NCBI GenBank assembly: GCA_030272155.1
Contig: CP126204.1
Coordinates: forward strand, 2,161,501-2,225,500
DNA from: Tetradesmus obliquus
Lineage: Eukaryota > Chlorophyta > Chlorophyceae > Sphaeropleales > Scenedesmaceae
Length of the DNA: 64,000 nucleotides
Direction: 5' to 3'
A model generated the notes under the pieces. The model was not told the DNA's origin, searched no databases, and was given only the letters and a program-made list of their open reading frames with translations. Within the stretch, counting starts at the first letter, position 1. Every line of letters starts with the position of its first letter. Below are positions 1-64,000 of the stretch, one piece after another. Both the position numbers and the translations under genes were made by a program.

Positions 1-132
1 ACCTCCCTTGAAACAAACTCAATGGCCTTCTATGTCTGCTGCTTATCTACCATCAGTGCACTCCTCGCATCATCCGCTGCCGGGTCCTGACACGTCACCT
101 GCTGCTGTGTGCCGCTCACTGTGGGTGGCACC

Positions 133-167
<35 letters not shown>

Positions 168-174
168 GCTGCAG

Positions 175-868
175 CTGGAAGGCCAAGAAGTCGACCCTGA
201 AGTGGCACCAGTGGCTGGCCGTGTTCTTCCCCTGCTTTGAGTGGATCATTGGATACGACTGGCGGCACAATCTGGCGTGGGACCTGCTGGCAGGCTGCAG
301 CGTGGGCTTCATGGTGGTGAGCATGTGGTGGGCTTGTGGTGGGCTTGTGGCGGGCTCTGTGAAAAAGGCGGCTATGACTGGCTGCTTAACCTGGCGTGGG
401 ACGTGCTGGCAGGCTGCAGCGTGGGCGTCATGGTGGTGAGCATGTGGTGGTGGGCTGTGGCTTCTAGGTGGTGGGCTGTGGCCTTGAGCATGCGGGCTGT
501 GGTGGGCTGTGGGTGCCTGTGGCTTCATGGGCGTGGGCTGTGGTTTGGAGCATGCGGGCTGTGGTGGGCTGTGGGTGCCTGTGGCTTCATGGGCGTGGGC
601 TGTGGTTTGGAGCATGCTGGCTGTGGTGGGCTGCTGCTCTGCTGTTGCTGCTGGTAGTAGTGCTGCTGCCACCAACCACGGCATTCCCCTTGCTGTGCAT
701 GTGCCTCGTGGCACCAAGAGTCTCAGAGCGCTGACTGCTGCTGCTGCTGCTGCTGCTGTGTCTACACACCGCAGGTGCCCCAGGGCATGTCAAATGCCAC
801 GCTGGCCGGTGTGCCCAGCGTGTTGGGCCTGTACGGCATCTTCGATTCATGCTGCCTGCCCCTGACTG

Positions 869-901
<33 letters not shown>

Positions 902-1822
902 TGTCTACACTCCGCAGGTGCCCCAGGGCATGTCGTACGCCACATTGGCCGGTGTGCCCAGCGTGTGGGGCCTGTACGGCGCCTTCATCCCCGTGCTCAT
1001 GTACAGCGTGTTTGGCTCCTCGCGCCAGCTGGCGGTGGGGCCGGTGGCCGTCACCTCGCTGCTGATTGGTAACGGGATCAAGAAGGTGGTGCCGGGTGAG
1101 TGTTGGGGTATGTTACAAGTTACAAGTCCTACGCGTCGGAGGCAGGCAAGCCTGCTTGAGCCTATGCTCTTCCGTGCGTAAATTAGAGAAGGACAAGGAC
1201 AGGCCTGGGCCTGAGAGCTCTATCGTAAGAACTCAATCCCATCCTACTACTGTGTTGGGGTATATTGTATAACGAAGTTTTGCGTTGGTGTTGGTGAGAA
1301 CAGCTGTGCGCAGAGCTGGTGCTTTGGTGGTTGAATTGATGTGAGTGGCTGCAGGCCTGTGTGCTGCTGCTTGTACAGCCCGGCAGAGTTCTGCTGCCAG
1401 CATGCTCAACAGCCTCTGCTTTCAGCTGCTGCAGGTGGAGCCTGTTGCAGACATAGAGATTACATGATTTTCATTATACATGTAAGCAGAGGACCAAAGC
1501 TGGCGTCAACATGTGTTTAGCAAGTGGTGATGCGGCATTGAACTGTACAGAACCTTATTGCGCCGTTGGAACAGTCAGAGCTTGCTGCACCGCTACCCTA
1601 CAGTGCTGCGCACTCCTGTCCTTGTCCTTCTCTAATTTACGCACGGAAGAGCATAGGCTCAAGCAGGCTTGCCTGCCTCCGACGCGTAGGACTTGTAACT
1701 TGTAACCTGCTGCGCACTGCTGCTGACGCACAGTCAGCTTCAAGTGCCATGCAAGTGGGGTGCTGCAGGTCGCACCTGTGACTTACCCACCAAGTTCTTG
1801 GACCTGCTTCTCCTGTTGCCGC

Positions 1823-1880
<58 letters not shown>

Positions 1881-4800
1881 CTCCCAGTTCATCACCGACC
1901 CAAACAACCTCGACAGCTTCCAGTTCACGGTGAGGCACTGCTGCTGCTCGACACACCTGCATTTGTGATGTCATTGGAACCGCACCACACTCAAGAGCTT
2001 GTTGATACTGTTTGCAAGCCCCGGCAACACCGTTGTGCATGTGATGTTGATGCTGCACTCCTCCTGCTGCTGTCCTTGCGTCACTGCATTGGTTGCATTG
2101 GTTACCACGGCAGGTCCAGAAGCGTTATAACAGGTCGGTGACGCAGCTGGCCTTCCTGGTGTCCATTCTGTACACCGGCATTGGTGTGCTGCGGCTGGGC
2201 TTCCTCATCCGCTTCCTGAGCCACCCCGTGACCACAGGCTTCACATCAGGCGCAGCCGTCATCATCGGCATGAGCCAGGTGAGCCGCTCAGATTCAAAAA
2301 TCTCTTGAACATGGGCGTACAGTAAGCTGACAAAGCATGGCATCCACATCAGGCGCAGCCGACATAATCGGCATGAGCCAGACGAGGGCTTGTTTGTAGG
2401 TTGCTATGCTGCAAAATATCAACCTGGTGCTGCGGCTGGGCTTCCTCATCCGCTTCCTGAGCCACCCCGTGACCACAGGCTTCACATCAGGTGCAGCCGT
2501 CATCATCGGCACGAGCCAGGTGAGCACTCAGATTCAAAAATCTCTTGAACATGGGCGTACAGTAAGCTGACAAAGCATGGCATCCACATCAGGCGCAGCC
2601 GACATAATCGGCATGAGCCAGACGAGGGCTTGTTTGTAGGTTGCTATGCTGCAAAATATCAACCTGGTGCTGCGGCTGGGCTTCCTCATCCGCTTCCTGA
2701 GCCACCCCGTGACCACAGGCTTCACATCAGGTGCAGCCGTCATCATCGGCACGAGCCAGGTGAGCGCACAGATTCAAAAATCTCTTGAACATGGGCGTAC
2801 AGTAAGCTGACAAAGCATGGCATCCACATCAGGCGCAGCCGACATAATCGGCATGAGCCAGACGAGGGCTTGTTTGTAGGTTGCTGTGCTGCAAAATATC
2901 AACCTGGTGCTGCGGCTGGGCTTCCTCATCCGTTTCCTGAGCCACCCGGTGACCACAGGGTTTACATCAGGTGCAGCCGTCATCATCAGCATGAGCCAGG
3001 TGAGAGGCTTGGTTGTGGCTTGTCAAGGTATCAAAGTGCTCGGGAGTGCCGTTGCGTTGATATCAGCATGAGCCAGGTGAGAGGCTTGTTTGTAAATTGT
3101 CATGCTTTGTGGCTTGAACCTGATCTCGGGCTGCTTCCTCATCCGCTTCCTGAGCCACCCCGTGACCACAGGGTTTACATCAGGCGCAGCCGTCATCATC
3201 GGCATGAGCCAGGTGAGAGGCTTGGTTGTGGCTTGTCAAGGTATCAAAGTGCTCGGGAGTGTCGTTGCGTCCGTACTTCAAATATACGTTGAACATTGGC
3301 TTACATTAAGCTGGCGAAGCATGACATCCACACCAGGTGCAGCCGTCATCATCGGCATGAGCCAGGTGAGACGCAGGTCTGTGGTGAGTTTGCTGTGCCT
3401 TGGGGATTCATCCTGATATCAAGGTGCTGTTGCACCCGCTTCCTGAGCCACCCCGGTGACGCCTGGCTTCCACAGAGGGGCTGCTGCTACCATCGGCATC
3501 AGCCATGTGAGGGCTTGTCTTTCGTTTGTCGATCATGGTTCTGGTGCAAAGCACCCAGGCGATAACTTGTTGTGATGCAGCATGGCATGTGTGAAAGATG
3601 CGATGTTGCCTCAGAGCAGATACAAGCTCCGGAGTTTTCCCCAACTGCCTTTGCTGCTGCTGCCTGCCGCCGCCGCCGCTGCTGCTGCTGCCACCGCTGC
3701 AGTTCAGGTACATCCTGGGCTGCAACGTTCCCTGCAAGGACACACTGCAAGAGAAGCAGTCGAATCAATGCAGGCTGTCATTCAAACTCCTTCCCTGCTG
3801 CTGCTGCTGCTGCAGTTCAAGTACATCCTGGGCTACAACGTGCCGCGCAAAGACACACTGCACGAGCAGATCTCTGTGCTGGTTGAGCATGGCAACCTTT
3901 TCAACGTCAAGGAGTTTGGCATGGGCATGTCGCTGCTGGCTTTTCTGATCTGCCTCATGGTGCTGTCCAAGCGCTACCCCAAGAGGCTGTTCTGGCTGGC
4001 GCCGCTAGGCCCCATGGCTGCTGCTGTCATTGGCATAATCGTGGTGGTGGTGGGCAGGTTCAACTACCTCGGTGGGTGGCGGTCATTGTTGCTGTGAAAC
4101 TTGCAGGCGGCATTCTTGTGGTGGGTGGCTAACAGCCACAATGACATGTTATTGTTGATGCAACATTAAATAAAACATGGTGGTGGGTGTGGGCACATTC
4201 AACTAGCTGTTATGCAGCACAGGCTCCTTTGTTCACTTGCTTGAAGCGCATGCAGCTGCATTGCTCATTCAAACTGTTTTGCCTTGTCCTCACGCCTGCG
4301 CCTGCAGGTGCCCCAATCAAGGTGGTGCTCAACATCCCCAAGGGCTTGCCAGGAGTCACCGTCAAGGACTGGCTACCCTTCCAGTAAGTCGCGCAGCAGG
4401 CAGCACAGCTCTGAGTTGGGTAGAATTAGTCGTAGCACCACCGCACACATGTACCATGGGCGATTCGTGTTGCTGCGCTGCTGGATTCACCTTGCACTCA
4501 GTGGCCGCATTCTTTTGCAATGAATGGCCAGCAAGCCATGCAGGGTGCCCCAGTGTGTGCAGGACACGCACATGTGACGCTGCAGCACGCAATAGAGCCT
4601 AACACCAGATGTTGCTGCTGTGCCTGCCGCCCCCTGCATGCGTGCAGGTATGTTGACACGCTAGTGCCTCTGGCATTCATCGTCATGCTGGTGGACATGT
4701 GAGTGCACCCCTGCCAAGTCAGCTTAGATCCAGTTGAGCTGTTGGCATGCCTGCCTGAGCAGGTTGCTGCCAGCTTGTGTTGCCATGCTCTGTATAGTAG

Positions 4801-5009
4801 AAGATGGTGTACAGCTGCAGCCGTGCTGTCTGTATGGCAGAGCGTGGTGCAGCAGCCCGGGAGCTGTCGCTGCTCACAAGCACCTGCAGTGCAGCTGTCT
4901 GCAGACAGACATTGTGCTGCTGCTGTTGCCGCCGCTGCTTCTGCTTCTGCTGCTGCAGGCTTGAGTCCACGTCCATTGCCAGCTTGTGCAAAGACGCAGG
5001 ATATGCTGC

Positions 5010-5047
<38 letters not shown>

Positions 5048-5090
5048 GCTTGAGTCCACGTCCATTGCCAGCTTGTGTAAAGACACAGGA

Positions 5091-5137
<47 letters not shown>

Positions 5138-6513
5138 AGGCTTGAGTCCACGTCCATCGCCAGGGCGCTGGCGCGCAAGAACGACTACAAGATCAGCTAC
5201 GACAGGGAGATCATTGGGCTGGGGGTGGCCAACTTCTTTGGGGCGGCCTTCAATTCATACACCACCACAGGTGATGCGCATTCTGTCACTGTACTGCCTG
5301 TGTGCTGCTTATGTGCTGCTTTTCTGAGCCACCAATGTACATTTTATTGGCAAATTGTTATGTGACGCACTCCTGCTGCATGTTTATGAACACCCGCTGC
5401 CTGCAGGCTCCTTCAGCCGCTCTGCAGTGAACAACGCCTCAGGAGCCAAGACGCAGCTGGCTGGCGTGTTTACAGCACTCATCGTGATGGCTGTGCTGCT
5501 GTTCCTGACGCCCGTGTTTGCGCTGGTGCCCTACAACGCGATTGGGGCCATCATCATTGCCGGCTGCACCACACTGTTCGAGTACAAGGTGGCAGCACAG
5601 CTGTGGAGGGTGAGTTGCTTGCAGGAAGCTGCAGGATACCGTATCCATGTCGTGACCATGTCGTGACGACGTCACATGAACTGTGATGTGTTTTGCTGAG
5701 GTGTGATGCAGTATAGCAGCGCGGTGGTTACTGGCAGTCCCCATTTATATGGCTGCAGCCTGCAGTGTGATTGGCTGACACGGCTGTGCATGTGATGACG
5801 TCAACAACCAGCAGAGGAGCCACACAGCAGCAACCTTGCTGCAGCCTGCCGCCATGTTGGGCCCCACACTGCTGCTCCTCAACTGCAGCACTTGATTGAT
5901 GGAGGCCTCAACCATGAACACCCCTGCACCGTGCTGACACAGCTGCTGCGTCTGTGCTGCCCCCTCTGTTTCTGCACCTGCGCAGACCAACTTCCGCGAC
6001 TTCCTTTGCTGGCTCGCTGCCTGCCTGGGCGTCTGCTTCCTGGGAGTGGAGCTGGGCCTAGGCGTGTCCATCGGCCTCTCGCTATTCCTCTACGTCCTCG
6101 AGACAGCGTTCCCGCACCTCGCCATCCTCGGCCGTGTCGATAAGACCGACCTCGCAGCAAGCACGAAGCAGTTTGCGGGCACGGTGAAGACGGTGCCGGG
6201 CGTGCTCGCACTGCGCCTGGATGCCCCGATGTATTTTGGCAACGTTCAGTATCTGGAGGACAAGATCGACTCCTTCCTCGAGGAGGCCGAGCTCGACGCG
6301 CGCGAGGGCAGGGGTGAGAACCTGTCACTTTGACCAGAGTTTGACTTCGTTTGACTATGACATATGACACAGCGCTGCATTAGCATCTGCACTGCTAGGA
6401 AGAGCAGCCTTGCAGCAAACCCCAGCTCTTTGGCCATGTAACAACAGCAGGCACACCAGCAACGCGCTGCCTGCAGTCGCTCCTGCAGCACATGTACGCA
6501 CCTGCCCTTACCC

Positions 6514-6554
<41 letters not shown>

Positions 6555-6909
6555 AGCCGCCCCTCTGGAGTTCCTCGTGCTGGACCTCACACCCTCCAGC
6601 CACATTGACTCCTCTGGCTGCCACACCATTGGTGTTGAGCTGGCAGCGCGCCTGGCCAAAAAAGGCATCCAGGTCGTTTTAGCAGGACCCAACAGCAAGG
6701 TGCTGCGCAACTTGGAGCGATCTGGCGTGCTGGATGAGGTCGGCAGGGAGTGGGTGTTCAGCAATGTGGCAGACGCTGTGGATGCGTGTGCTGCGCTGCC
6801 AAAGGTGCGCGTGGATGGGGCCGGCAGCAGCAGCGGCAGCGAGGATGGCAGGAAGCCTGACCTCGAGCTGAAGCTGGGCAAGGATGCTGCAGTGAAGCCC
6901 TCAGTGTGA
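175..6909 (+). CDS. SulP/SLC26 sulfate (anion) transporter with C-terminal STAS domain, 5'-incomplete
   Basis: Membrane anion transporter, most likely proton-coupled sulfate uptake. Exons that close in frame: 175-316, 918-1095, 1880-1929, 2114-2278, 3816-4071, 4308-4383, 4648-4698, 5140-5270, 5407-5609, 5986-6313, 6557-6909 (about 643 residues). The first visible exon enters in phase 2, so at least one N-terminal exon lies upstream or was not recognised. Family hallmarks seen: [12 protein letters not shown] and [12 protein letters not shown] near the N terminus, [14 protein letters not shown], then [26 protein letters not shown] and [16 protein letters not shown]. The last exon is a STAS domain with the IDSSG loop; plant SULTRs often carry a phosphorylatable Thr near there, here Ser. 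Length matches plant SULTR proteins (about 650). Substrate is inferred from family; molybdate or other anions are not excluded. Introns contain many decayed exon copies. Confidence 0.9.
371..443 (+). repeat. Shadow copy of SulP exon 1 3' end
   Basis: Degenerate copy of 259-318 ([20 protein letters not shown]), ending in the same GTGAGC donor. It lies in the intron and repeats the donor-side half of the exon. Confidence 0.75.
486..635 (+). repeat. 62-bp minisatellite, about 2.4 copies
   Basis: GT-rich unit starting GAGCATGCGGGCTGTGGTGG repeats at 486, 548 and 610 within SulP intron 1. No coding role is seen. Confidence 0.8.
774..853 (+). repeat. Shadow copy of SulP exon 2 5' end
   Basis: Reads [23 protein letters not shown] after a CAG acceptor, against [23 protein letters not shown] in the true exon at 918. 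It is followed by its own CTG tract. The homology stops before the exon end, so it cannot replace the exon. Confidence 0.8.
1112..1706. mobile_element. Fold-back element with 92-bp perfect inverted arms
   Basis: 1112-1203 and 1615-1706 are reverse complements over about 92 bp with no mismatch found by eye, separated by about 411 bp. The element lies in SulP intron 2. Arms begin GTTACAAGTTACAAG. No transposase ORF and no convincing target-site duplication, so a non-autonomous fold-back transposon is only the likeliest reading; an inverted duplication is the alternative. Confidence 0.6.
2281..3510 (+). repeat. Tandem array of SulP exon 4 copies (three 240-bp units plus fragments)
   Basis: 2281-2520, 2521-2760 and 2761-3000 are almost identical 240-bp units. 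Each carries the 3' half of exon 4 ([23 protein letters not shown]) plus about 140 bp of intron. More divergent fragments follow near 3062-3081, 3131-3290, 3325-3370 and 3436-3510. Copies end at a GTGAG donor but lack a CAG acceptor directly before the exon homology, so they are not obvious alternative exons. Confidence 0.9.
3703..3760 (+). repeat. Shadow copy of SulP exon 5 5' end
   Basis: Reads [18 protein letters not shown] after a CTG-rich acceptor, against [18 protein letters not shown] in the true exon at 3816. Confidence 0.8.
4959..5093 (+). repeat. Two shadow copies of SulP exon 8 5' end
   Basis: Two copies of GCTTGAGTCCACGTCCATTG at 4959 and 5048, each preceded by CTGCAG and followed by TGCAAAGA-type sequence and a new (CTG)n. 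The true exon ([10 protein letters not shown]) starts at 5140. Spacing is about 90 bp. Confidence 0.85.
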
Positions 6910-7130
6910 TCGCGTGAGGCGTCTGTGGGGTAAGGGCGCAGGCGATATAGCAGAACGCAGCAATTGGCTTGGATTGGCGCAGTAGGGGAACAGGCCGGTG
7001 GTACATGGTGGTGTCCTGCAGCTGGCTGGCTGGCTAGGGAGGTTGCAGCGGCTGTTGTGGCTTTGCCTCCTGATGGCTGTTGGGGGCGGACATATCACCT
7101 TTGCAAACTGGGCTGTTGCAGCCAAGCGGT

Positions 7131-7500
7131 GTGCTAGCTTCAGGCTAGCACTGGATGGATGGCTGTTGTGCTAGCTTCAGGCTAGCACTGGATGGATGGC
7201 TGTTGTGCTAGCTTCAGGCTAGCACTGGATGGATGGCTGTTGTGCTAGCTTCAGGCTAGCACTGGATGGATGGCTGTTGTGCTAGCTTCAGGCTAGCACT
7301 GAATGGATGGCTGTTGTGCTAGCTTCAGGCTAGCACTGGATGGATGGCTGTTGTGCTAGCTTCAGGCTAGCACTGGATGGATGGCTGTTGTGCTAGCTTC
7401 AGGCTAGCACTGGATGGATGGCTGTTGTGCTAGCTTCAGGCTAGCACTGGATGGATGGCTGTTGTGCTAGCTTCAGGCTAGCACTGGATGGATGGCAACA
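7131..7500 (+). repeat. 37-bp minisatellite with hairpin unit, 10 copies
   Basis: Units start at 7131, 7168, 7205 and every 37 bp to 7464. Each contains a perfect 8-bp stem GTGCTAGC / GCTAGCAC around the loop TTCAG, then TGGATGGATGGCTGTT. Only one substitution was seen (GG to GA in the fifth copy). It begins 221 bp after the SulP stop, so it probably lies in or near the 3' UTR. It has no variable spacers, so it is not a CRISPR array. Confidence 0.95.
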
Positions 7501-9094
7501 ACTACTTGCGGGGCTTTAACAAGTAGGAGAGCCGTGAAACCCCCATGTATGATGCAGTGGTACTGTTTTCACGTGTGTGGACTCTCACTTTTTTCGTTCA
7601 GTGCACCGGCGACGCTGGTTGTCTTGCGTTGGGCTGGCATGGGCAGTTTTTGATGTTTGCCATAATTAATGTGGCCGCCACAGTTTGAGCAGCCCATACA
7701 CAGGCAGCAGACTTCAAGGTGCTTGCATAATATAATGTACAACAGCTGCGGCTGTCTTTTGTTCAATGTGTGTGCACCGGTCCTCAAGCAGAGGGCCCCA
7801 AAGCAACTTTGCCATGATACATATCAGTGCGTATGCATGCTGGTGTGCCGCTGATGTATGATGGCCACCATTAATATTGCACCTGCGAAGCCTGCACATG
7901 TTTCCGCTGAATGGGCCGCCTGCATAGTCTGCATAGATTACCGTAATCTAGCAGTGGCACTGCGCTGCAGCTTAGTCTTTGCTATGAATACATAGTGTGA
8001 TGATGGTCACCTTGAAAGGTTGTCTTGGGGTATGCGTGCATATGCACATGTGTCAAGTACTACAGGTGGCAGCTGCACTACTGTTCAAAGCTGTGGACGG
8101 TTATGCATCGCAGCGCCAGACTTTTGATTTGAGCTTGAACTTGCTGTTTTTGATGCAATGTGTTTCAAATGGTGGCAGCAGTGCAGTCGCTTGTGCCTTC
8201 AGTCATGTTGAGGGGCGTCTTATGGACACGTATGCTGCAAACAATGTCACTGCGCCTGCCACAAGCTTGGCTTGCGGGACGTCACGTATGCGTAGAGGCC
8301 AAGCTGCATGCATAAGCAGCTGTATGTGGCTGCCATGGCCACTTCCAGACACTGGCTATATATATGCCACCTCCTGCTACCACAAAGGCACACTGCCACA
8401 GGCCTGGGGTGCCTGCAGCTGTGTGGGCTGCAGCTAGCTGGGGGTGCTTGATTGACGCTCATAAGTTGAGTCAAAGTAACAGATCTGTTGTTGATCTCTA
8501 GAGGATCTGCTGGCGGCTGTGTCATTAACACAGGCCGGCCATCGCCATGATGACGCCATCTTGATACCTTGAAGCCAGGCCGAAGATGCTAGCGGCTGTG
8601 CATGATGCAATAAACAGTGCCAGCCCATCTGCCGCCAGCGAGGTACACCGTCCTAAGTTATACCGTTACAACATAAAGCGGCGAGTCCTGCTGCAGCTGC
8701 TGCGCGACCGCACCTCACCCGCTGTCTTACAGAGCCATTTGCAAGACAGCTGTCAATAGCTGCTCAGCCCAGCAGCACAACATGCCCCCTGCCGACCATG
8801 CTGCAGAGCAGCCTGCAGCTGCTGTGCAACCGCACCTTCACCGCTGCCTTGCAAAGGCATTTGCTGTCAACAGCTGCTCAGCCCAGCACAACATGCCCCC
8901 TGCGTCTGATGTGAATGCACGCCTGCCGATTCACACACACATGGAGCAGGCTGCTGCAGCATGCCACAATACCAGGTAAACAGATAATCAGACATCGAGT
9001 TCATGCGCAACCGCAACGTACCAGCCGCCACATCAAACCTTATCGCACGTGCCTTGCCGCATACTATTGCAGCAGGCGTGCTCTCCTGGTAGCC

Positions 9095-9125
<31 letters not shown>

Positions 9126-9232
9126 AATTTACTGCACTGCTAGGCTGGAGCGATCTGGCCGTTCGTCGCGCATGCATGGCACTGCTGCCTTGCGGGCGGC
9201 GTCCTTGTGGCTGCTGCTGGCCATCGTTGTAA

Positions 9233-9266
<34 letters not shown>

Positions 9267-9464
9267 GAGCGCAGTGTTGGAGGGCTCTGCAGTGCTGCCT
9301 TCCACCGCTTCAAGGCACACCTTGGGCCTGCAGCAGCAGCAACAGCAGACACGCACAGCACGAGGTCTAGTCAGGAAGATCTAGCTTATAGCTTCGCCAC
9401 CATAGCCCGCCTACTGTCACATTGCACTTTTACAATGTGTGCATCCGGGGCACCTGCATTTGGT

Positions 9465-9469
9465 TACAG
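9465..9469 (-). promoter_or_regulatory. Candidate UGUAA polyadenylation signal for GILT gene
   Basis: TTACA on the + strand (TGTAA in sense), about 230 bp after the predicted GILT stop; a second (TTTACA) lies near 9429-9434. UGUAA is the usual green-algal 3'-end signal. Confidence 0.4.
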
Positions 9470-9529
9470 GTACCACCGGTGCTGTTTTGTTGAGACCTGT
9501 TGACATATATATGTCTTACGTAGTATTTA

Positions 9530-9680
9530 CACCCACCTGTCCCTGACAGCAGTGGTGTGGTAGATGGCAGTCATCTTAGCAATTTCCCACACCCTCACAC
9601 CCACCTGTCCCTGACAGTGGCGGTCTGGTAGATGATGGTGCATATGTAGCGCTGGATGTTGTCAACATCCTCCAGGATCA
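9530..9680 (-). repeat. Shadow copies of the donor-side end of GILT exon 4
   Basis: 9601-9670 repeats 9726-9795 almost exactly (sense: DNIQRYICTIIYQTATVRD then GTGGGT), and 9531-9560 is a shorter, more decayed copy. Such copies elsewhere end at real donors, so the GILT gene may splice at 9728 into a further exon that I could not identify. Confidence 0.75.
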
Positions 9681-9693
9681 TCTGTGCTTTGCA

Positions 9694-11300
9694 TCATATC
9701 AGCCAATCTCCACACCCACACACCCACCTGTCCCTGACAGTGGCGGTCTGGTAGATGATGGTGCATATGTAGCGCTGGATGTTGTCAACGTCATCCAGCA
9801 GCGGAATGCCGTTCACTGTCACCCATGGCACCCAGCGATGTGGCGGCTTGAGCGAAGCCGTGCGCTGCGCTGCCAGCTGCTGCAGCGTGGCACCCAGGGG
9901 GCCTGCAGCAGCAGATGAGTGGCAAGATATTGCAGTAACTAGCAGAATACGATAGCCAAGGCCAGTGCTGCTTCTTGGTTGAGCAGCGCTGGGCTGCCAG
10001 CTGCTGCAGCGTGGCGCCAACGGGCCCTGCAGGAGCACGTGCATTGCATAGTTTTGTGTCAGGTGGACAAGGGCAGTGCTGATGCTGGGTTGAGCAGCAA
10101 GTCCGTCACCCATGGTACCCAGCGGTGCGGCGGCCTGAGTGAAGCCGTCCGCTGCGCTGCCAGCTGCGGCAGCGTGGCTCCAAGCGGGCCTGCAGCAGCA
10201 CAACAGGTGCAGGCAAAGAGATATGATGGACATGGCTAGCGCTGACGCTGGGTTGAGCAGCGAAGCCGTGCGCTGCGCTGCCAGCTGCTGCAGCGTGGCT
10301 CCAAGCGGGCCTGCAGCAGCAAATGAGTGGCAAGATGTTGCAGCACACTGCAGCATCCGATGGCCAAGGCCAGTGCTGCTGCTTGGTTGAGCAGCGCTGC
10401 GCTGCCAGCTGCTGCAGCGTGTCGCCAAGGGGGCCTGCAGGAGCACATGCATTGCATAGGTTTTGTGTCAGGTGGACAAGGCCAGTGCTGATGCTGGGTG
10501 GAGCAGCAAGTCCGTCACCCAGGGCACCCAGCGGTGCGGCGGCTTGAGACAAGCTGTGCGCTGCCAGCTGCTGCAGCGTGGCTCCAAGCGGGCCTGCAGC
10601 AGCACAACAGGTGCAGGCTTTGCGAATATCATGCACATGGCTAGCGCTGATGCTGGGTTGAGCGAAGCCGTGCGCTGCGCTGCCAGCTGCTGCGTCGAGG
10701 CACCAAGCGGGCCTGCAGCACCACACTTGATGGAGGACAGAAGGCATGCAGAGCGCAGCTTGTGCTGTTGTTGGACAAATGGCACCGCATTGCATGCTCG
10801 CGGAGACACACCCTCATACCAGAACTGTCGTAGCTTGCATGCATCTAGACTACAACAGCACTCCTCATTCAATCCTCTCACCTTCATAGCACGCCATCAG
10901 CTTTTCTGTAACCATGCCAGCATGCACCGCGCACTCATGTGCCAGCTGGTGCACCTCAAACTTCTTCCCAGCCATCACAGCATCCTCCATGCAGGCCAGG
11001 AAAGGGAAGAAGTCGTCCTGCATCGGGTGCTGCGCTGATGCACAGCTGAGCAGCTTGTTCAGCTCACATTCCAGCGGCCCGTGCTGGCAAATGGCCTGGG
11101 TGGAGCCAGCAGCAGCAGCAGCAGCAAGCAGGAGCAGCAGGTTGGTGAGGGTGCGCTGTTGTGCCTCTGCTAGCAGACAGGCTGAGCCGGATCAAAGAGG
11201 CATCCTGCGTCTGAAGTGCAGCTGAGCAGCTTGTTCAGCTCACACTCCAGCGGCCCGTGCTGGCAGATGGCCTGGGTGGCAGCAGCAGCAGCAACAGCGC

Positions 11301-11337
<37 letters not shown>

Positions 11338-11402
11338 CGGCAGCAGTAGCTTATTCAGCTCACACTCCAGAGGCCCATGTTGGCAAATGGCCTGGGTGGA
11401 GT

Positions 11403-11469
<67 letters not shown>

Positions 11470-12547
11470 TTGTTCAGCTGGCACTCCAGCGGCCCGTGCT
11501 GGCAGATGGCCTGGGCGGCGGCAGCAGCAGCAGCAGCAGCAGCAGCAGGTTGATGAGATTAATCTGTTGTGCCTCTGCTAGCAGACCTGGCGGCGGCAGC
11601 AAAGGAAGCTTGATACAGTAGCAAGATGCTTGCCTGTCCCTGCAGACAGAATCGACCAGACAGCCAGCACAATCTCACAAATGAACTTGTAGCAGCAGCC
11701 CTACCTTGCCGTCGCGGTCGACGCGGGCGTTGCCCCAGGTTGCTACTTGCTTGCCTGTGCTTGACGTTGCACACAGCCAGACAGCCAGCACGATCATTGC
11801 AAAGCAACATGTCAAAAGCCTCACCTTGCCTTCGCTGTCGATGCGGGTGTTGCCCCATGGGATCACGCTCAGCTGCACGTGGTTGATCAGCTTGTTCTTG
11901 AACAGCGGCTGCAGCCGGCTGATGGTGAAGTTGGCACAGAAGCTGCAGGCAGGCCCGGCAGCAGCAGCAGCAGCAGCAGGAGGGCGGAATCAAACACGGC
12001 TGTTTGGTTGAGTATGGTAGGCTGAAGGTGCAGGTGAGAGGTTGTGGGTGCTGCGAGCATGCCAGAATATTTGGCCGAACAGTTGCGGCTATGCTGCTGC
12101 AGGAGTCTGGCGCTCGGGTGCAGCGGGGTGCATTACCACTCTGCATGGTGTCTGCCATAGCGCAAGGATCGCGTCGCTGCGCAGTCTACACTGCACGTCA
12201 CTTGCTGACGTGATGAACGCCTCTGATGCTTTGAGCTGCTGCATTGGGCTGCTGCAGCAGCAACATGGGCAAGCATACTGCTGTGCAACAGCTGGTAGTA
12301 GGCAGGTCCTACAGCTTCTGCCACACAGGGTCATATACGCATATCACGACGAGCTGTACAGACTAGACGTTGATTTGTTGAACCTAACGCATATGTCAAG
12401 CCATATCCATCATGCTTACGGGCACAGTGCTTCCATGTAGTAGTCAACCCTCACAGGGTCCCCTGCATTACTTGCTGCTGTAGCGCATGCTGTAGCTGCC
12501 AGCACCAGCAGCACAACGGCCTGCAAGTGCCACCAAACCAAGCACAT
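9694..12547 (-). CDS. GILT-family thiol reductase (gamma-interferon-inducible lysosomal thiol reductase-like)
   Basis: Soluble disulfide reductase of the secretory/vacuolar route. Exons (sense order): 12547-12420, 11942-11825, 11095-10882, 9902-9694; about 222 residues. The first exon gives a signal-peptide-like start (MCLVWWHLQAVVLLVLAA). The exon 1/2 junction creates the active-site CPFC (Cys42, Cys45). WGNTRIDSEGK and AICQHGPLECELNK (GILT signature QHGxxECxxN) follow, then a Cys-rich middle and PPHRWVPWVTVNGIPL, all in the order known for plant GILTs. Length fits the family (about 220-260). The C terminus is uncertain: the last exon either reads through to the stop at 9694 or splices at 9728. 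Introns 2 and 3 consist largely of decayed exon copies and (CTG)n in sense orientation. Confidence 0.88.
9980..10745 (-). repeat. Six shadow copies of GILT exon 4 5' half filling intron 3
   Basis: Sense PLGATLQQLAAQRTASL-like segments occur near 9996, 10160, 10284, 10406, 10565 and 10682, besides the true exon (near 9868). Each follows a GCTGCTGCAG-type acceptor and several keep the reading frame. Two also retain PPHRWVPWVT. Spacing is about 115-165 bp. Confidence 0.9.
11207..11525 (-). repeat. Three shadow copies of GILT exon 3 5' end embedded in (CTG)n
   Basis: Sense TQAICQHGPLECELNKLL recurs near 11213-11280, 11341-11400 and 11465-11520, besides the true exon 3 (11038-11095). The copies are separated by sense CTG tracts. 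Only the copy nearest exon 4 continues into the Cys-rich middle of the protein, which decides the choice. Confidence 0.9.
11700..11750 (-). repeat. Shadow copy of GILT exon 2 3' end
   Basis: Sense WGNARVDRDGKV against WGNTRIDSEGKV in the true exon; both are followed by a GT donor. About 80 percent similar by eye. Confidence 0.8.
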
Positions 12548-13146
12548 TGAAATGGGGATTTAGTCACTTTACTGGCTGCACAAGTCTCCTTCCGCAGTGG
12601 ATGCAGCTTGATTGTAAGCAACAGACAAGTACAATGGACCCTGCACAACTGATGCCAGCAGACAGCTCACCTGGTTCAAGCGCCCGGGCATAGTAGATCA
12701 CGGCTTTAGGATAGTGACATATACGTTGGGGACTCGTGAGATGGACTGTGTAATGCCGTTGCTGATCCCGGAACGTCTCACTCCGGTGTGATCTCGCACG
12801 TGACTTTGTTCTGGCTCCCGGTGCACTGATCAGCACACATACACACATAAAACTAAAGCTCCTGCTTGGTGTGAGATGCGCTGAGCTTGATGGGGGATGA
12901 AGCCAGGGGCTATGGTGTGGACAGGGCTTTGTCAGTTGTTGTGCACGTCCTGCACTGCAGAGAGCTGAGCTCAGACTCAAGAGCCTCGGTGACCCTATGC
13001 TCAAGACTTGAACGTTGATGACAGTATTGCTTTGAACCATGACTGGCGCAAAGTACGTAGCACGTCCGTGGAGCTGCCGGTGGGTTAGTAGTGCTGCATC
13101 TGTGACCACTCATGATCGCTGGGCAGCATCGTGTTTATAGTGCAGG
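12548..13146. promoter_or_regulatory. Divergent promoter region, GILT (-) / THO6-like (+)
   Basis: About 600 bp between two divergent start codons with no supported coding sequence. No canonical TATA box was found next to either start; both promoters must lie here or overlap the 5' exons. Confidence 0.5.
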
Positions 13147-13881
13147 ATGCATCGTTTGTATCACAGGGACTTTGACGAAGATGACTGCCGGCAGCAGGTC
13201 CAGGAAAGGTAAGCAATGGCCAGCCTGGCTGCCGCTGCTGCTCCTGCTGCTTCTGCTGCTAGCGCTGTGTGCTGTAGCGCAATTTTGTAGACTGCTCCTG
13301 CTGCTGTTACTTCTGTTGCCAATAGACGCAGAATCAGCAAAATGCGCAATCCAACTTTGCTGGTAGCAATGCTCACAGGAGGCTGTCGCCTTTGTTTTGT
13401 TTCATCTGCTGCCTTTCGTTTCCTTTCTGTGCCTGCTCGTACTGTCGCAGTCTCAAGGAGCACTACAACACAGCATATGACTGTTTGTTTCTGTCAGCAG
13501 CAGCAACAGGAGGCAGGGAGGGCTTGCTGCTGGCTGCTTACCACTCTGGCGACATCAGGTATGTGTGCTGCGCCTGAAGCAGCTGCAGCTGATCATCACA
13601 TGACCAGCAGTTTGTGCTGTTTCCAAGTTCTCCTAGGAACCAGAAGTCACTAACACTCCTCCAGATAGTTCAAGCAGCTGCGACACAGCGGCGGTACGCA
13701 GAGGAAGCAGCCGCACAACCTTGCACAGCAGCACTGCTGCAGTCATGTAGTTGACAGCACCAAGCGACTGCAAGCATGCAGAGCAAGCAGCACTGGCCGC
13801 ACCACCGGTGTTGCTTGGTAAGTAGTAGCATCGCGTGCAGCTCAGCATCATGTCCAGCACAAGGAACAACCCTCTCACACC

Positions 13882-13912
<31 letters not shown>

Positions 13913-16900
13913 AGGATCTTCAACTGGCAGCGGCTGTGCAGCACCTGGCTCAGCAGCAGGGCGCAGCAGGGGCATGAGCTCAGCCTGGCGGCTCATGTAG
14001 GGCCCGTGTATGCACTCACGCTGCTAGACAGCCCTGGTGAGGAGGCAGGGGTAGCTGTTAGAGCTCTTTGCTTTGTGCCATGGCTGCTTCTGTGCATATT
14101 TGAGGGGCATGAGCTCAGCCTGCAGGCTCATGCAGGGATGGTGTATGCATTCACGTTCCTTTACAGTGCTGTTGAGGGGCAGGGGGTCAACAGCTGTAGC
14201 TTCTGGAGCATCTGGCATTGCTGCTTTGCACATTCCAACAGGGCGCCAAAAAGCCGCCAGACGCGTACACATGCTACTTATCAGCGTTGCGTGCTGTGTT
14301 GTGCGCTTTGCCACAACATAGGCAGCATCAAACGATTGAGCACCAACTGTGCCGTCACCTGCTGTTGCAGTAGCAGCACTGCTTGCTGAGACGCCGCCAC
14401 AGCCATGTTGCTGTGTATGCATACACATGTGTGGCTGCTGCTTCTGCTGCTGCTGCTGCATGTAGAGCATGGCTTGCTACTGGCCACAGCCGGTGATGAT
14501 GGCTTTGTGCGGATCTGGAGGGTTGCAGACATCCTAGCAGCAGCAGCAGCAGCAGCTGGCCCTGCCGCAGACAGTGGCAGCGGTGCAGCTGCTGGGCAAG
14601 CAGCAGCAGCAGCGGTGCGGCCGGCGGCTGCTGTGCAGGTGCCGCATGTGCAGAACTGCCTGGGCATATCTGACGGCAGCCAGCCTGCAGCGCAGGCGCT
14701 GGCTGCAGACCAGCAGCAGCAGCAGCTGTTTGTGGGTGAGTGTGCATCGTCAAATTGTGTTTAGTGCTGCATCAACAGCTGTTGTTTGCCATGCAGCATC
14801 TTCGGCTCAGCATTGCAGTTGTGAGCTGTGAGTAGGTGTGACAGCACAGCGCTGTGTTCACACGAGTGTGTACGTGCTGAGCATGTGATGTGTGTGGTAG
14901 TTTGAGGCCGCTGAACGTGCGGCCGCATGCTGCTTGTGTTTGCGGCGTGTGACAGCCGGCTAAATGTGTGGCCGCATGCTGCTTGTGTTTGAGGCATGTG
15001 ACAGCCGGCTAAATGTGTGGCCGCATGCTGCTTGTGTTTGAGGCATGTGACAGCCGGCTAAATGTGTGGCCGCATGCTGCTTGTGTTTGAGGCGTGTGAC
15101 AGCCGCAGCTGCTTCAGGCGCAGCACGGCAGTCAGCCTGTGCAAGGCAGACAGACAAACACAACACCCCAAAATGCAAGATCAATGGATGACACATATAT
15201 TTTTGTGCCTGGTTGCTGCTGCTGCTGCTGTGCTTCTGATGCATCTGCAGGTGCTAGCGATGGAGGCGTGCACTTATTAGATGTTCCCAGGCTGCTGGCA
15301 GCAGCAGCTGGCCAAGCTGCAGCAGCAGCAGCCTCGTGCCTGGTGCCCCTCACCAGTCACGTTGCTGCTGTGCTGGCGCTGGATTACTGTGCAGCCACGC
15401 AGCAGCTGGCATCTGGCTCAGAGGTGCGGGCAGCGCAGCATGCGCAGGCAGCTGTGATGACACATGTGTCGAGTGCTGCGTGCAACCCACAGCAGTGAAC
15501 ATCAGTGCATGTGTTTTTTCACAGCGCTTCTCATGCAATGATGTGCATGCCCGCTGCCTGGAAGTATGGCCTTGTCTTCAATCGCAGATGATCACACCCC
15601 TTACCCTGCTTGCTGCTTTGCTTGCACCACGCGCCGTTTGCAGGTCAACATGGTGCACGTTTCTGACACCGCCAGCCGCTGCTCCTGCAGCGTCTGCAAA
15701 TAACCCTGTGCCTGATCTGCTGCATTTATTATGTTGTACTGCTTGCAGGACGGCACCGTGCGGCTGTATGACATCCCCAGCCGCCGCTGCGTCAGCATCA
15801 TCCACAACAGTCTCACTGCTTGATCTGCTGCACTACTGCCCAACTTGCCGCACTGCTTGCAGGACGGCACCGTGCGGCTGTACGACGTCCCCAGCCGCCG
15901 CTGCGCCAGCATCATCCACTTGCAGGAAGAGCTGCTGCTGCAGGAGGCTGACCTGGCAGAGCTGCTGCGCTGCGCCAAGTCCCCGCCTGTCACATGTGTG
16001 AAGTTTGACCAAGGGGGTCATTGGCTGGTGGCTGGCAGTGGGGCGGCTGGCTTGGGCGGGGAGCAGCAGGGCAGCTTGACGCTGTGGAACTGCAGCTTGA
16101 ACTCTGCTGCGAAGCACAGGAGCATTGGGAAATGCATGCCGCAGGTGCGTGGTTTGCAGTCGATCACAATCGGGTTGATTTTTAATGAATGCTGTGGGGG
16201 TGCAGTTTGAACTCTGCTGCGAAGCACAGGAGCATCGGGAGATGCATGCCGCAGGTGCGCTGTTTGGAGTGGATGGCAGATGGGGTGATACGAGGTGATT
16301 GCTGACCTGCAGAACAACTCTGCTGCAACAACTATTCTGCGAAGCACGGGAGCACTGACAGGTGCATGCCGCAGGTGCGTGGTGGAGTGGTTGGGATGAG
16401 GGGTGGAGTGGGAAGGTTGACGAGGGTGGGTATGGGGTTGATGTGATGCGTGCCTGCTTCAAGCGCTGTTGTTCGCAGACAGCAGGAGAGTGCGGATCAG
16501 CGCAGGTATGTATAAGAACGAATTTACACATCCTCCGAGTTCTAACGTATGTGGTATAAGATGCACAGCTTGGAACGTTGGCCCACCTATTAGTATCATA
16601 TGCACACTTGAGATGCCTGTATGATGACATTGACGTGACTGCCGCCGCCGCTGCATGTGTGTATCGTTGCAGGTGCTGGTGCTCACTCCAAGCACGGTGT
16701 ATGTGGCCGGCACCAGCAAGCAGGTGCACACCTACTCATTCCAACTGGAAGAGGCGCGCAGCCTTGATGTGGGAGCAGAGTCTGTCTTTGGCATTGCTGT
16801 GGATGCTGAGTCAGGGATGCTGGCTGTGTGTGGCGCAAAGGCGTGCATAGACCTGCTGAGTGCGCAGGGCGCGACGCTTGGAGTGGTGCGGCCAGCAGCG

Positions 16901-16918
16901 TCTGTGCTCATGAGCTGA
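13147..16918 (+). CDS. WD40-repeat protein, probable THO complex subunit 6 (THOC6-like)
   Basis: Likely subunit of the THO/TREX complex that couples transcription to mRNA export. Exons: 13147-13208, 13451-13558, 13915-14036, 14466-14735, 15251-15423, 15863-16144, 16673-16918; 420 residues, all phases closing. The ATG at 13147 is chosen because only that frame joins exon 2 (QVQE-SLKEHYNTAYDC); the in-frame ORF with ATG at 13181 would not. WD-like blades are seen as SLAAHVGPVYAL, LLLATAGDDGFVRIW, SDGGVHLLDVP, LASGSEDGTVRLYDV, WLVAGSGAAGLGG..LTLWN and a last blade VYVAGTSKQVHTY. THOC6 is 341 residues in human and its plant homologue (DWA1) is similar. The extra length here is Ala/Gln insertions in exons 4 and 5. 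Other WD40 families remain possible. Confidence 0.7.
14104..14175 (+). repeat. Shadow copy of THO6-like exon 3
   Basis: GGGGCATGAGCTCAGCCTG onward repeats 13969-14040 of the true exon (GHELSLQAHAGMVYAFTFL against GHELSLAAHVGPVYALTLL), including a weakened donor region. Confidence 0.8.
14907..15103 (+). repeat. 49-bp tandem repeat, four copies, in THO6-like intron 4
   Basis: Unit beginning GCCGGCTAAATGTGTGGCCG repeats four times; the first copy is the most divergent. Confidence 0.85.
15745..15812 (+). repeat. Shadow copy of THO6-like exon 6 5' end
   Basis: Acceptor TTGCAG plus DGTVRLYDIPSRRCVSIIH, against DGTVRLYDVPSRRCASIIH in the true exon at 15863. It is in frame but ends after about 65 bp. 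Confidence 0.85.
16205..16378 (+). repeat. Two shadow copies of THO6-like exon 6 3' end
   Basis: The segment AACTCTGCTGCGAAGCACAG..GCATGCCGCAGGTGCG of the true exon end (16097-16150) recurs at about 16209-16260 and, more decayed, 16316-16378. Both end in the same GCAG/GTGCG donor. Confidence 0.85.
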
Positions 16919-17684
16919 GCAGCACTTTCAAGCTGCCAGCTCACTAACGCGCGGCAAGTCACTTGGTTGCGGTGGCGTGGCAGCTGCCAGGTGTTTTGAT
17001 GGGCAAGCTGCTGCAGCAGCAGTGCTGGCCCAGCAGTAAACGATGACGTTGATGTGAAGAGTGTGTGACAGAGCAGCTGTCGCATGGGCTTGCTATGGGT
17101 GACACGGTTGTGGGTCACTGCACATTGTGGCTGTAGCTGTAGGCTACAGCCTGTAGCTGGATGTAACAGGCAGTACCAGAGACCCAGCTCCCCGAGTTGC
17201 CAGCGACAAGTAGCCCTAGCTGAAGTATCAGCGGCATACGTAGTATCAGACGTCGTGTTGTTTGCTCCAGCGTATTAAACATCTGCCTAGTTGCCACGTG
17301 TACAGCTTGCTCCGATCTTGGCGCTTTTGCAGTCTGGTGCATGTTGCTGCATCTGTCGAAGCTCAACCGAGCGATTAATAGCTTTAACACTGGGCGATCA
17401 AGGCCCATTAGCCGGAGGTTGGCGGTCATGACAAAGAGCAAGCTGTCGCAGGTCAGCAGCACAGCAGAGCAGCCATTGCCCCTCTTCCTAGTATCCAATT
17501 GACGTTGCTATAGCTGATTTGCTGGGCTTCAAACTGCTCATCAGCCTCTTTAATAGCGCTGCCGGGCCTGCAGAAACCACAGCACTTTGTGTGCGGTCAC
17601 TGTAGTCCTGCAAGCGCTGCTCAAACCCGCTGCGCATGTGCTGCTGCTGCCTTGCCATGGCAGGGGGAGCTTGTGCGCAACTGC
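16919..17684. other. Intergenic region, THO6-like to TatD-like
   Basis: No gene supported. TGTAA at 17163-17167, about 245 bp after the upstream stop, is a candidate polyadenylation signal. Next to it, 17131-17158 is an imperfect inverted repeat of the GTAGCTGTAGGCTACAG type. The rest should contain the TatD promoter. Confidence 0.5.
17163..17167 (+). promoter_or_regulatory. Candidate UGUAA polyadenylation signal for THO6-like gene
   Basis: TGTAA directly after a short inverted repeat, at a plausible distance from the stop at 16918. Confidence 0.4.
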
Positions 17685-19937
17685 ATGCGCAAGAGCCCAG
17701 CCCCCCTGATAGACATCGGAGTCAATCTTGTAGACCACGCCTTTGAAAAGGTGAACAGCCATACAGAAGCAGGGCAGGGCACCATGTTGCAGCAGCAGCG
17801 GCTGCGCAGCATAATGGTGCACACAAACGCTGGGATGACGCTGCCGTACCATGCACATCTTGCTGCAGCTACCAGCCGCAGCAGCATGATACCAGCAGCT
17901 GCATAACACACATTACAGGCAGGTCATTACCAGCAGTTTCCTTGCAGGACAGGCTGCTTCCCAGCAAGCGCCGCTGGTGGACGCTGCGTAGCTATCATAT
18001 AATTGACCATTGGCTGTAACAGGAGCTGTTACCAACCATGTAGTGATTAGACATTACTCTTATGACTCACACGTACGTGTGAGACCAGCGGCAGTCAATG
18101 TGACATTGTACCGCCTTGTTAGAACTACACACGCCTTGCAACGTAGGCGGCCTATATCAGCTATCGCTGGGCCTCAGGCTTATCATTGGTTTACTACCTT
18201 TCTTCCCAAACGCTTCCACTACGCGCATTATACTCAGTGCTGCTACATTGGCCCAGTCATTAGGCAGCGTGTGCTCATTATTTCTGCAACTCTACAGCAG
18301 CAGCACATGCCACAGGATCGCCAATATGAATTCCTTTGACCAGTGTCCTTGTTTCTCTGCTGCTCTCCTCGCATGATGCACCCGGCACCTGCTCGCTGAT
18401 ATGAGAGAAACATCACATTGCTTACATCCCTCCGCCTTCTTTCTGCTTGCAGGACAGGGCTGAGGTGATCAGCAGAGCCCGCGAGGCAGGCGTAGCAGCA
18501 ATCATCGTCACCGGCTGCACCGTAGCATCAGCAACAGCAGCGCGGGACCTGTGCGAGGCAGTGACGGACTTCCCGCTCTTTTTCACAGCGGGAGTTCACC
18601 CCCACAATGCCAAGGACTGCGATGAGTCAACGCTGCAGCAGCTGACAGAGCTAGCTAAGCATGAGCGCTGCGTAGCCATTGGTGAGTCCGCCGGGAAGCA
18701 GCAGCAGCAGCAGCAGCAGTGCCGTGCTGTCTCCTGGTCTGGGCTCTGGTGCCCTTGGCTGTGTGCGAAGGCTACTGTGTGCTGGTTACGTGGTTGGTGC
18801 GCTGGGCGCAACTCAACCTGCAGCCCGACTTGCAATCTTGCTGTCTGCTTGATGGCTGTCCTGCTTTGCATAAATGCTGAGAGCCGCCTTTGGAAATGTA
18901 CGCCTGCAGGCGAGTGTGGGCTGGACTTCAACCGTAACTTCAGCCCTCCAGAGGTGCAGGAGCAGTGGTTTGATGCACAGGTCAAGCTGGCGCTGCAGCT
19001 GCAGAAGCCGCTGTTCATGCACTGCAGGGACGCAGGTAAGGTTTATGCGCGTGAAACTCTTGCAGGGAGCAGTGTCATATCGTGCACTGCAGGGACGCAG
19101 GCGAGCTTCGTGCGTGTGACTGTTGGCGTTGAAACTCTTGCAGGGAGCAGTGCTAGGTTCGTGCACTGCAGGGACGCATGCGAGCTTTGTGCATGTGACT
19201 GCTGGTGCTGAAACTCTTGCAGGGAGCAGTGCTAGGTTCATGCTCTGCAGGGGCGCTTTGAGTAATGCAGTTGAGCACGCTGTTGACAGTTGTCGCTCAC
19301 ACGCTCGCACGACGCAGCTGCATGCATGACAGAAAGCAAGGAGTTGGAATACAGTCAAACTGTTGTGGTTGGGCAATGCGCGATCAAGCCTGGCATGCTG
19401 TAGATCATGCAGACCGTATGCTTGTGCAATGGCAACAGCAACAGCTGTCAGCACTTCCGTCTCTTCACCTTCGCACACCCTTGCTGCTGCGGGTACTTCC
19501 TTGCGCGCGCAGGCGCGCGCTTTGCAGAGATCCTCAGCCAAGCAGGCATCGGCAGCAGCAGCAGCAGCATACCAGGCGTGCTGCACTGCTTCACAGGCAA
19601 TGGTGAGGAGCTGCAGCAGGTCCTAGGTTTAGGTCTTTGTGTGGGCATAACAGGCTGGGTGGCAGATGACAGGCCTGAGAGGGGAGGTGCTGAGCTTGCG
19701 GCGTTACTTTCAAAGATCCCTGCAGATCGCCTCATGATCGAGACAGATGCGCCGTACCTTGTGCCGCGCAGCATTCAGCCGAGCAAGGCACGCCCGAACA
19801 GGAATGAGCCGGCGCTGCTGCCGCATGTGTTGGCTGCGGTGGCAGCGGCGCTAGGGCAGGGGGAGGAAGAGGTGGCGGTGCGGACTACAGCAGTTGCAAA
19901 GGCGTTCTTCAAATTGCCGGACGGTATTAGAAGCTGA
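17685..19937 (+). CDS. TatD-family metal-dependent DNase, bacterial TatD type
   Basis: Metal-dependent hydrolase with 3'-5' exonuclease activity in known members. Exons: 17685-17750, 18453-18681, 18910-19035, 19513-19937; 281 residues. The ATG at 17685 is chosen because it places DIGVNL ten residues in, as in bacterial TatD, and the longer upstream frame has no ATG. Predicted metal ligands are present: Glu100 (ECGLDFNRNFS), His136 (MHCRD), His165 (LHCFTG), Asp219 (IETDAPY). GVHPH and GITGW resemble bacterial TatD; animal-type TATDN1 has GCHPT and a different GxNG segment. Length is normal (about 260-300). A Ser run at 155-159 is encoded by a short AGC repeat. Intron 1 contains an 18-bp perfect palindrome; intron 3 and the 3' flank contain exon copies. 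Confidence 0.92.
18066..18083. repeat. 18-bp perfect palindrome
   Basis: CTCACACGT/ACGTGTGAG in TatD-like intron 1; the ACGT core also resembles G-box-like sites. Function unknown. Confidence 0.7.
19060..19262 (+). repeat. Shadow copies of TatD-like exon 3 3' end
   Basis: TGCACTGCAGGGACGCAGG (the MHCRDAG codons and donor, true at 19018-19037) recurs near 19084, 19161 and, decayed, 19241. Each is preceded by GAAACTCTTGCAGGGAGCAG. Spacing is about 78 bp. Confidence 0.85.
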
Positions 19938-21755
19938 GCTGTGCTTCTGGCAATGCTGGCGGCAGTGGCAGCAGCACTGGGGCAGGGGAAGGTGGAGGTG
20001 GCGATGCAAACGACAGCAGTTGCAAAGGCGTTCTTTCGACTGCCGGACAGCCTGGGAAGCTGCACTGGCGGTTGACACTGCTGCTGTTCTTAGTTTGACG
20101 CCGCGTGCAAAGTGAGCGGTTGCTAGTGGGTGGGAGGCCATCTTAATGGGTTACCATGCGCTTGCAGCACCCCGAATGCTGCTGAAAAGCAGCTGTGCTT
20201 GAAGAGCGTGGAGGTTGATTGTGCAAGCTGTCGCTTTCAACAAAATTCATGTGACTGGTGTGTTCCGGATGCTCCTGCGCTGCCAACCTGGTGTGCTCTT
20301 GTTGGCTGAACAGTACCGCTGCCAGCGTACTGAGTACTGCCACTGTAGTACATCATGCAGGCTGCACCGTGGCGTTGATTCACATGCTTTCCCGCCTCTC
20401 GGAGTAAGCCACAGTGTGCCACAGCCCTCACGACCCAGACTCCGGATGTATGCCGAGCATGTCCACTCTTAGTGAGATGGCAGACGTCTGTTACCGTAAC
20501 AGAATAGTAGTCGCACGCTGCAGTGTTTGCCAGTGCCTGCTGCAAGCGGCAACTTCCACTCAGCAGCACCACCAGTCTGCAATTGCACGTGAGGTGCAGG
20601 TCAGGGTGTTGCTCAGGCTGGTGCGCTTCAAGCGCGCGCTGGCTAGCAGCAGCAGAGCAGCACCGCCATGCGGTGGTGTGGTGTGCATACATCACACGGC
20701 TGAACAAAACCGCACTGCATGTGTGTATTGCACAAAGAGCACAGGGCCTGCCCATTTGCCCAGAATCATCCGTTACCATAGCTTTGCACGTCCATAGCAT
20801 CATGATGTTGTAACACATTGTTGCAGACTGCCGTCTTGAACAGTTGCAGCAAGTACCTTGTTGCCTGCAGCAGTGCGCGTCCTGACAACAAGCCTGCAGC
20901 ATGCCCGGCGTTCAACAGCAAGCATGCCATGCTGCTAATAGCTTGCGGCGCACAGCAGTGGCCATGCCCACGCAGGTTGCGGCAGTCACTGGCAGTCCAC
21001 GTACTACCAAACTCAGCATGCATGCGCAGCAGCCTGGATGCATTTAAGTGGCTAGCAGCAGAGCCAAACATGGCTGCGTGCCTCACAAAGTACTGCGACA
21101 ACAGTACCAAGACAACCATATGAGTCGTGGTAGTAAGACCAGGCAATGATGATTATGAAGCCTCTATCACCAGAGTAGCAAGAGTGACACCATGCCAGCA
21201 GCGACGTTTATCATGCAGATAATTCAAGCAGGCAAGCGCCCTTGCAACACAACAGAAGTGCGAGTGAACAGCGAAGCTGTGTGTGAGCATGCACAACGCC
21301 ACAATCGTGTGCCATGCATGACGAAATGGCATGTGTTGTGTATGTATGCCGCCTCAACTCTGGCGGCACTAGGCTGCTTTTTATTCGTTTGCACGATCAG
21401 TGCAGCAGTCAAACACCAACCAAGGCAAAGTTTGGGTAACATACGTCGACTGTTGCTTGTTCAGCTGTGGCATAGCTGGTTGCCAGCATACATCAGCATG
21501 CAAATGACAGTCGCATGTGCTGGCCGACAGTTTGTACAAAGCACCTGCCCCTGCCAGCTTTAGCTGCGGGGTGCCCAGCTGCACCAATGAGTCAACAAGG
21601 CAGAAACACAAACAAGCATAACAGCAACGCTGCAGCACCGGCCATACGATATGTACTCCGTTTGTTCTGGCGCGTCCCTCACCGCTGGAAGTGTTTCGCG
21701 CGTGGCGCTTTCAGCAGCGTGCAAAAGCATGCCAGGCTGGCACCACTCACTCGGC
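19938..21755. other. Intergenic region between convergent TatD-like and Gly/Cys-rich genes
   Basis: Besides the TatD 3'-end copy (19950-20062) I see no supported gene. Open frames here are short, have no recognisable motif and show no matching splice sites. A TGTAA occurs near 20808. Confidence 0.5.
19950..20062 (+). pseudogene. Duplicated 3' end of TatD-like exon 4, downstream of the stop
   Basis: Reads LAAVAAALGQGKVEVAMQTT and AVAKAFFRLPDSLGS, against the true C terminus LAAVAAALGQGEEEVAVRTT and AVAKAFFKLPDGIRS. About 85 percent identical by eye, in tandem after the stop codon. Translation cannot reach it in the main frame. Confidence 0.85.
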
Positions 21756-22742
21756 TCACACAGACAGTGCTGCAGCAGCCAGCTGTGCCTGAATTTCGCC
21801 CAGCTGCTGCTGCAGTGCTGCCACCACTGCTGCCATGTCGTGCTGTACCTGCTCAAGCTCAGACACACGCGCCTTGAGGGCAGACACGTCCCTCGAAGCC
21901 TCTGCAGCAGCAGCAGCAGCAGCAGGAATGTCATCAGCACCAGTGGCAACAGCAGCAGCAGTACATAAACTGCACCGGCGAAGCAACACTGTTGACCTGC
22001 GGCCGATTCCAGCAGGCACAGACTGCCAGCCATCAACCCACACCCAAACTACCGTACTGCTTACACGCGCCATGTCAGCGCGTGCATGGTTTGTTAACGG
22101 CTGATTGTTGTGCAGGTCCTCTGTTCTATGCCAGGAGTTGACAGCGGCAGCACAACTCTCTGTCGCTGAGGTACTGCTTGTCGCCCACATCACAAACCAG
22201 CAGCAGCTCACAGAGCAGCACGCTCACTCAGCAGCGCCAGCAGCAGCAGCAGCAGCAGCTCACTCACCCTCGGCAGCAGCCTCAACAGACTGCAGCTTGC
22301 GCTTGCCAGAGGAGCCGCAGGGGCTGCAAGGAGTGGCTCCACACCCTCCGCTGCTGCAGCCGCCGCCACAGGGTGTCGAGCCGCATCCGCCGCCACAGCC
22401 GCCGCCACACGGCGTTGAACCGCAGCCGCCAGAACCGCAGCTTGAACCGCAGCCAGAACCGCCGCAGCTGCTGCCAGAGCTCCTCCAGCGTTTCCACCAG
22501 TGGGATGCTGCAGCGTTAAGCGCTGTACCAGCATTTGTTGTTGTTGTATCGCTGCCGCTGCTGCCAGCAGCAGCAAGCGTGGTGGTAACGGGTGTGCCAG
22601 AGGCTGCGCCAGAGGCTGCTGATTCAGCAGTAGGTGCTGGCTCCTCTGCCAGGGAGCGGACAGGGTGGCCGCTGTTGCGGGCGCTTGCTGTCCAGCCGGA
22701 GGCCAGCAGCAGAAGGACCACGCATAGGATACAAGGCTTCAT
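21756..22742 (-). CDS. Secreted Gly/Cys-rich protein with coiled-coil C terminus, unknown function
   Basis: Not recognised as a named family. Two exons, 22742-22268 and 21901-21756, join in phase 1 to give 206 residues. The protein starts with a clear signal peptide (MKPCILCVVLLLLASGWTAS), then a Ser/Thr/Ala/Gly linker. A low-complexity block of CGS/CGG/STPC repeats follows (roughly residues 105-150, with STPCGGGC twice and ATPCSPCG once). The last 48 residues form an amphipathic helix with coiled-coil heptads (SALKARVSELEQVQ..). The acceptor of exon 2 is the end of a sense (CTG)n. A cell-wall, disulfide-crosslinked or metal-binding role is conceivable but not shown. The long proline-rich frame on the opposite strand is its antisense shadow. 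Confidence 0.72.
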
Positions 22743-24617
22743 TTTGAAGTCTCGCGGATTCTGAAGGTCCTGGTGGTGTCCAGCAGAGCTGACCTGCAGC
22801 AGCAGTAAACAGGAGCAGCAGGTCAGGCTAATTAGTCGAGAGACCGAGTACTGATACACGCAGGCGCAGCTGTTGCATCGTAATGTCTGTTTTGTTTGAT
22901 AGCTGGGAAACAGGCCATCAAGCAGCAGGTTCTCCTGCACAGTCCGGAGGACGACCCACTACCGACACCCCTAGCTGTCAACAAAAGATGCGGCGTTCTG
23001 GAGCGTCTCGACAGCTACGATATGGTAATACTGGTATGATGTGCGCGCAGGCTGGCGCTCATGCTGCACCGCAGATCACCACCATTCCGAGTGACACGCA
23101 CGAGCAGGCTCAGAAGCACACGCGTCCCCTGAATAAGCTTGTTGACGAAGACGTTAACGCAATGCGCGCTGAGCTGTATGCAAAAAAGCAGGTTACTCAA
23201 GCAATGCACAGCTCACCTTGGGCGACCAGCCCGGACGATCTTGCAAAATCCTTGATCAATGTGCAGCCAGGAGCCTACATAAATAAACGCTCATGGCAGT
23301 GAGCATGCTCTCATCAGCGCTACCACACGAAGCGGCTCAAACAGTGACACATGACCGAGTCAGACCGTCTGTTATTGCAGTAGCGTACCAGGTACCGCAT
23401 GGTCACGCGCTGTGGTTGGCGTGCTCCGCACTTGTTAGCAGCAGTAAATCACAATCGCCTTAGCGCCTTCTGCTGCTGCGACCAGCTGACAGTGTTACCT
23501 GACTAACCCAACTGCAGCCTGCACTCTGCAGGCATGCTGCAAGCCGCATGCAGCTGCAGGTGTAGCAGGCTTTCAGAGGTGCAGCTCGCACGTCAGTGCA
23601 CAGCAGTGTCTGAAAGCACGCTATACGTATAAAGTCGTCCTTTTACATCTAAGGAAGCACACATACTACGCAGTATTGGTGTTTACACCGATCGTGGCCA
23701 CCCAGGGGTTACACCCAGCCTTGTCTCACAGTGCCTCAGTGAGCCAGCCTGCCAGATTCTAGACAGATCTGTGCCGCGACAAGGCCTGGTCAATATGCAA
23801 AAGTTTCAACAAACTTTGATCCAACTTGAATAGATGTAGAACATTCAAGTGCCAGCAATCACCTCTTCAACGCGCACTCCAACATTGGCTTGTCAAACAA
23901 CAGCACGCAGATACAGAACACACACGTATGCACGGACCAGATAAGCTCATGTAGAGGATATAAGGATGACATGATATGACACAGGCTGCAAGCCCATGCA
24001 ATGCAGCACAAGAAGGAAGCCAACTCATATCACCACTGCAAGGCGAGTGATAACAGAAAGGACAAAGGATGTGTGCAATGAAAAGGTGCAGACCATGCAA
24101 GGGGATGCTGATCACTTTCTTGACAGCTGTAACACAGCCATACAGCTTTAGCTAGCTAGCAGTGCAAGTACAGCCGGTGTGGGCCTGCAGTCACACACAT
24201 GCAGCACTGCTGTCGGCCTGGCTCTCTTATTGAGAGGCAGTTGCGCCTGCCTGTCCTGTGCATGTGCTGCCTGAAAGTACAGAAAGATCAGACAGCATCT
24301 TCCAACCACACAGCACTATCTGCTGCATCAAACCTGCAACTCATGTACTCACAGCGCAAGGCTTGCACACCAACACCTGCCATTGGTAGCCAGGGACACT
24401 TGCACTCTCTGCACTTTGATAGTCATGCCACATCTAAATACTATGCCAAGCCAAACTCCTGGCACTATCTCCTTGTGATGCCTGTAGGTCTGGCCTACTA
24501 GTAATCGTATCCCTTGATCACAACAAACCAACCCGGCAGTCATCGACCGCAATACGTGGTGCCCTAATGGAGCACAAATACGCAGCAGCAGCAGCAGCAG
24601 CAGGCATGCCGGTGCCT
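22743..24617. other. Intergenic region with no supported gene
   Basis: Upstream of the Gly/Cys-rich gene and downstream of the Cys-rich (-) paralog. Only short frames without motifs; no repeats stand out. It should hold the promoter of the former and the 3' end of the latter. Confidence 0.5.
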
Positions 24618-27243
24618 CTACTCCGTCTTATAAGCTGCAGCATCGGCAAGTGACGTCCCATCTGCAGTCACCGGCGACTGTGCCGGATCTGGGCTGACAA
24701 AGAAGCTCCGCACACCGAGCATCATCTCACCCGTCCGCAGCGTAAAACCCTTGCCAGGCACGTATATGAAACCCCAGCAGCTGGCGTCTGCCACGCACGA
24801 CTTGTGGCAAGATCCTTCTGAGTTGCACACACGAAGCACATCCCACTCTGCCACTGTCCGATCCTCTTCAACCAGCATAGGGTTTGGTGATGTGCCAATC
24901 CACCCATCAGCGGCCAGCTGTTGCCAATCTGTCATGTCACAGATTGCAAACACCCCGGAAGCCATGGTCTTCGCCTTCACAGCATTCTGAGATGACCCCG
25001 TGCCAGTCGCAGTACCGACAGCTGTGCGATTGCCGGCTTTGGTGTCTGTATACACTGCGCCGACGCCGTCACTGCTGCTCTGAGTTGCATTCACGCTGGC
25101 GGATTTCACGCTGGCAGCAGCAATCATCTCGCTTGGCGGCAGCTTGTAGTACAACCGGGGCTTTGTATCATCTGGCACACTCGCCACCATTGCCATGGGC
25201 CGCGCCGGCGGCAAAATTGCATGCCTGCAGCTGGCGGGTCCGTACTCACTCTCCCTGTAAAACTCTGCAATGCAGCACTTATCCGCTGGGCATGCTGTAA
25301 TGCACGCGGCCGTGTCACTCGCTGCACTCGGCACATCAACAAACACCTTGTCGGAAAGCCCCAGAGTGTGACCTGCAGGACTGGCAGCCTGGGAGTAGCG
25401 CGGTACGCAGAGGTATGGGGAAGTCATGCTTGTCCAGAAAGTGATGCCTGGAGATACAAAGGTATCACCGATGTAATGGTTGAAGGCCGACTTGGGGCAG
25501 GACTTGCAGGTTCGGCCATCACCAAAGACAGCAGAGCCAGGCTGGTAGGTGTTGTAGGGGCATGCGGCGCAGCTGCCGGGCGCGCCTCCTGCGCCGGCCT
25601 TGCACACTGCAGGCAGCAGATAACAGCACACATGTTACAAAAGAAAAAATTGGCGTGGCAGGTGAGCATAGTATGGAAGACACGTGCATTTTCTGCTCCA
25701 TACATTGGAAGACAACAAGGGCGGCAAAGCAGCAAACTACGGCATCTGGACTGCATTTTGATCATCACCTCCGGCCGTCATATTGTTTAAACTGTAACAT
25801 CTGCTAAAAAAAGTGACAAAATCAAACTCACCATTGCAGCTGGTTGAGCCCTCCTCAGAGGTTGACTCAAATCCAAGGCACTGCTGGCACACTGGATTTG
25901 CCGTCTCATTCACACTGCTGTCTTCGCCTGGCGAAAACATGCCCACAGGGCAGGGCCTCGCATTCATTGCAGCACTAGGCTGGGGAGGATCCCATGCATT
26001 GCTGGTGGATGCAGCGGAGTAGACGCCCTGGCCAGGCTTCACTTTGCAGCTGTTGAGGGAGCTTTGGTAGGAGCCGTCACCAGGAATATACTCTGTGTAG
26101 CGGCCCTCTGGGCACTGCTCGCAGGGGCTGCACACAACAGAAACAACCAGAGCAGCGCAGCAGGCACAGCGGTTGTCAGGTTGTCAAGCTGGTCAGATGA
26201 CGCGTTTTGTATGTACACAGCATAAGCGGCAGCTGCACACTGCAGCGTCGAGCTGTCATCACGCAGAATATGCGGCACAAAAGAATGTGAGGAGGGAGAG
26301 ACAATAACAGAGTACAGCAAGCCACAGAGCAGCAGAGCTGTAGATCTAAGGTGGCTAGCAAAGTCTGCCAGAGCAGCTGCCCATAAGAGGTATATTACAC
26401 TGGGGCTGCGTCAACGTCAAAAATTTTGACGCAAATTTTTTTGAGTAATTTAGGCTGCAAAACCAACATAAAATAAAAGCGTATATACATACGATTTTGT
26501 TTGAGCGTTAAACGCAATTAATCGGCTTGGAATCGGTGAAGTTCTGAGGTGTTGCTTTCGAATCCCAAAACGCAGCTGAAACAGGTGTTGCCAAAACGAC
26601 TTTTTGCTGCGTTTATCAACATAGGCGTGAACGCGTCCCTCCGCGCAATCGAGTTAAACTTTTAAGTTTATAAACGTTAAATTTGGTGAGTTTTGGCTGG
26701 TCGATCCGTTCATGGGCTGTGTGAAGACCACGTGTGCAGTGCTGCGATCGACAGCAAACGGGCGGTAGAAGCTGCAGACTGCCGCGTAACACGAAACGCA
26801 ACCGTAAAATGTTTCATTATATCAAAAATTTTAGGTTTGCATGCCTGGATGTCGTTTACGCTGCAACATCGCATCCCAGTGTAATAGACTTTGGCCGCGC
26901 GTATATCGATAACGCAGCCCCAGTTTAGTATACCTCTAAGCAACTGCACCGCAACATGCAATGCAGTACAAACCCTAGAATTGTCAGTTGAACTCACGAC
27001 ATGGAGCCTTTCTCCGCCCAGAAGCCATCAGGGCACTGGTTAGCGCCCTCCGAGGTGTAGCCAAACCCTGCAGGGTTGGTGCAGTCCGAGAAGGCAGTGG
27101 ATCCTGGCTCGCTCTTCAAGTTCTTGGTGCAGGACTTGCAGGGCGACATTGTAAGGCCAAATGTCTCCTTGGCAACACCGTAGCTGCAGAGTTGGCAAGA
27201 GTTTATGGTTGGCAACGCGAGGCAGCAAGGCAGTGGCAGCGGA

Positions 27244-27300
<57 letters not shown>

Positions 27301-30300
27301 GTGAGCGTGAGTGAGTGAGTATTGCAGTTTTGTCCTGCATGAGCGCACGTTCAGATGGTCATGCTCAGGTGAGCTACACAGCACGCAGATTCAGGGAATG
27401 CATCCACAATGCCCAGGCAGCAGCAATGTTGCAGGTACGGGTGTGGCCGCAGACACAACTTCAGAACAAGCACTTTGCTCCTCATCAGCAGCTTTCATCC
27501 TCACGTGTTTGCTGGGCAAGGGATGATGGCCCGCATCTTTGTGAAGTCCACAATGTCAAAAGTGAGGCCCCAGCCCGGCAGGATGTCTGTAGAGCAGCAG
27601 CAGCAGCAGCAGCAGCAGGAAGTGGCGGAGGGAGCGTCAGACAGGAGGCAGCAGCAGAACAGGCGCTGGTGATCAACACACACGATGGTCAGGGTTCCAG
27701 CATAAGCCCACAGCCGCATCTGCTTCTGGCGTACATGCTTTCATTGCAGTGTCGGGGTTGTGCAGGCGGCACCACTTGGCAGCAAGATCCATCTGTTTGT
27801 TGTCAACGCATGCAACAATTACACAGCTGAGCTCCCATGCACGCAAGGCCCTGGCAGCTGTACAGTGCAGCTATGCCTGCGAAGCAATCTCTCTGTCAAC
27901 AGCACGCCACTCACAGCACGAGAACGGCGACGAGGCCACCAGCCCGAAGTATGGATCCGAGTTTGCAGGGTCCTGCTGCAAGCTCTCCAAATCAGTGCGC
28001 TCATCCTGTGCCGTTGGCCTGCTCAGGACGCCTTCTCCACATGCAGTACACCCCTTCCTGCCGTCAGTGTCAATCACTACCGAAGGAGCCACCCAATTGG
28101 CTCTGTAGAAGCCGATTGCAGGAGCGATGCCGTCTGCGCTGATGTTGTTGGGGCACTTAGCAAGCTGGCCGGTGGTGCCGCCGTCAGCGGATTGGATGTA
28201 GTAGCCGGGAGGGACCAGGCTGTGTGGCAGAGCAAAGGGAGGAGGCAAAGGAAGGAAGGACAAACAGGGTCCAGTGGAGCCAGAAATGAGTGAGACACAC
28301 AACATCGGCCTCTTGCTGTTGCTGCACACTAAGAGGACTGCAGAAATCCACAGCTGTGCCAGTCATGCTGCTGCTGCCGCTGCTGGAGCAGAGCTGTAGT
28401 AGCATGGCACTGCTGTGCCTGCAAACGCTGCTCACGCTGCTGCAGCTGCTGCAGCAACCTAAACAAACTACCACCAGGCGGCCGCTCACCAATCGTCCAC
28501 GCTTTCAGACCCTGTCTGCTTAGTTAGCGTGCCGAGAGGGCAGCGCCTGCAGCCATAAATGGACTCCTTGCCATCGAAATAGAAGCCCAGGGGGCAGGCC
28601 TCAGTTGTATCTCCAGCCACCACCCCCTGTGCTGCCAATGCGCCGTTGCCGGCGCTGTCTGAGTCTGCACCAGGTGCGAGACTGGACACCTTGCGGCCAG
28701 GCAGCAGCACTGCAGCAGCAGCAAAGGATGCAGCACACACACGTAACAGTCAGGGCCGGCAGTTGTAGATGGTGCTGGGTGTGCCTGAACATGCATGTTG
28801 ATGCTGCAACACAGCAGCAGCGGCAAGCATGGCAAGCATTGCAGCGCAATCTAGCCCACCGCTGCACTTGGGTGTGCCTGAACATGCATGTTGTTGCTGC
28901 AAGACAGCAGCAGCACAGCAGCAGCAAGCTTGGCAATCGTTGAAGTGAAGCCGCCTCACCGCTGCACTTGTCGCGGCTGCCAGTGGATGTCTTCTCCGTG
29001 GTCCAGCCCTCAGGGCATGACGGGCAGGAGATGCCGGCTGCATCTGTGGTATTGACATAGCCCTCGCGGTAGAGGCCCTTGGGGCAGTCCCGCACCACGT
29101 TCAGCTCCCAGAAGCGACCAGGAGGCACCACTGCAGCAGCAGCAGCAGATGATGATGATGATGCATGGTACAGGGGTGAGTTGATGCGCTGGGAGCGGAA
29201 GCTGGACCAATCAGGCATCCTGCAGCACTGTTACTTTGGTGCTATAGTTATGGCACTGCTGCATTGTGGAAGGGCACGGCCGGCTGGAGAGACAGCACCA
29301 GTGAACACATGCATGGTGGGCAGCACGCAGGCCTGCTACTGTCCTGGCTGCTGCAAAATGCGTTGACAAGCTGCATCTTCCACACCAACAAAATCCATGT
29401 GTGCATGCGCACGCCCTGCTGCTGCTGCTGCTGCTGCTGCTCTGTTCCGCAACCAGAAACCAGTGCTTGCTCTTCACACGGATGCAGCCTCCCTGCTCCA
29501 TCACTGCAGACTTCATCCTTGCTGCGTCCGTGCACCGACTGCTGCTGCTGCTGCTGCTGCTGTGTCAACCAAGCATCACTTGCTCGCTAGCATAACTTCA
29601 CTCACTGCAGACTTCGTCTTTGCTGCGCCTCACGCCGCCCTCTTCTTTAAACCCCGGCCTCTCCACTAGGCCAGATTGGCAGGGCAAACATGTCTTGAGC
29701 CGGTTCAGCTGAGGGCTGTAAGTGGAGGCTGGGCACTCTACTGCTGCTGCGCCGGGTGTTGGCGGCAGCACAAACCCAGCAGAAGCAACTGCAATGGCAG
29801 AGCAGTGTATATCATTGTGATGATAAAGAGACAGGCGGAACAGAGCAGAGGACGGGGTCAGCAGCGCCGCATGCACAGACAGCACTGCTGCAGATGATGC
29901 TGAGGAAGTGAAGAAGGTGCTGCACTTCGCTGCTGCATTGTGTGCTGCCACTGCTGCTGCACACGCACAGGGGTGACGACTTGCAGACAATGCCCACAAC
30001 AAGCCACTATTGCTGCATGCTGCCGGGTATCAAGATGAAGCTGCAGGCAGTGAGCACTGGCCCGATTGGGCCATACTACGCCCCATGGAGTGAGTTCAGC
30101 AGGCTGCTTGCTGCCACATCAGCTGTTGCTGCTGGATGCCTGGCTGGTGACCCACACACGCCTCACGTCATGATCAGCTCCTGCTGCTGCTGCTGCTACT
30201 GCTGCTACTGCATCAGGACCATCGCCTGGACCAGGTGAGCAGCAGCAGCTGCTGCTGCTGCTTGTAAAGAGGCAACGTAGAGGAGCTGCAGGAAAGTCAA

Positions 30301-31032
30301 AACCAACACACGCCTGCCGCAACATACCGCAGTCATTGACACGCGTGGAGCGCCTGCCTTTGGTGGTGAGGCCGCTGCTGCCTGCAGGGTTACAACCCCT
30401 GCTGGCTCCGCCAATGTTGTCATTTGCGCTTCTGGCCTTAGGGTTTCCTCCAGGGCACCACCTGCCAATGGGGCAGTCGGAGCAGATGCCGCTGCTGCTG
30501 CCGCCGCCGCTGTCTGTGCTGTTGAGGAAAGTGCCTTGCGGGCACACTGTAGGGGAAAGCAGCAGGGGCATGTGCAAGTAAAGAGCCTATGGGTGACATT
30601 ATATGGGTGAAGGCTTGCAGGATATGGTTGAACAAGCGGCGTAGTGGCAGGAGATACAACACTGCATATGTGTGCTGTTGCAATTGCAGGCATTGTGATG
30701 CTGCTGCTGCTGTTCAGCTGCACAGGTGACAGCAGCACGACTGACAGCAGCAGCTGCAGAAGCTGCACCAACAGCAGCTCACCGCACTGCACGATGGACT
30801 TTCCATCACTGCCCTTTACTGGAACAAAGCTTCGCTGGCATCGCAAGCACACATAGGTTTCTCTGCTGTTCAGTATCCTCGTGGTGCAGCGGCGCGCCAT
30901 GCAGCCTGGGATCTGTGCAGGGCAGCTGACTCCCGATTGCAGAAGCTCTCGAGCATGACTGGCAACAACTAGTGGCAGCAACAGCAGCAGGAGCAGGCCT
31001 CCATGCAGCTTGCCTACAGCTGCCACAGCCAT
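24618..31032 (-). CDS. Large secreted Cys-rich protein with ephrin-receptor-like (GCC2/GCC3-type) repeats, paralog 1
   Basis: Secreted or surface protein of 966 residues. Ten exons: 31032-30783, 30546-30328, 29788-29606, 29130-28960, 28709-28490, 28219-27915, 27586-27505, 27183-26998, 26127-25832, 25606-24618; all phases close. It starts with a signal peptide ([20 protein letters not shown]), then SGVSCPAQIPGCMARRCTTR. Repeated CxxCPxGxYxP modules follow (for example CPIGRWCPGGNPKAR, CPKGLYREGY, CPLGFYFDG, PCEQCPEGRYTEY), typical of Ephrin_rec_like/GCC2_GCC3 domains. The C-terminal 330-residue exon has CxTACPADKCCIAEF and CVADASCWGFIYVPGKGF, which look PAN/apple-like. Role unknown; cell wall or adhesion is inference. 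It is colinear with the gene at 33057 but has nine introns against five. Intron 8 carries a MITE, and shadows of exons 3 and 4 lie in its introns. Confidence 0.85.
26387..26936. mobile_element. MITE-like DNA transposon remnant with TAA target-site duplication
   Basis: 550-bp AT-rich island in an otherwise GC-rich region, inside intron 8 of the Cys-rich (-) gene. Its ends are inverted repeats of about 25 bp (GAGGTATATTACACTGGGGC against GAGGTATACTAAACTGGGGC, then TGCGT in both; two mismatches), flanked by TAA at 26384-26386 and 26937-26939. A 3-bp TAA/TWA duplication is typical of PIF/Harbinger elements. No transposase ORF, so non-autonomous. Confidence 0.8.
28840..28885 (-). repeat. Shadow of Cys-rich (-) exon 4 donor end
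   Basis: Sense AAGTGCAGCG/GTGGGC repeats the true donor end AAGTGCAGCG/GTGAGG at 28960. It lies within a roughly 100-bp tandem intron duplication containing TGTGCCTGAACATGCATGTT (near 28779 and 28873). Confidence 0.7.
29500..29540 (-). repeat. Shadow of Cys-rich (-) exon 3 donor end
   Basis: Sense SKDEVCSDG repeats the exon 3 end SKDEVCSE at 29606-29630, followed by a decayed donor (GTGATG in place of GTGAGT). Confidence 0.7.
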
Positions 31033-33056
31033 ACTCCTGCTCCTGCTGCTGTGGTTGCAGCAGGGACTCCCGCGAAGCTGGTCAGAGTGAAAGAAGCTTA
31101 AAGTTCGTGTAGGTAAAAGCGAAAGTTAAGCACTGGTTCCTCAGTTAGAGATGTGCGTAAGCCCGGGCCGGTGAACAACACAGTGAAGGCTTAGAACGGC
31201 CAGCTCGAGAGCTGTATGCAGGTTAATTCACACCAACGGACTAGTCTGTGCACGATGCAGCAGGGACTCGCTGAGCAGGAGCAGGGCGGAAAAATGTTCG
31301 TGGTGGTCGCCTGGTTCGCAGGAACGACTATTGCGGACCTTGCATATCAACAGCGACATGCAGCACAAAGCTTTTCTGAAATGTTTGTTTTTACATTGTT
31401 TAGCTTATGTTTGGCTGAAGTCAAGTCAAGCCGCCCGGTTGCGTGACGCCTTGGTGGCCTTGCTGCCAAGCTGCCTGAGCTACCTCGACATAGTGACTGA
31501 GCACCAGCTGCCGCATTTCATCGTGTGGTGGGTATGTGAACGCATGTAAGCAAGCAAACAAACATCGCAGCCGTGCATTCCCTGAAAGACACATCACGAG
31601 CAACTGGTGACATCAGTCCCTGCTGCCACATTCCCTGCTGCCACGGCTGGCTAGTGGTTTGGTGAGCCACCTGTGATCTCCACCGGCATCAAAATGTTGA
31701 AAGAATAAGCAAAATGCGGCTTTGAGGGGATGCAGACACTGCGATCTTTGTTACAACTCGGCTGTAGTAAACAAGCAGTACATTTTTCTCACAATTTTAT
31801 GGCAGACAAGCACACACATCACATTGAACGCGTGCAGCACAATCTCCAAACCCATTCTCTATATATCTTAAAATAGCCCAGAGATTACCTGTTCAAAAAG
31901 CCCAGTAAAAGGGCGAATGTAGACAGCCGCTGAATAAATTTATTGTTTCCGAACTTGGCTGTCTGTCTCTCTACTCATTAACGCTGACCCCAAAGCAGTG
32001 AAGAATAATGCTGGCAAGAATTTCAGCAAGGAACATCCTGCCTGCAGGATTTGTCTGCTTCGCCACAGGCATGTGGGCAAGGTGGTGCCCAGTGGGCGAC
32101 TAGGGCCCCTATTGGTTGATGCCAACCCGGTTGGCAACGTTGGCAACGTTGCCCGGGCCCATGCATCGCTCAGCAAATACATACCATTGTTACATTGTGC
32201 AAGCTCGTGGTATATGTGATTTAAATTGCAGCAAGTTTGTGATGCAGGCTTGGTTAGGCTTTATAAATTGGCCACATTGTGGCAGCGGCCTGCTGCAGCA
32301 GTGGCAGCAAGCGTGCTGCAGCTGCAGGACAAGCTCATGTTTTCACATATTCTGTGCGTGCAATTGAAGAAGAATGCGCGTGCTGCAACGTTTGACACTT
32401 TGTTTTTTCAACAAGTGCTGCCTTGCCGTAACCAATGGAGTTATCGCCGGAGATGACTGCACAACCCGGGTGCATGCAGCCGTACTGCAGCGAGCGCCCT
32501 ACCCTACCATTGACCAATTATGAACATAATACCAGCGGTGACGCCTTTCACTTGATGCAACAGTACATCAGCTTGCAATGTGGCTTTTTTTACCATGTTC
32601 AACGGGCCGTGCGGTGCGGGCTGGCGAGTCAAGGGTGCCGCACTGCTCGGAGGATGATCGCCTGCAGAGCGTCAGGGCGGACATGGCCTTCCAACGCCCA
32701 CGTAGACAATGCCGCGCGTAGACAAAATGTCAGATCAATACTAAAATATTCACAAAAGAAACGCAGTGGCTGCATGGTCAGGTCGCCCAGGTCCGCCCTC
32801 TACGGCACCAGGCGGGAGGTTTGTACATGATCGGAGGGACCGCCACGGCGCTCAATCCGACCACACCCGGGGATCTACAGGCTATATAAGCGCTTGCGAA
32901 GCGTGCAACAGTAGCAACGGTGATCAGCCAACACTCTGCACACTGAAGATACCACTTATATCGCACCCCCGCAGAGAGCTGCTTACGCTGCTCGCTTCTA
33001 CGCTACAACTCATACGCACATACTAACTGCTACACCGAAACTCGCAGTTGATCGAG
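31033..33056. promoter_or_regulatory. 2-kb bidirectional promoter region of the head-to-head Cys-rich pair
   Basis: No coding sequence supported. AT-richer than the flanks, especially 31690-31960. A TATA-like TATATAAG lies at about 32882-32889, some 170 bp before the + gene's ATG. No equally clear box was seen for the - gene. A GGTTGGCAACGTTGGCAACG direct/inverted motif sits at 32129-32153. Confidence 0.5.
32882..32889 (+). promoter_or_regulatory. TATA-box-like element for Cys-rich (+) gene
   Basis: TATATAAG in GGCTATATAAGCGC, about 170 bp upstream of the start codon at 33057. This distance allows a 5' UTR of about 140 bp. Confidence 0.6.
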
Positions 33057-33449
33057 ATGGTTGCAGCTCGCCACGTGCTTGCTGCTGTGCTGGTAGCACT
33101 TGCTGCCAGCAGCGCCTTCGCAGCTGCCCCTGCAAGCCGCAATGGCCGCATGCTGCTGCAGTCCGGCGTCAGCTGCCCTGCCCAAATTCCCGGCTGCACT
33201 GCCAGGCGTTGCACAACCCGTATCATGAGCTCTGTTGAGACCTACGTCTGCCTGCGTTGCCGTGCGGGCTATGTTCCAGTGAAGGGCAGTGATGGCAAGT
33301 CCGTCGTGCAGTGCGGTGAGTGCAGGCCTTACTGCTGCCTGGTTCTGTCAGAATCTGTTGCTTGCATGATTCTCTTGCCTTTATTCCTGCAGCAACCAGC
33401 ACACCAGCCTTCTCAGCCTTACTGCCTTGTACTAACTGTCCCTGCTGCC

Positions 33450-33487
<38 letters not shown>

Positions 33488-36400
33488 GCTACAGTCTGCC
33501 CACCCGGCACCTTCCTGAACGGCACCGCCGCCAGCGCCCCCCTGGCCAGGTCCTGCGTGCCCTGCACCGTTGGCAGCTACTGCCCAGGTGGTAACCCCAA
33601 GGCAAGGACGCCAACTGACAACATTGGCGGCGCCGCAAACTCCTGCAATATTGGCACCAGCACTGGCCTGACCACCAAGTCTGCAAGGAGCACCAGGCGT
33701 GCCGACTGCAGTGAGTAACAACAGCAGCAGCAGCAGTCTGTAATGATGACAATGCAGCTGCAGGGATGCAAGTGCACTGCGTGGTGTCTGGCCTCATGCT
33801 GCTGCTGCTACTGCCTAGCGCTAGCAACTACAAACAGCCTTGCTGCTGCTCACTTGGTACTTGTACATAATGCAACAGCAGTCACCAAGCTCTCATCTAC
33901 TTGTCAATTATGCAACAGCAGTCATCAAGCTCTATTCTATGCTTGCTGAAGTGTGGTCCCGCTGCCGCTGCTGTCTCTTTGCTTCTGCAGTTGCCCAGGC
34001 CGGCTATGTGCTGCCAGCCACTGCTGGCACTGCTGCCCAGGAGTGCACAGGCTCCACCTACGCACCCGCCTTCAACCGCCTGCGGACCTGCCTGCCCTGC
34101 CAGTCTGGCCTGGCTGCACCAGACGGCTACACCGGTGCCCATGACAACAAGCTGGATGTGTGCCAGGTGCCACCCGGCAAGTTCTGGGAGCTCAACGTGG
34201 TCCGCGACTGCCCCAAGGGCCTGTACCGCGAGGAGTTTGTGCGCACCGACAACAAAACCTCCATTGCCTGCCTGTCCTGCCCTGAGGGCTGGACCACTCA
34301 GAACATTGGCACCCCACGCAGGAGCCTGTGCAACGGTGAGTGCTGACCTAGACCCACCTACCTGCTGCCCTGCTGATAGCATGCTATGTACTTGCTTGCT
34401 GTCACCAGCTGCCTGCCTGCATTGCTGCAAACATGCCACTGCTTGATGCTGCTGTGCCTGGCTGGCCACTGCCTGTCAACATCCCCATGCAGTCTGCTGA
34501 CGCCTCTGCCTGTGCTGCTGCCTGTTTGCCTTTTGTCCTGCTCGCAGTGCTGCTGCCGGGTTACCAGGTGACTGGCGCCGACAACGCCACCTCTGTCAAC
34601 GGCCTGCCCGTGAACACCACCGCCGATGACTTCAACCCACCCGCCACCGAGTTCTGCCCAGTCGGCTTCTACGCTGACGGCACTGCCGGCTTCGCCTGCG
34701 TGCGCTGCCCCTACCAGGCCACCACCCTGAAGAACGGCTCCATCTCTGCTGATGACTGCGTGGTGCCACCCGGCTACTTTGCCAAGGACACTGCCACTGG
34801 TGGTGTGCTTGAGCAGTGCCCCACCACGCCTGCCAACTCTCGGGTCGGTGGCTACTACAGGCCTGGCTGGAAGTCATACAAGGAGGTGCTGTCCACCAGC
34901 GGTGATGGTACTGACAAGTGCATCCCGTGCGGTGCTGACATCATGAGCACACCCATGGATGCCGATGAGATGCCCGGCAAGTCCGACACAGATAAGGCCC
35001 CCGCCTCATCTGCCAGCTGCTACATCCTTGCCGGCTGGGGCATCACCTTCGACCCATCCGACTTCACCAAGTTCAGGGCCATCGCCCCATGCCGCAACAA
35101 CACCTACGGTGTGGCCAACACCACCTACGGCCTGATCAACGCGCCCTGCAAGGCCTGCACCAAGAACCTGTACTCCAATGATACCTCCACCAAGTTCACC
35201 GACTGCAAAAACCCAGGAGGCTTCGGCTATACCTCTGAGGGTGCCAACCAGGTGAGCTGCTGCCATGATCAGCCTTAATTCTTGCTTTTTACAAATGTCT
35301 GCCCAGCTACTGACTTGCTGCAGTGCAGATATTGCTTGTTTTCCTGTGCCTGCAAGCCAGCTGCAAGCTCTGGTACTCAGCATGCCTCTCACACGCCTGC
35401 TGCTGCTGCTGCTGCCACCCTGCCACCTTCCCACTCCTGCAGTGCCCTGACGGCTTCTGGGCTGCCAAGGACTCCATGGCCCCCTGCGAGCAGTGCCCCC
35501 CGGGCCGCACCACTCTGTACCAGCCTGGAAACGGCGCCTTCCAGGACTCCATTGAGGACTGCATCGTGCCTCCCGGCAGCGGTATCTACAACGGCAACGA
35601 CACCAACCCCTGGAGCCCCACCGACCCCACCAACCCCAACACACCTGCCAAGGAGTGCCCCATCGGCTTCTACAGCAGCAATGACACCCTGGCCACCGAC
35701 AACAAGTGCAAGGCGTGCCCCGACAACGGCAGCACCACAGCACCAGGAAGCACCAGCTGCACTGGTGAGTGGCGCTGCATGCCTCGTTTTCTTGCCAGCT
35801 GCAGTGTGATGACATGTATTTGGAAGAGCTGCATGTTGAGACACCTCTGTTGTGGACCTGCATCTTGCACTGTGGGTTCCGTGCTGGTTGAACATATGTA
35901 TTGCACGGCACGCAGTCCCTGCACACTTCACTGTTGAAACATGTGTTGCACGATGCCCTACACCAATCCACTGTTGCCGCTGCTGACGTCCACCTGCTCT
36001 GCCTGCTGTGTCATATCTGCTGCAGTGTGCGCTGCCGGCTATGGCATTGCCACAGGCGAGACCAAGTGCTCAGCCTGCCCCTACGGCAAGTTCAACCTGG
36101 GCACCAGCGAGTCCTGCAACACCTGCCCCCAGACCACCTTCAACGACTTTGTGGGTGATGGCTACCTGTCCAATGGCATCACCTTCCGGAAGAACCTGAA
36201 GGGCCCAGAGTCCTGTGTGCCCATCCATGCCCAGCTGCCCAAGCCTGTTGGCGACCGCTTCGGCCTGCCTGACGCCATGTTCACCGAGACCGTCAACGTC
36301 GCTACTGCTGGTGATGACAAGGCAAAGGTGGCCGCCTGCGTTACGGCCTGCCCTGCCAACCAGTGCTGCATTGCTGAGATTGAGAAGAGCGACAGCGGCA

Positions 36401-36855
36401 TCACCTGCAGGCAAGCCCGCCTGGCACCTCTTGGCGCGAGCACCGCTGATAACAAGGCCCGCATGTACTACAAGCTGCCACCCAGCGAGATCGCTGCTGC
36501 CACCAAGAACACCACCACCAGCGCCAAGACCATGGCATCAGGCATCTATGCCATCTGCGACATCGAGGCACACAAGGCTGCTGCTGCTGCAGGCGAGCTG
36601 GGCACATCCCCAGACCCCACCAAGGTTGAGGCTGGCAGGAACTCCATCGAGTTCGACACAAACGCATGCAAAAACGCCGTAACCTGCAAGGCTGCCTGCG
36701 CTGCTGATGCTGCATGCTGGGGCTTCATCTATGTGCCAGGCAGCGGCTTTGCGCTGCGTGGTGGTGAGAGCTGGCTGGGCGGCCGCTCTTTCTTTGGTAG
36801 CCCCAACGGAGCCGACCTGGGCGCCCTTGCCACATCAACTGTGGAGACGTGGTAA
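33057..36855 (+). CDS. Large secreted Cys-rich protein with ephrin-receptor-like (GCC2/GCC3-type) repeats, paralog 2
   Basis: Paralog of the gene at 24618-31032, transcribed away from it. Six exons: 33057-33315, 33495-33710, 33991-34335, 34548-35251, 35443-35764, 36026-36855; 891 residues, phases close. It opens with a signal peptide (MVAARHVLAAVLVALAAS), then SGVSCPAQIPGCTARRCTTR. Cys modules include CTVGSYCPGGNPKAR, CPKGLYREEF, CPVGFYADG and CEQCPPGRTTLY; the C-terminal segment has CVTACPANQCCIAEI and CAADAACWGFIYVPGSGF (PAN/apple-like). Codons are very strongly biased to C/G-ending forms (GCC, ACC, AAC, AAG), more than in any other gene here, which suggests high expression. Unlike most neighbours, no shadow exon was found in its introns. 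Function unknown; extracellular matrix or cell wall is inference. Confidence 0.88.
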
Positions 36856-38771
36856 GCAGCTGCACCATGTGCTGCTGCTGCTGCTGTGGTTGGTGTGTGC
36901 GGTTGCTGCTCCTATTGCACAGTGTCGCAGCCTGCCGCAAGGCAGCGACACAAGTGCTTCCATAACACGGCTTATCAACAGCTTTGCAGCGTGAGATTAC
37001 AGCCATATCAGTTGTATATATGTGGTTGGCCTTTTGAGTGAGAGACCCCTAATTAAATGCACACCTTCAGCTGGTGCATGGCAACTGTGGTGTGCTGGGG
37101 AAGCATGCTGTACTGATGGACAGCAGTGCATATTACAAGCAAATCATAACAGCCTATATCACCCTGGCTGGTTGGAATGGTGTTTGTGTGGTGCAATAAG
37201 TAGCAGAGCACACAGTGCCCAGCTGCTAGTTCGATGGTTTATGTGCATCAGAGGCTAGATGTGTGTTCCCAGCTTGGTTGATTTAGGCCAGTGCGGCAAC
37301 AGCCACAACGCAACCGCTTCCGTTTGCTTGGTTTATTCCTGAATGCTTTTTGCCCGCCTCACTTGGAGGGTGGTGACAGAAAAAGCCCTTTGAGGGCGGT
37401 GACAGAAAAAGCCCTTTTTGGCATCAACTTTGTTCCTTGTTGGTTCATAAGCTTTCTATTGCACCTGCAACAGGTGCCTATGCCTTTATGAGTATGTCAG
37501 CTGTGAGTCAGCTGCTGCCACTTGGCAGCTTTCAGCAGGATGCAGCTGCCAAATAATGGTTTGTGATGAGCAATGGTCTGCCAGTGAAGTGCTGCACTGT
37601 ACTGCGCAGTTCACTTTTTGATACGGCACAGTCTGCAGTTGGTGCTGAGTATGTTTCAGCTGCAGAGCTGGCTGGTTACTAGCAACTTCTTAGCTGAGTA
37701 TGTTTCAGCTGCAGAGCTGGCTGGTTACTAGCAACTTCTTAGCAACCAGCTGCCTCCTGCAAGGAGGGCATGTGCTAGGGACTGTTTTGACACTTTGTGC
37801 ACAGTGGAGCTTGCAAGCATTGCTGGCACAGTTGTAACAGAACCTACCTCACCTTACCGCCTGATCCTGTGGCTATGAGCTCGTGATGCATGACCTGAGC
37901 GAATGCTTCCTGCAAACTCTCCCAGCTGCCTCCTGCAAGCAGACCATGCGCCTTGGGACTGTTCTGACACTTGATGCACATATGTTTGCAACAGAACAAG
38001 TGTAACAGCAGCAAGGGAGGACAACAAAGGGGCTTGAAACACAGACATGCGCTAGAGAGTGTTGTGGCAATTGCTCCCAGCTGCCTCCTGCAAGGTGACC
38101 ATGCGCTAGGACTCTCCTGAGAAGTTGCCATTGCTGTTGAGTAGTTAACAGAAAGAAACATCTGAGTGCCTGTGCGGAACACTCACAATCAACAGCAGCA
38201 TGTTGTAGCCTTCTGTGTGTTTTTAAAAGCATCGTGGTGAACCAAGATATTGAAGCACCTTTTCAAGCACTGCTGTGTTGGCAACACACCAGAAGCACAG
38301 CCTTCCTGATGCTGGCCCGGGCCACTTGCAGGCACAATCTCCTTGCACAGTCAACACAGTGATCGACCATACAATGTGGCTCGCCACCACGTGCTTTTAC
38401 AACATAAGCAACCCCGTACCTGCTCGAACTGTTACATTGCGTAACTCATGGCACTGCCAGCATTCAAATTTGAACGACGCCCACAAAACCCTCCCGTAGT
38501 CCCATCACGACAAGGATACGACAAATCAAGCCCAATAATGATGAGTGTTGGTTATAGGCTTCGATAAGGATGTGATGAGTTGAGGCAAACGATAGATGTT
38601 CACTGCAGCATGCTGCGCCTTGTAAGAGCGCCCGAGCACAAAGAAGCAGCGATAGGCATTTCACCACACGCTGGAACTCGTGACGATGCAGCTAAGAACC
38701 TGCGTTTCAGCGATGCGGCCCCTGGCCAGCAGGCTGTTGCTGTTCCACTGGCAAGCTGCTTTGGCTTCCAG
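36856..38771. other. Intergenic region with short tandem repeats
   Basis: No gene supported. 37644-37741 is an exact 49-bp tandem pair (unit starting GCTGAGTATGTTTCAGCTGC). CAGCTGCCTCCTGCAAG recurs near 37748, 37922 and 38080 with similar flanks, like a decayed dispersed unit. A 20-bp-scale direct repeat (GTGACAGAAAAAGCCC) lies at 37371-37416. The BRCA2 promoter should be near the right end. Confidence 0.55.
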
Positions 38772-39712
38772 ATGGACCAGCAGCTGCATGCTCAGTTCCA
38801 CGCGTTGCTGGGTGAGTCAATTGATAAAACCGTGCTGAAGCAATGAGACAACCTGCGCAACAGCGGGCACCTGCTGTGCTGTGCGCTGTGCTGATTCATG
38901 CTGGGATGCTTGGCGTGCTGCTGGTTGTCCTCCATCATGCTGCGCTGAGCTCCTTCTTCGCTCTTTACTGCATATGCAGCACAACTGCAGCCCCCGTCAT
39001 GCTTGAAGACCGCAGGGGCAGCGCCAGCAGCGGCAACAGCGGCACAGCCATGCCCAGCACCCCTACATGCAGCAGCAGCACCTGCACAGGGCGCTGTGTC
39101 TCGCACACCAGCAGCAGATGCTGTGGCTGCAGCTGGTGCTGCTGCTGTGGCAAGCCGCACAGATGCAGAAGGTTCCTGCAAGGCTTCCAGAGTTGCTCCT
39201 GCAGCAGGAAACCCATGTAAAGGCCAGCAGGCATTTCCTGCAAGCACAGCAGCAGCAAGTGAACACATTGCACAAGCTGCTGCACCATTGCATACGCGCA
39301 CACCACCTCCAGCAACAGCAGCAGGTGATGAGTCAGCATGTGATAGCCTGGGAGGCGATGCGTACCCGTCTATGATACCAGAGACATGCCTGGAGGCAGA
39401 TGACTTGTGGGCCACGCCAGTGGCAACGGCAGCAGCAGCAGCAGGAGACACAGGCGGCGCACTACCAGCTGTGAAGCAAGAGCAGCCGCAGCCGCAGCGC
39501 AGGGCTCCTCACCAGCCAGTAAAGTCCAGGTTTGCGCAGCACCACAACATGCAGAAAGACGGTTGTGGCGTCCAACACCAGCAGCAGCAGCAGCAGGAGC
39601 AGCCACAGCAGGGGCAGTCACATGGGTTGCAAGAGACGGAGCAGCAGCTGCAAGCAGCTGCGCATTGTGCTTCTAACGCTGCACTCAAGAACGACAGCAG
39701 GCAGCAGCAGCT

Positions 39713-39743
<31 letters not shown>

Positions 39744-40096
39744 GACCCACAGGTGGTGTATGCTCCTGCAAGCGGCAAACGGCTCACCAAGAAAGTTCAG
39801 CAGCCGCTGCCGCTTCTGCAGCCAACCACGACAGCAGAGAAGCAACAGCAGCAGCTGCAGCAGCAGCAGCTGCAGCAGCAGCAGCAGGAGCAGCAGCAGC
39901 GTCAGTCGCTTGCTCCCAGCAGTGTGAACAAGCCGCACCAGCAGCAACCCAAGTCAGCGAAGAATGGGCCAGGCAAATTTGCTGGCATCCTACTGGAGCA
40001 GATTGCTGCCAGGCAAAGAGAGGCAGCAGCAGCAGCAGCAGCGCCGCCAGCAGGCCGCGCTGTTGGCAAGCCTGCAGTCAGCAGCTTAGCACTGCT

Positions 40097-40133
<37 letters not shown>

Positions 40134-40280
40134 TGGCAAGGCCAGCAGCAACAGCAGCAGCAGCAGTGGCAAGGCCAGCAGGCATGCCACCAGCTGAGCG
40201 CGCTGCCTGTAGCTCCCGCAGTGTTTGGCCCTGGACCTGCCAGGTCATTCGGGCCAACCGCCGCAGCACACGCGCGGCCC

Positions 40281-40326
<46 letters not shown>

Positions 40327-41071
40327 CAAAAAGCTTCAAGCCGCAGCCCGCAAGGGGGCCCTCAGCAGCTGCCAAGATCTACAGGGACACCAAGCCATTC
40401 AACGCTCCTCAACGGGCGCGGACACCAACAGCATCATCATCAGCAGCAGCGGCAGCGACAGCTGCAGTTGTGTCTGGTGCTACTACAGCTGGTGCTGCTG
40501 CTGGCAGTTCGAATCCCAGGGGACGCCTGAACCCTGAGCCTGGCACTTTCAAGGTCCCTAGAAGAGTGCTGGCAGGTGCAGCAGTGAATGCAGCAGCAGC
40601 TGGTGGCTCAGACCTGCCTGCAGCAGTGGCTGCTAGCGGCGCTGCTGCTGGAGAGAGCGCTGCTGCTGCTGGCCTTGGCCTTGGCTTTGTGACTCGCCAG
40701 GGCAGGGGCATTCATGTGTCTGAGGCAGCACTCAACGCTGCAGCAGCGCTGCTGCGTGATGAGCTGGCGCCAGCACACCAGGCAGAAGAAGATGAGCAGC
40801 AGCAGCAGCAGCAGCAGCATGACGCAGCAGGCGTGCAGGCAGAGCTAGCTGCGTCAGCAGCGCACGGTGCATCTGCTGCCACGGCAGCTGAAACGTTTGG
40901 CTTTGTCACTGCTGGCGGGAAGGGCATTGCTGTGTCTGACGCAGCGATGGCAGCAGCGCAGGCCTTGCTGCATGATGAGCTAGCACTAGAACCCCAACAG
41001 GCATTGGATGAGCAGCAGCAGCAGCCACAGGGACCCTTCTTCACATCCCTGTCAGCAGAAACGGCAGCTGA

Positions 41072-41102
<31 letters not shown>

Positions 41103-42522
41103 GCAACAGCAGCAGGTAGTGGCTTTGGCTTTGTCACTGGTGCTGGGAAGAGCATCGCTGTGTCTGATAAAGCCATGGCAGCGGCAAAGGCACTCTTGCA
41201 GGAGGAGCTAGCTCCACAACCTCAACAGGCATTGGATGAGCAGCAGCAGCAGCAACAGGTAACATTTGGTACAATCCTGTCGGGAGAAGCGGCAGCAGCA
41301 GCAGCAGCAGCAGGTAGTGGCTGTGGCTTTGTCACTGGCGCTGGGAAGGGCATTGCAGTGTCTGATAAAGCCATGGCAGCAGCAGAGGCACTGCTGCAGG
41401 AGGAGCTTGCATTTGGACCCCAACAGGGCTTGTTAGAGCCGCAGCTGCTGGATGCCGCGTATCCACCCGCAGAAGGGGTAGCAGCAGCAGCAGGTGGTAG
41501 TTTTGGCTTTGTCACTGGCGCTGGGAGGGGCATCGCTGTGTCTGAAGCCGCTATGGCAGCAGCAAAGGCACTGCTGCAGGAGGAGCTAGCTCCAGACCCA
41601 CAGCAACAAGAAGAACAGCAGCAGCGGCAGCAGCAGCAGCAGCGGCAGGGCCGTAGGCACCTGCTAGCCAGGGGCAGTGGCAGTGTAGGCGTGGGCAGCT
41701 TCAAGCCACCTCGTGTAGAGAGGCAGCATGCCACTGCAGCTGGCAAAGTTAGCAAGGCTGCAGCTGCAGCAGCACAGCCACACCAGCCGCAGCAGCAGCA
41801 GCAACAGGGCCTGCACAAACCAGCAAGCAACACCTGGCAGCAGCAGGCTGCGCCGTGGCAGCAGCAGCTAGAGCAGCAGCACGGGCAGCAGCAGCAGCAG
41901 CCTGCATTGCCACTGGAGGAGATCCAGGGCACGCTGCTTGGCTCAGATGACCTGGCTGGCATCGACAGCATTCTGGCAGCATATGAACAGGCTGCACCAG
42001 CTGCTGCTGGCTGTGATGGACCAGCAGAAGCACCAGCGGGGTCGCCTGTTGCACAACCGCCAGAACAACTAGCTCAAGTAGCAGCAGCAGAAACAGCAGC
42101 AGATCTGCAGCCTGACGAGCCGGCAGCAGCTGACGACGCCACTCCTGCCGCTGCTGGTGACAGCAGCGAGAAATTCGTTGAAGAAGCAGCGCCAGATCAT
42201 TCCCAGCAGCAGCAGCAGCAGCAGCAGCAGACAGATGAGGCTATGATCGATGTGTCTGCTGCAGCTAGCTCTCCTGGCAGCCTGTTGGCTGCCGACATCA
42301 CTGCTGCTGCTGCTGCTGCCGGTGCTCCAAACAGCCTCATCAGCATGGAAGGCCTGACTGCAAGCGAGTGTGCCGCTGCTGCTGCCCTGCACGCGCACTT
42401 GCATGAGGTGGCTAGCGCTGGCACTGCAACTGCCGCAACAGAGCAGGATCCTATGGCAGCAGCAGCAGCAGCAGAGGAGGAGGTCGTTGGAGCAGCCAAT
42501 GCAGCAGCAGCGGCTGATGATG

Positions 42523-42560
<38 letters not shown>

Positions 42561-44102
42561 CAGGGGCCTGGGGCATGGGCAGCAGCCTGTGCTGCTTTCA
42601 AGCAGGGTGGAGCAGCTGCTGCCAGCAGCAGGCAGCTGGGCAGCAGCAGCTTGCAGAGCCAGCTCTGCTCTGATAGCCAGGCCACAGGGCGAGAGGCTGA
42701 TGCAGCAGCGGCAGCAGCAGCAGCTGTTGATAGGGGCTTTGAGGCTGTGCATGTGTCTCAGCAAGCTATAGGGCAGGAAGAGGCAGCGGAACTGCAGCCA
42801 CCAGGACTGCCGCTTGATGCAGTGCACAGCGCACTACAACCAGCAGCAGCAGCAGCAGCAGCAGCAGATGATGGACGGTTGTCTCCAGCAGCCCAGCGTG
42901 CTGCTGCTGCAGCAGCAGCATCCGGCAGCAACGGAGTTTTTGACTCCACCCCTGGCCTGTCAGGTGAGGTGCTGCTGCTGCCGAGCCCCGCTGCTGGTGC
43001 CGTGCAGCAGCACAAAGCAGCAAGCGGCAGCAGCGGGGCGAACGCCATGCCAGACTCTGCTGCTGCTGCTGCCGGTGACATGGCCTGTGGGCTGCCGCAG
43101 CCAGAGGTACCTCTGCAGCAGCAGCAGCCGCAGCAGCAGCTGGACCCAGCTGATGCAGCACACGACACAGCAGCAGCAGGCCCAGACGCACCTCCAGCAG
43201 CTGCTCGCCGCTGCGTCAAGCCACTGCTTGTTGATGCCTCATCTGCTGCTGCTGGGCCGTGCCTGCCAGCCCCTGCAGGGTCAGGCCTCTGCTGGGCTGC
43301 TGGGGATGGCGTGCTGCTGCGGCAGCAGTCGCTGCAGCAAGGGGCTGCCTTTGTGCAGCAGCTGCGGCAGCTGGGGCTCCTGCCGCCTGCTGCTGCTGCT
43401 GCTGCTGATGGTGGGCGTGGTGGTGGCGCTGTTGCTGGCTGTGGGTGCTGCGTGCAGCAGCAGCTGCTGGTGCAGCTGTGCTGCGATGCTGCTGCTGACT
43501 GTGTGCGGCTAGAGCTGGGGGTCTGGCCTGAGCCGGCAGCAGCAGCAGCAGCAGCAGGAGGGGCAGCAGAGGGTGTGTCTGCAGGACTGCTGCGCAGCTT
43601 GGCAGGCAAGAGGAAGCATGGCGCATTGGACCATGCAGCAGTGACGGGTCACAATATAGGGGCAGCAGCAGCAGCAGCAGCTGCAGCTCCAGCAGCAGTA
43701 GCAGAGTGCGTGGATCTGACAATGCAGGATGCTGAGCTGGATGATTCACAGGCTGCAATAGCAGCTGCAACAGCAGCCGTCGCAGCAGCAGTTGCTGATG
43801 CAGATACAGTCATGGTGGAAACCTTGGATGCTGGGCTGGACTCGCCTGCAACACTGCATGCAGCAGCAGCAGACAGGGCAGGCGCGGCAGCGGCAGACTC
43901 AACTACAGCTACCGTTGCAGCAGCTGCTGCCAGCACAGTGGCAGCTGAAGTTGTGCCAGCAACGCCGCTGCTGCCGGCAGCAACAGCAAGCGATGCTGCT
44001 GCTGCTGCTGCCGCTGCAAAAGCTGGCAGCTTGTCACGTGCTGTGAGCGACGTCGTTGCAGAGACGCCAGCAGCAGCACTCACCCAGCAGCAGAATCTGC
44101 CC

Positions 44103-44139
<37 letters not shown>

Positions 44140-44228
44140 CTGTTGTTCAAGGAGGTGCTGCTTGTGCTGCAGCGTCCATTCCTGCAAGTCTTGAACCCGA
44201 TCAGCTGCCTGCCACATCAGCTATCCTG

Positions 44229-44264
<36 letters not shown>

Positions 44265-44744
44265 CAGGAGCAGCTTTCAGATACAATGCGTCTTGAAGAG
44301 GAGCCACACATGCAGCAGCAGCAGCAGCCAGTGGGTGACACAGTGTTGCTTGACAATCCTGTCGGTGCATCAACACAGCATTGCAGCAACCCTTCTGACT
44401 CACTGGCAATTAGCCAGGGCGACAGAGGCGGAGCAGCAGCAGCAGCAGCAGCAATACCAGATTCAACTGCAGCTGAGGCTGGGCCGACATTGCCAGCTCA
44501 TCAAGTGGAAGCGGCAGCAGCAGCAGCAGCAGCAGATGATGATGATGCGCCACCAAGTGCCCTGCCTGTGAGAGACCTGTTTGGGGCTGCACAAGACACC
44601 CCAGCAATAGCACCATCCACAGTAGCAGCAACGCCAGCAACAGCAGCAACGAGTGCTGGGCCAGGGACAGACTGCCCTGACACTGGCTGCAGCACTCTGC
44701 CTGTGGCTGACCTGTTTGGAGCTGCGCTGCCCACACCAGCAGTG

Positions 44745-44780
<36 letters not shown>

Positions 44781-46969
44781 GGCCAAGGCGGTCCTGCAGA
44801 TGTGCCATCTGCTGCAGGTGACACGCTGCCTGTGGCCGACCTGTTTGGAGCTGCATTGCCTACTCCAGCAGCCTTGGCAGCCTTATCAGCAGCAGCAGTC
44901 GTCGCAGACTTGCCAGCACACCAGCATCCTGCAGAGCTTGGTCAGCAGCAGCAGCAGGAGGTGAGCTGCTCTTTGAGTGGTCGCTCTGCTGTGTCACTTG
45001 GACTCAGTCAGCTGCCAGAGTTCTGCACTGTAGAGCTGCAAGCTAAGCTGGCAGCTGACCGAGCAGCTGCAGCACTTGCTGCTGCTGCTGCTGCAGCAGA
45101 GCAGGAGGGCGCTGAGACACTTGCCGTTGATGCTGAGGATGAGCCTGCAGCAGCAGGTGCTGATACAGCTGCTGCTGCTGCTGCTGCTGCTTCTGCTGCT
45201 AGGGAGCTGCAGTTTACTACAGCTGCAGGCAGCAGGGTAAGCATCTCAGAGGCAGATCAGGCACGAGCTTGCGGCATCAACCTGTTCAGCCAGCTGACGC
45301 AGCAGCAGCAGCAGCAGCAGCAGCATGGTGAGAACCCAGCAGTGGCAGCAGTAGCAGCAGCAGGTGAGGCAGCAGGGGCAGGGACTGCCAGCGCTTCGGC
45401 TGCTGCTGCTGCTGCTGCTGCTGCTGCCTCTGCTTCTAGTGCTGCTGCAGGCTGGGCTGCTCTGCTGCAGACGGGCAGCGGCAAGCAGGTGGCATTCAGC
45501 ACAGCAAGCATGGCTGCTTTCAAGCAGAAGATGGGCCACCTGATACAGCCATCAGAGCAGCAACAGAAACCAAACACTTCAACAGCAGCAGCAGCGGCAA
45601 AAATGGCAGGCGATGCAGCAGCAGCGAGGGTGAAGCGCAAATTTGGTGTAGCAGGCAGCTTGGAGAATGCTGTGCAAGGTTCTGCAGGCTCCGCTGCTGC
45701 TGCTGCCGATGCTGATGCACAGCGTGGTGATGACGGCTACGAGCGCAGGCCAGTCAAACGCCCCAGCTGCTCACCTGAGGCGCCTGCAGAGCAGCAGCAG
45801 CAGCAGCAGCAGCAAAGAGAAGCATCGCATATGCCAGCAGCAGCGCCTCCTGCAGGCGCCAGCGGCTTGGTTACTGCTGGAGGTCGGAAGGTGGAGCTGG
45901 GTGCTGCTGCTATGGCTGAGTTTCAGCAACGCATGGGCCAGCAGCAGCAGCAGCAGCAACAGCAACAAGAACAACAAGAGCAACAGGCGGCAGTCGCAGC
46001 AGCCCCAGCAGCAAATGGCCTGATCACTGCTGGAGGTCGGAAGGTGGAGCTGAGTGCTGCTGCTATGGCTGAGTTCCAGCAGTGCATGGGCCAACAGCAG
46101 CAGCAGCAGCCAATGGATGCAGCAACAGGAGCCAGCAGCGGTCTGACCACTGCAAGCGGCCGGCATGTGCCCCCAGCCAGTGCTGCTGCTGCAGCTGCAT
46201 TCCAGCAGCGCACTGGACAGCCAGACCAGCAGCAGCAGCAGCCACTGAATGCGGCAGCGGGAGCCAGCAGCGGTCTTACCGCTGCTAGTGGCAGGCATGT
46301 GCCGCCTGCCAGTGCTGCTGCTGCAGCTGCATTCCAGCAGCGCACTGGACAGCCAGACCAGCAGCAGCACCAGCAGCAGCAGAAGCAACAAACAGCAGCT
46401 GCTCAGCGCGTAGGCAACCCACCAAGCGCTGCTGCTGTCAGATCCAGCAGGAACAAGCAAAGTTTGCTACAGCGGCTTCAGGAGCGAGATGAGGATGGTG
46501 CTGCAGGTACAGCTGCAGATCCAAGGCCGGCAAAGCGCCAAAGCTGCTCTCCTGCTACACCAACAGAGCAGCAGCAGCAGCAGAGTGCAGCGGGAGCGTC
46601 TAGGGGCTGCTTGCTGTCTACTGCTGGTGGCAGGAGTGTGCAAGGACCCAGCAGTGAAGCTGCGGCAGCATTCAGGCAGATGATGGGACAGCAGGAGACG
46701 CCTGTGCAGCAGCAGCAGCAGCAGTCAATTGCTCCTGCAGCTTGCATGCTGTCTACTGCAGGCGGCAGGAGTGTGCAAGGACCCAGCAGTGCAGCTGCGG
46801 CAACATTCAGGCAGATGATGGGGCAGGAGACGCCTGTGCAGCAGCAGCAGCAGTCAATTTCTCCTGCAGGTGGCCTGCTATCTACGGCGGGCGGCAGGAG
46901 TGTGCAAGGGCCCAGCAGTGCAGCTGCAGCAGCATTCAGGCAGATGATGGGACTGCAGGAGACGCCTGT

Positions 46970-47012
<43 letters not shown>

Positions 47013-50000
47013 CAGTCAATTGCTCCTGCAGCTGGCATGCTGTCTACTGCGGGCGGCAGGAGCGTGCAAGGGCCCAGCAGTAAGGCTGCAGCAGCATTCA
47101 GGCAGATGATGGGACTGCAGGAGACACCTGTGCAGCAGCAGCAGCAGTCAATTGCTCCTGCAGGTGACCTGCTGTCTACTGCGGGCGGCAGGAGTGTGCT
47201 AGGGCCCAGCAGAGCCGCTGCGGCAGCATTCAGGCAGATGATGGGGCAGCAAGATACGCCTGTGCAGCAGCAGCAGCAGCAGCAGTCGCTTGCTTCTGCA
47301 GGTGGCTTGCTGTCTACTGCAGGTGGCAGGAGTGTGCAAGGACCCAGCAGTGCAGCTGCGGCAACATTAAGGCAGATGATGGGGCAGCAAGATACGCCTG
47401 TGCAGCAGCAGCAAGATACAGCCAACCCTGCATCTGCTGCTACCACCAATAGCAGCAGCAGCATGACGCGTAGCAGGCAGCGAATGGCAGCCAGTAAATC
47501 TGTTACGCCTGCTACAGCACCACCAGCAGTAGCTGCCACTCCTTCAACAGCAGCTGCAGCTGCGCAGGCCAGCAAGGCTGGATCAGCACTCAATCTTATT
47601 ACACGCAAGCGTGGCCTGGCCCAGCAGCAGCAGCAGCAGCAAAGTGGGGCTCCTGCAGAGCAGCAGCAGCAGCAGCAGCAGCGTGGTAAGCGTGCTTTCA
47701 AGGCACCAGCAATGAAGGCTGGCTCAGCCGTCAAGACGCCATGTGCCAGGGGTCCTGCTGCTGCTGCTGCTGCTGCTGCTGGTCTGGCGACACCACTGCC
47801 AGCTCAGCAGCAGCAGCAGCAGCAGAAGCCACCCAAGGTGAAGGGGCTGCACTATGAACAATACTTTGCTCTGGCCAGGGCGCAGCGCAGCAGCAAGCTG
47901 AGCTCCAACAAACCCACAGCAGCTGCGGATGCAGATGCTGATGCTGCTGGTGCAACAGCAGCAGCGGCGGCGGCAGGGCTAAGCACTGCGGGCGATGCAT
48001 TAACTGCTGCTGCAGCACGCCCCGATGAGGAGCACTGGGTCGCCCTGAGCTTGCCAGTCACACCCGATGAAGCGGCTGCTTTCAGGTTCACTGCTGCCAG
48101 TGCTGCTGCTGCTGCTGGCGCTGCCACGGAAACAGGAACGTCAGCAGGCCTTGAGCCAGCAGCTGTAGCAGCAGCAAGTGCTGTAGCAGTTGGCAGCAGC
48201 AGCAGAAGCTTTGGCGCTACAGAGGCGCGGCAGCAGCTGCTGTCCTGGGGAGCTGATCCGGAGCAAGCGACTGCTGCCTGGGTTGCCAATCACTACAAGT
48301 GGATTGTGTGGAAGCTGGCAGCATATGTCAGGAAGTTCATGTGCAGCAGCGGCAGCAGCAGCAGCAGCACTGACGATGACAGCAATGCAGGCCCTGCTGC
48401 TGCTGGGGATGAGGCAGCTGAGGCTGGCGACCCTGCAGCAGCAGCAGCAGAAGCAGAGGGAGAGGCGACGCCGTGGGTGGTGAAGGGTCAGCGCAAGGCG
48501 GCAGCAGCAGCGCAGCCAGCCGACACTTGTTGCCTGTCTGTGCGCAGCGTCATGCAGCAGCTGCAAGGCCGCTACACTGCTGAGGTGAGCGGGGCAGCAT
48601 GTGTGTACAGCGCCGTCTGACAATCTGCTGTTTGTGGGCGCTGCTTGCCCTGCTGTGGATGATGTCAAGAGCTTGCACTATCACAACAGAGTAGATCTGT
48701 GCTAGTGAGCAGCCCCGCGATTGATGCTGCAGCTTATATTTCTGCAACCGCCGCCCCTTCATGCATGTATTGCCTCATGCGACTGCTGTGTCCCCTTTCC
48801 TGCAAGCTGCAGTCTTTCCTGCAAGCTTTCCTGTAAGCGCTGTTTCTGCAAACACAGGCATTTTCCTGCAACATTTCCTGCAGGTGCGCGAGGGCCAGCG
48901 CTCGGTGCTGAAGAAGATCCTGGAGCAGGACCTGCCCTCAAGGGTGCCCTTGGTGCTTATGGTCAGCGCAATTCGCACACGAGACGTCAACAGCAAGCAG
49001 CAGCAGCAGGGCGACCAGCAGCAGCGGGGTGGTGCACAGGCGGACACAGCAGCAGCAGCAGCAGCAGCGGTAGCGGGTGACGTGCAGAGCATTCAGCTGA
49101 GTGACGGCTGGTATGCTGTCAATGCTACGCTAGATGGGCCACTGGCTGAGCTGGTGCTGCAGGGCAGGATACAGGTGGGCTGAGTAAAGCTGCTTCATGT
49201 TGTGCTGCATGTTATGTTTTGTGTTATGTTTCATCTTGCGGGTGCTGCTCGTACTCTGCCGGCAGCTGGCTGATCTGGTGCTGCAGGGCAGGATACAGGT
49301 GGGCCTAGTGTTGTGTTACGTTAGTGTCGCATTGCAGCAGGACAGGCCAGCGGGACCCGGATCTGCTGTGCTGTGCTGTGTTGTGTTGTGCTGTGCTGTG
49401 CCGAGCTGGAGTCGGACAGGCCAGCCAAACTCCTGCTGTGCTGCCCTCTGAGGCTATCGGCACTGTTGTTGTGCTTGTCTGCCCTGCGTTGTGCCATGTT
49501 GTGCAGGTTGGCAGCAAGCTGTGTGTGGCTGGTAGCAAACGACACGGACGCGTGCGGCCTCTTGCAGGATACTATAAGATGTGCTGTGTTGTGCTGCGCA
49601 GGTCGGCATGAAGCTGCGCGTGGTTGGCTGTGAGTTGAAATCAGACAGGCCAGCTGACCCGCTGGAAGCTGTGCGCTGGGCGCTGCTGCTGCTGACCTAC
49701 AACAGCGTGAGCCCCGTGGCTTGGGACACCAAGCTGGGGCCTGTGCAGGCGGGACACACACTCAGGTGAGGGACACTTTGGCACAACTCACTATCAAGTT
49801 ATTGCTTGAAACGTGAGCACCGTGGCTTGGGTCACCAAGCTGAGGCCAGTGCAGGCGGGACACACGCTCAGGTGAGCGGCCTTTGGGATAATGTGGGACA
49901 CATGCTCAGGCGTGGGACAGGCTAAGACAGGACGTCATGGCAGGCAAGTGGGTTCACTTGTGCGGCCACTGCTGCTGGCATGGACATCTAGCAACAGTTG

Positions 50001-53000
50001 ATTTGATGAAGCAAGGTGCTCCTTTCACTTCAATCGCCAATTGCAAACTGGTACTGCCCAACAGGTGCCGTCCAGGCAGTGATTACTGCTGTCCCTGCTT
50101 ATCCAGGGCAACTTCACAAAAGCCGCTTGCAGCTGTGCACAGCGCAGCAGGTGCCGTTCAGTCGCAGCCCTAACATGCCTCACCACCCGCTGCTGCTGTC
50201 TGCCCTGCTTCTGCCACACCCCCAATCATCCCCACCCGCAGGGCGCTGTCTCAGGTGCACCCGGCAGGCGGCCTCGTGCCGCGGCTGCTGCTGGTGCAGC
50301 GCGTGTACCCGCTGCAGGACTCACCCGCCTCACCACTGCTGCTGCTGCTGCTGCCTTCCTCCCTCCTGCCATGTCTCCCAACAGGGCGCTGTCTCAGGTG
50401 CACCCGGCAGGCGGCCTGGCGCCGCGGCTGCTGCTGCTGGTGCAGCGCGTGTACCCGCTGCAGTACTACTGCCGCTCCAGCAGGGCGCTGCTCACACCCA
50501 AAGCACTTGCGGCAGCGCAGCGGCAAGCGGAGCGGCAGCAGGAGCAGGTGGGGGGTTGATAGTTGGATCGAGTGGTTACTTTGGTGTGTTCATGCGGCTG
50601 CGCCACGACATACACCTGGTCACAGCGGAAGCTGCAAGTAGCTCAGCTCAAGCAGCAGGAGCAGGCGGGTGGGTGGCTGTGGCAGTGGCAGTGCTGCATG
50701 GCAGCTGTGACGCGCTATCATGTAATTGCAAAACTCACTGACTGTGCGTTGGTTGTGGCTCCTTTCTGCGCTGCAGCTGCAGCAGGCTGCTGCTGCCGCC
50801 GCTCGTGCAGCAGAGCTTGACCTGTGCAAGGAGTGGGCAGCAGCAAACAGCGGAGCATCTGCAGTAGAGCAAGCATACGCAGCTGCAGTGCTTGGCAGCA
50901 GTGAGGAGGGTTCAGGGTTTGGGCGCAGCAGGGAAACTGTCACACCGGGGCAGCTACACGGCTTTAGATCTGAAAGGGAGCGGGCGATGGAGCGCTGGAG
51001 GCAGCAGCACATGCAGCAGCTGGTAGCTGAGGCAGAAGCTGCTGCAGCGGCAGCAGCAGCCGGCGGCGGCGGCGGCCGCGCTGCTGCTGTTGTTACGGGC
51101 CTGTCGTTGACCGTTGATCCGCCAATACCCGTGCAGCGGCTGCGGGTAACTGGAGTGCTGCCACTGCTCCTGACCAACAGCGGCAGTGACAGTGGCCAAG
51201 CTCAGCAGCAGCAGCAGCAGCAGCAGCATGGCCAGGCTATTGTCAAAGCCTGGAGGGCTGCAGAGGTGGTGCAGCAGCTTGAGGAGGGGCTGGTGGTGGT
51301 GGCTGTGGGCTTGGCTGCTGGTACTGACGGCCGCAGCTGCACTGTTGACCTTGGAGGAGTGGGGAAGCCATTATTGGAGCTGAGCACCACAAAAGTTACC
51401 AGGTGCGGGTTCAGGGCTCCCAAAGTTGTGGGTTTTGTGGGATTTGGGGGCAGTGTGGCACGGAAAGGACCGCTGGGGACCTTTGGGGGTCTCAGCAGGC
51501 GTCAACAGTGCATGCAGCATGTCTGCACACGGCTTGTTGCTGATTGTTCCACACACCATTACTTACATCCTGCTGCCTTGCTGCCCTGCCTGGTGCTTCG
51601 ATACACATATGCAGCTGGCAGGCGGTAGGCGCCTCAGCCGCGATGACGCACATACAGACGCCTCACCCAAGTCATGCTGCCCTGCTGCATGTTGTCCTTT
51701 TGTTCCAATGTTTGCGCAGCTTGCAGGCGGTGCGCCCCGCAGCCTACATGTCCAGCAAGCTAGACCTTGGGCCAGTCTGGCAGCCGCGCAGCATTGCATG
51801 CAGCCTCTGTTGCAGCACACTGCTTTTCTCTAGTCAATTTATCCATGGGCACATCACCCACATCGTGCTGCGCCGCTGCCCTGCCTGTTTACAATCTTGC
51901 CTTTTCAATCCTGCAGCTGGCAGGCGGTGGGCCCCGCATCAGTCATGGCCAGCAGACAGCCGGACCTAGGCCCAGCCTGGCAGCCGACACTTGCACCTGC
52001 TCTCTGTGTCAAACCATTGCCGCTGCTCCGCCTCTTTTCTTCTCGGCCTGCAGCTGGCAGGCGGTTGGGCCTACAACCGCACTGGCGGCTTTCTTTTGTT
52101 GATTTCTTAAACAAGCTGCCCTGCTGCTCTGCCTCTTGACTTGTGCAGCTGGCAGGCGGTGGGCCCTGCAGCCGCAATGTCGTCCAAGCTGGACCTTGGG
52201 CCAGCCTGGCAGCCGCGCAGCATTGCGAGGCTGCCGCAGCTGCAGCAGGGCCTGCAGGGCTGCGAGTTTGACTTTGCTGGCGTGCTGCTGTGGGCGGGGG
52301 AGGTCATGACAAGTGAGTGACGGCTGGGGACAGCAGATAAGTGCATTACTTGGACCTTGCCGCAAACAACACTTATTGCGAAGCTGGGCTTTGATATGCA
52401 GACCCTTCTGCCTGTGTCAAGCCAGCTGCAGTGCAGCTGGCGAGTAGGGCAGCACACCTGTCTGCATGATGAATGCATGGCAGGTTCAGTGCTTTTCCGA
52501 ACGTGTCTGCTACGTCTTGTTGAGGTGTTGATCTGCACCTCAGCCCGGCTGCACTGTTGCTCTCAACTGGCGGTGCAGGCGGCCGGGAGCACAGCCAATG
52601 GGCCTTCCTGGCAGCAGAGACTGACCCTCAGCAGCAGCAGCAGCAGCAGGATGCTGGTGGAGCAGCAGCATCAGCTGAGCCTATCGCCATACTGGCGGTG
52701 CGGCTGGTCGGAAACTCACCTACTTGCATCGATTGGCTGAAGCCTAGCAGCGTCAGCACCCAGCAGCAGCAGCAGCAGCAGCAGCAGGCGGCAGCGGTTA
52801 CACCAGCAGCAAGCACAGCCGGCGCAAAAGCAGCAGGCAGTACTGGCCCAATGCACACGCGCACAGCCACACGGCGGCTAGCAGTCACGCACCAGCAGGG
52901 CAAGCAGCAGCAGCAAGGCAGCAGGGAGACGCTGGTGCTCTTCCGCAACCTGATATTGCAGCGCTTGGATGCAGCAAATGGCATGTGGGTGGCCGTGGCA

Positions 53001-53168
53001 CCTGACACGGCTGAAGTAACGGTTGCAGCAGCAGGCAAGGGCTCGCTAGGTGGCGGGGCAGCAGCAGCAGCACGGGTGGCGGAGCTGCGAAGCTGGGCGG
53101 GGCAGCAGCAGCAGCAGCAGCTGGGTGTGCTGAGGGCGCATGTGCAGCGCCTTGTGGGCGTGGCTTGA
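38772..53168 (+). CDS. BRCA2: BRCA2 orthologue with 17 BRC-like repeats
   Basis: Recombination mediator that loads RAD51/DMC1 on single-stranded DNA. Exons: 38772-38811, 38980-48584, 48884-49174, 49602-49765, 50385-50547, 50777-51402, 52149-52312, 52579-53168; 3,880 residues, all phases close. Exon 2 alone is 9.6 kb. BRC-like repeats: five near residues 575-885 (GFVTGAGKGIAVSDKAMAAA), two near 2090-2203 (FTTAAGSRVSIS, LQTGSGKQVAFS), four near 2308-2470, six near 2554-2820 (LSTAGGRSVQGPSS). The DNA-binding domain follows: helical domain WVANHYKWIVWKLA (about 3114), OB1 with SDGWYAVNATLDGPLAELVL, then OB2 and OB3 (about 3528-3880). It has long Gln and Ala runs. The start could be an in-frame ATG at 38610. 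No C-terminal RAD51 motif was recognised. Confidence 0.93.
40660..41600 (+). repeat. BRC-like repeats 1-5 (block A)
   Basis: Five units of the form GFVTxxGKxIxVSxxAMAAAxALLxEEL. These keep the Phe of the RAD51-binding FxxA motif, although the fourth position is Ala only in unit 2 (FVTA) and Gly or Arg elsewhere. They also keep an LLxEE/LLxDE segment matching the LFDE motif. Confidence 0.85.
44560..44875 (+). repeat. Three copies of a LPVxDLFGAA motif inside BRCA2
   Basis: LPVRDLFGAAQDTPA, LPVADLFGAALPTPA and LPVADLFGAALPTPA, about 130 bp apart near residues 1875-1970, between BRC blocks. Not a BRC repeat. Conserved while the surrounding Ala/Gln sequence is not. Confidence 0.8.
45208..46360 (+). 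repeat. BRC-like repeats 6-11 (block B)
   Basis: Units 6 (FTTAAGSRVSISEAD) and 7 (LQTGSGKQVAFSTASM) are single and divergent. Units 8-9 (GLxTAGGRKVELxAAAMAEF) and 10-11 (GLTxASGRHVPPASAA) are two recent pairs separated by Gln runs. Confidence 0.8.
46600..47412 (+). repeat. BRC-like repeats 12-17, coding minisatellite (block C)
   Basis: Six near-identical units LLSTAGGRSVQGPSSAAAAA plus FRQMMG, spaced by GQQETPVQ and 3-15 Gln. The period is about 125-165 bp at DNA level and the sequence similarity shows recent expansion. FxxA has become LSTA and the LFDE position is lost. Confidence 0.88.
49262..49540 (+). repeat. Shadow copies of BRCA2 exons 3 (end) and 4 (start, middle)
   Basis: 49265-49303 repeats the exon 3 end (LVLQGRIQ plus GTGGGC). 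49404-49440 repeats ELKSDRPA of exon 4, and 49503-49535 repeats the exon 4 start (CAG/GTTGGCAGCAAGCTG against CAG/GTCGGCATGAAGCTG). All lie in intron 3, with GCTGT low-complexity DNA between. Confidence 0.75.
49803..49920 (+). repeat. Two shadow copies of BRCA2 exon 4 3' end
   Basis: 49812-49875 repeats the exon end (TGGCTTGGGTCACCAAGCTG .. GCGGGACACACGCTCAG/GTGAG). 49896-49915 is a shorter third copy (GGGACACATGCTCAGG). Confidence 0.85.
50236..50330 (+). repeat. Shadow copy of BRCA2 exon 5 5' end
   Basis: CGCAG/GGCGCTGTCTCAGGTGCACC onward repeats the true exon at 50385 for about 80 bp (ALSQVHPAGGLVPRLLL against ALSQVHPAGGLAPRLLL), then diverges. Confidence 0.9.
51611..52110 (+). repeat. Four shadow copies of BRCA2 exon 7 5' end in intron 6
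   Basis: GCAGCTGGCAGGCGGT and variants at 51611, 51717, 51912 and 52050 precede the true acceptor at 52144-52148. The copies at 51717 and 51912 extend about 85 bp (AVRPAAYMSSKLDLGPVWQP against AVGPAAMSSKLDLGPAWQP). Each begins at the acceptor CAG. Confidence 0.88.
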
Positions 53169-55666
53169 GCTACCCTTCTTGTGGCAAGCAGGCGGCTGCA
53201 CATGTCTGATGATGCATGCCCCATCTGCAAACCTTTCTTGGCTGCTTAGTGGGGTTCCAGCTTCTGTTTCAGATGAAGCATGCGCAGCTGCACCTGCACA
53301 GCTGTGGAGACCTGGGACTGTTGTACATAGTAGCGGTAACAATGACTGCTAGGACCAAGGTATTTGGAACCCTCCGGCAGGTACTTTCGTCTTCTCATCA
53401 TCATGTTACCCATTTCGTCTTCTTTAGTATAAAGAATTGCAGGAAAGCAACACAATACTCGTTTGTCAACTTGATGTTACATGACCGGAGTATTGCCAGT
53501 TTCTGAACAATGGCACGCTCTTGACCAACCATCTGTAGTCACAACGTGACATCCCCTGAATGCACGCACTGCAACCTCAAGCGCTCAGCCAGTGAACTGG
53601 CTGGAGGCATGGCTGATATCAGATTGCTGTGCGCCGCATGCGCATGGTGACATTGTCTGACACACCAACGGCCTAAGAACCCATGCAGCGTTTCTTTCCA
53701 AAGTGACGATCCGATATCTATCTATATACAAACATGCGTGGCGGCGCATGATACTATCAGTAGCCACGCCACATGCAGTGTCTCGCCCAATCTTTCAGGG
53801 CAGCTGCGCGTGCAGCATGCAATGCTCTGCGGCAGAGCGCACAGCAGGCTCAAGCATATGCCTGAACAAGAGCTGCAGATCTGCACGCACGCACACACAG
53901 TTTGTTCACGCAAGCAGGCTGGTGTGGCTTTGAGTCATCAATGCTTGGTGTGACACACGTGCTGCACCTGATTCCCAGCCAGGCAATACACGCCCCAGCG
54001 ATCCAAATACACTGCGCCTGCTGCGTGCTGTGTTGCTGTGTGCAGATGCTTGCCGGATACGACAAGGCGTATATGCACAGTAGAGCGCCCCAGCAGAATA
54101 TCTGCTGTTGGCTGAATGCAGTACATGCATGCTGTTGCAGCATGCATGCTTCCAGTGGCACAGTCACTACGCACACGTGTGTTTGTAGATGCTGCGCATT
54201 TTAAAGCAGCGCCAGTGCTGCAGCTGCAGCTGTAAGTGCGGTAGTGTCACAGGAAAGAACACCAAAGAACAGGGCTGGTCTGTCTGGTAAAGGTGCTGTA
54301 TGCCAAGAGCCAAGGGCCTGCATGGTTCCTCATGCTGCGAATTCACGGTGCCAGGACAGCACACTGGCACACTGCTGCTAAGATATCTGCCAAGGCGATC
54401 AACACACATTGTCCGACTATAGTAATCAACGCTGCAACACATGGTGACGGATACAGTACAGTAGCAGCGTACACAGTCTGCAGCTCACAAGGCCTGCACT
54501 ACCATCAATGCCGCTGCTGCTGCAGCACGTCGGTACGCAATCCCGGCTGCAAATATAACGCGTGCACAAATCAAAAAGGTCAAGTGACCGTGTATATATG
54601 TAACTGCCAAGTGGGACCGTCTGCTGTGTATTTCAAGCAAGAGCCGATCCCTGGGCAAAAACCTGCTGATGCATAACATAACACTATTGCTGTTGAGAGG
54701 AGAAGAGAAGACAGAATGCGGGACAGCAACAACCCAGCTGCTACAGCACCTGCAGCAGCATGCCGCAGCACTTGCATGCAATGCATACGAGGTTGCGTTG
54801 TAGGTTGAGACGCCTGCGGATGCAAATACAAACCAGATAGATGCGCCTGGTACGAAACCAGGAAAGCAGTGCAGCGCAGAGCAAGGCCCACACCCATAGA
54901 AAACGGCTGATGCCGCAATATCACCACCCCATAGCGCGAGCAGCAGGCGCAACCAGCATGCACGCGTGATCCCTGCCCTGCCATGACACAGCTGCACATG
55001 CGCACTCACAGCCAGCACACACGCGCATGCACATACTCTCCGCAACACAATACAGTGCACACTCTGCAACGCAATGCAGTGCATACTCAAATGAGAGCAT
55101 AGCCAGAACACACCCCGAATAGCTGAGCTGTACTATACAAGCATTGTAGTCCTTCAGAACAGCAATGGCTCAGATAGCACAGTTCTCAACTTTAAGAGCC
55201 ACAATGCATGCTGGCGCCCGATCTCCTGCAGGTCTGCTCCAAGCGTGTTTGATTGCAGGTCTGCTCCAAGCGTGTTTGATTGAACTGAGATGCAATGCAA
55301 GACTGGATCATCATCAAGTGCATATCAACAAGACAGCTGCTTTGCAGTCAACAGCGCTGGCTTGAGCCATCCCACGCAAGCACTGCACTTGATTACGCGG
55401 CATCAAGCAACCCTACAACCGCAAGTGAGAAAGAAACAGCCATGTGCTGCCTCAAACCACAGGTGCCGACTGCACATCAATTGCATGCAACCCGCCGCAG
55501 GCGGGCAGCTGTGCAGTGCATTGCTGTGCTACCAATGTGGTTTGGCCAACGCTGCTGCTGCACAGTCTGCTGCGCAGCGCAGGCGCAACCTGCATCGCAC
55601 TACCTCAAACGCGCAACAAGACACAAATCAACACATCAACCGTAGCTGCATCGCCCCGAACCAAAC
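53169..55666. other. Intergenic region between convergent BRCA2 and NAR1 copy A
   Basis: No gene supported and no strong repeat. A short direct repeat (CAGGTCTGCTCCAAGCGTGTTTG) lies at 55228-55279. Frames seen are short and lack motifs or matching splice sites. Confidence 0.5.
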
Positions 55667-57942
55667 CTAAACGTGCAGACCCTTGCCCACAGTTGTCGGC
55701 AGCGCAGCAACATACGCGTCCGGGCGCTCGCTCAAGCTGTCGCTGCTGCTGAGGCTGCTGCTGCTGCCGCCGCCCCTGGGCCGGCCCGTCACGCGTGCCC
55801 ATGCAGCAGCGGCTGCCGAGTTGACTGCTGTCTCCCAGTCCCCGTAAGCTAGGCCATACATGCTGGCCACAAACACAGCACCACCAATCAGGTTGCCGAT
55901 GGTGGAGGGGATGAGGTTCTTCACGATGAAAGTACCAACGCTGATTGGGGCGCCCAGCTTGATTGCAAGAGGGATGACAAACATGTTGGCCACGCAATGC
56001 TCAAAGCCCTGAAGGCAGAAAGCAGCAGCACGAAGCTTGTGTCAGTGTTGCACCAGCAATTCGCCCAAGGGTGGAGGCGTGTCTGCTTACTTAAGAGCAT
56101 ATGTCGCTTCAAGCGGCAATTGCTGAGACAAATTATCCAGGATCTTGTTAACTTAAAGTCAGTCAGCCTTGGTAAAGGAGCATGCAAACCACCATGCTGC
56201 CCTAGTAACGCTGCTGCTGCTGCTGCTCACCATCGTGACGAAGGCAGAGATGGGGAACCAGATGCCCAGCAGCTTCCCGGTGATGTCCTGCGCTGCGTTG
56301 CCCTGCCACACCGCCATGCACACCATCCAGTTACACAGGATGCCCTTGGTCATCGTTGCGCCAAAGCTGTAGCTGGTCTTCTTGAGAGCCAGCTCGATTG
56401 TGAACTCCTCGCGGTGATAGAACACGTGGCCAGCAACCATGAACTGCACAAGCAGCAGTGCACCTGCAGGAGCATAACAGAGAGATCAGGCATTGTGAGT
56501 GGCGAAAGTCTTTGCTTGCAGGAGACAGCTTGCAGGAAACGGCTTGCAGGAACGGTAAAAGAGCTGCACTCGGCATGCCGCCCAGCCTGCAAACTCCTGC
56601 ACCTGCTGTGTTTCTTGTGACAACAACGCCCTGTTGTATGCAAAGCAGCTTGACTAAGAAGAATCACAGTACTGCAACCTCAGCCTTACGCAGCATTTCA
56701 TCTCGCGAAACAGCCGGCGGCTCACCTGCCAAGTTCATGAAGTATGACCACAGCAGCACAAACAGCCCCTGGCCAGCGCTTGCTTTGCGCTGGATGCACG
56801 CCGCAGCCATGTAGGCGATGTTGCTGGTGAACAGGCTCGCTCCGTTGATCACACACATTGACAAGCCCACGGGAAAGCCTGCAGGAACGAGGGCAACACC
56901 AAAGTGAGACAGAAGTAGTGCAGGGCGTGCCGCCGGTTACTGTGTTACAATGGCAGGCGGTGCGTAAAGAGAATCCTGTACCTGCCAGAGCACGCAAACT
57001 TGCGCATGCACACCAGCAGCTGCACTGGCCTCCTGTCGGATGCAGCACAGTCAAAGAGCAGGTGTCAACTGCTCTCACCGTATGCTCCAAACAGCAGGTT
57101 GAACATGCCAGGCTCTGCCTTGCGATACTCAGGGCTCAGCTGCAGACAAGCGCAAGCGCAGGGGGCAGCAAGGAAAGTCAGCCACTGCTTGACAAAACCA
57201 CATGTGCCTCTTGCAGTGCCAAGCGTGGTACTTAAGAAGCATGATGTACTTGCACTGGCCTGTGTATGGCCTCTGAGCAGCAGACCCTGGCACAAGACGG
57301 CATCACAACCCTAGTTGGGGGTCAGCAAGCTGCCAGAGCATTACAACCCTAGGGCTGCCATTGCTGCTGCTCACCTGGCCAGCTGCCAGCATGCAGGTGC
57401 TGAAGCCGAACCCTGCGGCAATTAGAGCAAGGTGGCAGCCAGGTAAGGTACAAGCAAGACAGATGCTTGAAGGCGTGAGCAGTGCCTGAGTGCCGTAAGT
57501 GCATTGCAGAAGCACCCCAGCAACCAGCTGCGAGTTGCAACCAAGCATGCACCACGTGGAAGAACCCATCGACAAGGATCAATGCTTACCGATGAAGCAT
57601 CCCGCGAGAATACCCAGCACCGACTCTCGGAGCACGCTGTTCCTCGTTTTGTCACTGCCTGCATGCCACAATAAGCCATTATGTCAAAAAACAATAACAG
57701 CTACTGCAATTGATCAACTGCAACAGGCAGCATAAGAGGCTGCACGAGGCTGCGTGACCTTCAGCTCCACGCGCCCACCCGAACCTGCTCGACCCACCTC
57801 CATCTGCCATGTGCATATAAATTTCCGGAGGTTGCAAGCAAAAGCGCTGTGCGTGCCCATGGCTGTCTGCCTGATGCTGCTGCTGCTGCTCCGGGAAGTC
57901 TTTCATTGTTGCTGAATGCCGTGAGGCTCGCGGTTGCTGCAC
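55667..57942 (-). CDS. Formate/nitrite transporter (NAR1/FNT family), copy A
   Basis: Six-helix FNT channel; algal NAR1 proteins move nitrite or bicarbonate/formate across the plastid or plasma membrane. Exons: 57942-57798, 57658-57590, 57412-57375, 57139-57079, 56878-56726, 56463-56231, 56008-55667; up to 346 residues (334 if Met at 57906 is used). Conserved segments: GFGFSTCMLAAGQ, EYRKAEPGMFNLLFGAYGF, GASLFTSNIAYMAAA, KKTSYSFGATMTKGILCNWM plus VCMAVW (FNT signature), GFEHCVANMFVIPLA, SVGTFIVKNLIPSTIGNLIG. The C-terminal tail is Ser-rich. It has one more intron than copy B, splitting GCFIG/FGFST. Substrate and membrane are inferred; no clear transit peptide was seen. Confidence 0.92.
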
Positions 57943-59551
57943 TTATTGATACTTTAAGTAGCACAGCTGTGTAACCCAACTAAGCTGTTCCGGACCTTAG
58001 TATAGTGCCTGCGTCAATCACGCGTATGTGTGCTGTATGTAGTGATCAGCGCGTTTGAATGTACTCAAACTGTGTTGAAAGCTGCGACGAAACAATGCCG
58101 AGCGTATTGGTCTTGCACATAAAAGCAAACCACTCCGGAACGTGCCCCGGGGTCACACATGACATGTCATCCAGAGGTAAAGGTGCCTGCTGCGATTCAT
58201 GCGGTTTCTCTGTTTGACTGAGTGGTCCTGCATATGTACTCACTAGCACTGATAACCAGCTGCTGCCACTGTTGCAACTGAGCTGCACAATATCACATCT
58301 TGCAGTTAACATTACGACAGCTGCCGTCTTCTGACGCACAGGTATCCCTCTTTCATATGCTCGACACTTACCATATTTACCTCCACTACAAACAAGTAGT
58401 GTTGCAGTATGCAGGCCTTCGAACCACCAACACGGTATGCTTGCACCAGACACAGGTTGCAATTGCATCACAAATGCATCAGTAATCCGCGCTCCATACA
58501 GTGACCAGCTTTCCCATTTGAATACCCAACACATCATACATAGCAAACCCCCTCTTCAGACTCTATGCCAGAGGTAGAGCATGCTTCAGACCAAGTGCAG
58601 CTGTCAGAAGAACTTCTTCTGACGCAATGAGTTGGCGCACTGTCGCACAACACGAGGAAATTGATGTTAAGACACTACCAGCTGGCGGCTGACATATAAT
58701 GCAGGTGCCGCGGTTGTTATGGCAGGAACAAGCACGAAAGTCTGCTGCAGTCTGCACTTCACTAAATGTTGCTGTGTGTACCATCCTGCATCTCGGACTA
58801 CATCTGAGTATGTGTGTATACCATCTGGCAGCCCTTGCAGCTGCAAAGCCATGAATGCGAAGAACCTACTGCATGGCCTTTCAGCAGTGTCAATAGCAAA
58901 GGAAATGCACAGTCAGTGAAGGGAGACATTCAGCGTCTGCTTTTCAGCAGCATCCTGTTTGCTTGGCAAAGTGCTGCTTGTTCAGCAGCACTTTTGCACG
59001 GGCCTTCACCAATGGTGCTGCACACGTTCCTGTGAAAGCAAATGTCCCATGCAAAGAAAACACCACCATTACACACTTGACAGAAATGCAATGTGTGGTG
59101 CAATGTGAAAAGCACCAAGTGGATGCTTGTGGAAAGCTGCACCTGCGCTGCAAGTCAATGATTGGAAATTCAGGCAGCACTGCGCGACACAAAAGCAGTG
59201 TGACAAGACGTAGAGGAGCTCTGATGTTGGCATGTAACGCAAGTAATGTAGCAGGGGCTGCACTGCAGCACAACCCAGTGAAACACAACAGGGAACCTCA
59301 GCAGAAGCCTTTTGACAGCATGCTGCGCAATAATTCTGCAATCCCGTTCAGCAAACCCCACCCTCCGCTACAAGTACACGATTCTGTCTCATACAATCAG
59401 CTGCATGCAAGGCAGACACTTATACCCCTCAAGCTCCAACACCACCCACACCAGTGATCCCCCTCCCCTTTCAAGAAGTAGTACCTCACTCTCTGCCACA
59501 CAGCACCCCCACTCAGCAAGTGCACCCCAACATCCCGCCAAAACCACCACC
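57943..59551. other. Intergenic region between NAR1 copies
   Basis: No gene supported. It should contain the NAR1-A promoter and the NAR1-B 3' end; a TTACA (sense UGUAA) lies near 59076-59080. No conserved repeats seen. Confidence 0.5.
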
Positions 59552-60097
59552 CTACACAGCCAGGGCCGCATGGCTCTTGGGCAGCAGCCCACCATCCACA
59601 ATGCGGGCCACAGCGCCGCTGCTGCTGCCGCTGCCGTTGCTCAGCTCCACAGCCGCCTGCCCTGCCGCAGGCACAGCACTGGCTGCACCAGCAGACCCCA
59701 GGTGCAGCTTGGCAGCCAGGCCTGGCGCCACGCGCTCTGCTGCACTGCTTGTTGCAGCGCAGATAGCCTTCTCCCAGGAGCCAAAAGCCAGGCCAAAAGC
59801 CATCGCCACAAAAATGCCGCCTCCAATCAGGTTGCCGATGGTGGAGGGGATGAGGTTCTTCACGATGAAGGTGCCCACGCTGATTGGCGCGCCCAGCTTC
59901 ATTGCAAGCGGGATGACAAACATGTTGGCGATGCAATGCTCAAAGCCCCTGTTGTGCCGCAGACAAGAACAGGCAGCGCAACAAGAGGTGAGTGAACGAG
60001 CTCATTTTTGTCACTCAGCTACGCTTCATGGCTTCAAGCTGCACAAGCAAACGTTGTTGACATGCATGCAATCCACTGCTATAACCCTGGCCTATGC

Positions 60098-60130
<33 letters not shown>

Positions 60131-61886
60131 CCTGGCATGCACGACTCAACCTACAACTCACATAGTGACGAAGGCGGAGATGGGGAACCACACGCCCAGC
60201 AGCTTGCCGGTAATGTCCTGCGCTGCGTTGCCCTGCCACACGGCCATGCACACCATCCAGTTACACAGGATGCCCTTGGTCAGGGTGGCGCCAAAGCTGT
60301 AGCTGGTCTTCTTGAGCGCAAGCTCGATGGTGAAGGTCTCCCGGTGGTGGAACACCTCGCCGCTGACCATCAGCTGCACCAGGAACAGGCAGCCTGCAGC
60401 AGCAGCATAACATGCACTTCAGCAACACAAAGCTCACCGATGGCAGTACCTTGAAATACCACCAAGGCACTTGCGCAGCATTGACACAAGCCCGCACTAT
60501 CTCATAAGTCACACGTGTGAATGAAGCAATTGTACGTGCACTAATTCCGTATGCCTCGCCTGCATCTGGCACCCATCTTGCACCCACCTGCCAGGTTGGT
60601 GAAGTAGGAGAGCCAGATGATCCACAGCGCCTGCCCTGCACTGGACTTGCGCTGGATGACGGCAGCAGCCATGTAGGCGATGTTGCTGGTGAAGAGGCTG
60701 GCCCCGTTGATCACACACATGGTCAGGCCCACAGGGAAGCCGTAGGCTGCAGGAACAGCAGCAGATGAAAGGGCAAGCGGCTGTCAGGAACTGGAAGCTG
60801 CACAGCTTGCAGGATGCAGCCACAGCAGAATCTTGCAAGCTGTTTACTGCATAGGCAGCAGACTGTGGGAGACAGTGCAGCTTCAAATGCACAGCACAGC
60901 AGCAGCTGAGCCAAACCAATCTTCCTGCAAGCAGGGCAAGGGCTCACCTCCAAACAGCAGGTTGAACATGCCGGGCTCTGCCTTGCGGTACTCAGGGCTC
61001 AGCTGCAGACAGGCACACAAGCAGAAACAGCACGAGTCAGCAACAGCTGAAGCTGCAACAGCATTGTAAGGTAAACAACTTGCTGTGCATGAACCATACG
61101 CCCGCCATGCAGCTTGAACCCCCGCCATACGCTGCTACATGCATGCACAGCTACCATCCCACATCATATCTCTAGCAGCGTCATGCAGGAGGCCAGCTTG
61201 CTGCTGCGCACCTGGCCTGCCGCAATCATGCATGTGCTGAAGCCGAAGCCGATGAAGGTTCCTGCAAGGAAGCCCAGCACCATCTCCTTGAGCAGCGAGT
61301 TCCTGGGCTTCGCCTCGCCTGCAAACCATTCAGTAGAATCAACGCAGCAAGTTAAGAATTCACAAGCTATAAGCATGAAGCAAAAGAGTAGAGAGTATCT
61401 GCTGGCCTTGCGCATGCCATGCGTCTTGCAGGACTGAACAATGACACAGCACAGTGCTAGCAATTCTGCTGCGTGCTGTGAAATGTGGCCTAGGATGCTG
61501 CTGCTGCAGAGTTTGAGGCTGCAAGCATATGCATCTACGTGTATCTGTTGAGTATGAGGTATCCCCTGCATCAGATTAAACCACAATCTGCTGTAATTTG
61601 GCAGTCATGTAAAACTGCTCACACTTTGCACACAACTGCAGGGTGTCCTTCATCAGCTAAGCGCCCTGCCTGCGAGCAAAAGATGTCGCTGCTGCTCACC
61701 TCCTTCCGCTATATGATCATAAATCTCCTGTGGCACCAAGCAGTTGCGGTTTGCATGCCCGTGGCCGTGTGCTTGCTGCTGATGGTGCTGCTGCTGTTCC
61801 AGGCCGGCAGCCTTGGTGGGCTTCAGCATGGCTGCGTCCAAAGCAGAGTCCATGCTATCTCTGTGGGTGGTTCCAAAAGCCCTCAT
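59552..61886 (-). CDS. Formate/nitrite transporter (NAR1/FNT family), copy B
   Basis: Tandem paralog of copy A. Exons: 61886-61700, 61318-61212, 61002-60948, 60746-60588, 60393-60162, 59948-59552; up to 378 residues (367 from Met at 61853). FNT hallmarks: GTFIGFGFSTCMIAAGQ, EYRKAEPGMFNLLFGAYGF, GASLFTSNIAYMAAA, KKTSYSFGATLTKGILCNWM plus VCMAVW, GFEHCIANMFVIPLAMK, SVGTFIVKNLIPSTIGNLIG. The core is nearly identical to copy A, while both termini differ: the N-terminal region is His/Gln-rich (QQQHHQQQAHGHGHAN) and the tail is Ala/Gly/Ser-rich. Relative to copy A, one intron is absent, one is displaced by 6 nt and one by 1 nt. Regulation is not evident from the sequence. Confidence 0.93.
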
Positions 61887-63070
61887 GCCCGAAGTTGTTG
61901 CACTCTAGAGCACCTGCGAGCAAACTCAAGCAGTGTCGGAAGCTGACAACTAGCGGTGGCGCCGGCAGCCCCAGAAACCACTTATACGAGTATTATGCTT
62001 ATATCAGCCAATATTGGACTAAGCTGCGACGTCTCCAAAGCCGGTGGCTGCACAAGACAGCCATGGCGCGCACATCGCTCGTCACGTATTGGACTGCCAT
62101 CACTGACCTTTGAGACGCCAAAGTATTTGAAAGTTTGACAGAAGAGAGCGATGTGAATAAACAACAGGGAATTCTAGCGTCCAAAGCCGAAGTTGAAAGC
62201 TGCTGATGACTATGGCCGAAGTGGTCACGACAGTAGGAAGCAAGCGATGATAAGCCGATAGCTACGAATTGAAATCAGGTTGCTGGCTTTATTCTGCCGC
62301 GCATGCTGCTTATATGCCAGCCTGAGCATCCCAAACCCCATCCCAAACCCTGCACCACAGCTGTAACAGTTACAGTGACTCGCCAGCAGCGAGTCATCAC
62401 TGTGCATGGCTGCATTGCCGCCGAAACCGCACAGGCCTGAGTCATCAACCGCATGGCACGCACCGAGACAATTTATTCCTTGGTCATGCATTCCTACTTT
62501 TTCCTGGAGTGTGTTCACACGTGTGTTCACACGTGTAAGCGTCATGAACAAGAGCACCTTGATGCTCTAGAGCAAAGATCTTTGTCGAAGCTCCCTGCAT
62601 ATCATTGGATCAGCAGTCTGAGTCACATGCCGGCTGCAGGAGGAGCCCCGCAGCCTCTTCTTCGAACGCTCCGCTGTGCTGTCGCTCTCATTTGACGCTA
62701 CCCCAGCTGGCCAGTGCTGCTGTGGGCTGCTGCAAACAGGCTGGCAAGTGCGCGGCAGGCAGTGCACATGATGTTCTGCTGCCACCGCAGCTAAACAAGC
62801 AGCCAGCAACGCCACCCTCCCTCCCTTGCAACAACTTATCTACAAACATGTTTACTCAAAGTGGTTCAATATATTTCTTGGATGCTGCAATAGCCTGCTC
62901 GCATGCACCTCAAAGCTCGGCCCCACTCACTCAAAGATGGTGCTGCTGCCGCCAGCGCTGCTGCTGTCACTGCACTGCTGGATGCTCTGGTGGGTTGATT
63001 TCGCCGTGCATTGCGCAGCAGGCGGACACGCTCAAAACCTGACCTGCATTTTGTTACATGCGGCATGTCG
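61887..63070. other. Intergenic region upstream of NAR1 copy B
   Basis: No gene supported. A duplicated GTGTTCACACGTGTGTTCAC segment lies at 62511-62536. The left part should hold the NAR1-B promoter. Confidence 0.5.

Positions 63071-64000
<930 letters not shown>

Follow-up and report, generated by a model that had tools for sequence, protein, structure and literature searches.

Segments within genes, exon-intron borders included, are reportedly duplicated in the process of internal gene duplication treated by Gao and Lynch (2009, PNAS). Another report mentions an 83-bp duplication that lies inside an intron and leaves the gene structure unchanged (PMC4974935). Two further sources deal with tandem duplicated alternative exons (PMC9013439) and with small tandem duplications that arise from staggered breaks and fill-in (PMC8355091); the latter gives the size of the common human insertions as less than 100 bp. 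In the open-licence PMC literature that was searched, we found no report from green algae of the pattern described below, in which the edges of exons recur as degenerate copies within neighbouring introns.

The sample comprises a 64,000-nucleotide stretch of the genome of the green alga Tetradesmus obliquus (hereafter 'the window') and five further blocks of 40 kb each (C1 to C5). Gene models are self-trained ab initio predictions, and the class counts given below are approximate because several intronic copies are themselves predicted as exons (e.g. 2400-2519 and 50242-50547). Pfam matches support the assignments of SulP, GILT, WD40, TatD and BRCA2-OB1. Copies in the window were traced by self-alignment with CTG/CAG runs masked, and a second, separate search proceeded edge by edge over the 168 predicted splice edges of the window. 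Unit lengths were taken from a diagonal scan, given that BLAST apparently overlooked offsets shorter than about 50 bp; a 49-bp tandem array reported by TRF was absent at that offset from the BLAST self-alignment.

The edge search recovered copies at 17 of the 168 edges. A first-pass annotation had claimed exon-edge copies in six genes of the window, and self-alignment upholds this for five of them (SulP, GILT, WD40, TatD and the BRCA2-like gene, all covered by the models), but not for a Cys-rich minus-strand gene, where the edge search found a copy at 0 of 26 edges with the threshold used for the other genes. The features are as follows.

251-316, plus strand: SulP exon 1 donor edge, copied at 370-435 (offset 119; the intron part is homologous too)
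759-843, plus strand: copied acceptor edge of SulP exon 2, whose true edge lies within 902-986 (89% over 85 bp)
2186-3460, plus strand: SulP exon 4 donor edge (exon end 2278) and an array of units of about 240 bp, each made of exon end and intron start (self-alignment and TRF; TRF period 240, 97% matches over 2186-3004)
3701-3756, plus strand: copied acceptor edge of SulP exon 5, whose true edge is at 3814-3869 (self-alignment, edge search)
4957-5092, plus strand: two copies, with (CTG)n, of the acceptor edge of SulP exon 8, which occupies 5140-5270 (89-bp period)
7130-7496, no strand assigned: noncoding tandem array (37-bp unit)
9571-9675, minus strand: copy of a GILT exon donor edge, with the true copy at 9694-9798 (91%; homology extends into the intron)
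9818-10725, minus strand: array of GILT exon-edge copies (offsets about 119-124, 287 and 408 bp)
11030-11518, minus strand: array of GILT exon-edge copies interleaved with (CAG)n (self-alignment, tandem-repeat scan)
13968-14185, plus strand: donor edge of a WD40 gene exon that runs to 14036, copied in the intron at 14103-14185 (self-alignment, edge search)
14910-15105, no strand assigned: intronic tandem array (49-bp unit)
15638-15919, plus strand: true acceptor edge of the WD40 gene exon that starts at 15863, together with its copies (self-alignment, edge search)
16081-16405, plus strand: donor edge in the WD40 gene, ending at 16144, with two copies downstream of it (units of about 110 bp)
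19013-19256, plus strand: donor edge of a TatD exon that runs to 19035, with tandem copies in units of 65-79 bp
19851-20062, plus strand: TatD coding end (about 19851-19936) and copy in the 3' flank (19977-20062; self-alignment)
40896-41605, plus strand: BRCA2-like in-frame coding repeats (offsets 228, 198 and 180, all multiples of 3)
46111-47401, plus strand: BRCA2-like in-frame coding repeats (offsets 132 and 135)
49142-49304, plus strand: BRCA2-like exon donor edge and a 33-bp exon-like copy (49266-49298; offset 124)
49706-49886, plus strand: donor edge of a BRCA2-like exon that runs to 49765, copied at an offset of 106
50239-50467, plus strand: true acceptor edge of a BRCA2-like exon together with its copy, at an offset of 143
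51572-52247, plus strand: true acceptor edge of the BRCA2-like exon at 52149 and four upstream copies (51572-51648, 51712-51817, 51898-51986 and 52022-52087; self-alignment, edge search)

The position of the TatD stop was read directly from the sequence, and the TatD event at 19851, which is classed as a splice-edge event, resembles a copy of the coding end.

Local direct duplications are present in the window and in all five blocks, where they account for 4-24% of the sequence. Shuffling three of the blocks left 0 pairs, and the shuffled window gave 0 hits in a diagonal scan in which a third of the offsets were tried. An exon-edge copy was found at 51 of 710 well-scored predicted splice junctions, and 48 of these 51 copies lie in the adjoining intron. 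Such copies are not peculiar to the window, which holds 13 of the 48 intron-side junctions, the other 35 being distributed unevenly over the blocks (C1 10, C2 2, C3 1, C4 4 and C5 18). Similarity of copy to edge ranges from 70 to 100%, broadly in line with the 75-95% noted at first, and the early impression that whole exons are rarely copied also held (3 of 147 events).

The copies had been described as starting or ending at the junction, but the homology commonly continues past it. Among 46 of the 48 copied junctions (those with an offset of up to 420), the duplicated unit includes homologous intron in 28, namely at 20 of the 28 donors and at 8 of the 18 acceptors (p<=0.05, with p values computed against the flanks of other junctions). 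Over all 48 junctions, the intron part of the unit has a mean identity of 0.60, compared with 0.34-0.39 for random segments. Since intron is frequently within the copied unit, we regard the copies as genomic duplications across the junction. An origin from spliced RNA is rejected for the copies as a whole, given that both intron sequence and the GT were duplicated, a rejection that does not extend to copies without significant intron homology. The GT is retained in 21 of 28 donor copies and the AG in 15 of 18 acceptor copies, and it is possible that such copies act as decoy splice sites.

We consider it likely that these structures reflect frequent, position-blind, short-range duplication filtered by selection. 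Direct duplication of segments, typically of 100-150 bp, would strike without regard to genes. A duplication within an exon would survive mainly if its length is a multiple of three, whereas one that spans a splice junction could survive at any length, presumably because splicing at the outer site (the first donor or the last acceptor) keeps the mRNA unchanged and strands the extra exon edge in the intron. The intron half of the unit would then decay faster than the exon half, so that the visible remnant would come to resemble an exon fragment trimmed at the junction, although this is not the whole story. The offsets fit this scheme: of 39 same-exon duplications, 28 have an offset divisible by three, whereas the offsets show no frame preference between exon and noncoding sequence (26, 22 and 30 for remainders 0, 1 and 2).

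Blindness to position is shown, within this sample, by unit lengths that are alike and by similar densities in introns and between genes. The overall peak in unit length falls at 100-140 bp, and the lengths of exon-noncoding and noncoding duplications are indistinguishable (KS p 0.48; 0.85 for the BLAST set). Noncoding duplications occur at 0.42 per kb in introns (46 events) and at 0.46 per kb in predicted intergenic sequence (16 events), which argues against a process tied to splicing or transcription. These results also weigh against the idea, which we judge quite unlikely, that CTG tracts, R-loops or transcription target duplications to splice junctions, as does the finding that intron bases are covered about equally close to and far from junctions (10-15%). 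That idea draws some support from the spacers between copies, 13 of 60 of which contain a CTG/CAG tract against 5.6 expected (p 0.003; the analysis took in 60 of 147 duplication events), and from the approximately twofold excess of copies at exon edges described below. Yet copied acceptors are not enriched in tracts of four or more units within 80 bp (5 of 18, compared with 71 of 334 uncopied; p 0.56), and neither are copied donors (2 of 30, compared with 40 of 328; p 0.55). The first-pass statement that acceptor copies usually follow (CTG)n was thus too strong. The link between CTG and copying is weak, and tracts at acceptors are rejected as the driver.

The same annotation had held that clustering at junctions exceeds what random duplication would produce. 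A gradient towards exon edges is already predicted by random duplication once copies that disrupt the coding sequence are lost. When half of the in-frame exon-internal duplications are assumed to be kept, the selection model roughly fits exon coverage at 60-500 bp from the junction, to within about 30% (0.086, 0.067, 0.045, 0.034 and 0.025 observed in successive bins; 0.072, 0.052, 0.037, 0.026 and 0.024 modelled). Closer in, random duplication plus selection leaves part of the junction excess unaccounted for: within 30 bp of the exon edge coverage reaches 0.161, twice the 0.080 predicted, and that of the next 30 bp is 1.5 times the prediction. Likewise, splice-edge and noncoding events stand at 41:23, against 0.64-0.91:1 in simulations, a ratio that uses 64 of the 115 events with an offset of 85-320 (of 147 in total), the remainder being 3 start/stop-edge and 48 other events. 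This excess is driven by events with partial homology (33:16; p 0.0001-0.006) and comes also from blocks C1 (9:0) and C5 (17:3), the window standing at 10:10. Full-length duplications, though few, are compatible with the model (8 splice-edge to 7 noncoding; p 0.30 and 0.80) and lack the significant junction excess that targeting would call for. Judged by eye, as many as 13 of the 21 exon-exon events in the window resemble splice-edge copies, and a small number of its noncoding pairs derive from a single exon edge; if these events are misclassed, the true splice-edge excess would be higher still.

A rival explanation is that exon-derived copies are protected after their origin, either as functional alternative exon ends or through birth by exchange between diverged alleles, in which case they would start with mainly synonymous differences and with intron flanks already diverged. 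We hold this to be unlikely. Among exon-noncoding pairs up to 12% diverged, 133 of 219 mismatches (61%) fall at third positions, and among two-exon pairs in the same range 115 of 197 do so, where 48-49% is the neutral expectation; a coding paralog pair has 55 of 80 at these positions. Stops number 4 over all 84 exon-noncoding pairs, against 11.9 expected, and a smaller count of 48 pairs gave 151 of 274 third-position mismatches and 1 stop. In addition, the exon part of the copies is better preserved than the flanks, and the junction excess resides mainly in partial-homology events. Certain copies match their exon at 90-100% without significant intron homology (e.g. C4 25409, C4 4958 and C5 5293), a contrast that exceeds neutral decay and therefore counts against our preferred explanation. 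The bias nevertheless dwindles to 235 of 456 (52% versus 48%; p 0.17) over all 84 pairs, to 102 of 237 above 12% divergence, and to 50 of 118 (42%) in the window alone. The absence of frame preference and the rarity of whole-exon copies also speak against protection, and the ab initio models may mix real exons into the copy set. Gene conversion between exon and copy was considered as well, but by our reasoning it should make synonymous differences a smaller fraction of the total, not a larger one.

At the 42 of 48 copied junctions with an offset of up to 320, copy and exon are always at least 43 bp apart (0 of 42 closer, against 28% expected below 42 bp under a plain model). This empty gap of 0-42 bp and the third-position bias are not explained by duplication plus selection. 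One conjecture, which we would not expect to prove correct, is that a copied splice site with less than approximately 43 bp of its own intron flank cannot outcompete its twin, such that the genome would map the minimal self-sufficient donor and acceptor, and that some exon-edge copies are kept from decaying by use or by allele exchange.

Two further accounts appear far less plausible. The copies might be marks of intron gain, either through tandem duplication of an exon segment that carries AGGT or through introner insertion, and the window intron at 16145-16254 does have matching sequence around its donor and acceptor. This signature was evident in 1 of 404 predicted introns (score above 18), with a doubtful acceptor, and intron gain is accordingly rejected as the main cause and judged very improbable overall. 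As for introners, a single 200-bp exon query returned 3 matches (itself, a local copy and one site in C5 that also matches the SulP family), so that this one exon shows no dispersal across the genome. An assembly artefact or repeat collapse, in favour of which no evidence emerged, is more improbable still, given that the copies are degenerate, all six stretches are affected and same-exon duplications mostly keep the frame.

Returning to position-blind duplication, the maker is probably break repair, for example staggered-break fill-in followed by end joining, by analogy with published mechanisms, from which we also infer that arrays would grow by slippage or unequal exchange. Among short two-copy duplications at 93% or more (units of 22-54 bp), 8 of 10 have 2-8 bp of extra homology at their ends; in the ungapped list, no two-copy duplication with a unit of at least 90 bp at 93% or more attained its full unit length. 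Taken as a whole, exon-edge copying is real, and most of it looks like a product of selection, not a device aimed at splice sites. If this is right, gene structure is shaped by short duplications that arise at a high rate, and introns accumulate exon fragments because duplications are harmless there. The copies could serve as a source of new exons and splice variants. They are also a concern for annotation, in that they often retain splice dinucleotides and mislead gene finders, including the one used here. The peak in unit length and the empty gap are measurable signatures that could, genome-wide, be related to the repair process and to splice-site requirements.

As in internal gene duplication, exon and intron of one gene are both duplicated (51 of 710 junctions, with significant intron homology in 28 of 46), but the T. 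obliquus units are mostly 100-150 bp and usually leave partial exons in introns, and local duplications make up 4-24% of the blocks. Tandem duplication of exon sequence with its splice signals is shared with the system of PMC4974935 and PMC2891723, but the T. obliquus copy sits in an existing intron with no new one evident (signature in 1 of 404 introns). With tandem duplicated alternative exons (PMC9013439), our examples share exon copies in neighbouring introns, but differ from mutually exclusive exons in being mostly partial (whole exon in 3 of 147). Short direct duplications are also the subject of PMC8355091, and in our sample 8 of 10 short two-copy examples have 2-8 bp of extra end homology; the common human insertions given there are under 100 bp, against a mode of 100-140 bp here.

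Exon-edge copies, the degenerate local duplicates of exon ends that lie mostly in the adjoining intron, are a real pattern and are present at uneven density in all six sampled blocks. The window covers 2161501-2225500 of contig 14 in an assembly of 104.7 Mb and 17 contigs, and its sequence resembles that of a green alga. It was self-aligned after CTG/CAG runs had been masked, and self-alignment was likewise run in five further 40-kb blocks from contigs 1-5. Gene models were produced by a simple two-strand gene finder with SulP as training seeds; its last training round called 42 genes with a total of 446 exons over 264 kb. Pfam matches in the window comprise SulP, GILT, WD40, TatD, BRCA2-OB1, formate/nitrite transporter and ephrin-receptor-like domains, and a second BRCA2-like fragment gave no Pfam match. 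Features noted in the window are as follows.

1112-1706: within an intron of SulP, an element of 595 bp whose 92-bp terminal inverted repeats match perfectly
21756-31032 (minus strand) and 33057-37682 (plus strand): two related Cys-rich genes in inverted orientation to each other; the ephrin-receptor-like domain match comes from a fragment of the plus-strand one
38949-48620: 3223-codon open frame 5' of the BRCA2 OB-fold exons, with Gln/Ala runs and abundant in-frame repeats
55691-57412 and 59593-61318 (minus strand): related genes in tandem, the second matching formate/nitrite transporter
63071-64000: unbroken (TGC)n of 310 units, reaching the window end

Local direct duplications (partner no more than 3 kb away, score of 50 bits or above) hold 12.6% of window bases and 10.1, 4.0, 4.3, 12.6 and 23.8% of those in the other five blocks, and shuffled sequence from the three blocks tried yielded none. 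Across the six blocks, 51 of 710 well-scored splice junctions carry an exon-edge copy (33 donors, 18 acceptors), located on the intron side in 48 cases, and 15 of 39 multi-exon gene models have at least one such event. The densest block, with the 23.8% figure, is contig 5, 1000001-1040000, where splice-edge and noncoding events number 17 and 3. The first-pass annotation had assigned copies to six genes, and five of these are upheld. The exception is the minus-strand Cys-rich gene, with none at 26 edges; the 17 copied edges found by searching all 168 in the window belong to other models. No copies were found at the 11 edges of its plus-strand relative or at the 33 edges of the formate/nitrite-transporter tandem-pair model.

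The intron part of the copied unit aligns with a mean identity of 0.60, compared with 0.34-0.39 for random segments. Judged against the flanks of other junctions, a stricter control, this homology is significant at 0.05 for 20 of 28 donors and 8 of 18 acceptors. GT is kept in 21 of 28 donor copies and AG in 15 of 18 acceptor copies. Taken together, these results make genomic DNA spanning the junction the source of most judgeable copies.

Coding and noncoding DNA seem to share a single duplication process. With a diagonal scan (offsets 12-700), 232 events were recovered, peaking at 100-139 bp (85 events, versus 13 at 50-89 bp). Median unit lengths are 135 (exon-noncoding), 147 (noncoding) and 132 (same-exon), with no difference detected between the first two (KS p 0.48; BLAST set 0.85). 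The density of noncoding events is 0.42/kb for introns (46 events) and 0.46/kb for intergenic DNA (16 events). Duplications cover 10-15% of introns in every bin of distance to the junction, 23% of intron bases lacking an assignable distance, and 7.7% of intergenic DNA. Local inverted pairs are scarcer than direct ones (18 versus 127), and 10 of the 18 lie inside one array in the contig 3 block.

Two other repeats were encountered. The first ~139 bp of the 595-bp element are found again at about 40 further sites, spread over 16 of the 17 contigs (86-100%; at least 83 matches, with 40 of 207 candidates scored), and among those scored, its positions 146-496 match only their own locus. The element has the appearance of an inserted non-autonomous DNA transposon. 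An identical 71-bp noncoding pair on contig 3 (6096-6166 and 6302-6372 of the stretch L033, 206 bp apart) has ends similar to short inverted repeats, and is probably a different kind of element.

The clustering at splice junctions, initially proposed to exceed random tandem duplication, is only partly of that kind. Same-exon offsets are divisible by three in 28 of 39 cases, and several of the other 11 seem to be copies fused into an exon by the gene finder; exon-noncoding offsets leave remainders 0/1/2 in 26/22/30 cases. When random duplications were simulated and those damaging coding sequence removed, exon coverage 60-500 bp from the junction came within about 30% of that observed. Coverage exceeds prediction in the first 30 bp (0.161 versus 0.080) and at 30-60 bp (0.122 versus 0.082). 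Beyond 500 bp, the surplus (0.090 versus 0.022) is attributed to in-frame repeats, as in the BRCA2-like gene. We consider the pattern to be chiefly survivorship after frequent short duplication, plus a leftover edge excess.

Splice-edge and noncoding events stand at 41:23, against 0.64-0.91:1 in a forward simulation with decay and detection. Full-length events (8:7) fit the selection model and partial events (33:16) depart from it. This favours preferential survival of sequence derived from exons over targeted formation, with the caveat that the full-length set is small. Consistent with better survival, third positions hold 133 of 219 mismatches in exon-noncoding pairs diverged by at most 12% and 115 of 197 in such two-exon pairs (48-49% expected), and stops over all 84 exon-noncoding pairs number 4 versus 11.9 expected. 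The corresponding counts are 55 of 80 for the coding paralog pair and 236 of 406 for same-exon repeats, the tandem genes at 55691-57412 and 59593-61318 serving as coding-coding control. Counting against it are the third-position shares over all 84 pairs (235/456, 52%, p 0.17), above 12% divergence (102/237, 43%) and within the window (50/118, 42%). If copies arose by exchange between diverged alleles, their differences would be synonymous early and neutral later; some functional copies, or mis-called exons, are possible alternative explanations of the third-position signal.

The distance from exon edge to copy is never below 43 bp. None of 16 acceptors and none of 26 donors falls under 42 bp, where uniform breakpoints would place 28% (p 0.009 and 0.0003). 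In the duplication model, this distance equals the intron part of the unit. On a natural reading, the outer splice site would be used only if the duplicated site brought its own intron flank; for an acceptor this flank would supply the branch point and pyrimidine tract, and for a donor the downstream context. Short gaps could also be lost where the gene finder merges in-frame copies, at a guess at most a third of them. A formation or decay effect may contribute, as short gaps separating visible copies are infrequent in noncoding pairs too.

The suggested tie to CTG tracts survives in the spacers, where 13 of 60 contain a tract of at least four units (5.6 expected, p 0.003), but not at copied acceptors (p 0.56) or donors (p 0.55), which show no enrichment. 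CTG repeats may contribute to individual events or arrays, but do not look like the general cause.

The leftover edge excess merits a genome-wide test backed by RNA data. Internal duplication of genes was reportedly treated by Gao and Lynch in 2009. Our searches of open-licence PMC literature found no report of such a pattern in green algae. Duplication inside genes (PMC2809761, PMC4974935), new introns arising by tandem duplication (PMC4974935, PMC2891723) and small tandem duplications from staggered breaks (PMC8355091) are all established. Compared with these, the density of duplication described here, its length mode of 100-140 bp and the absence of gaps below 43 bp seem unusual.
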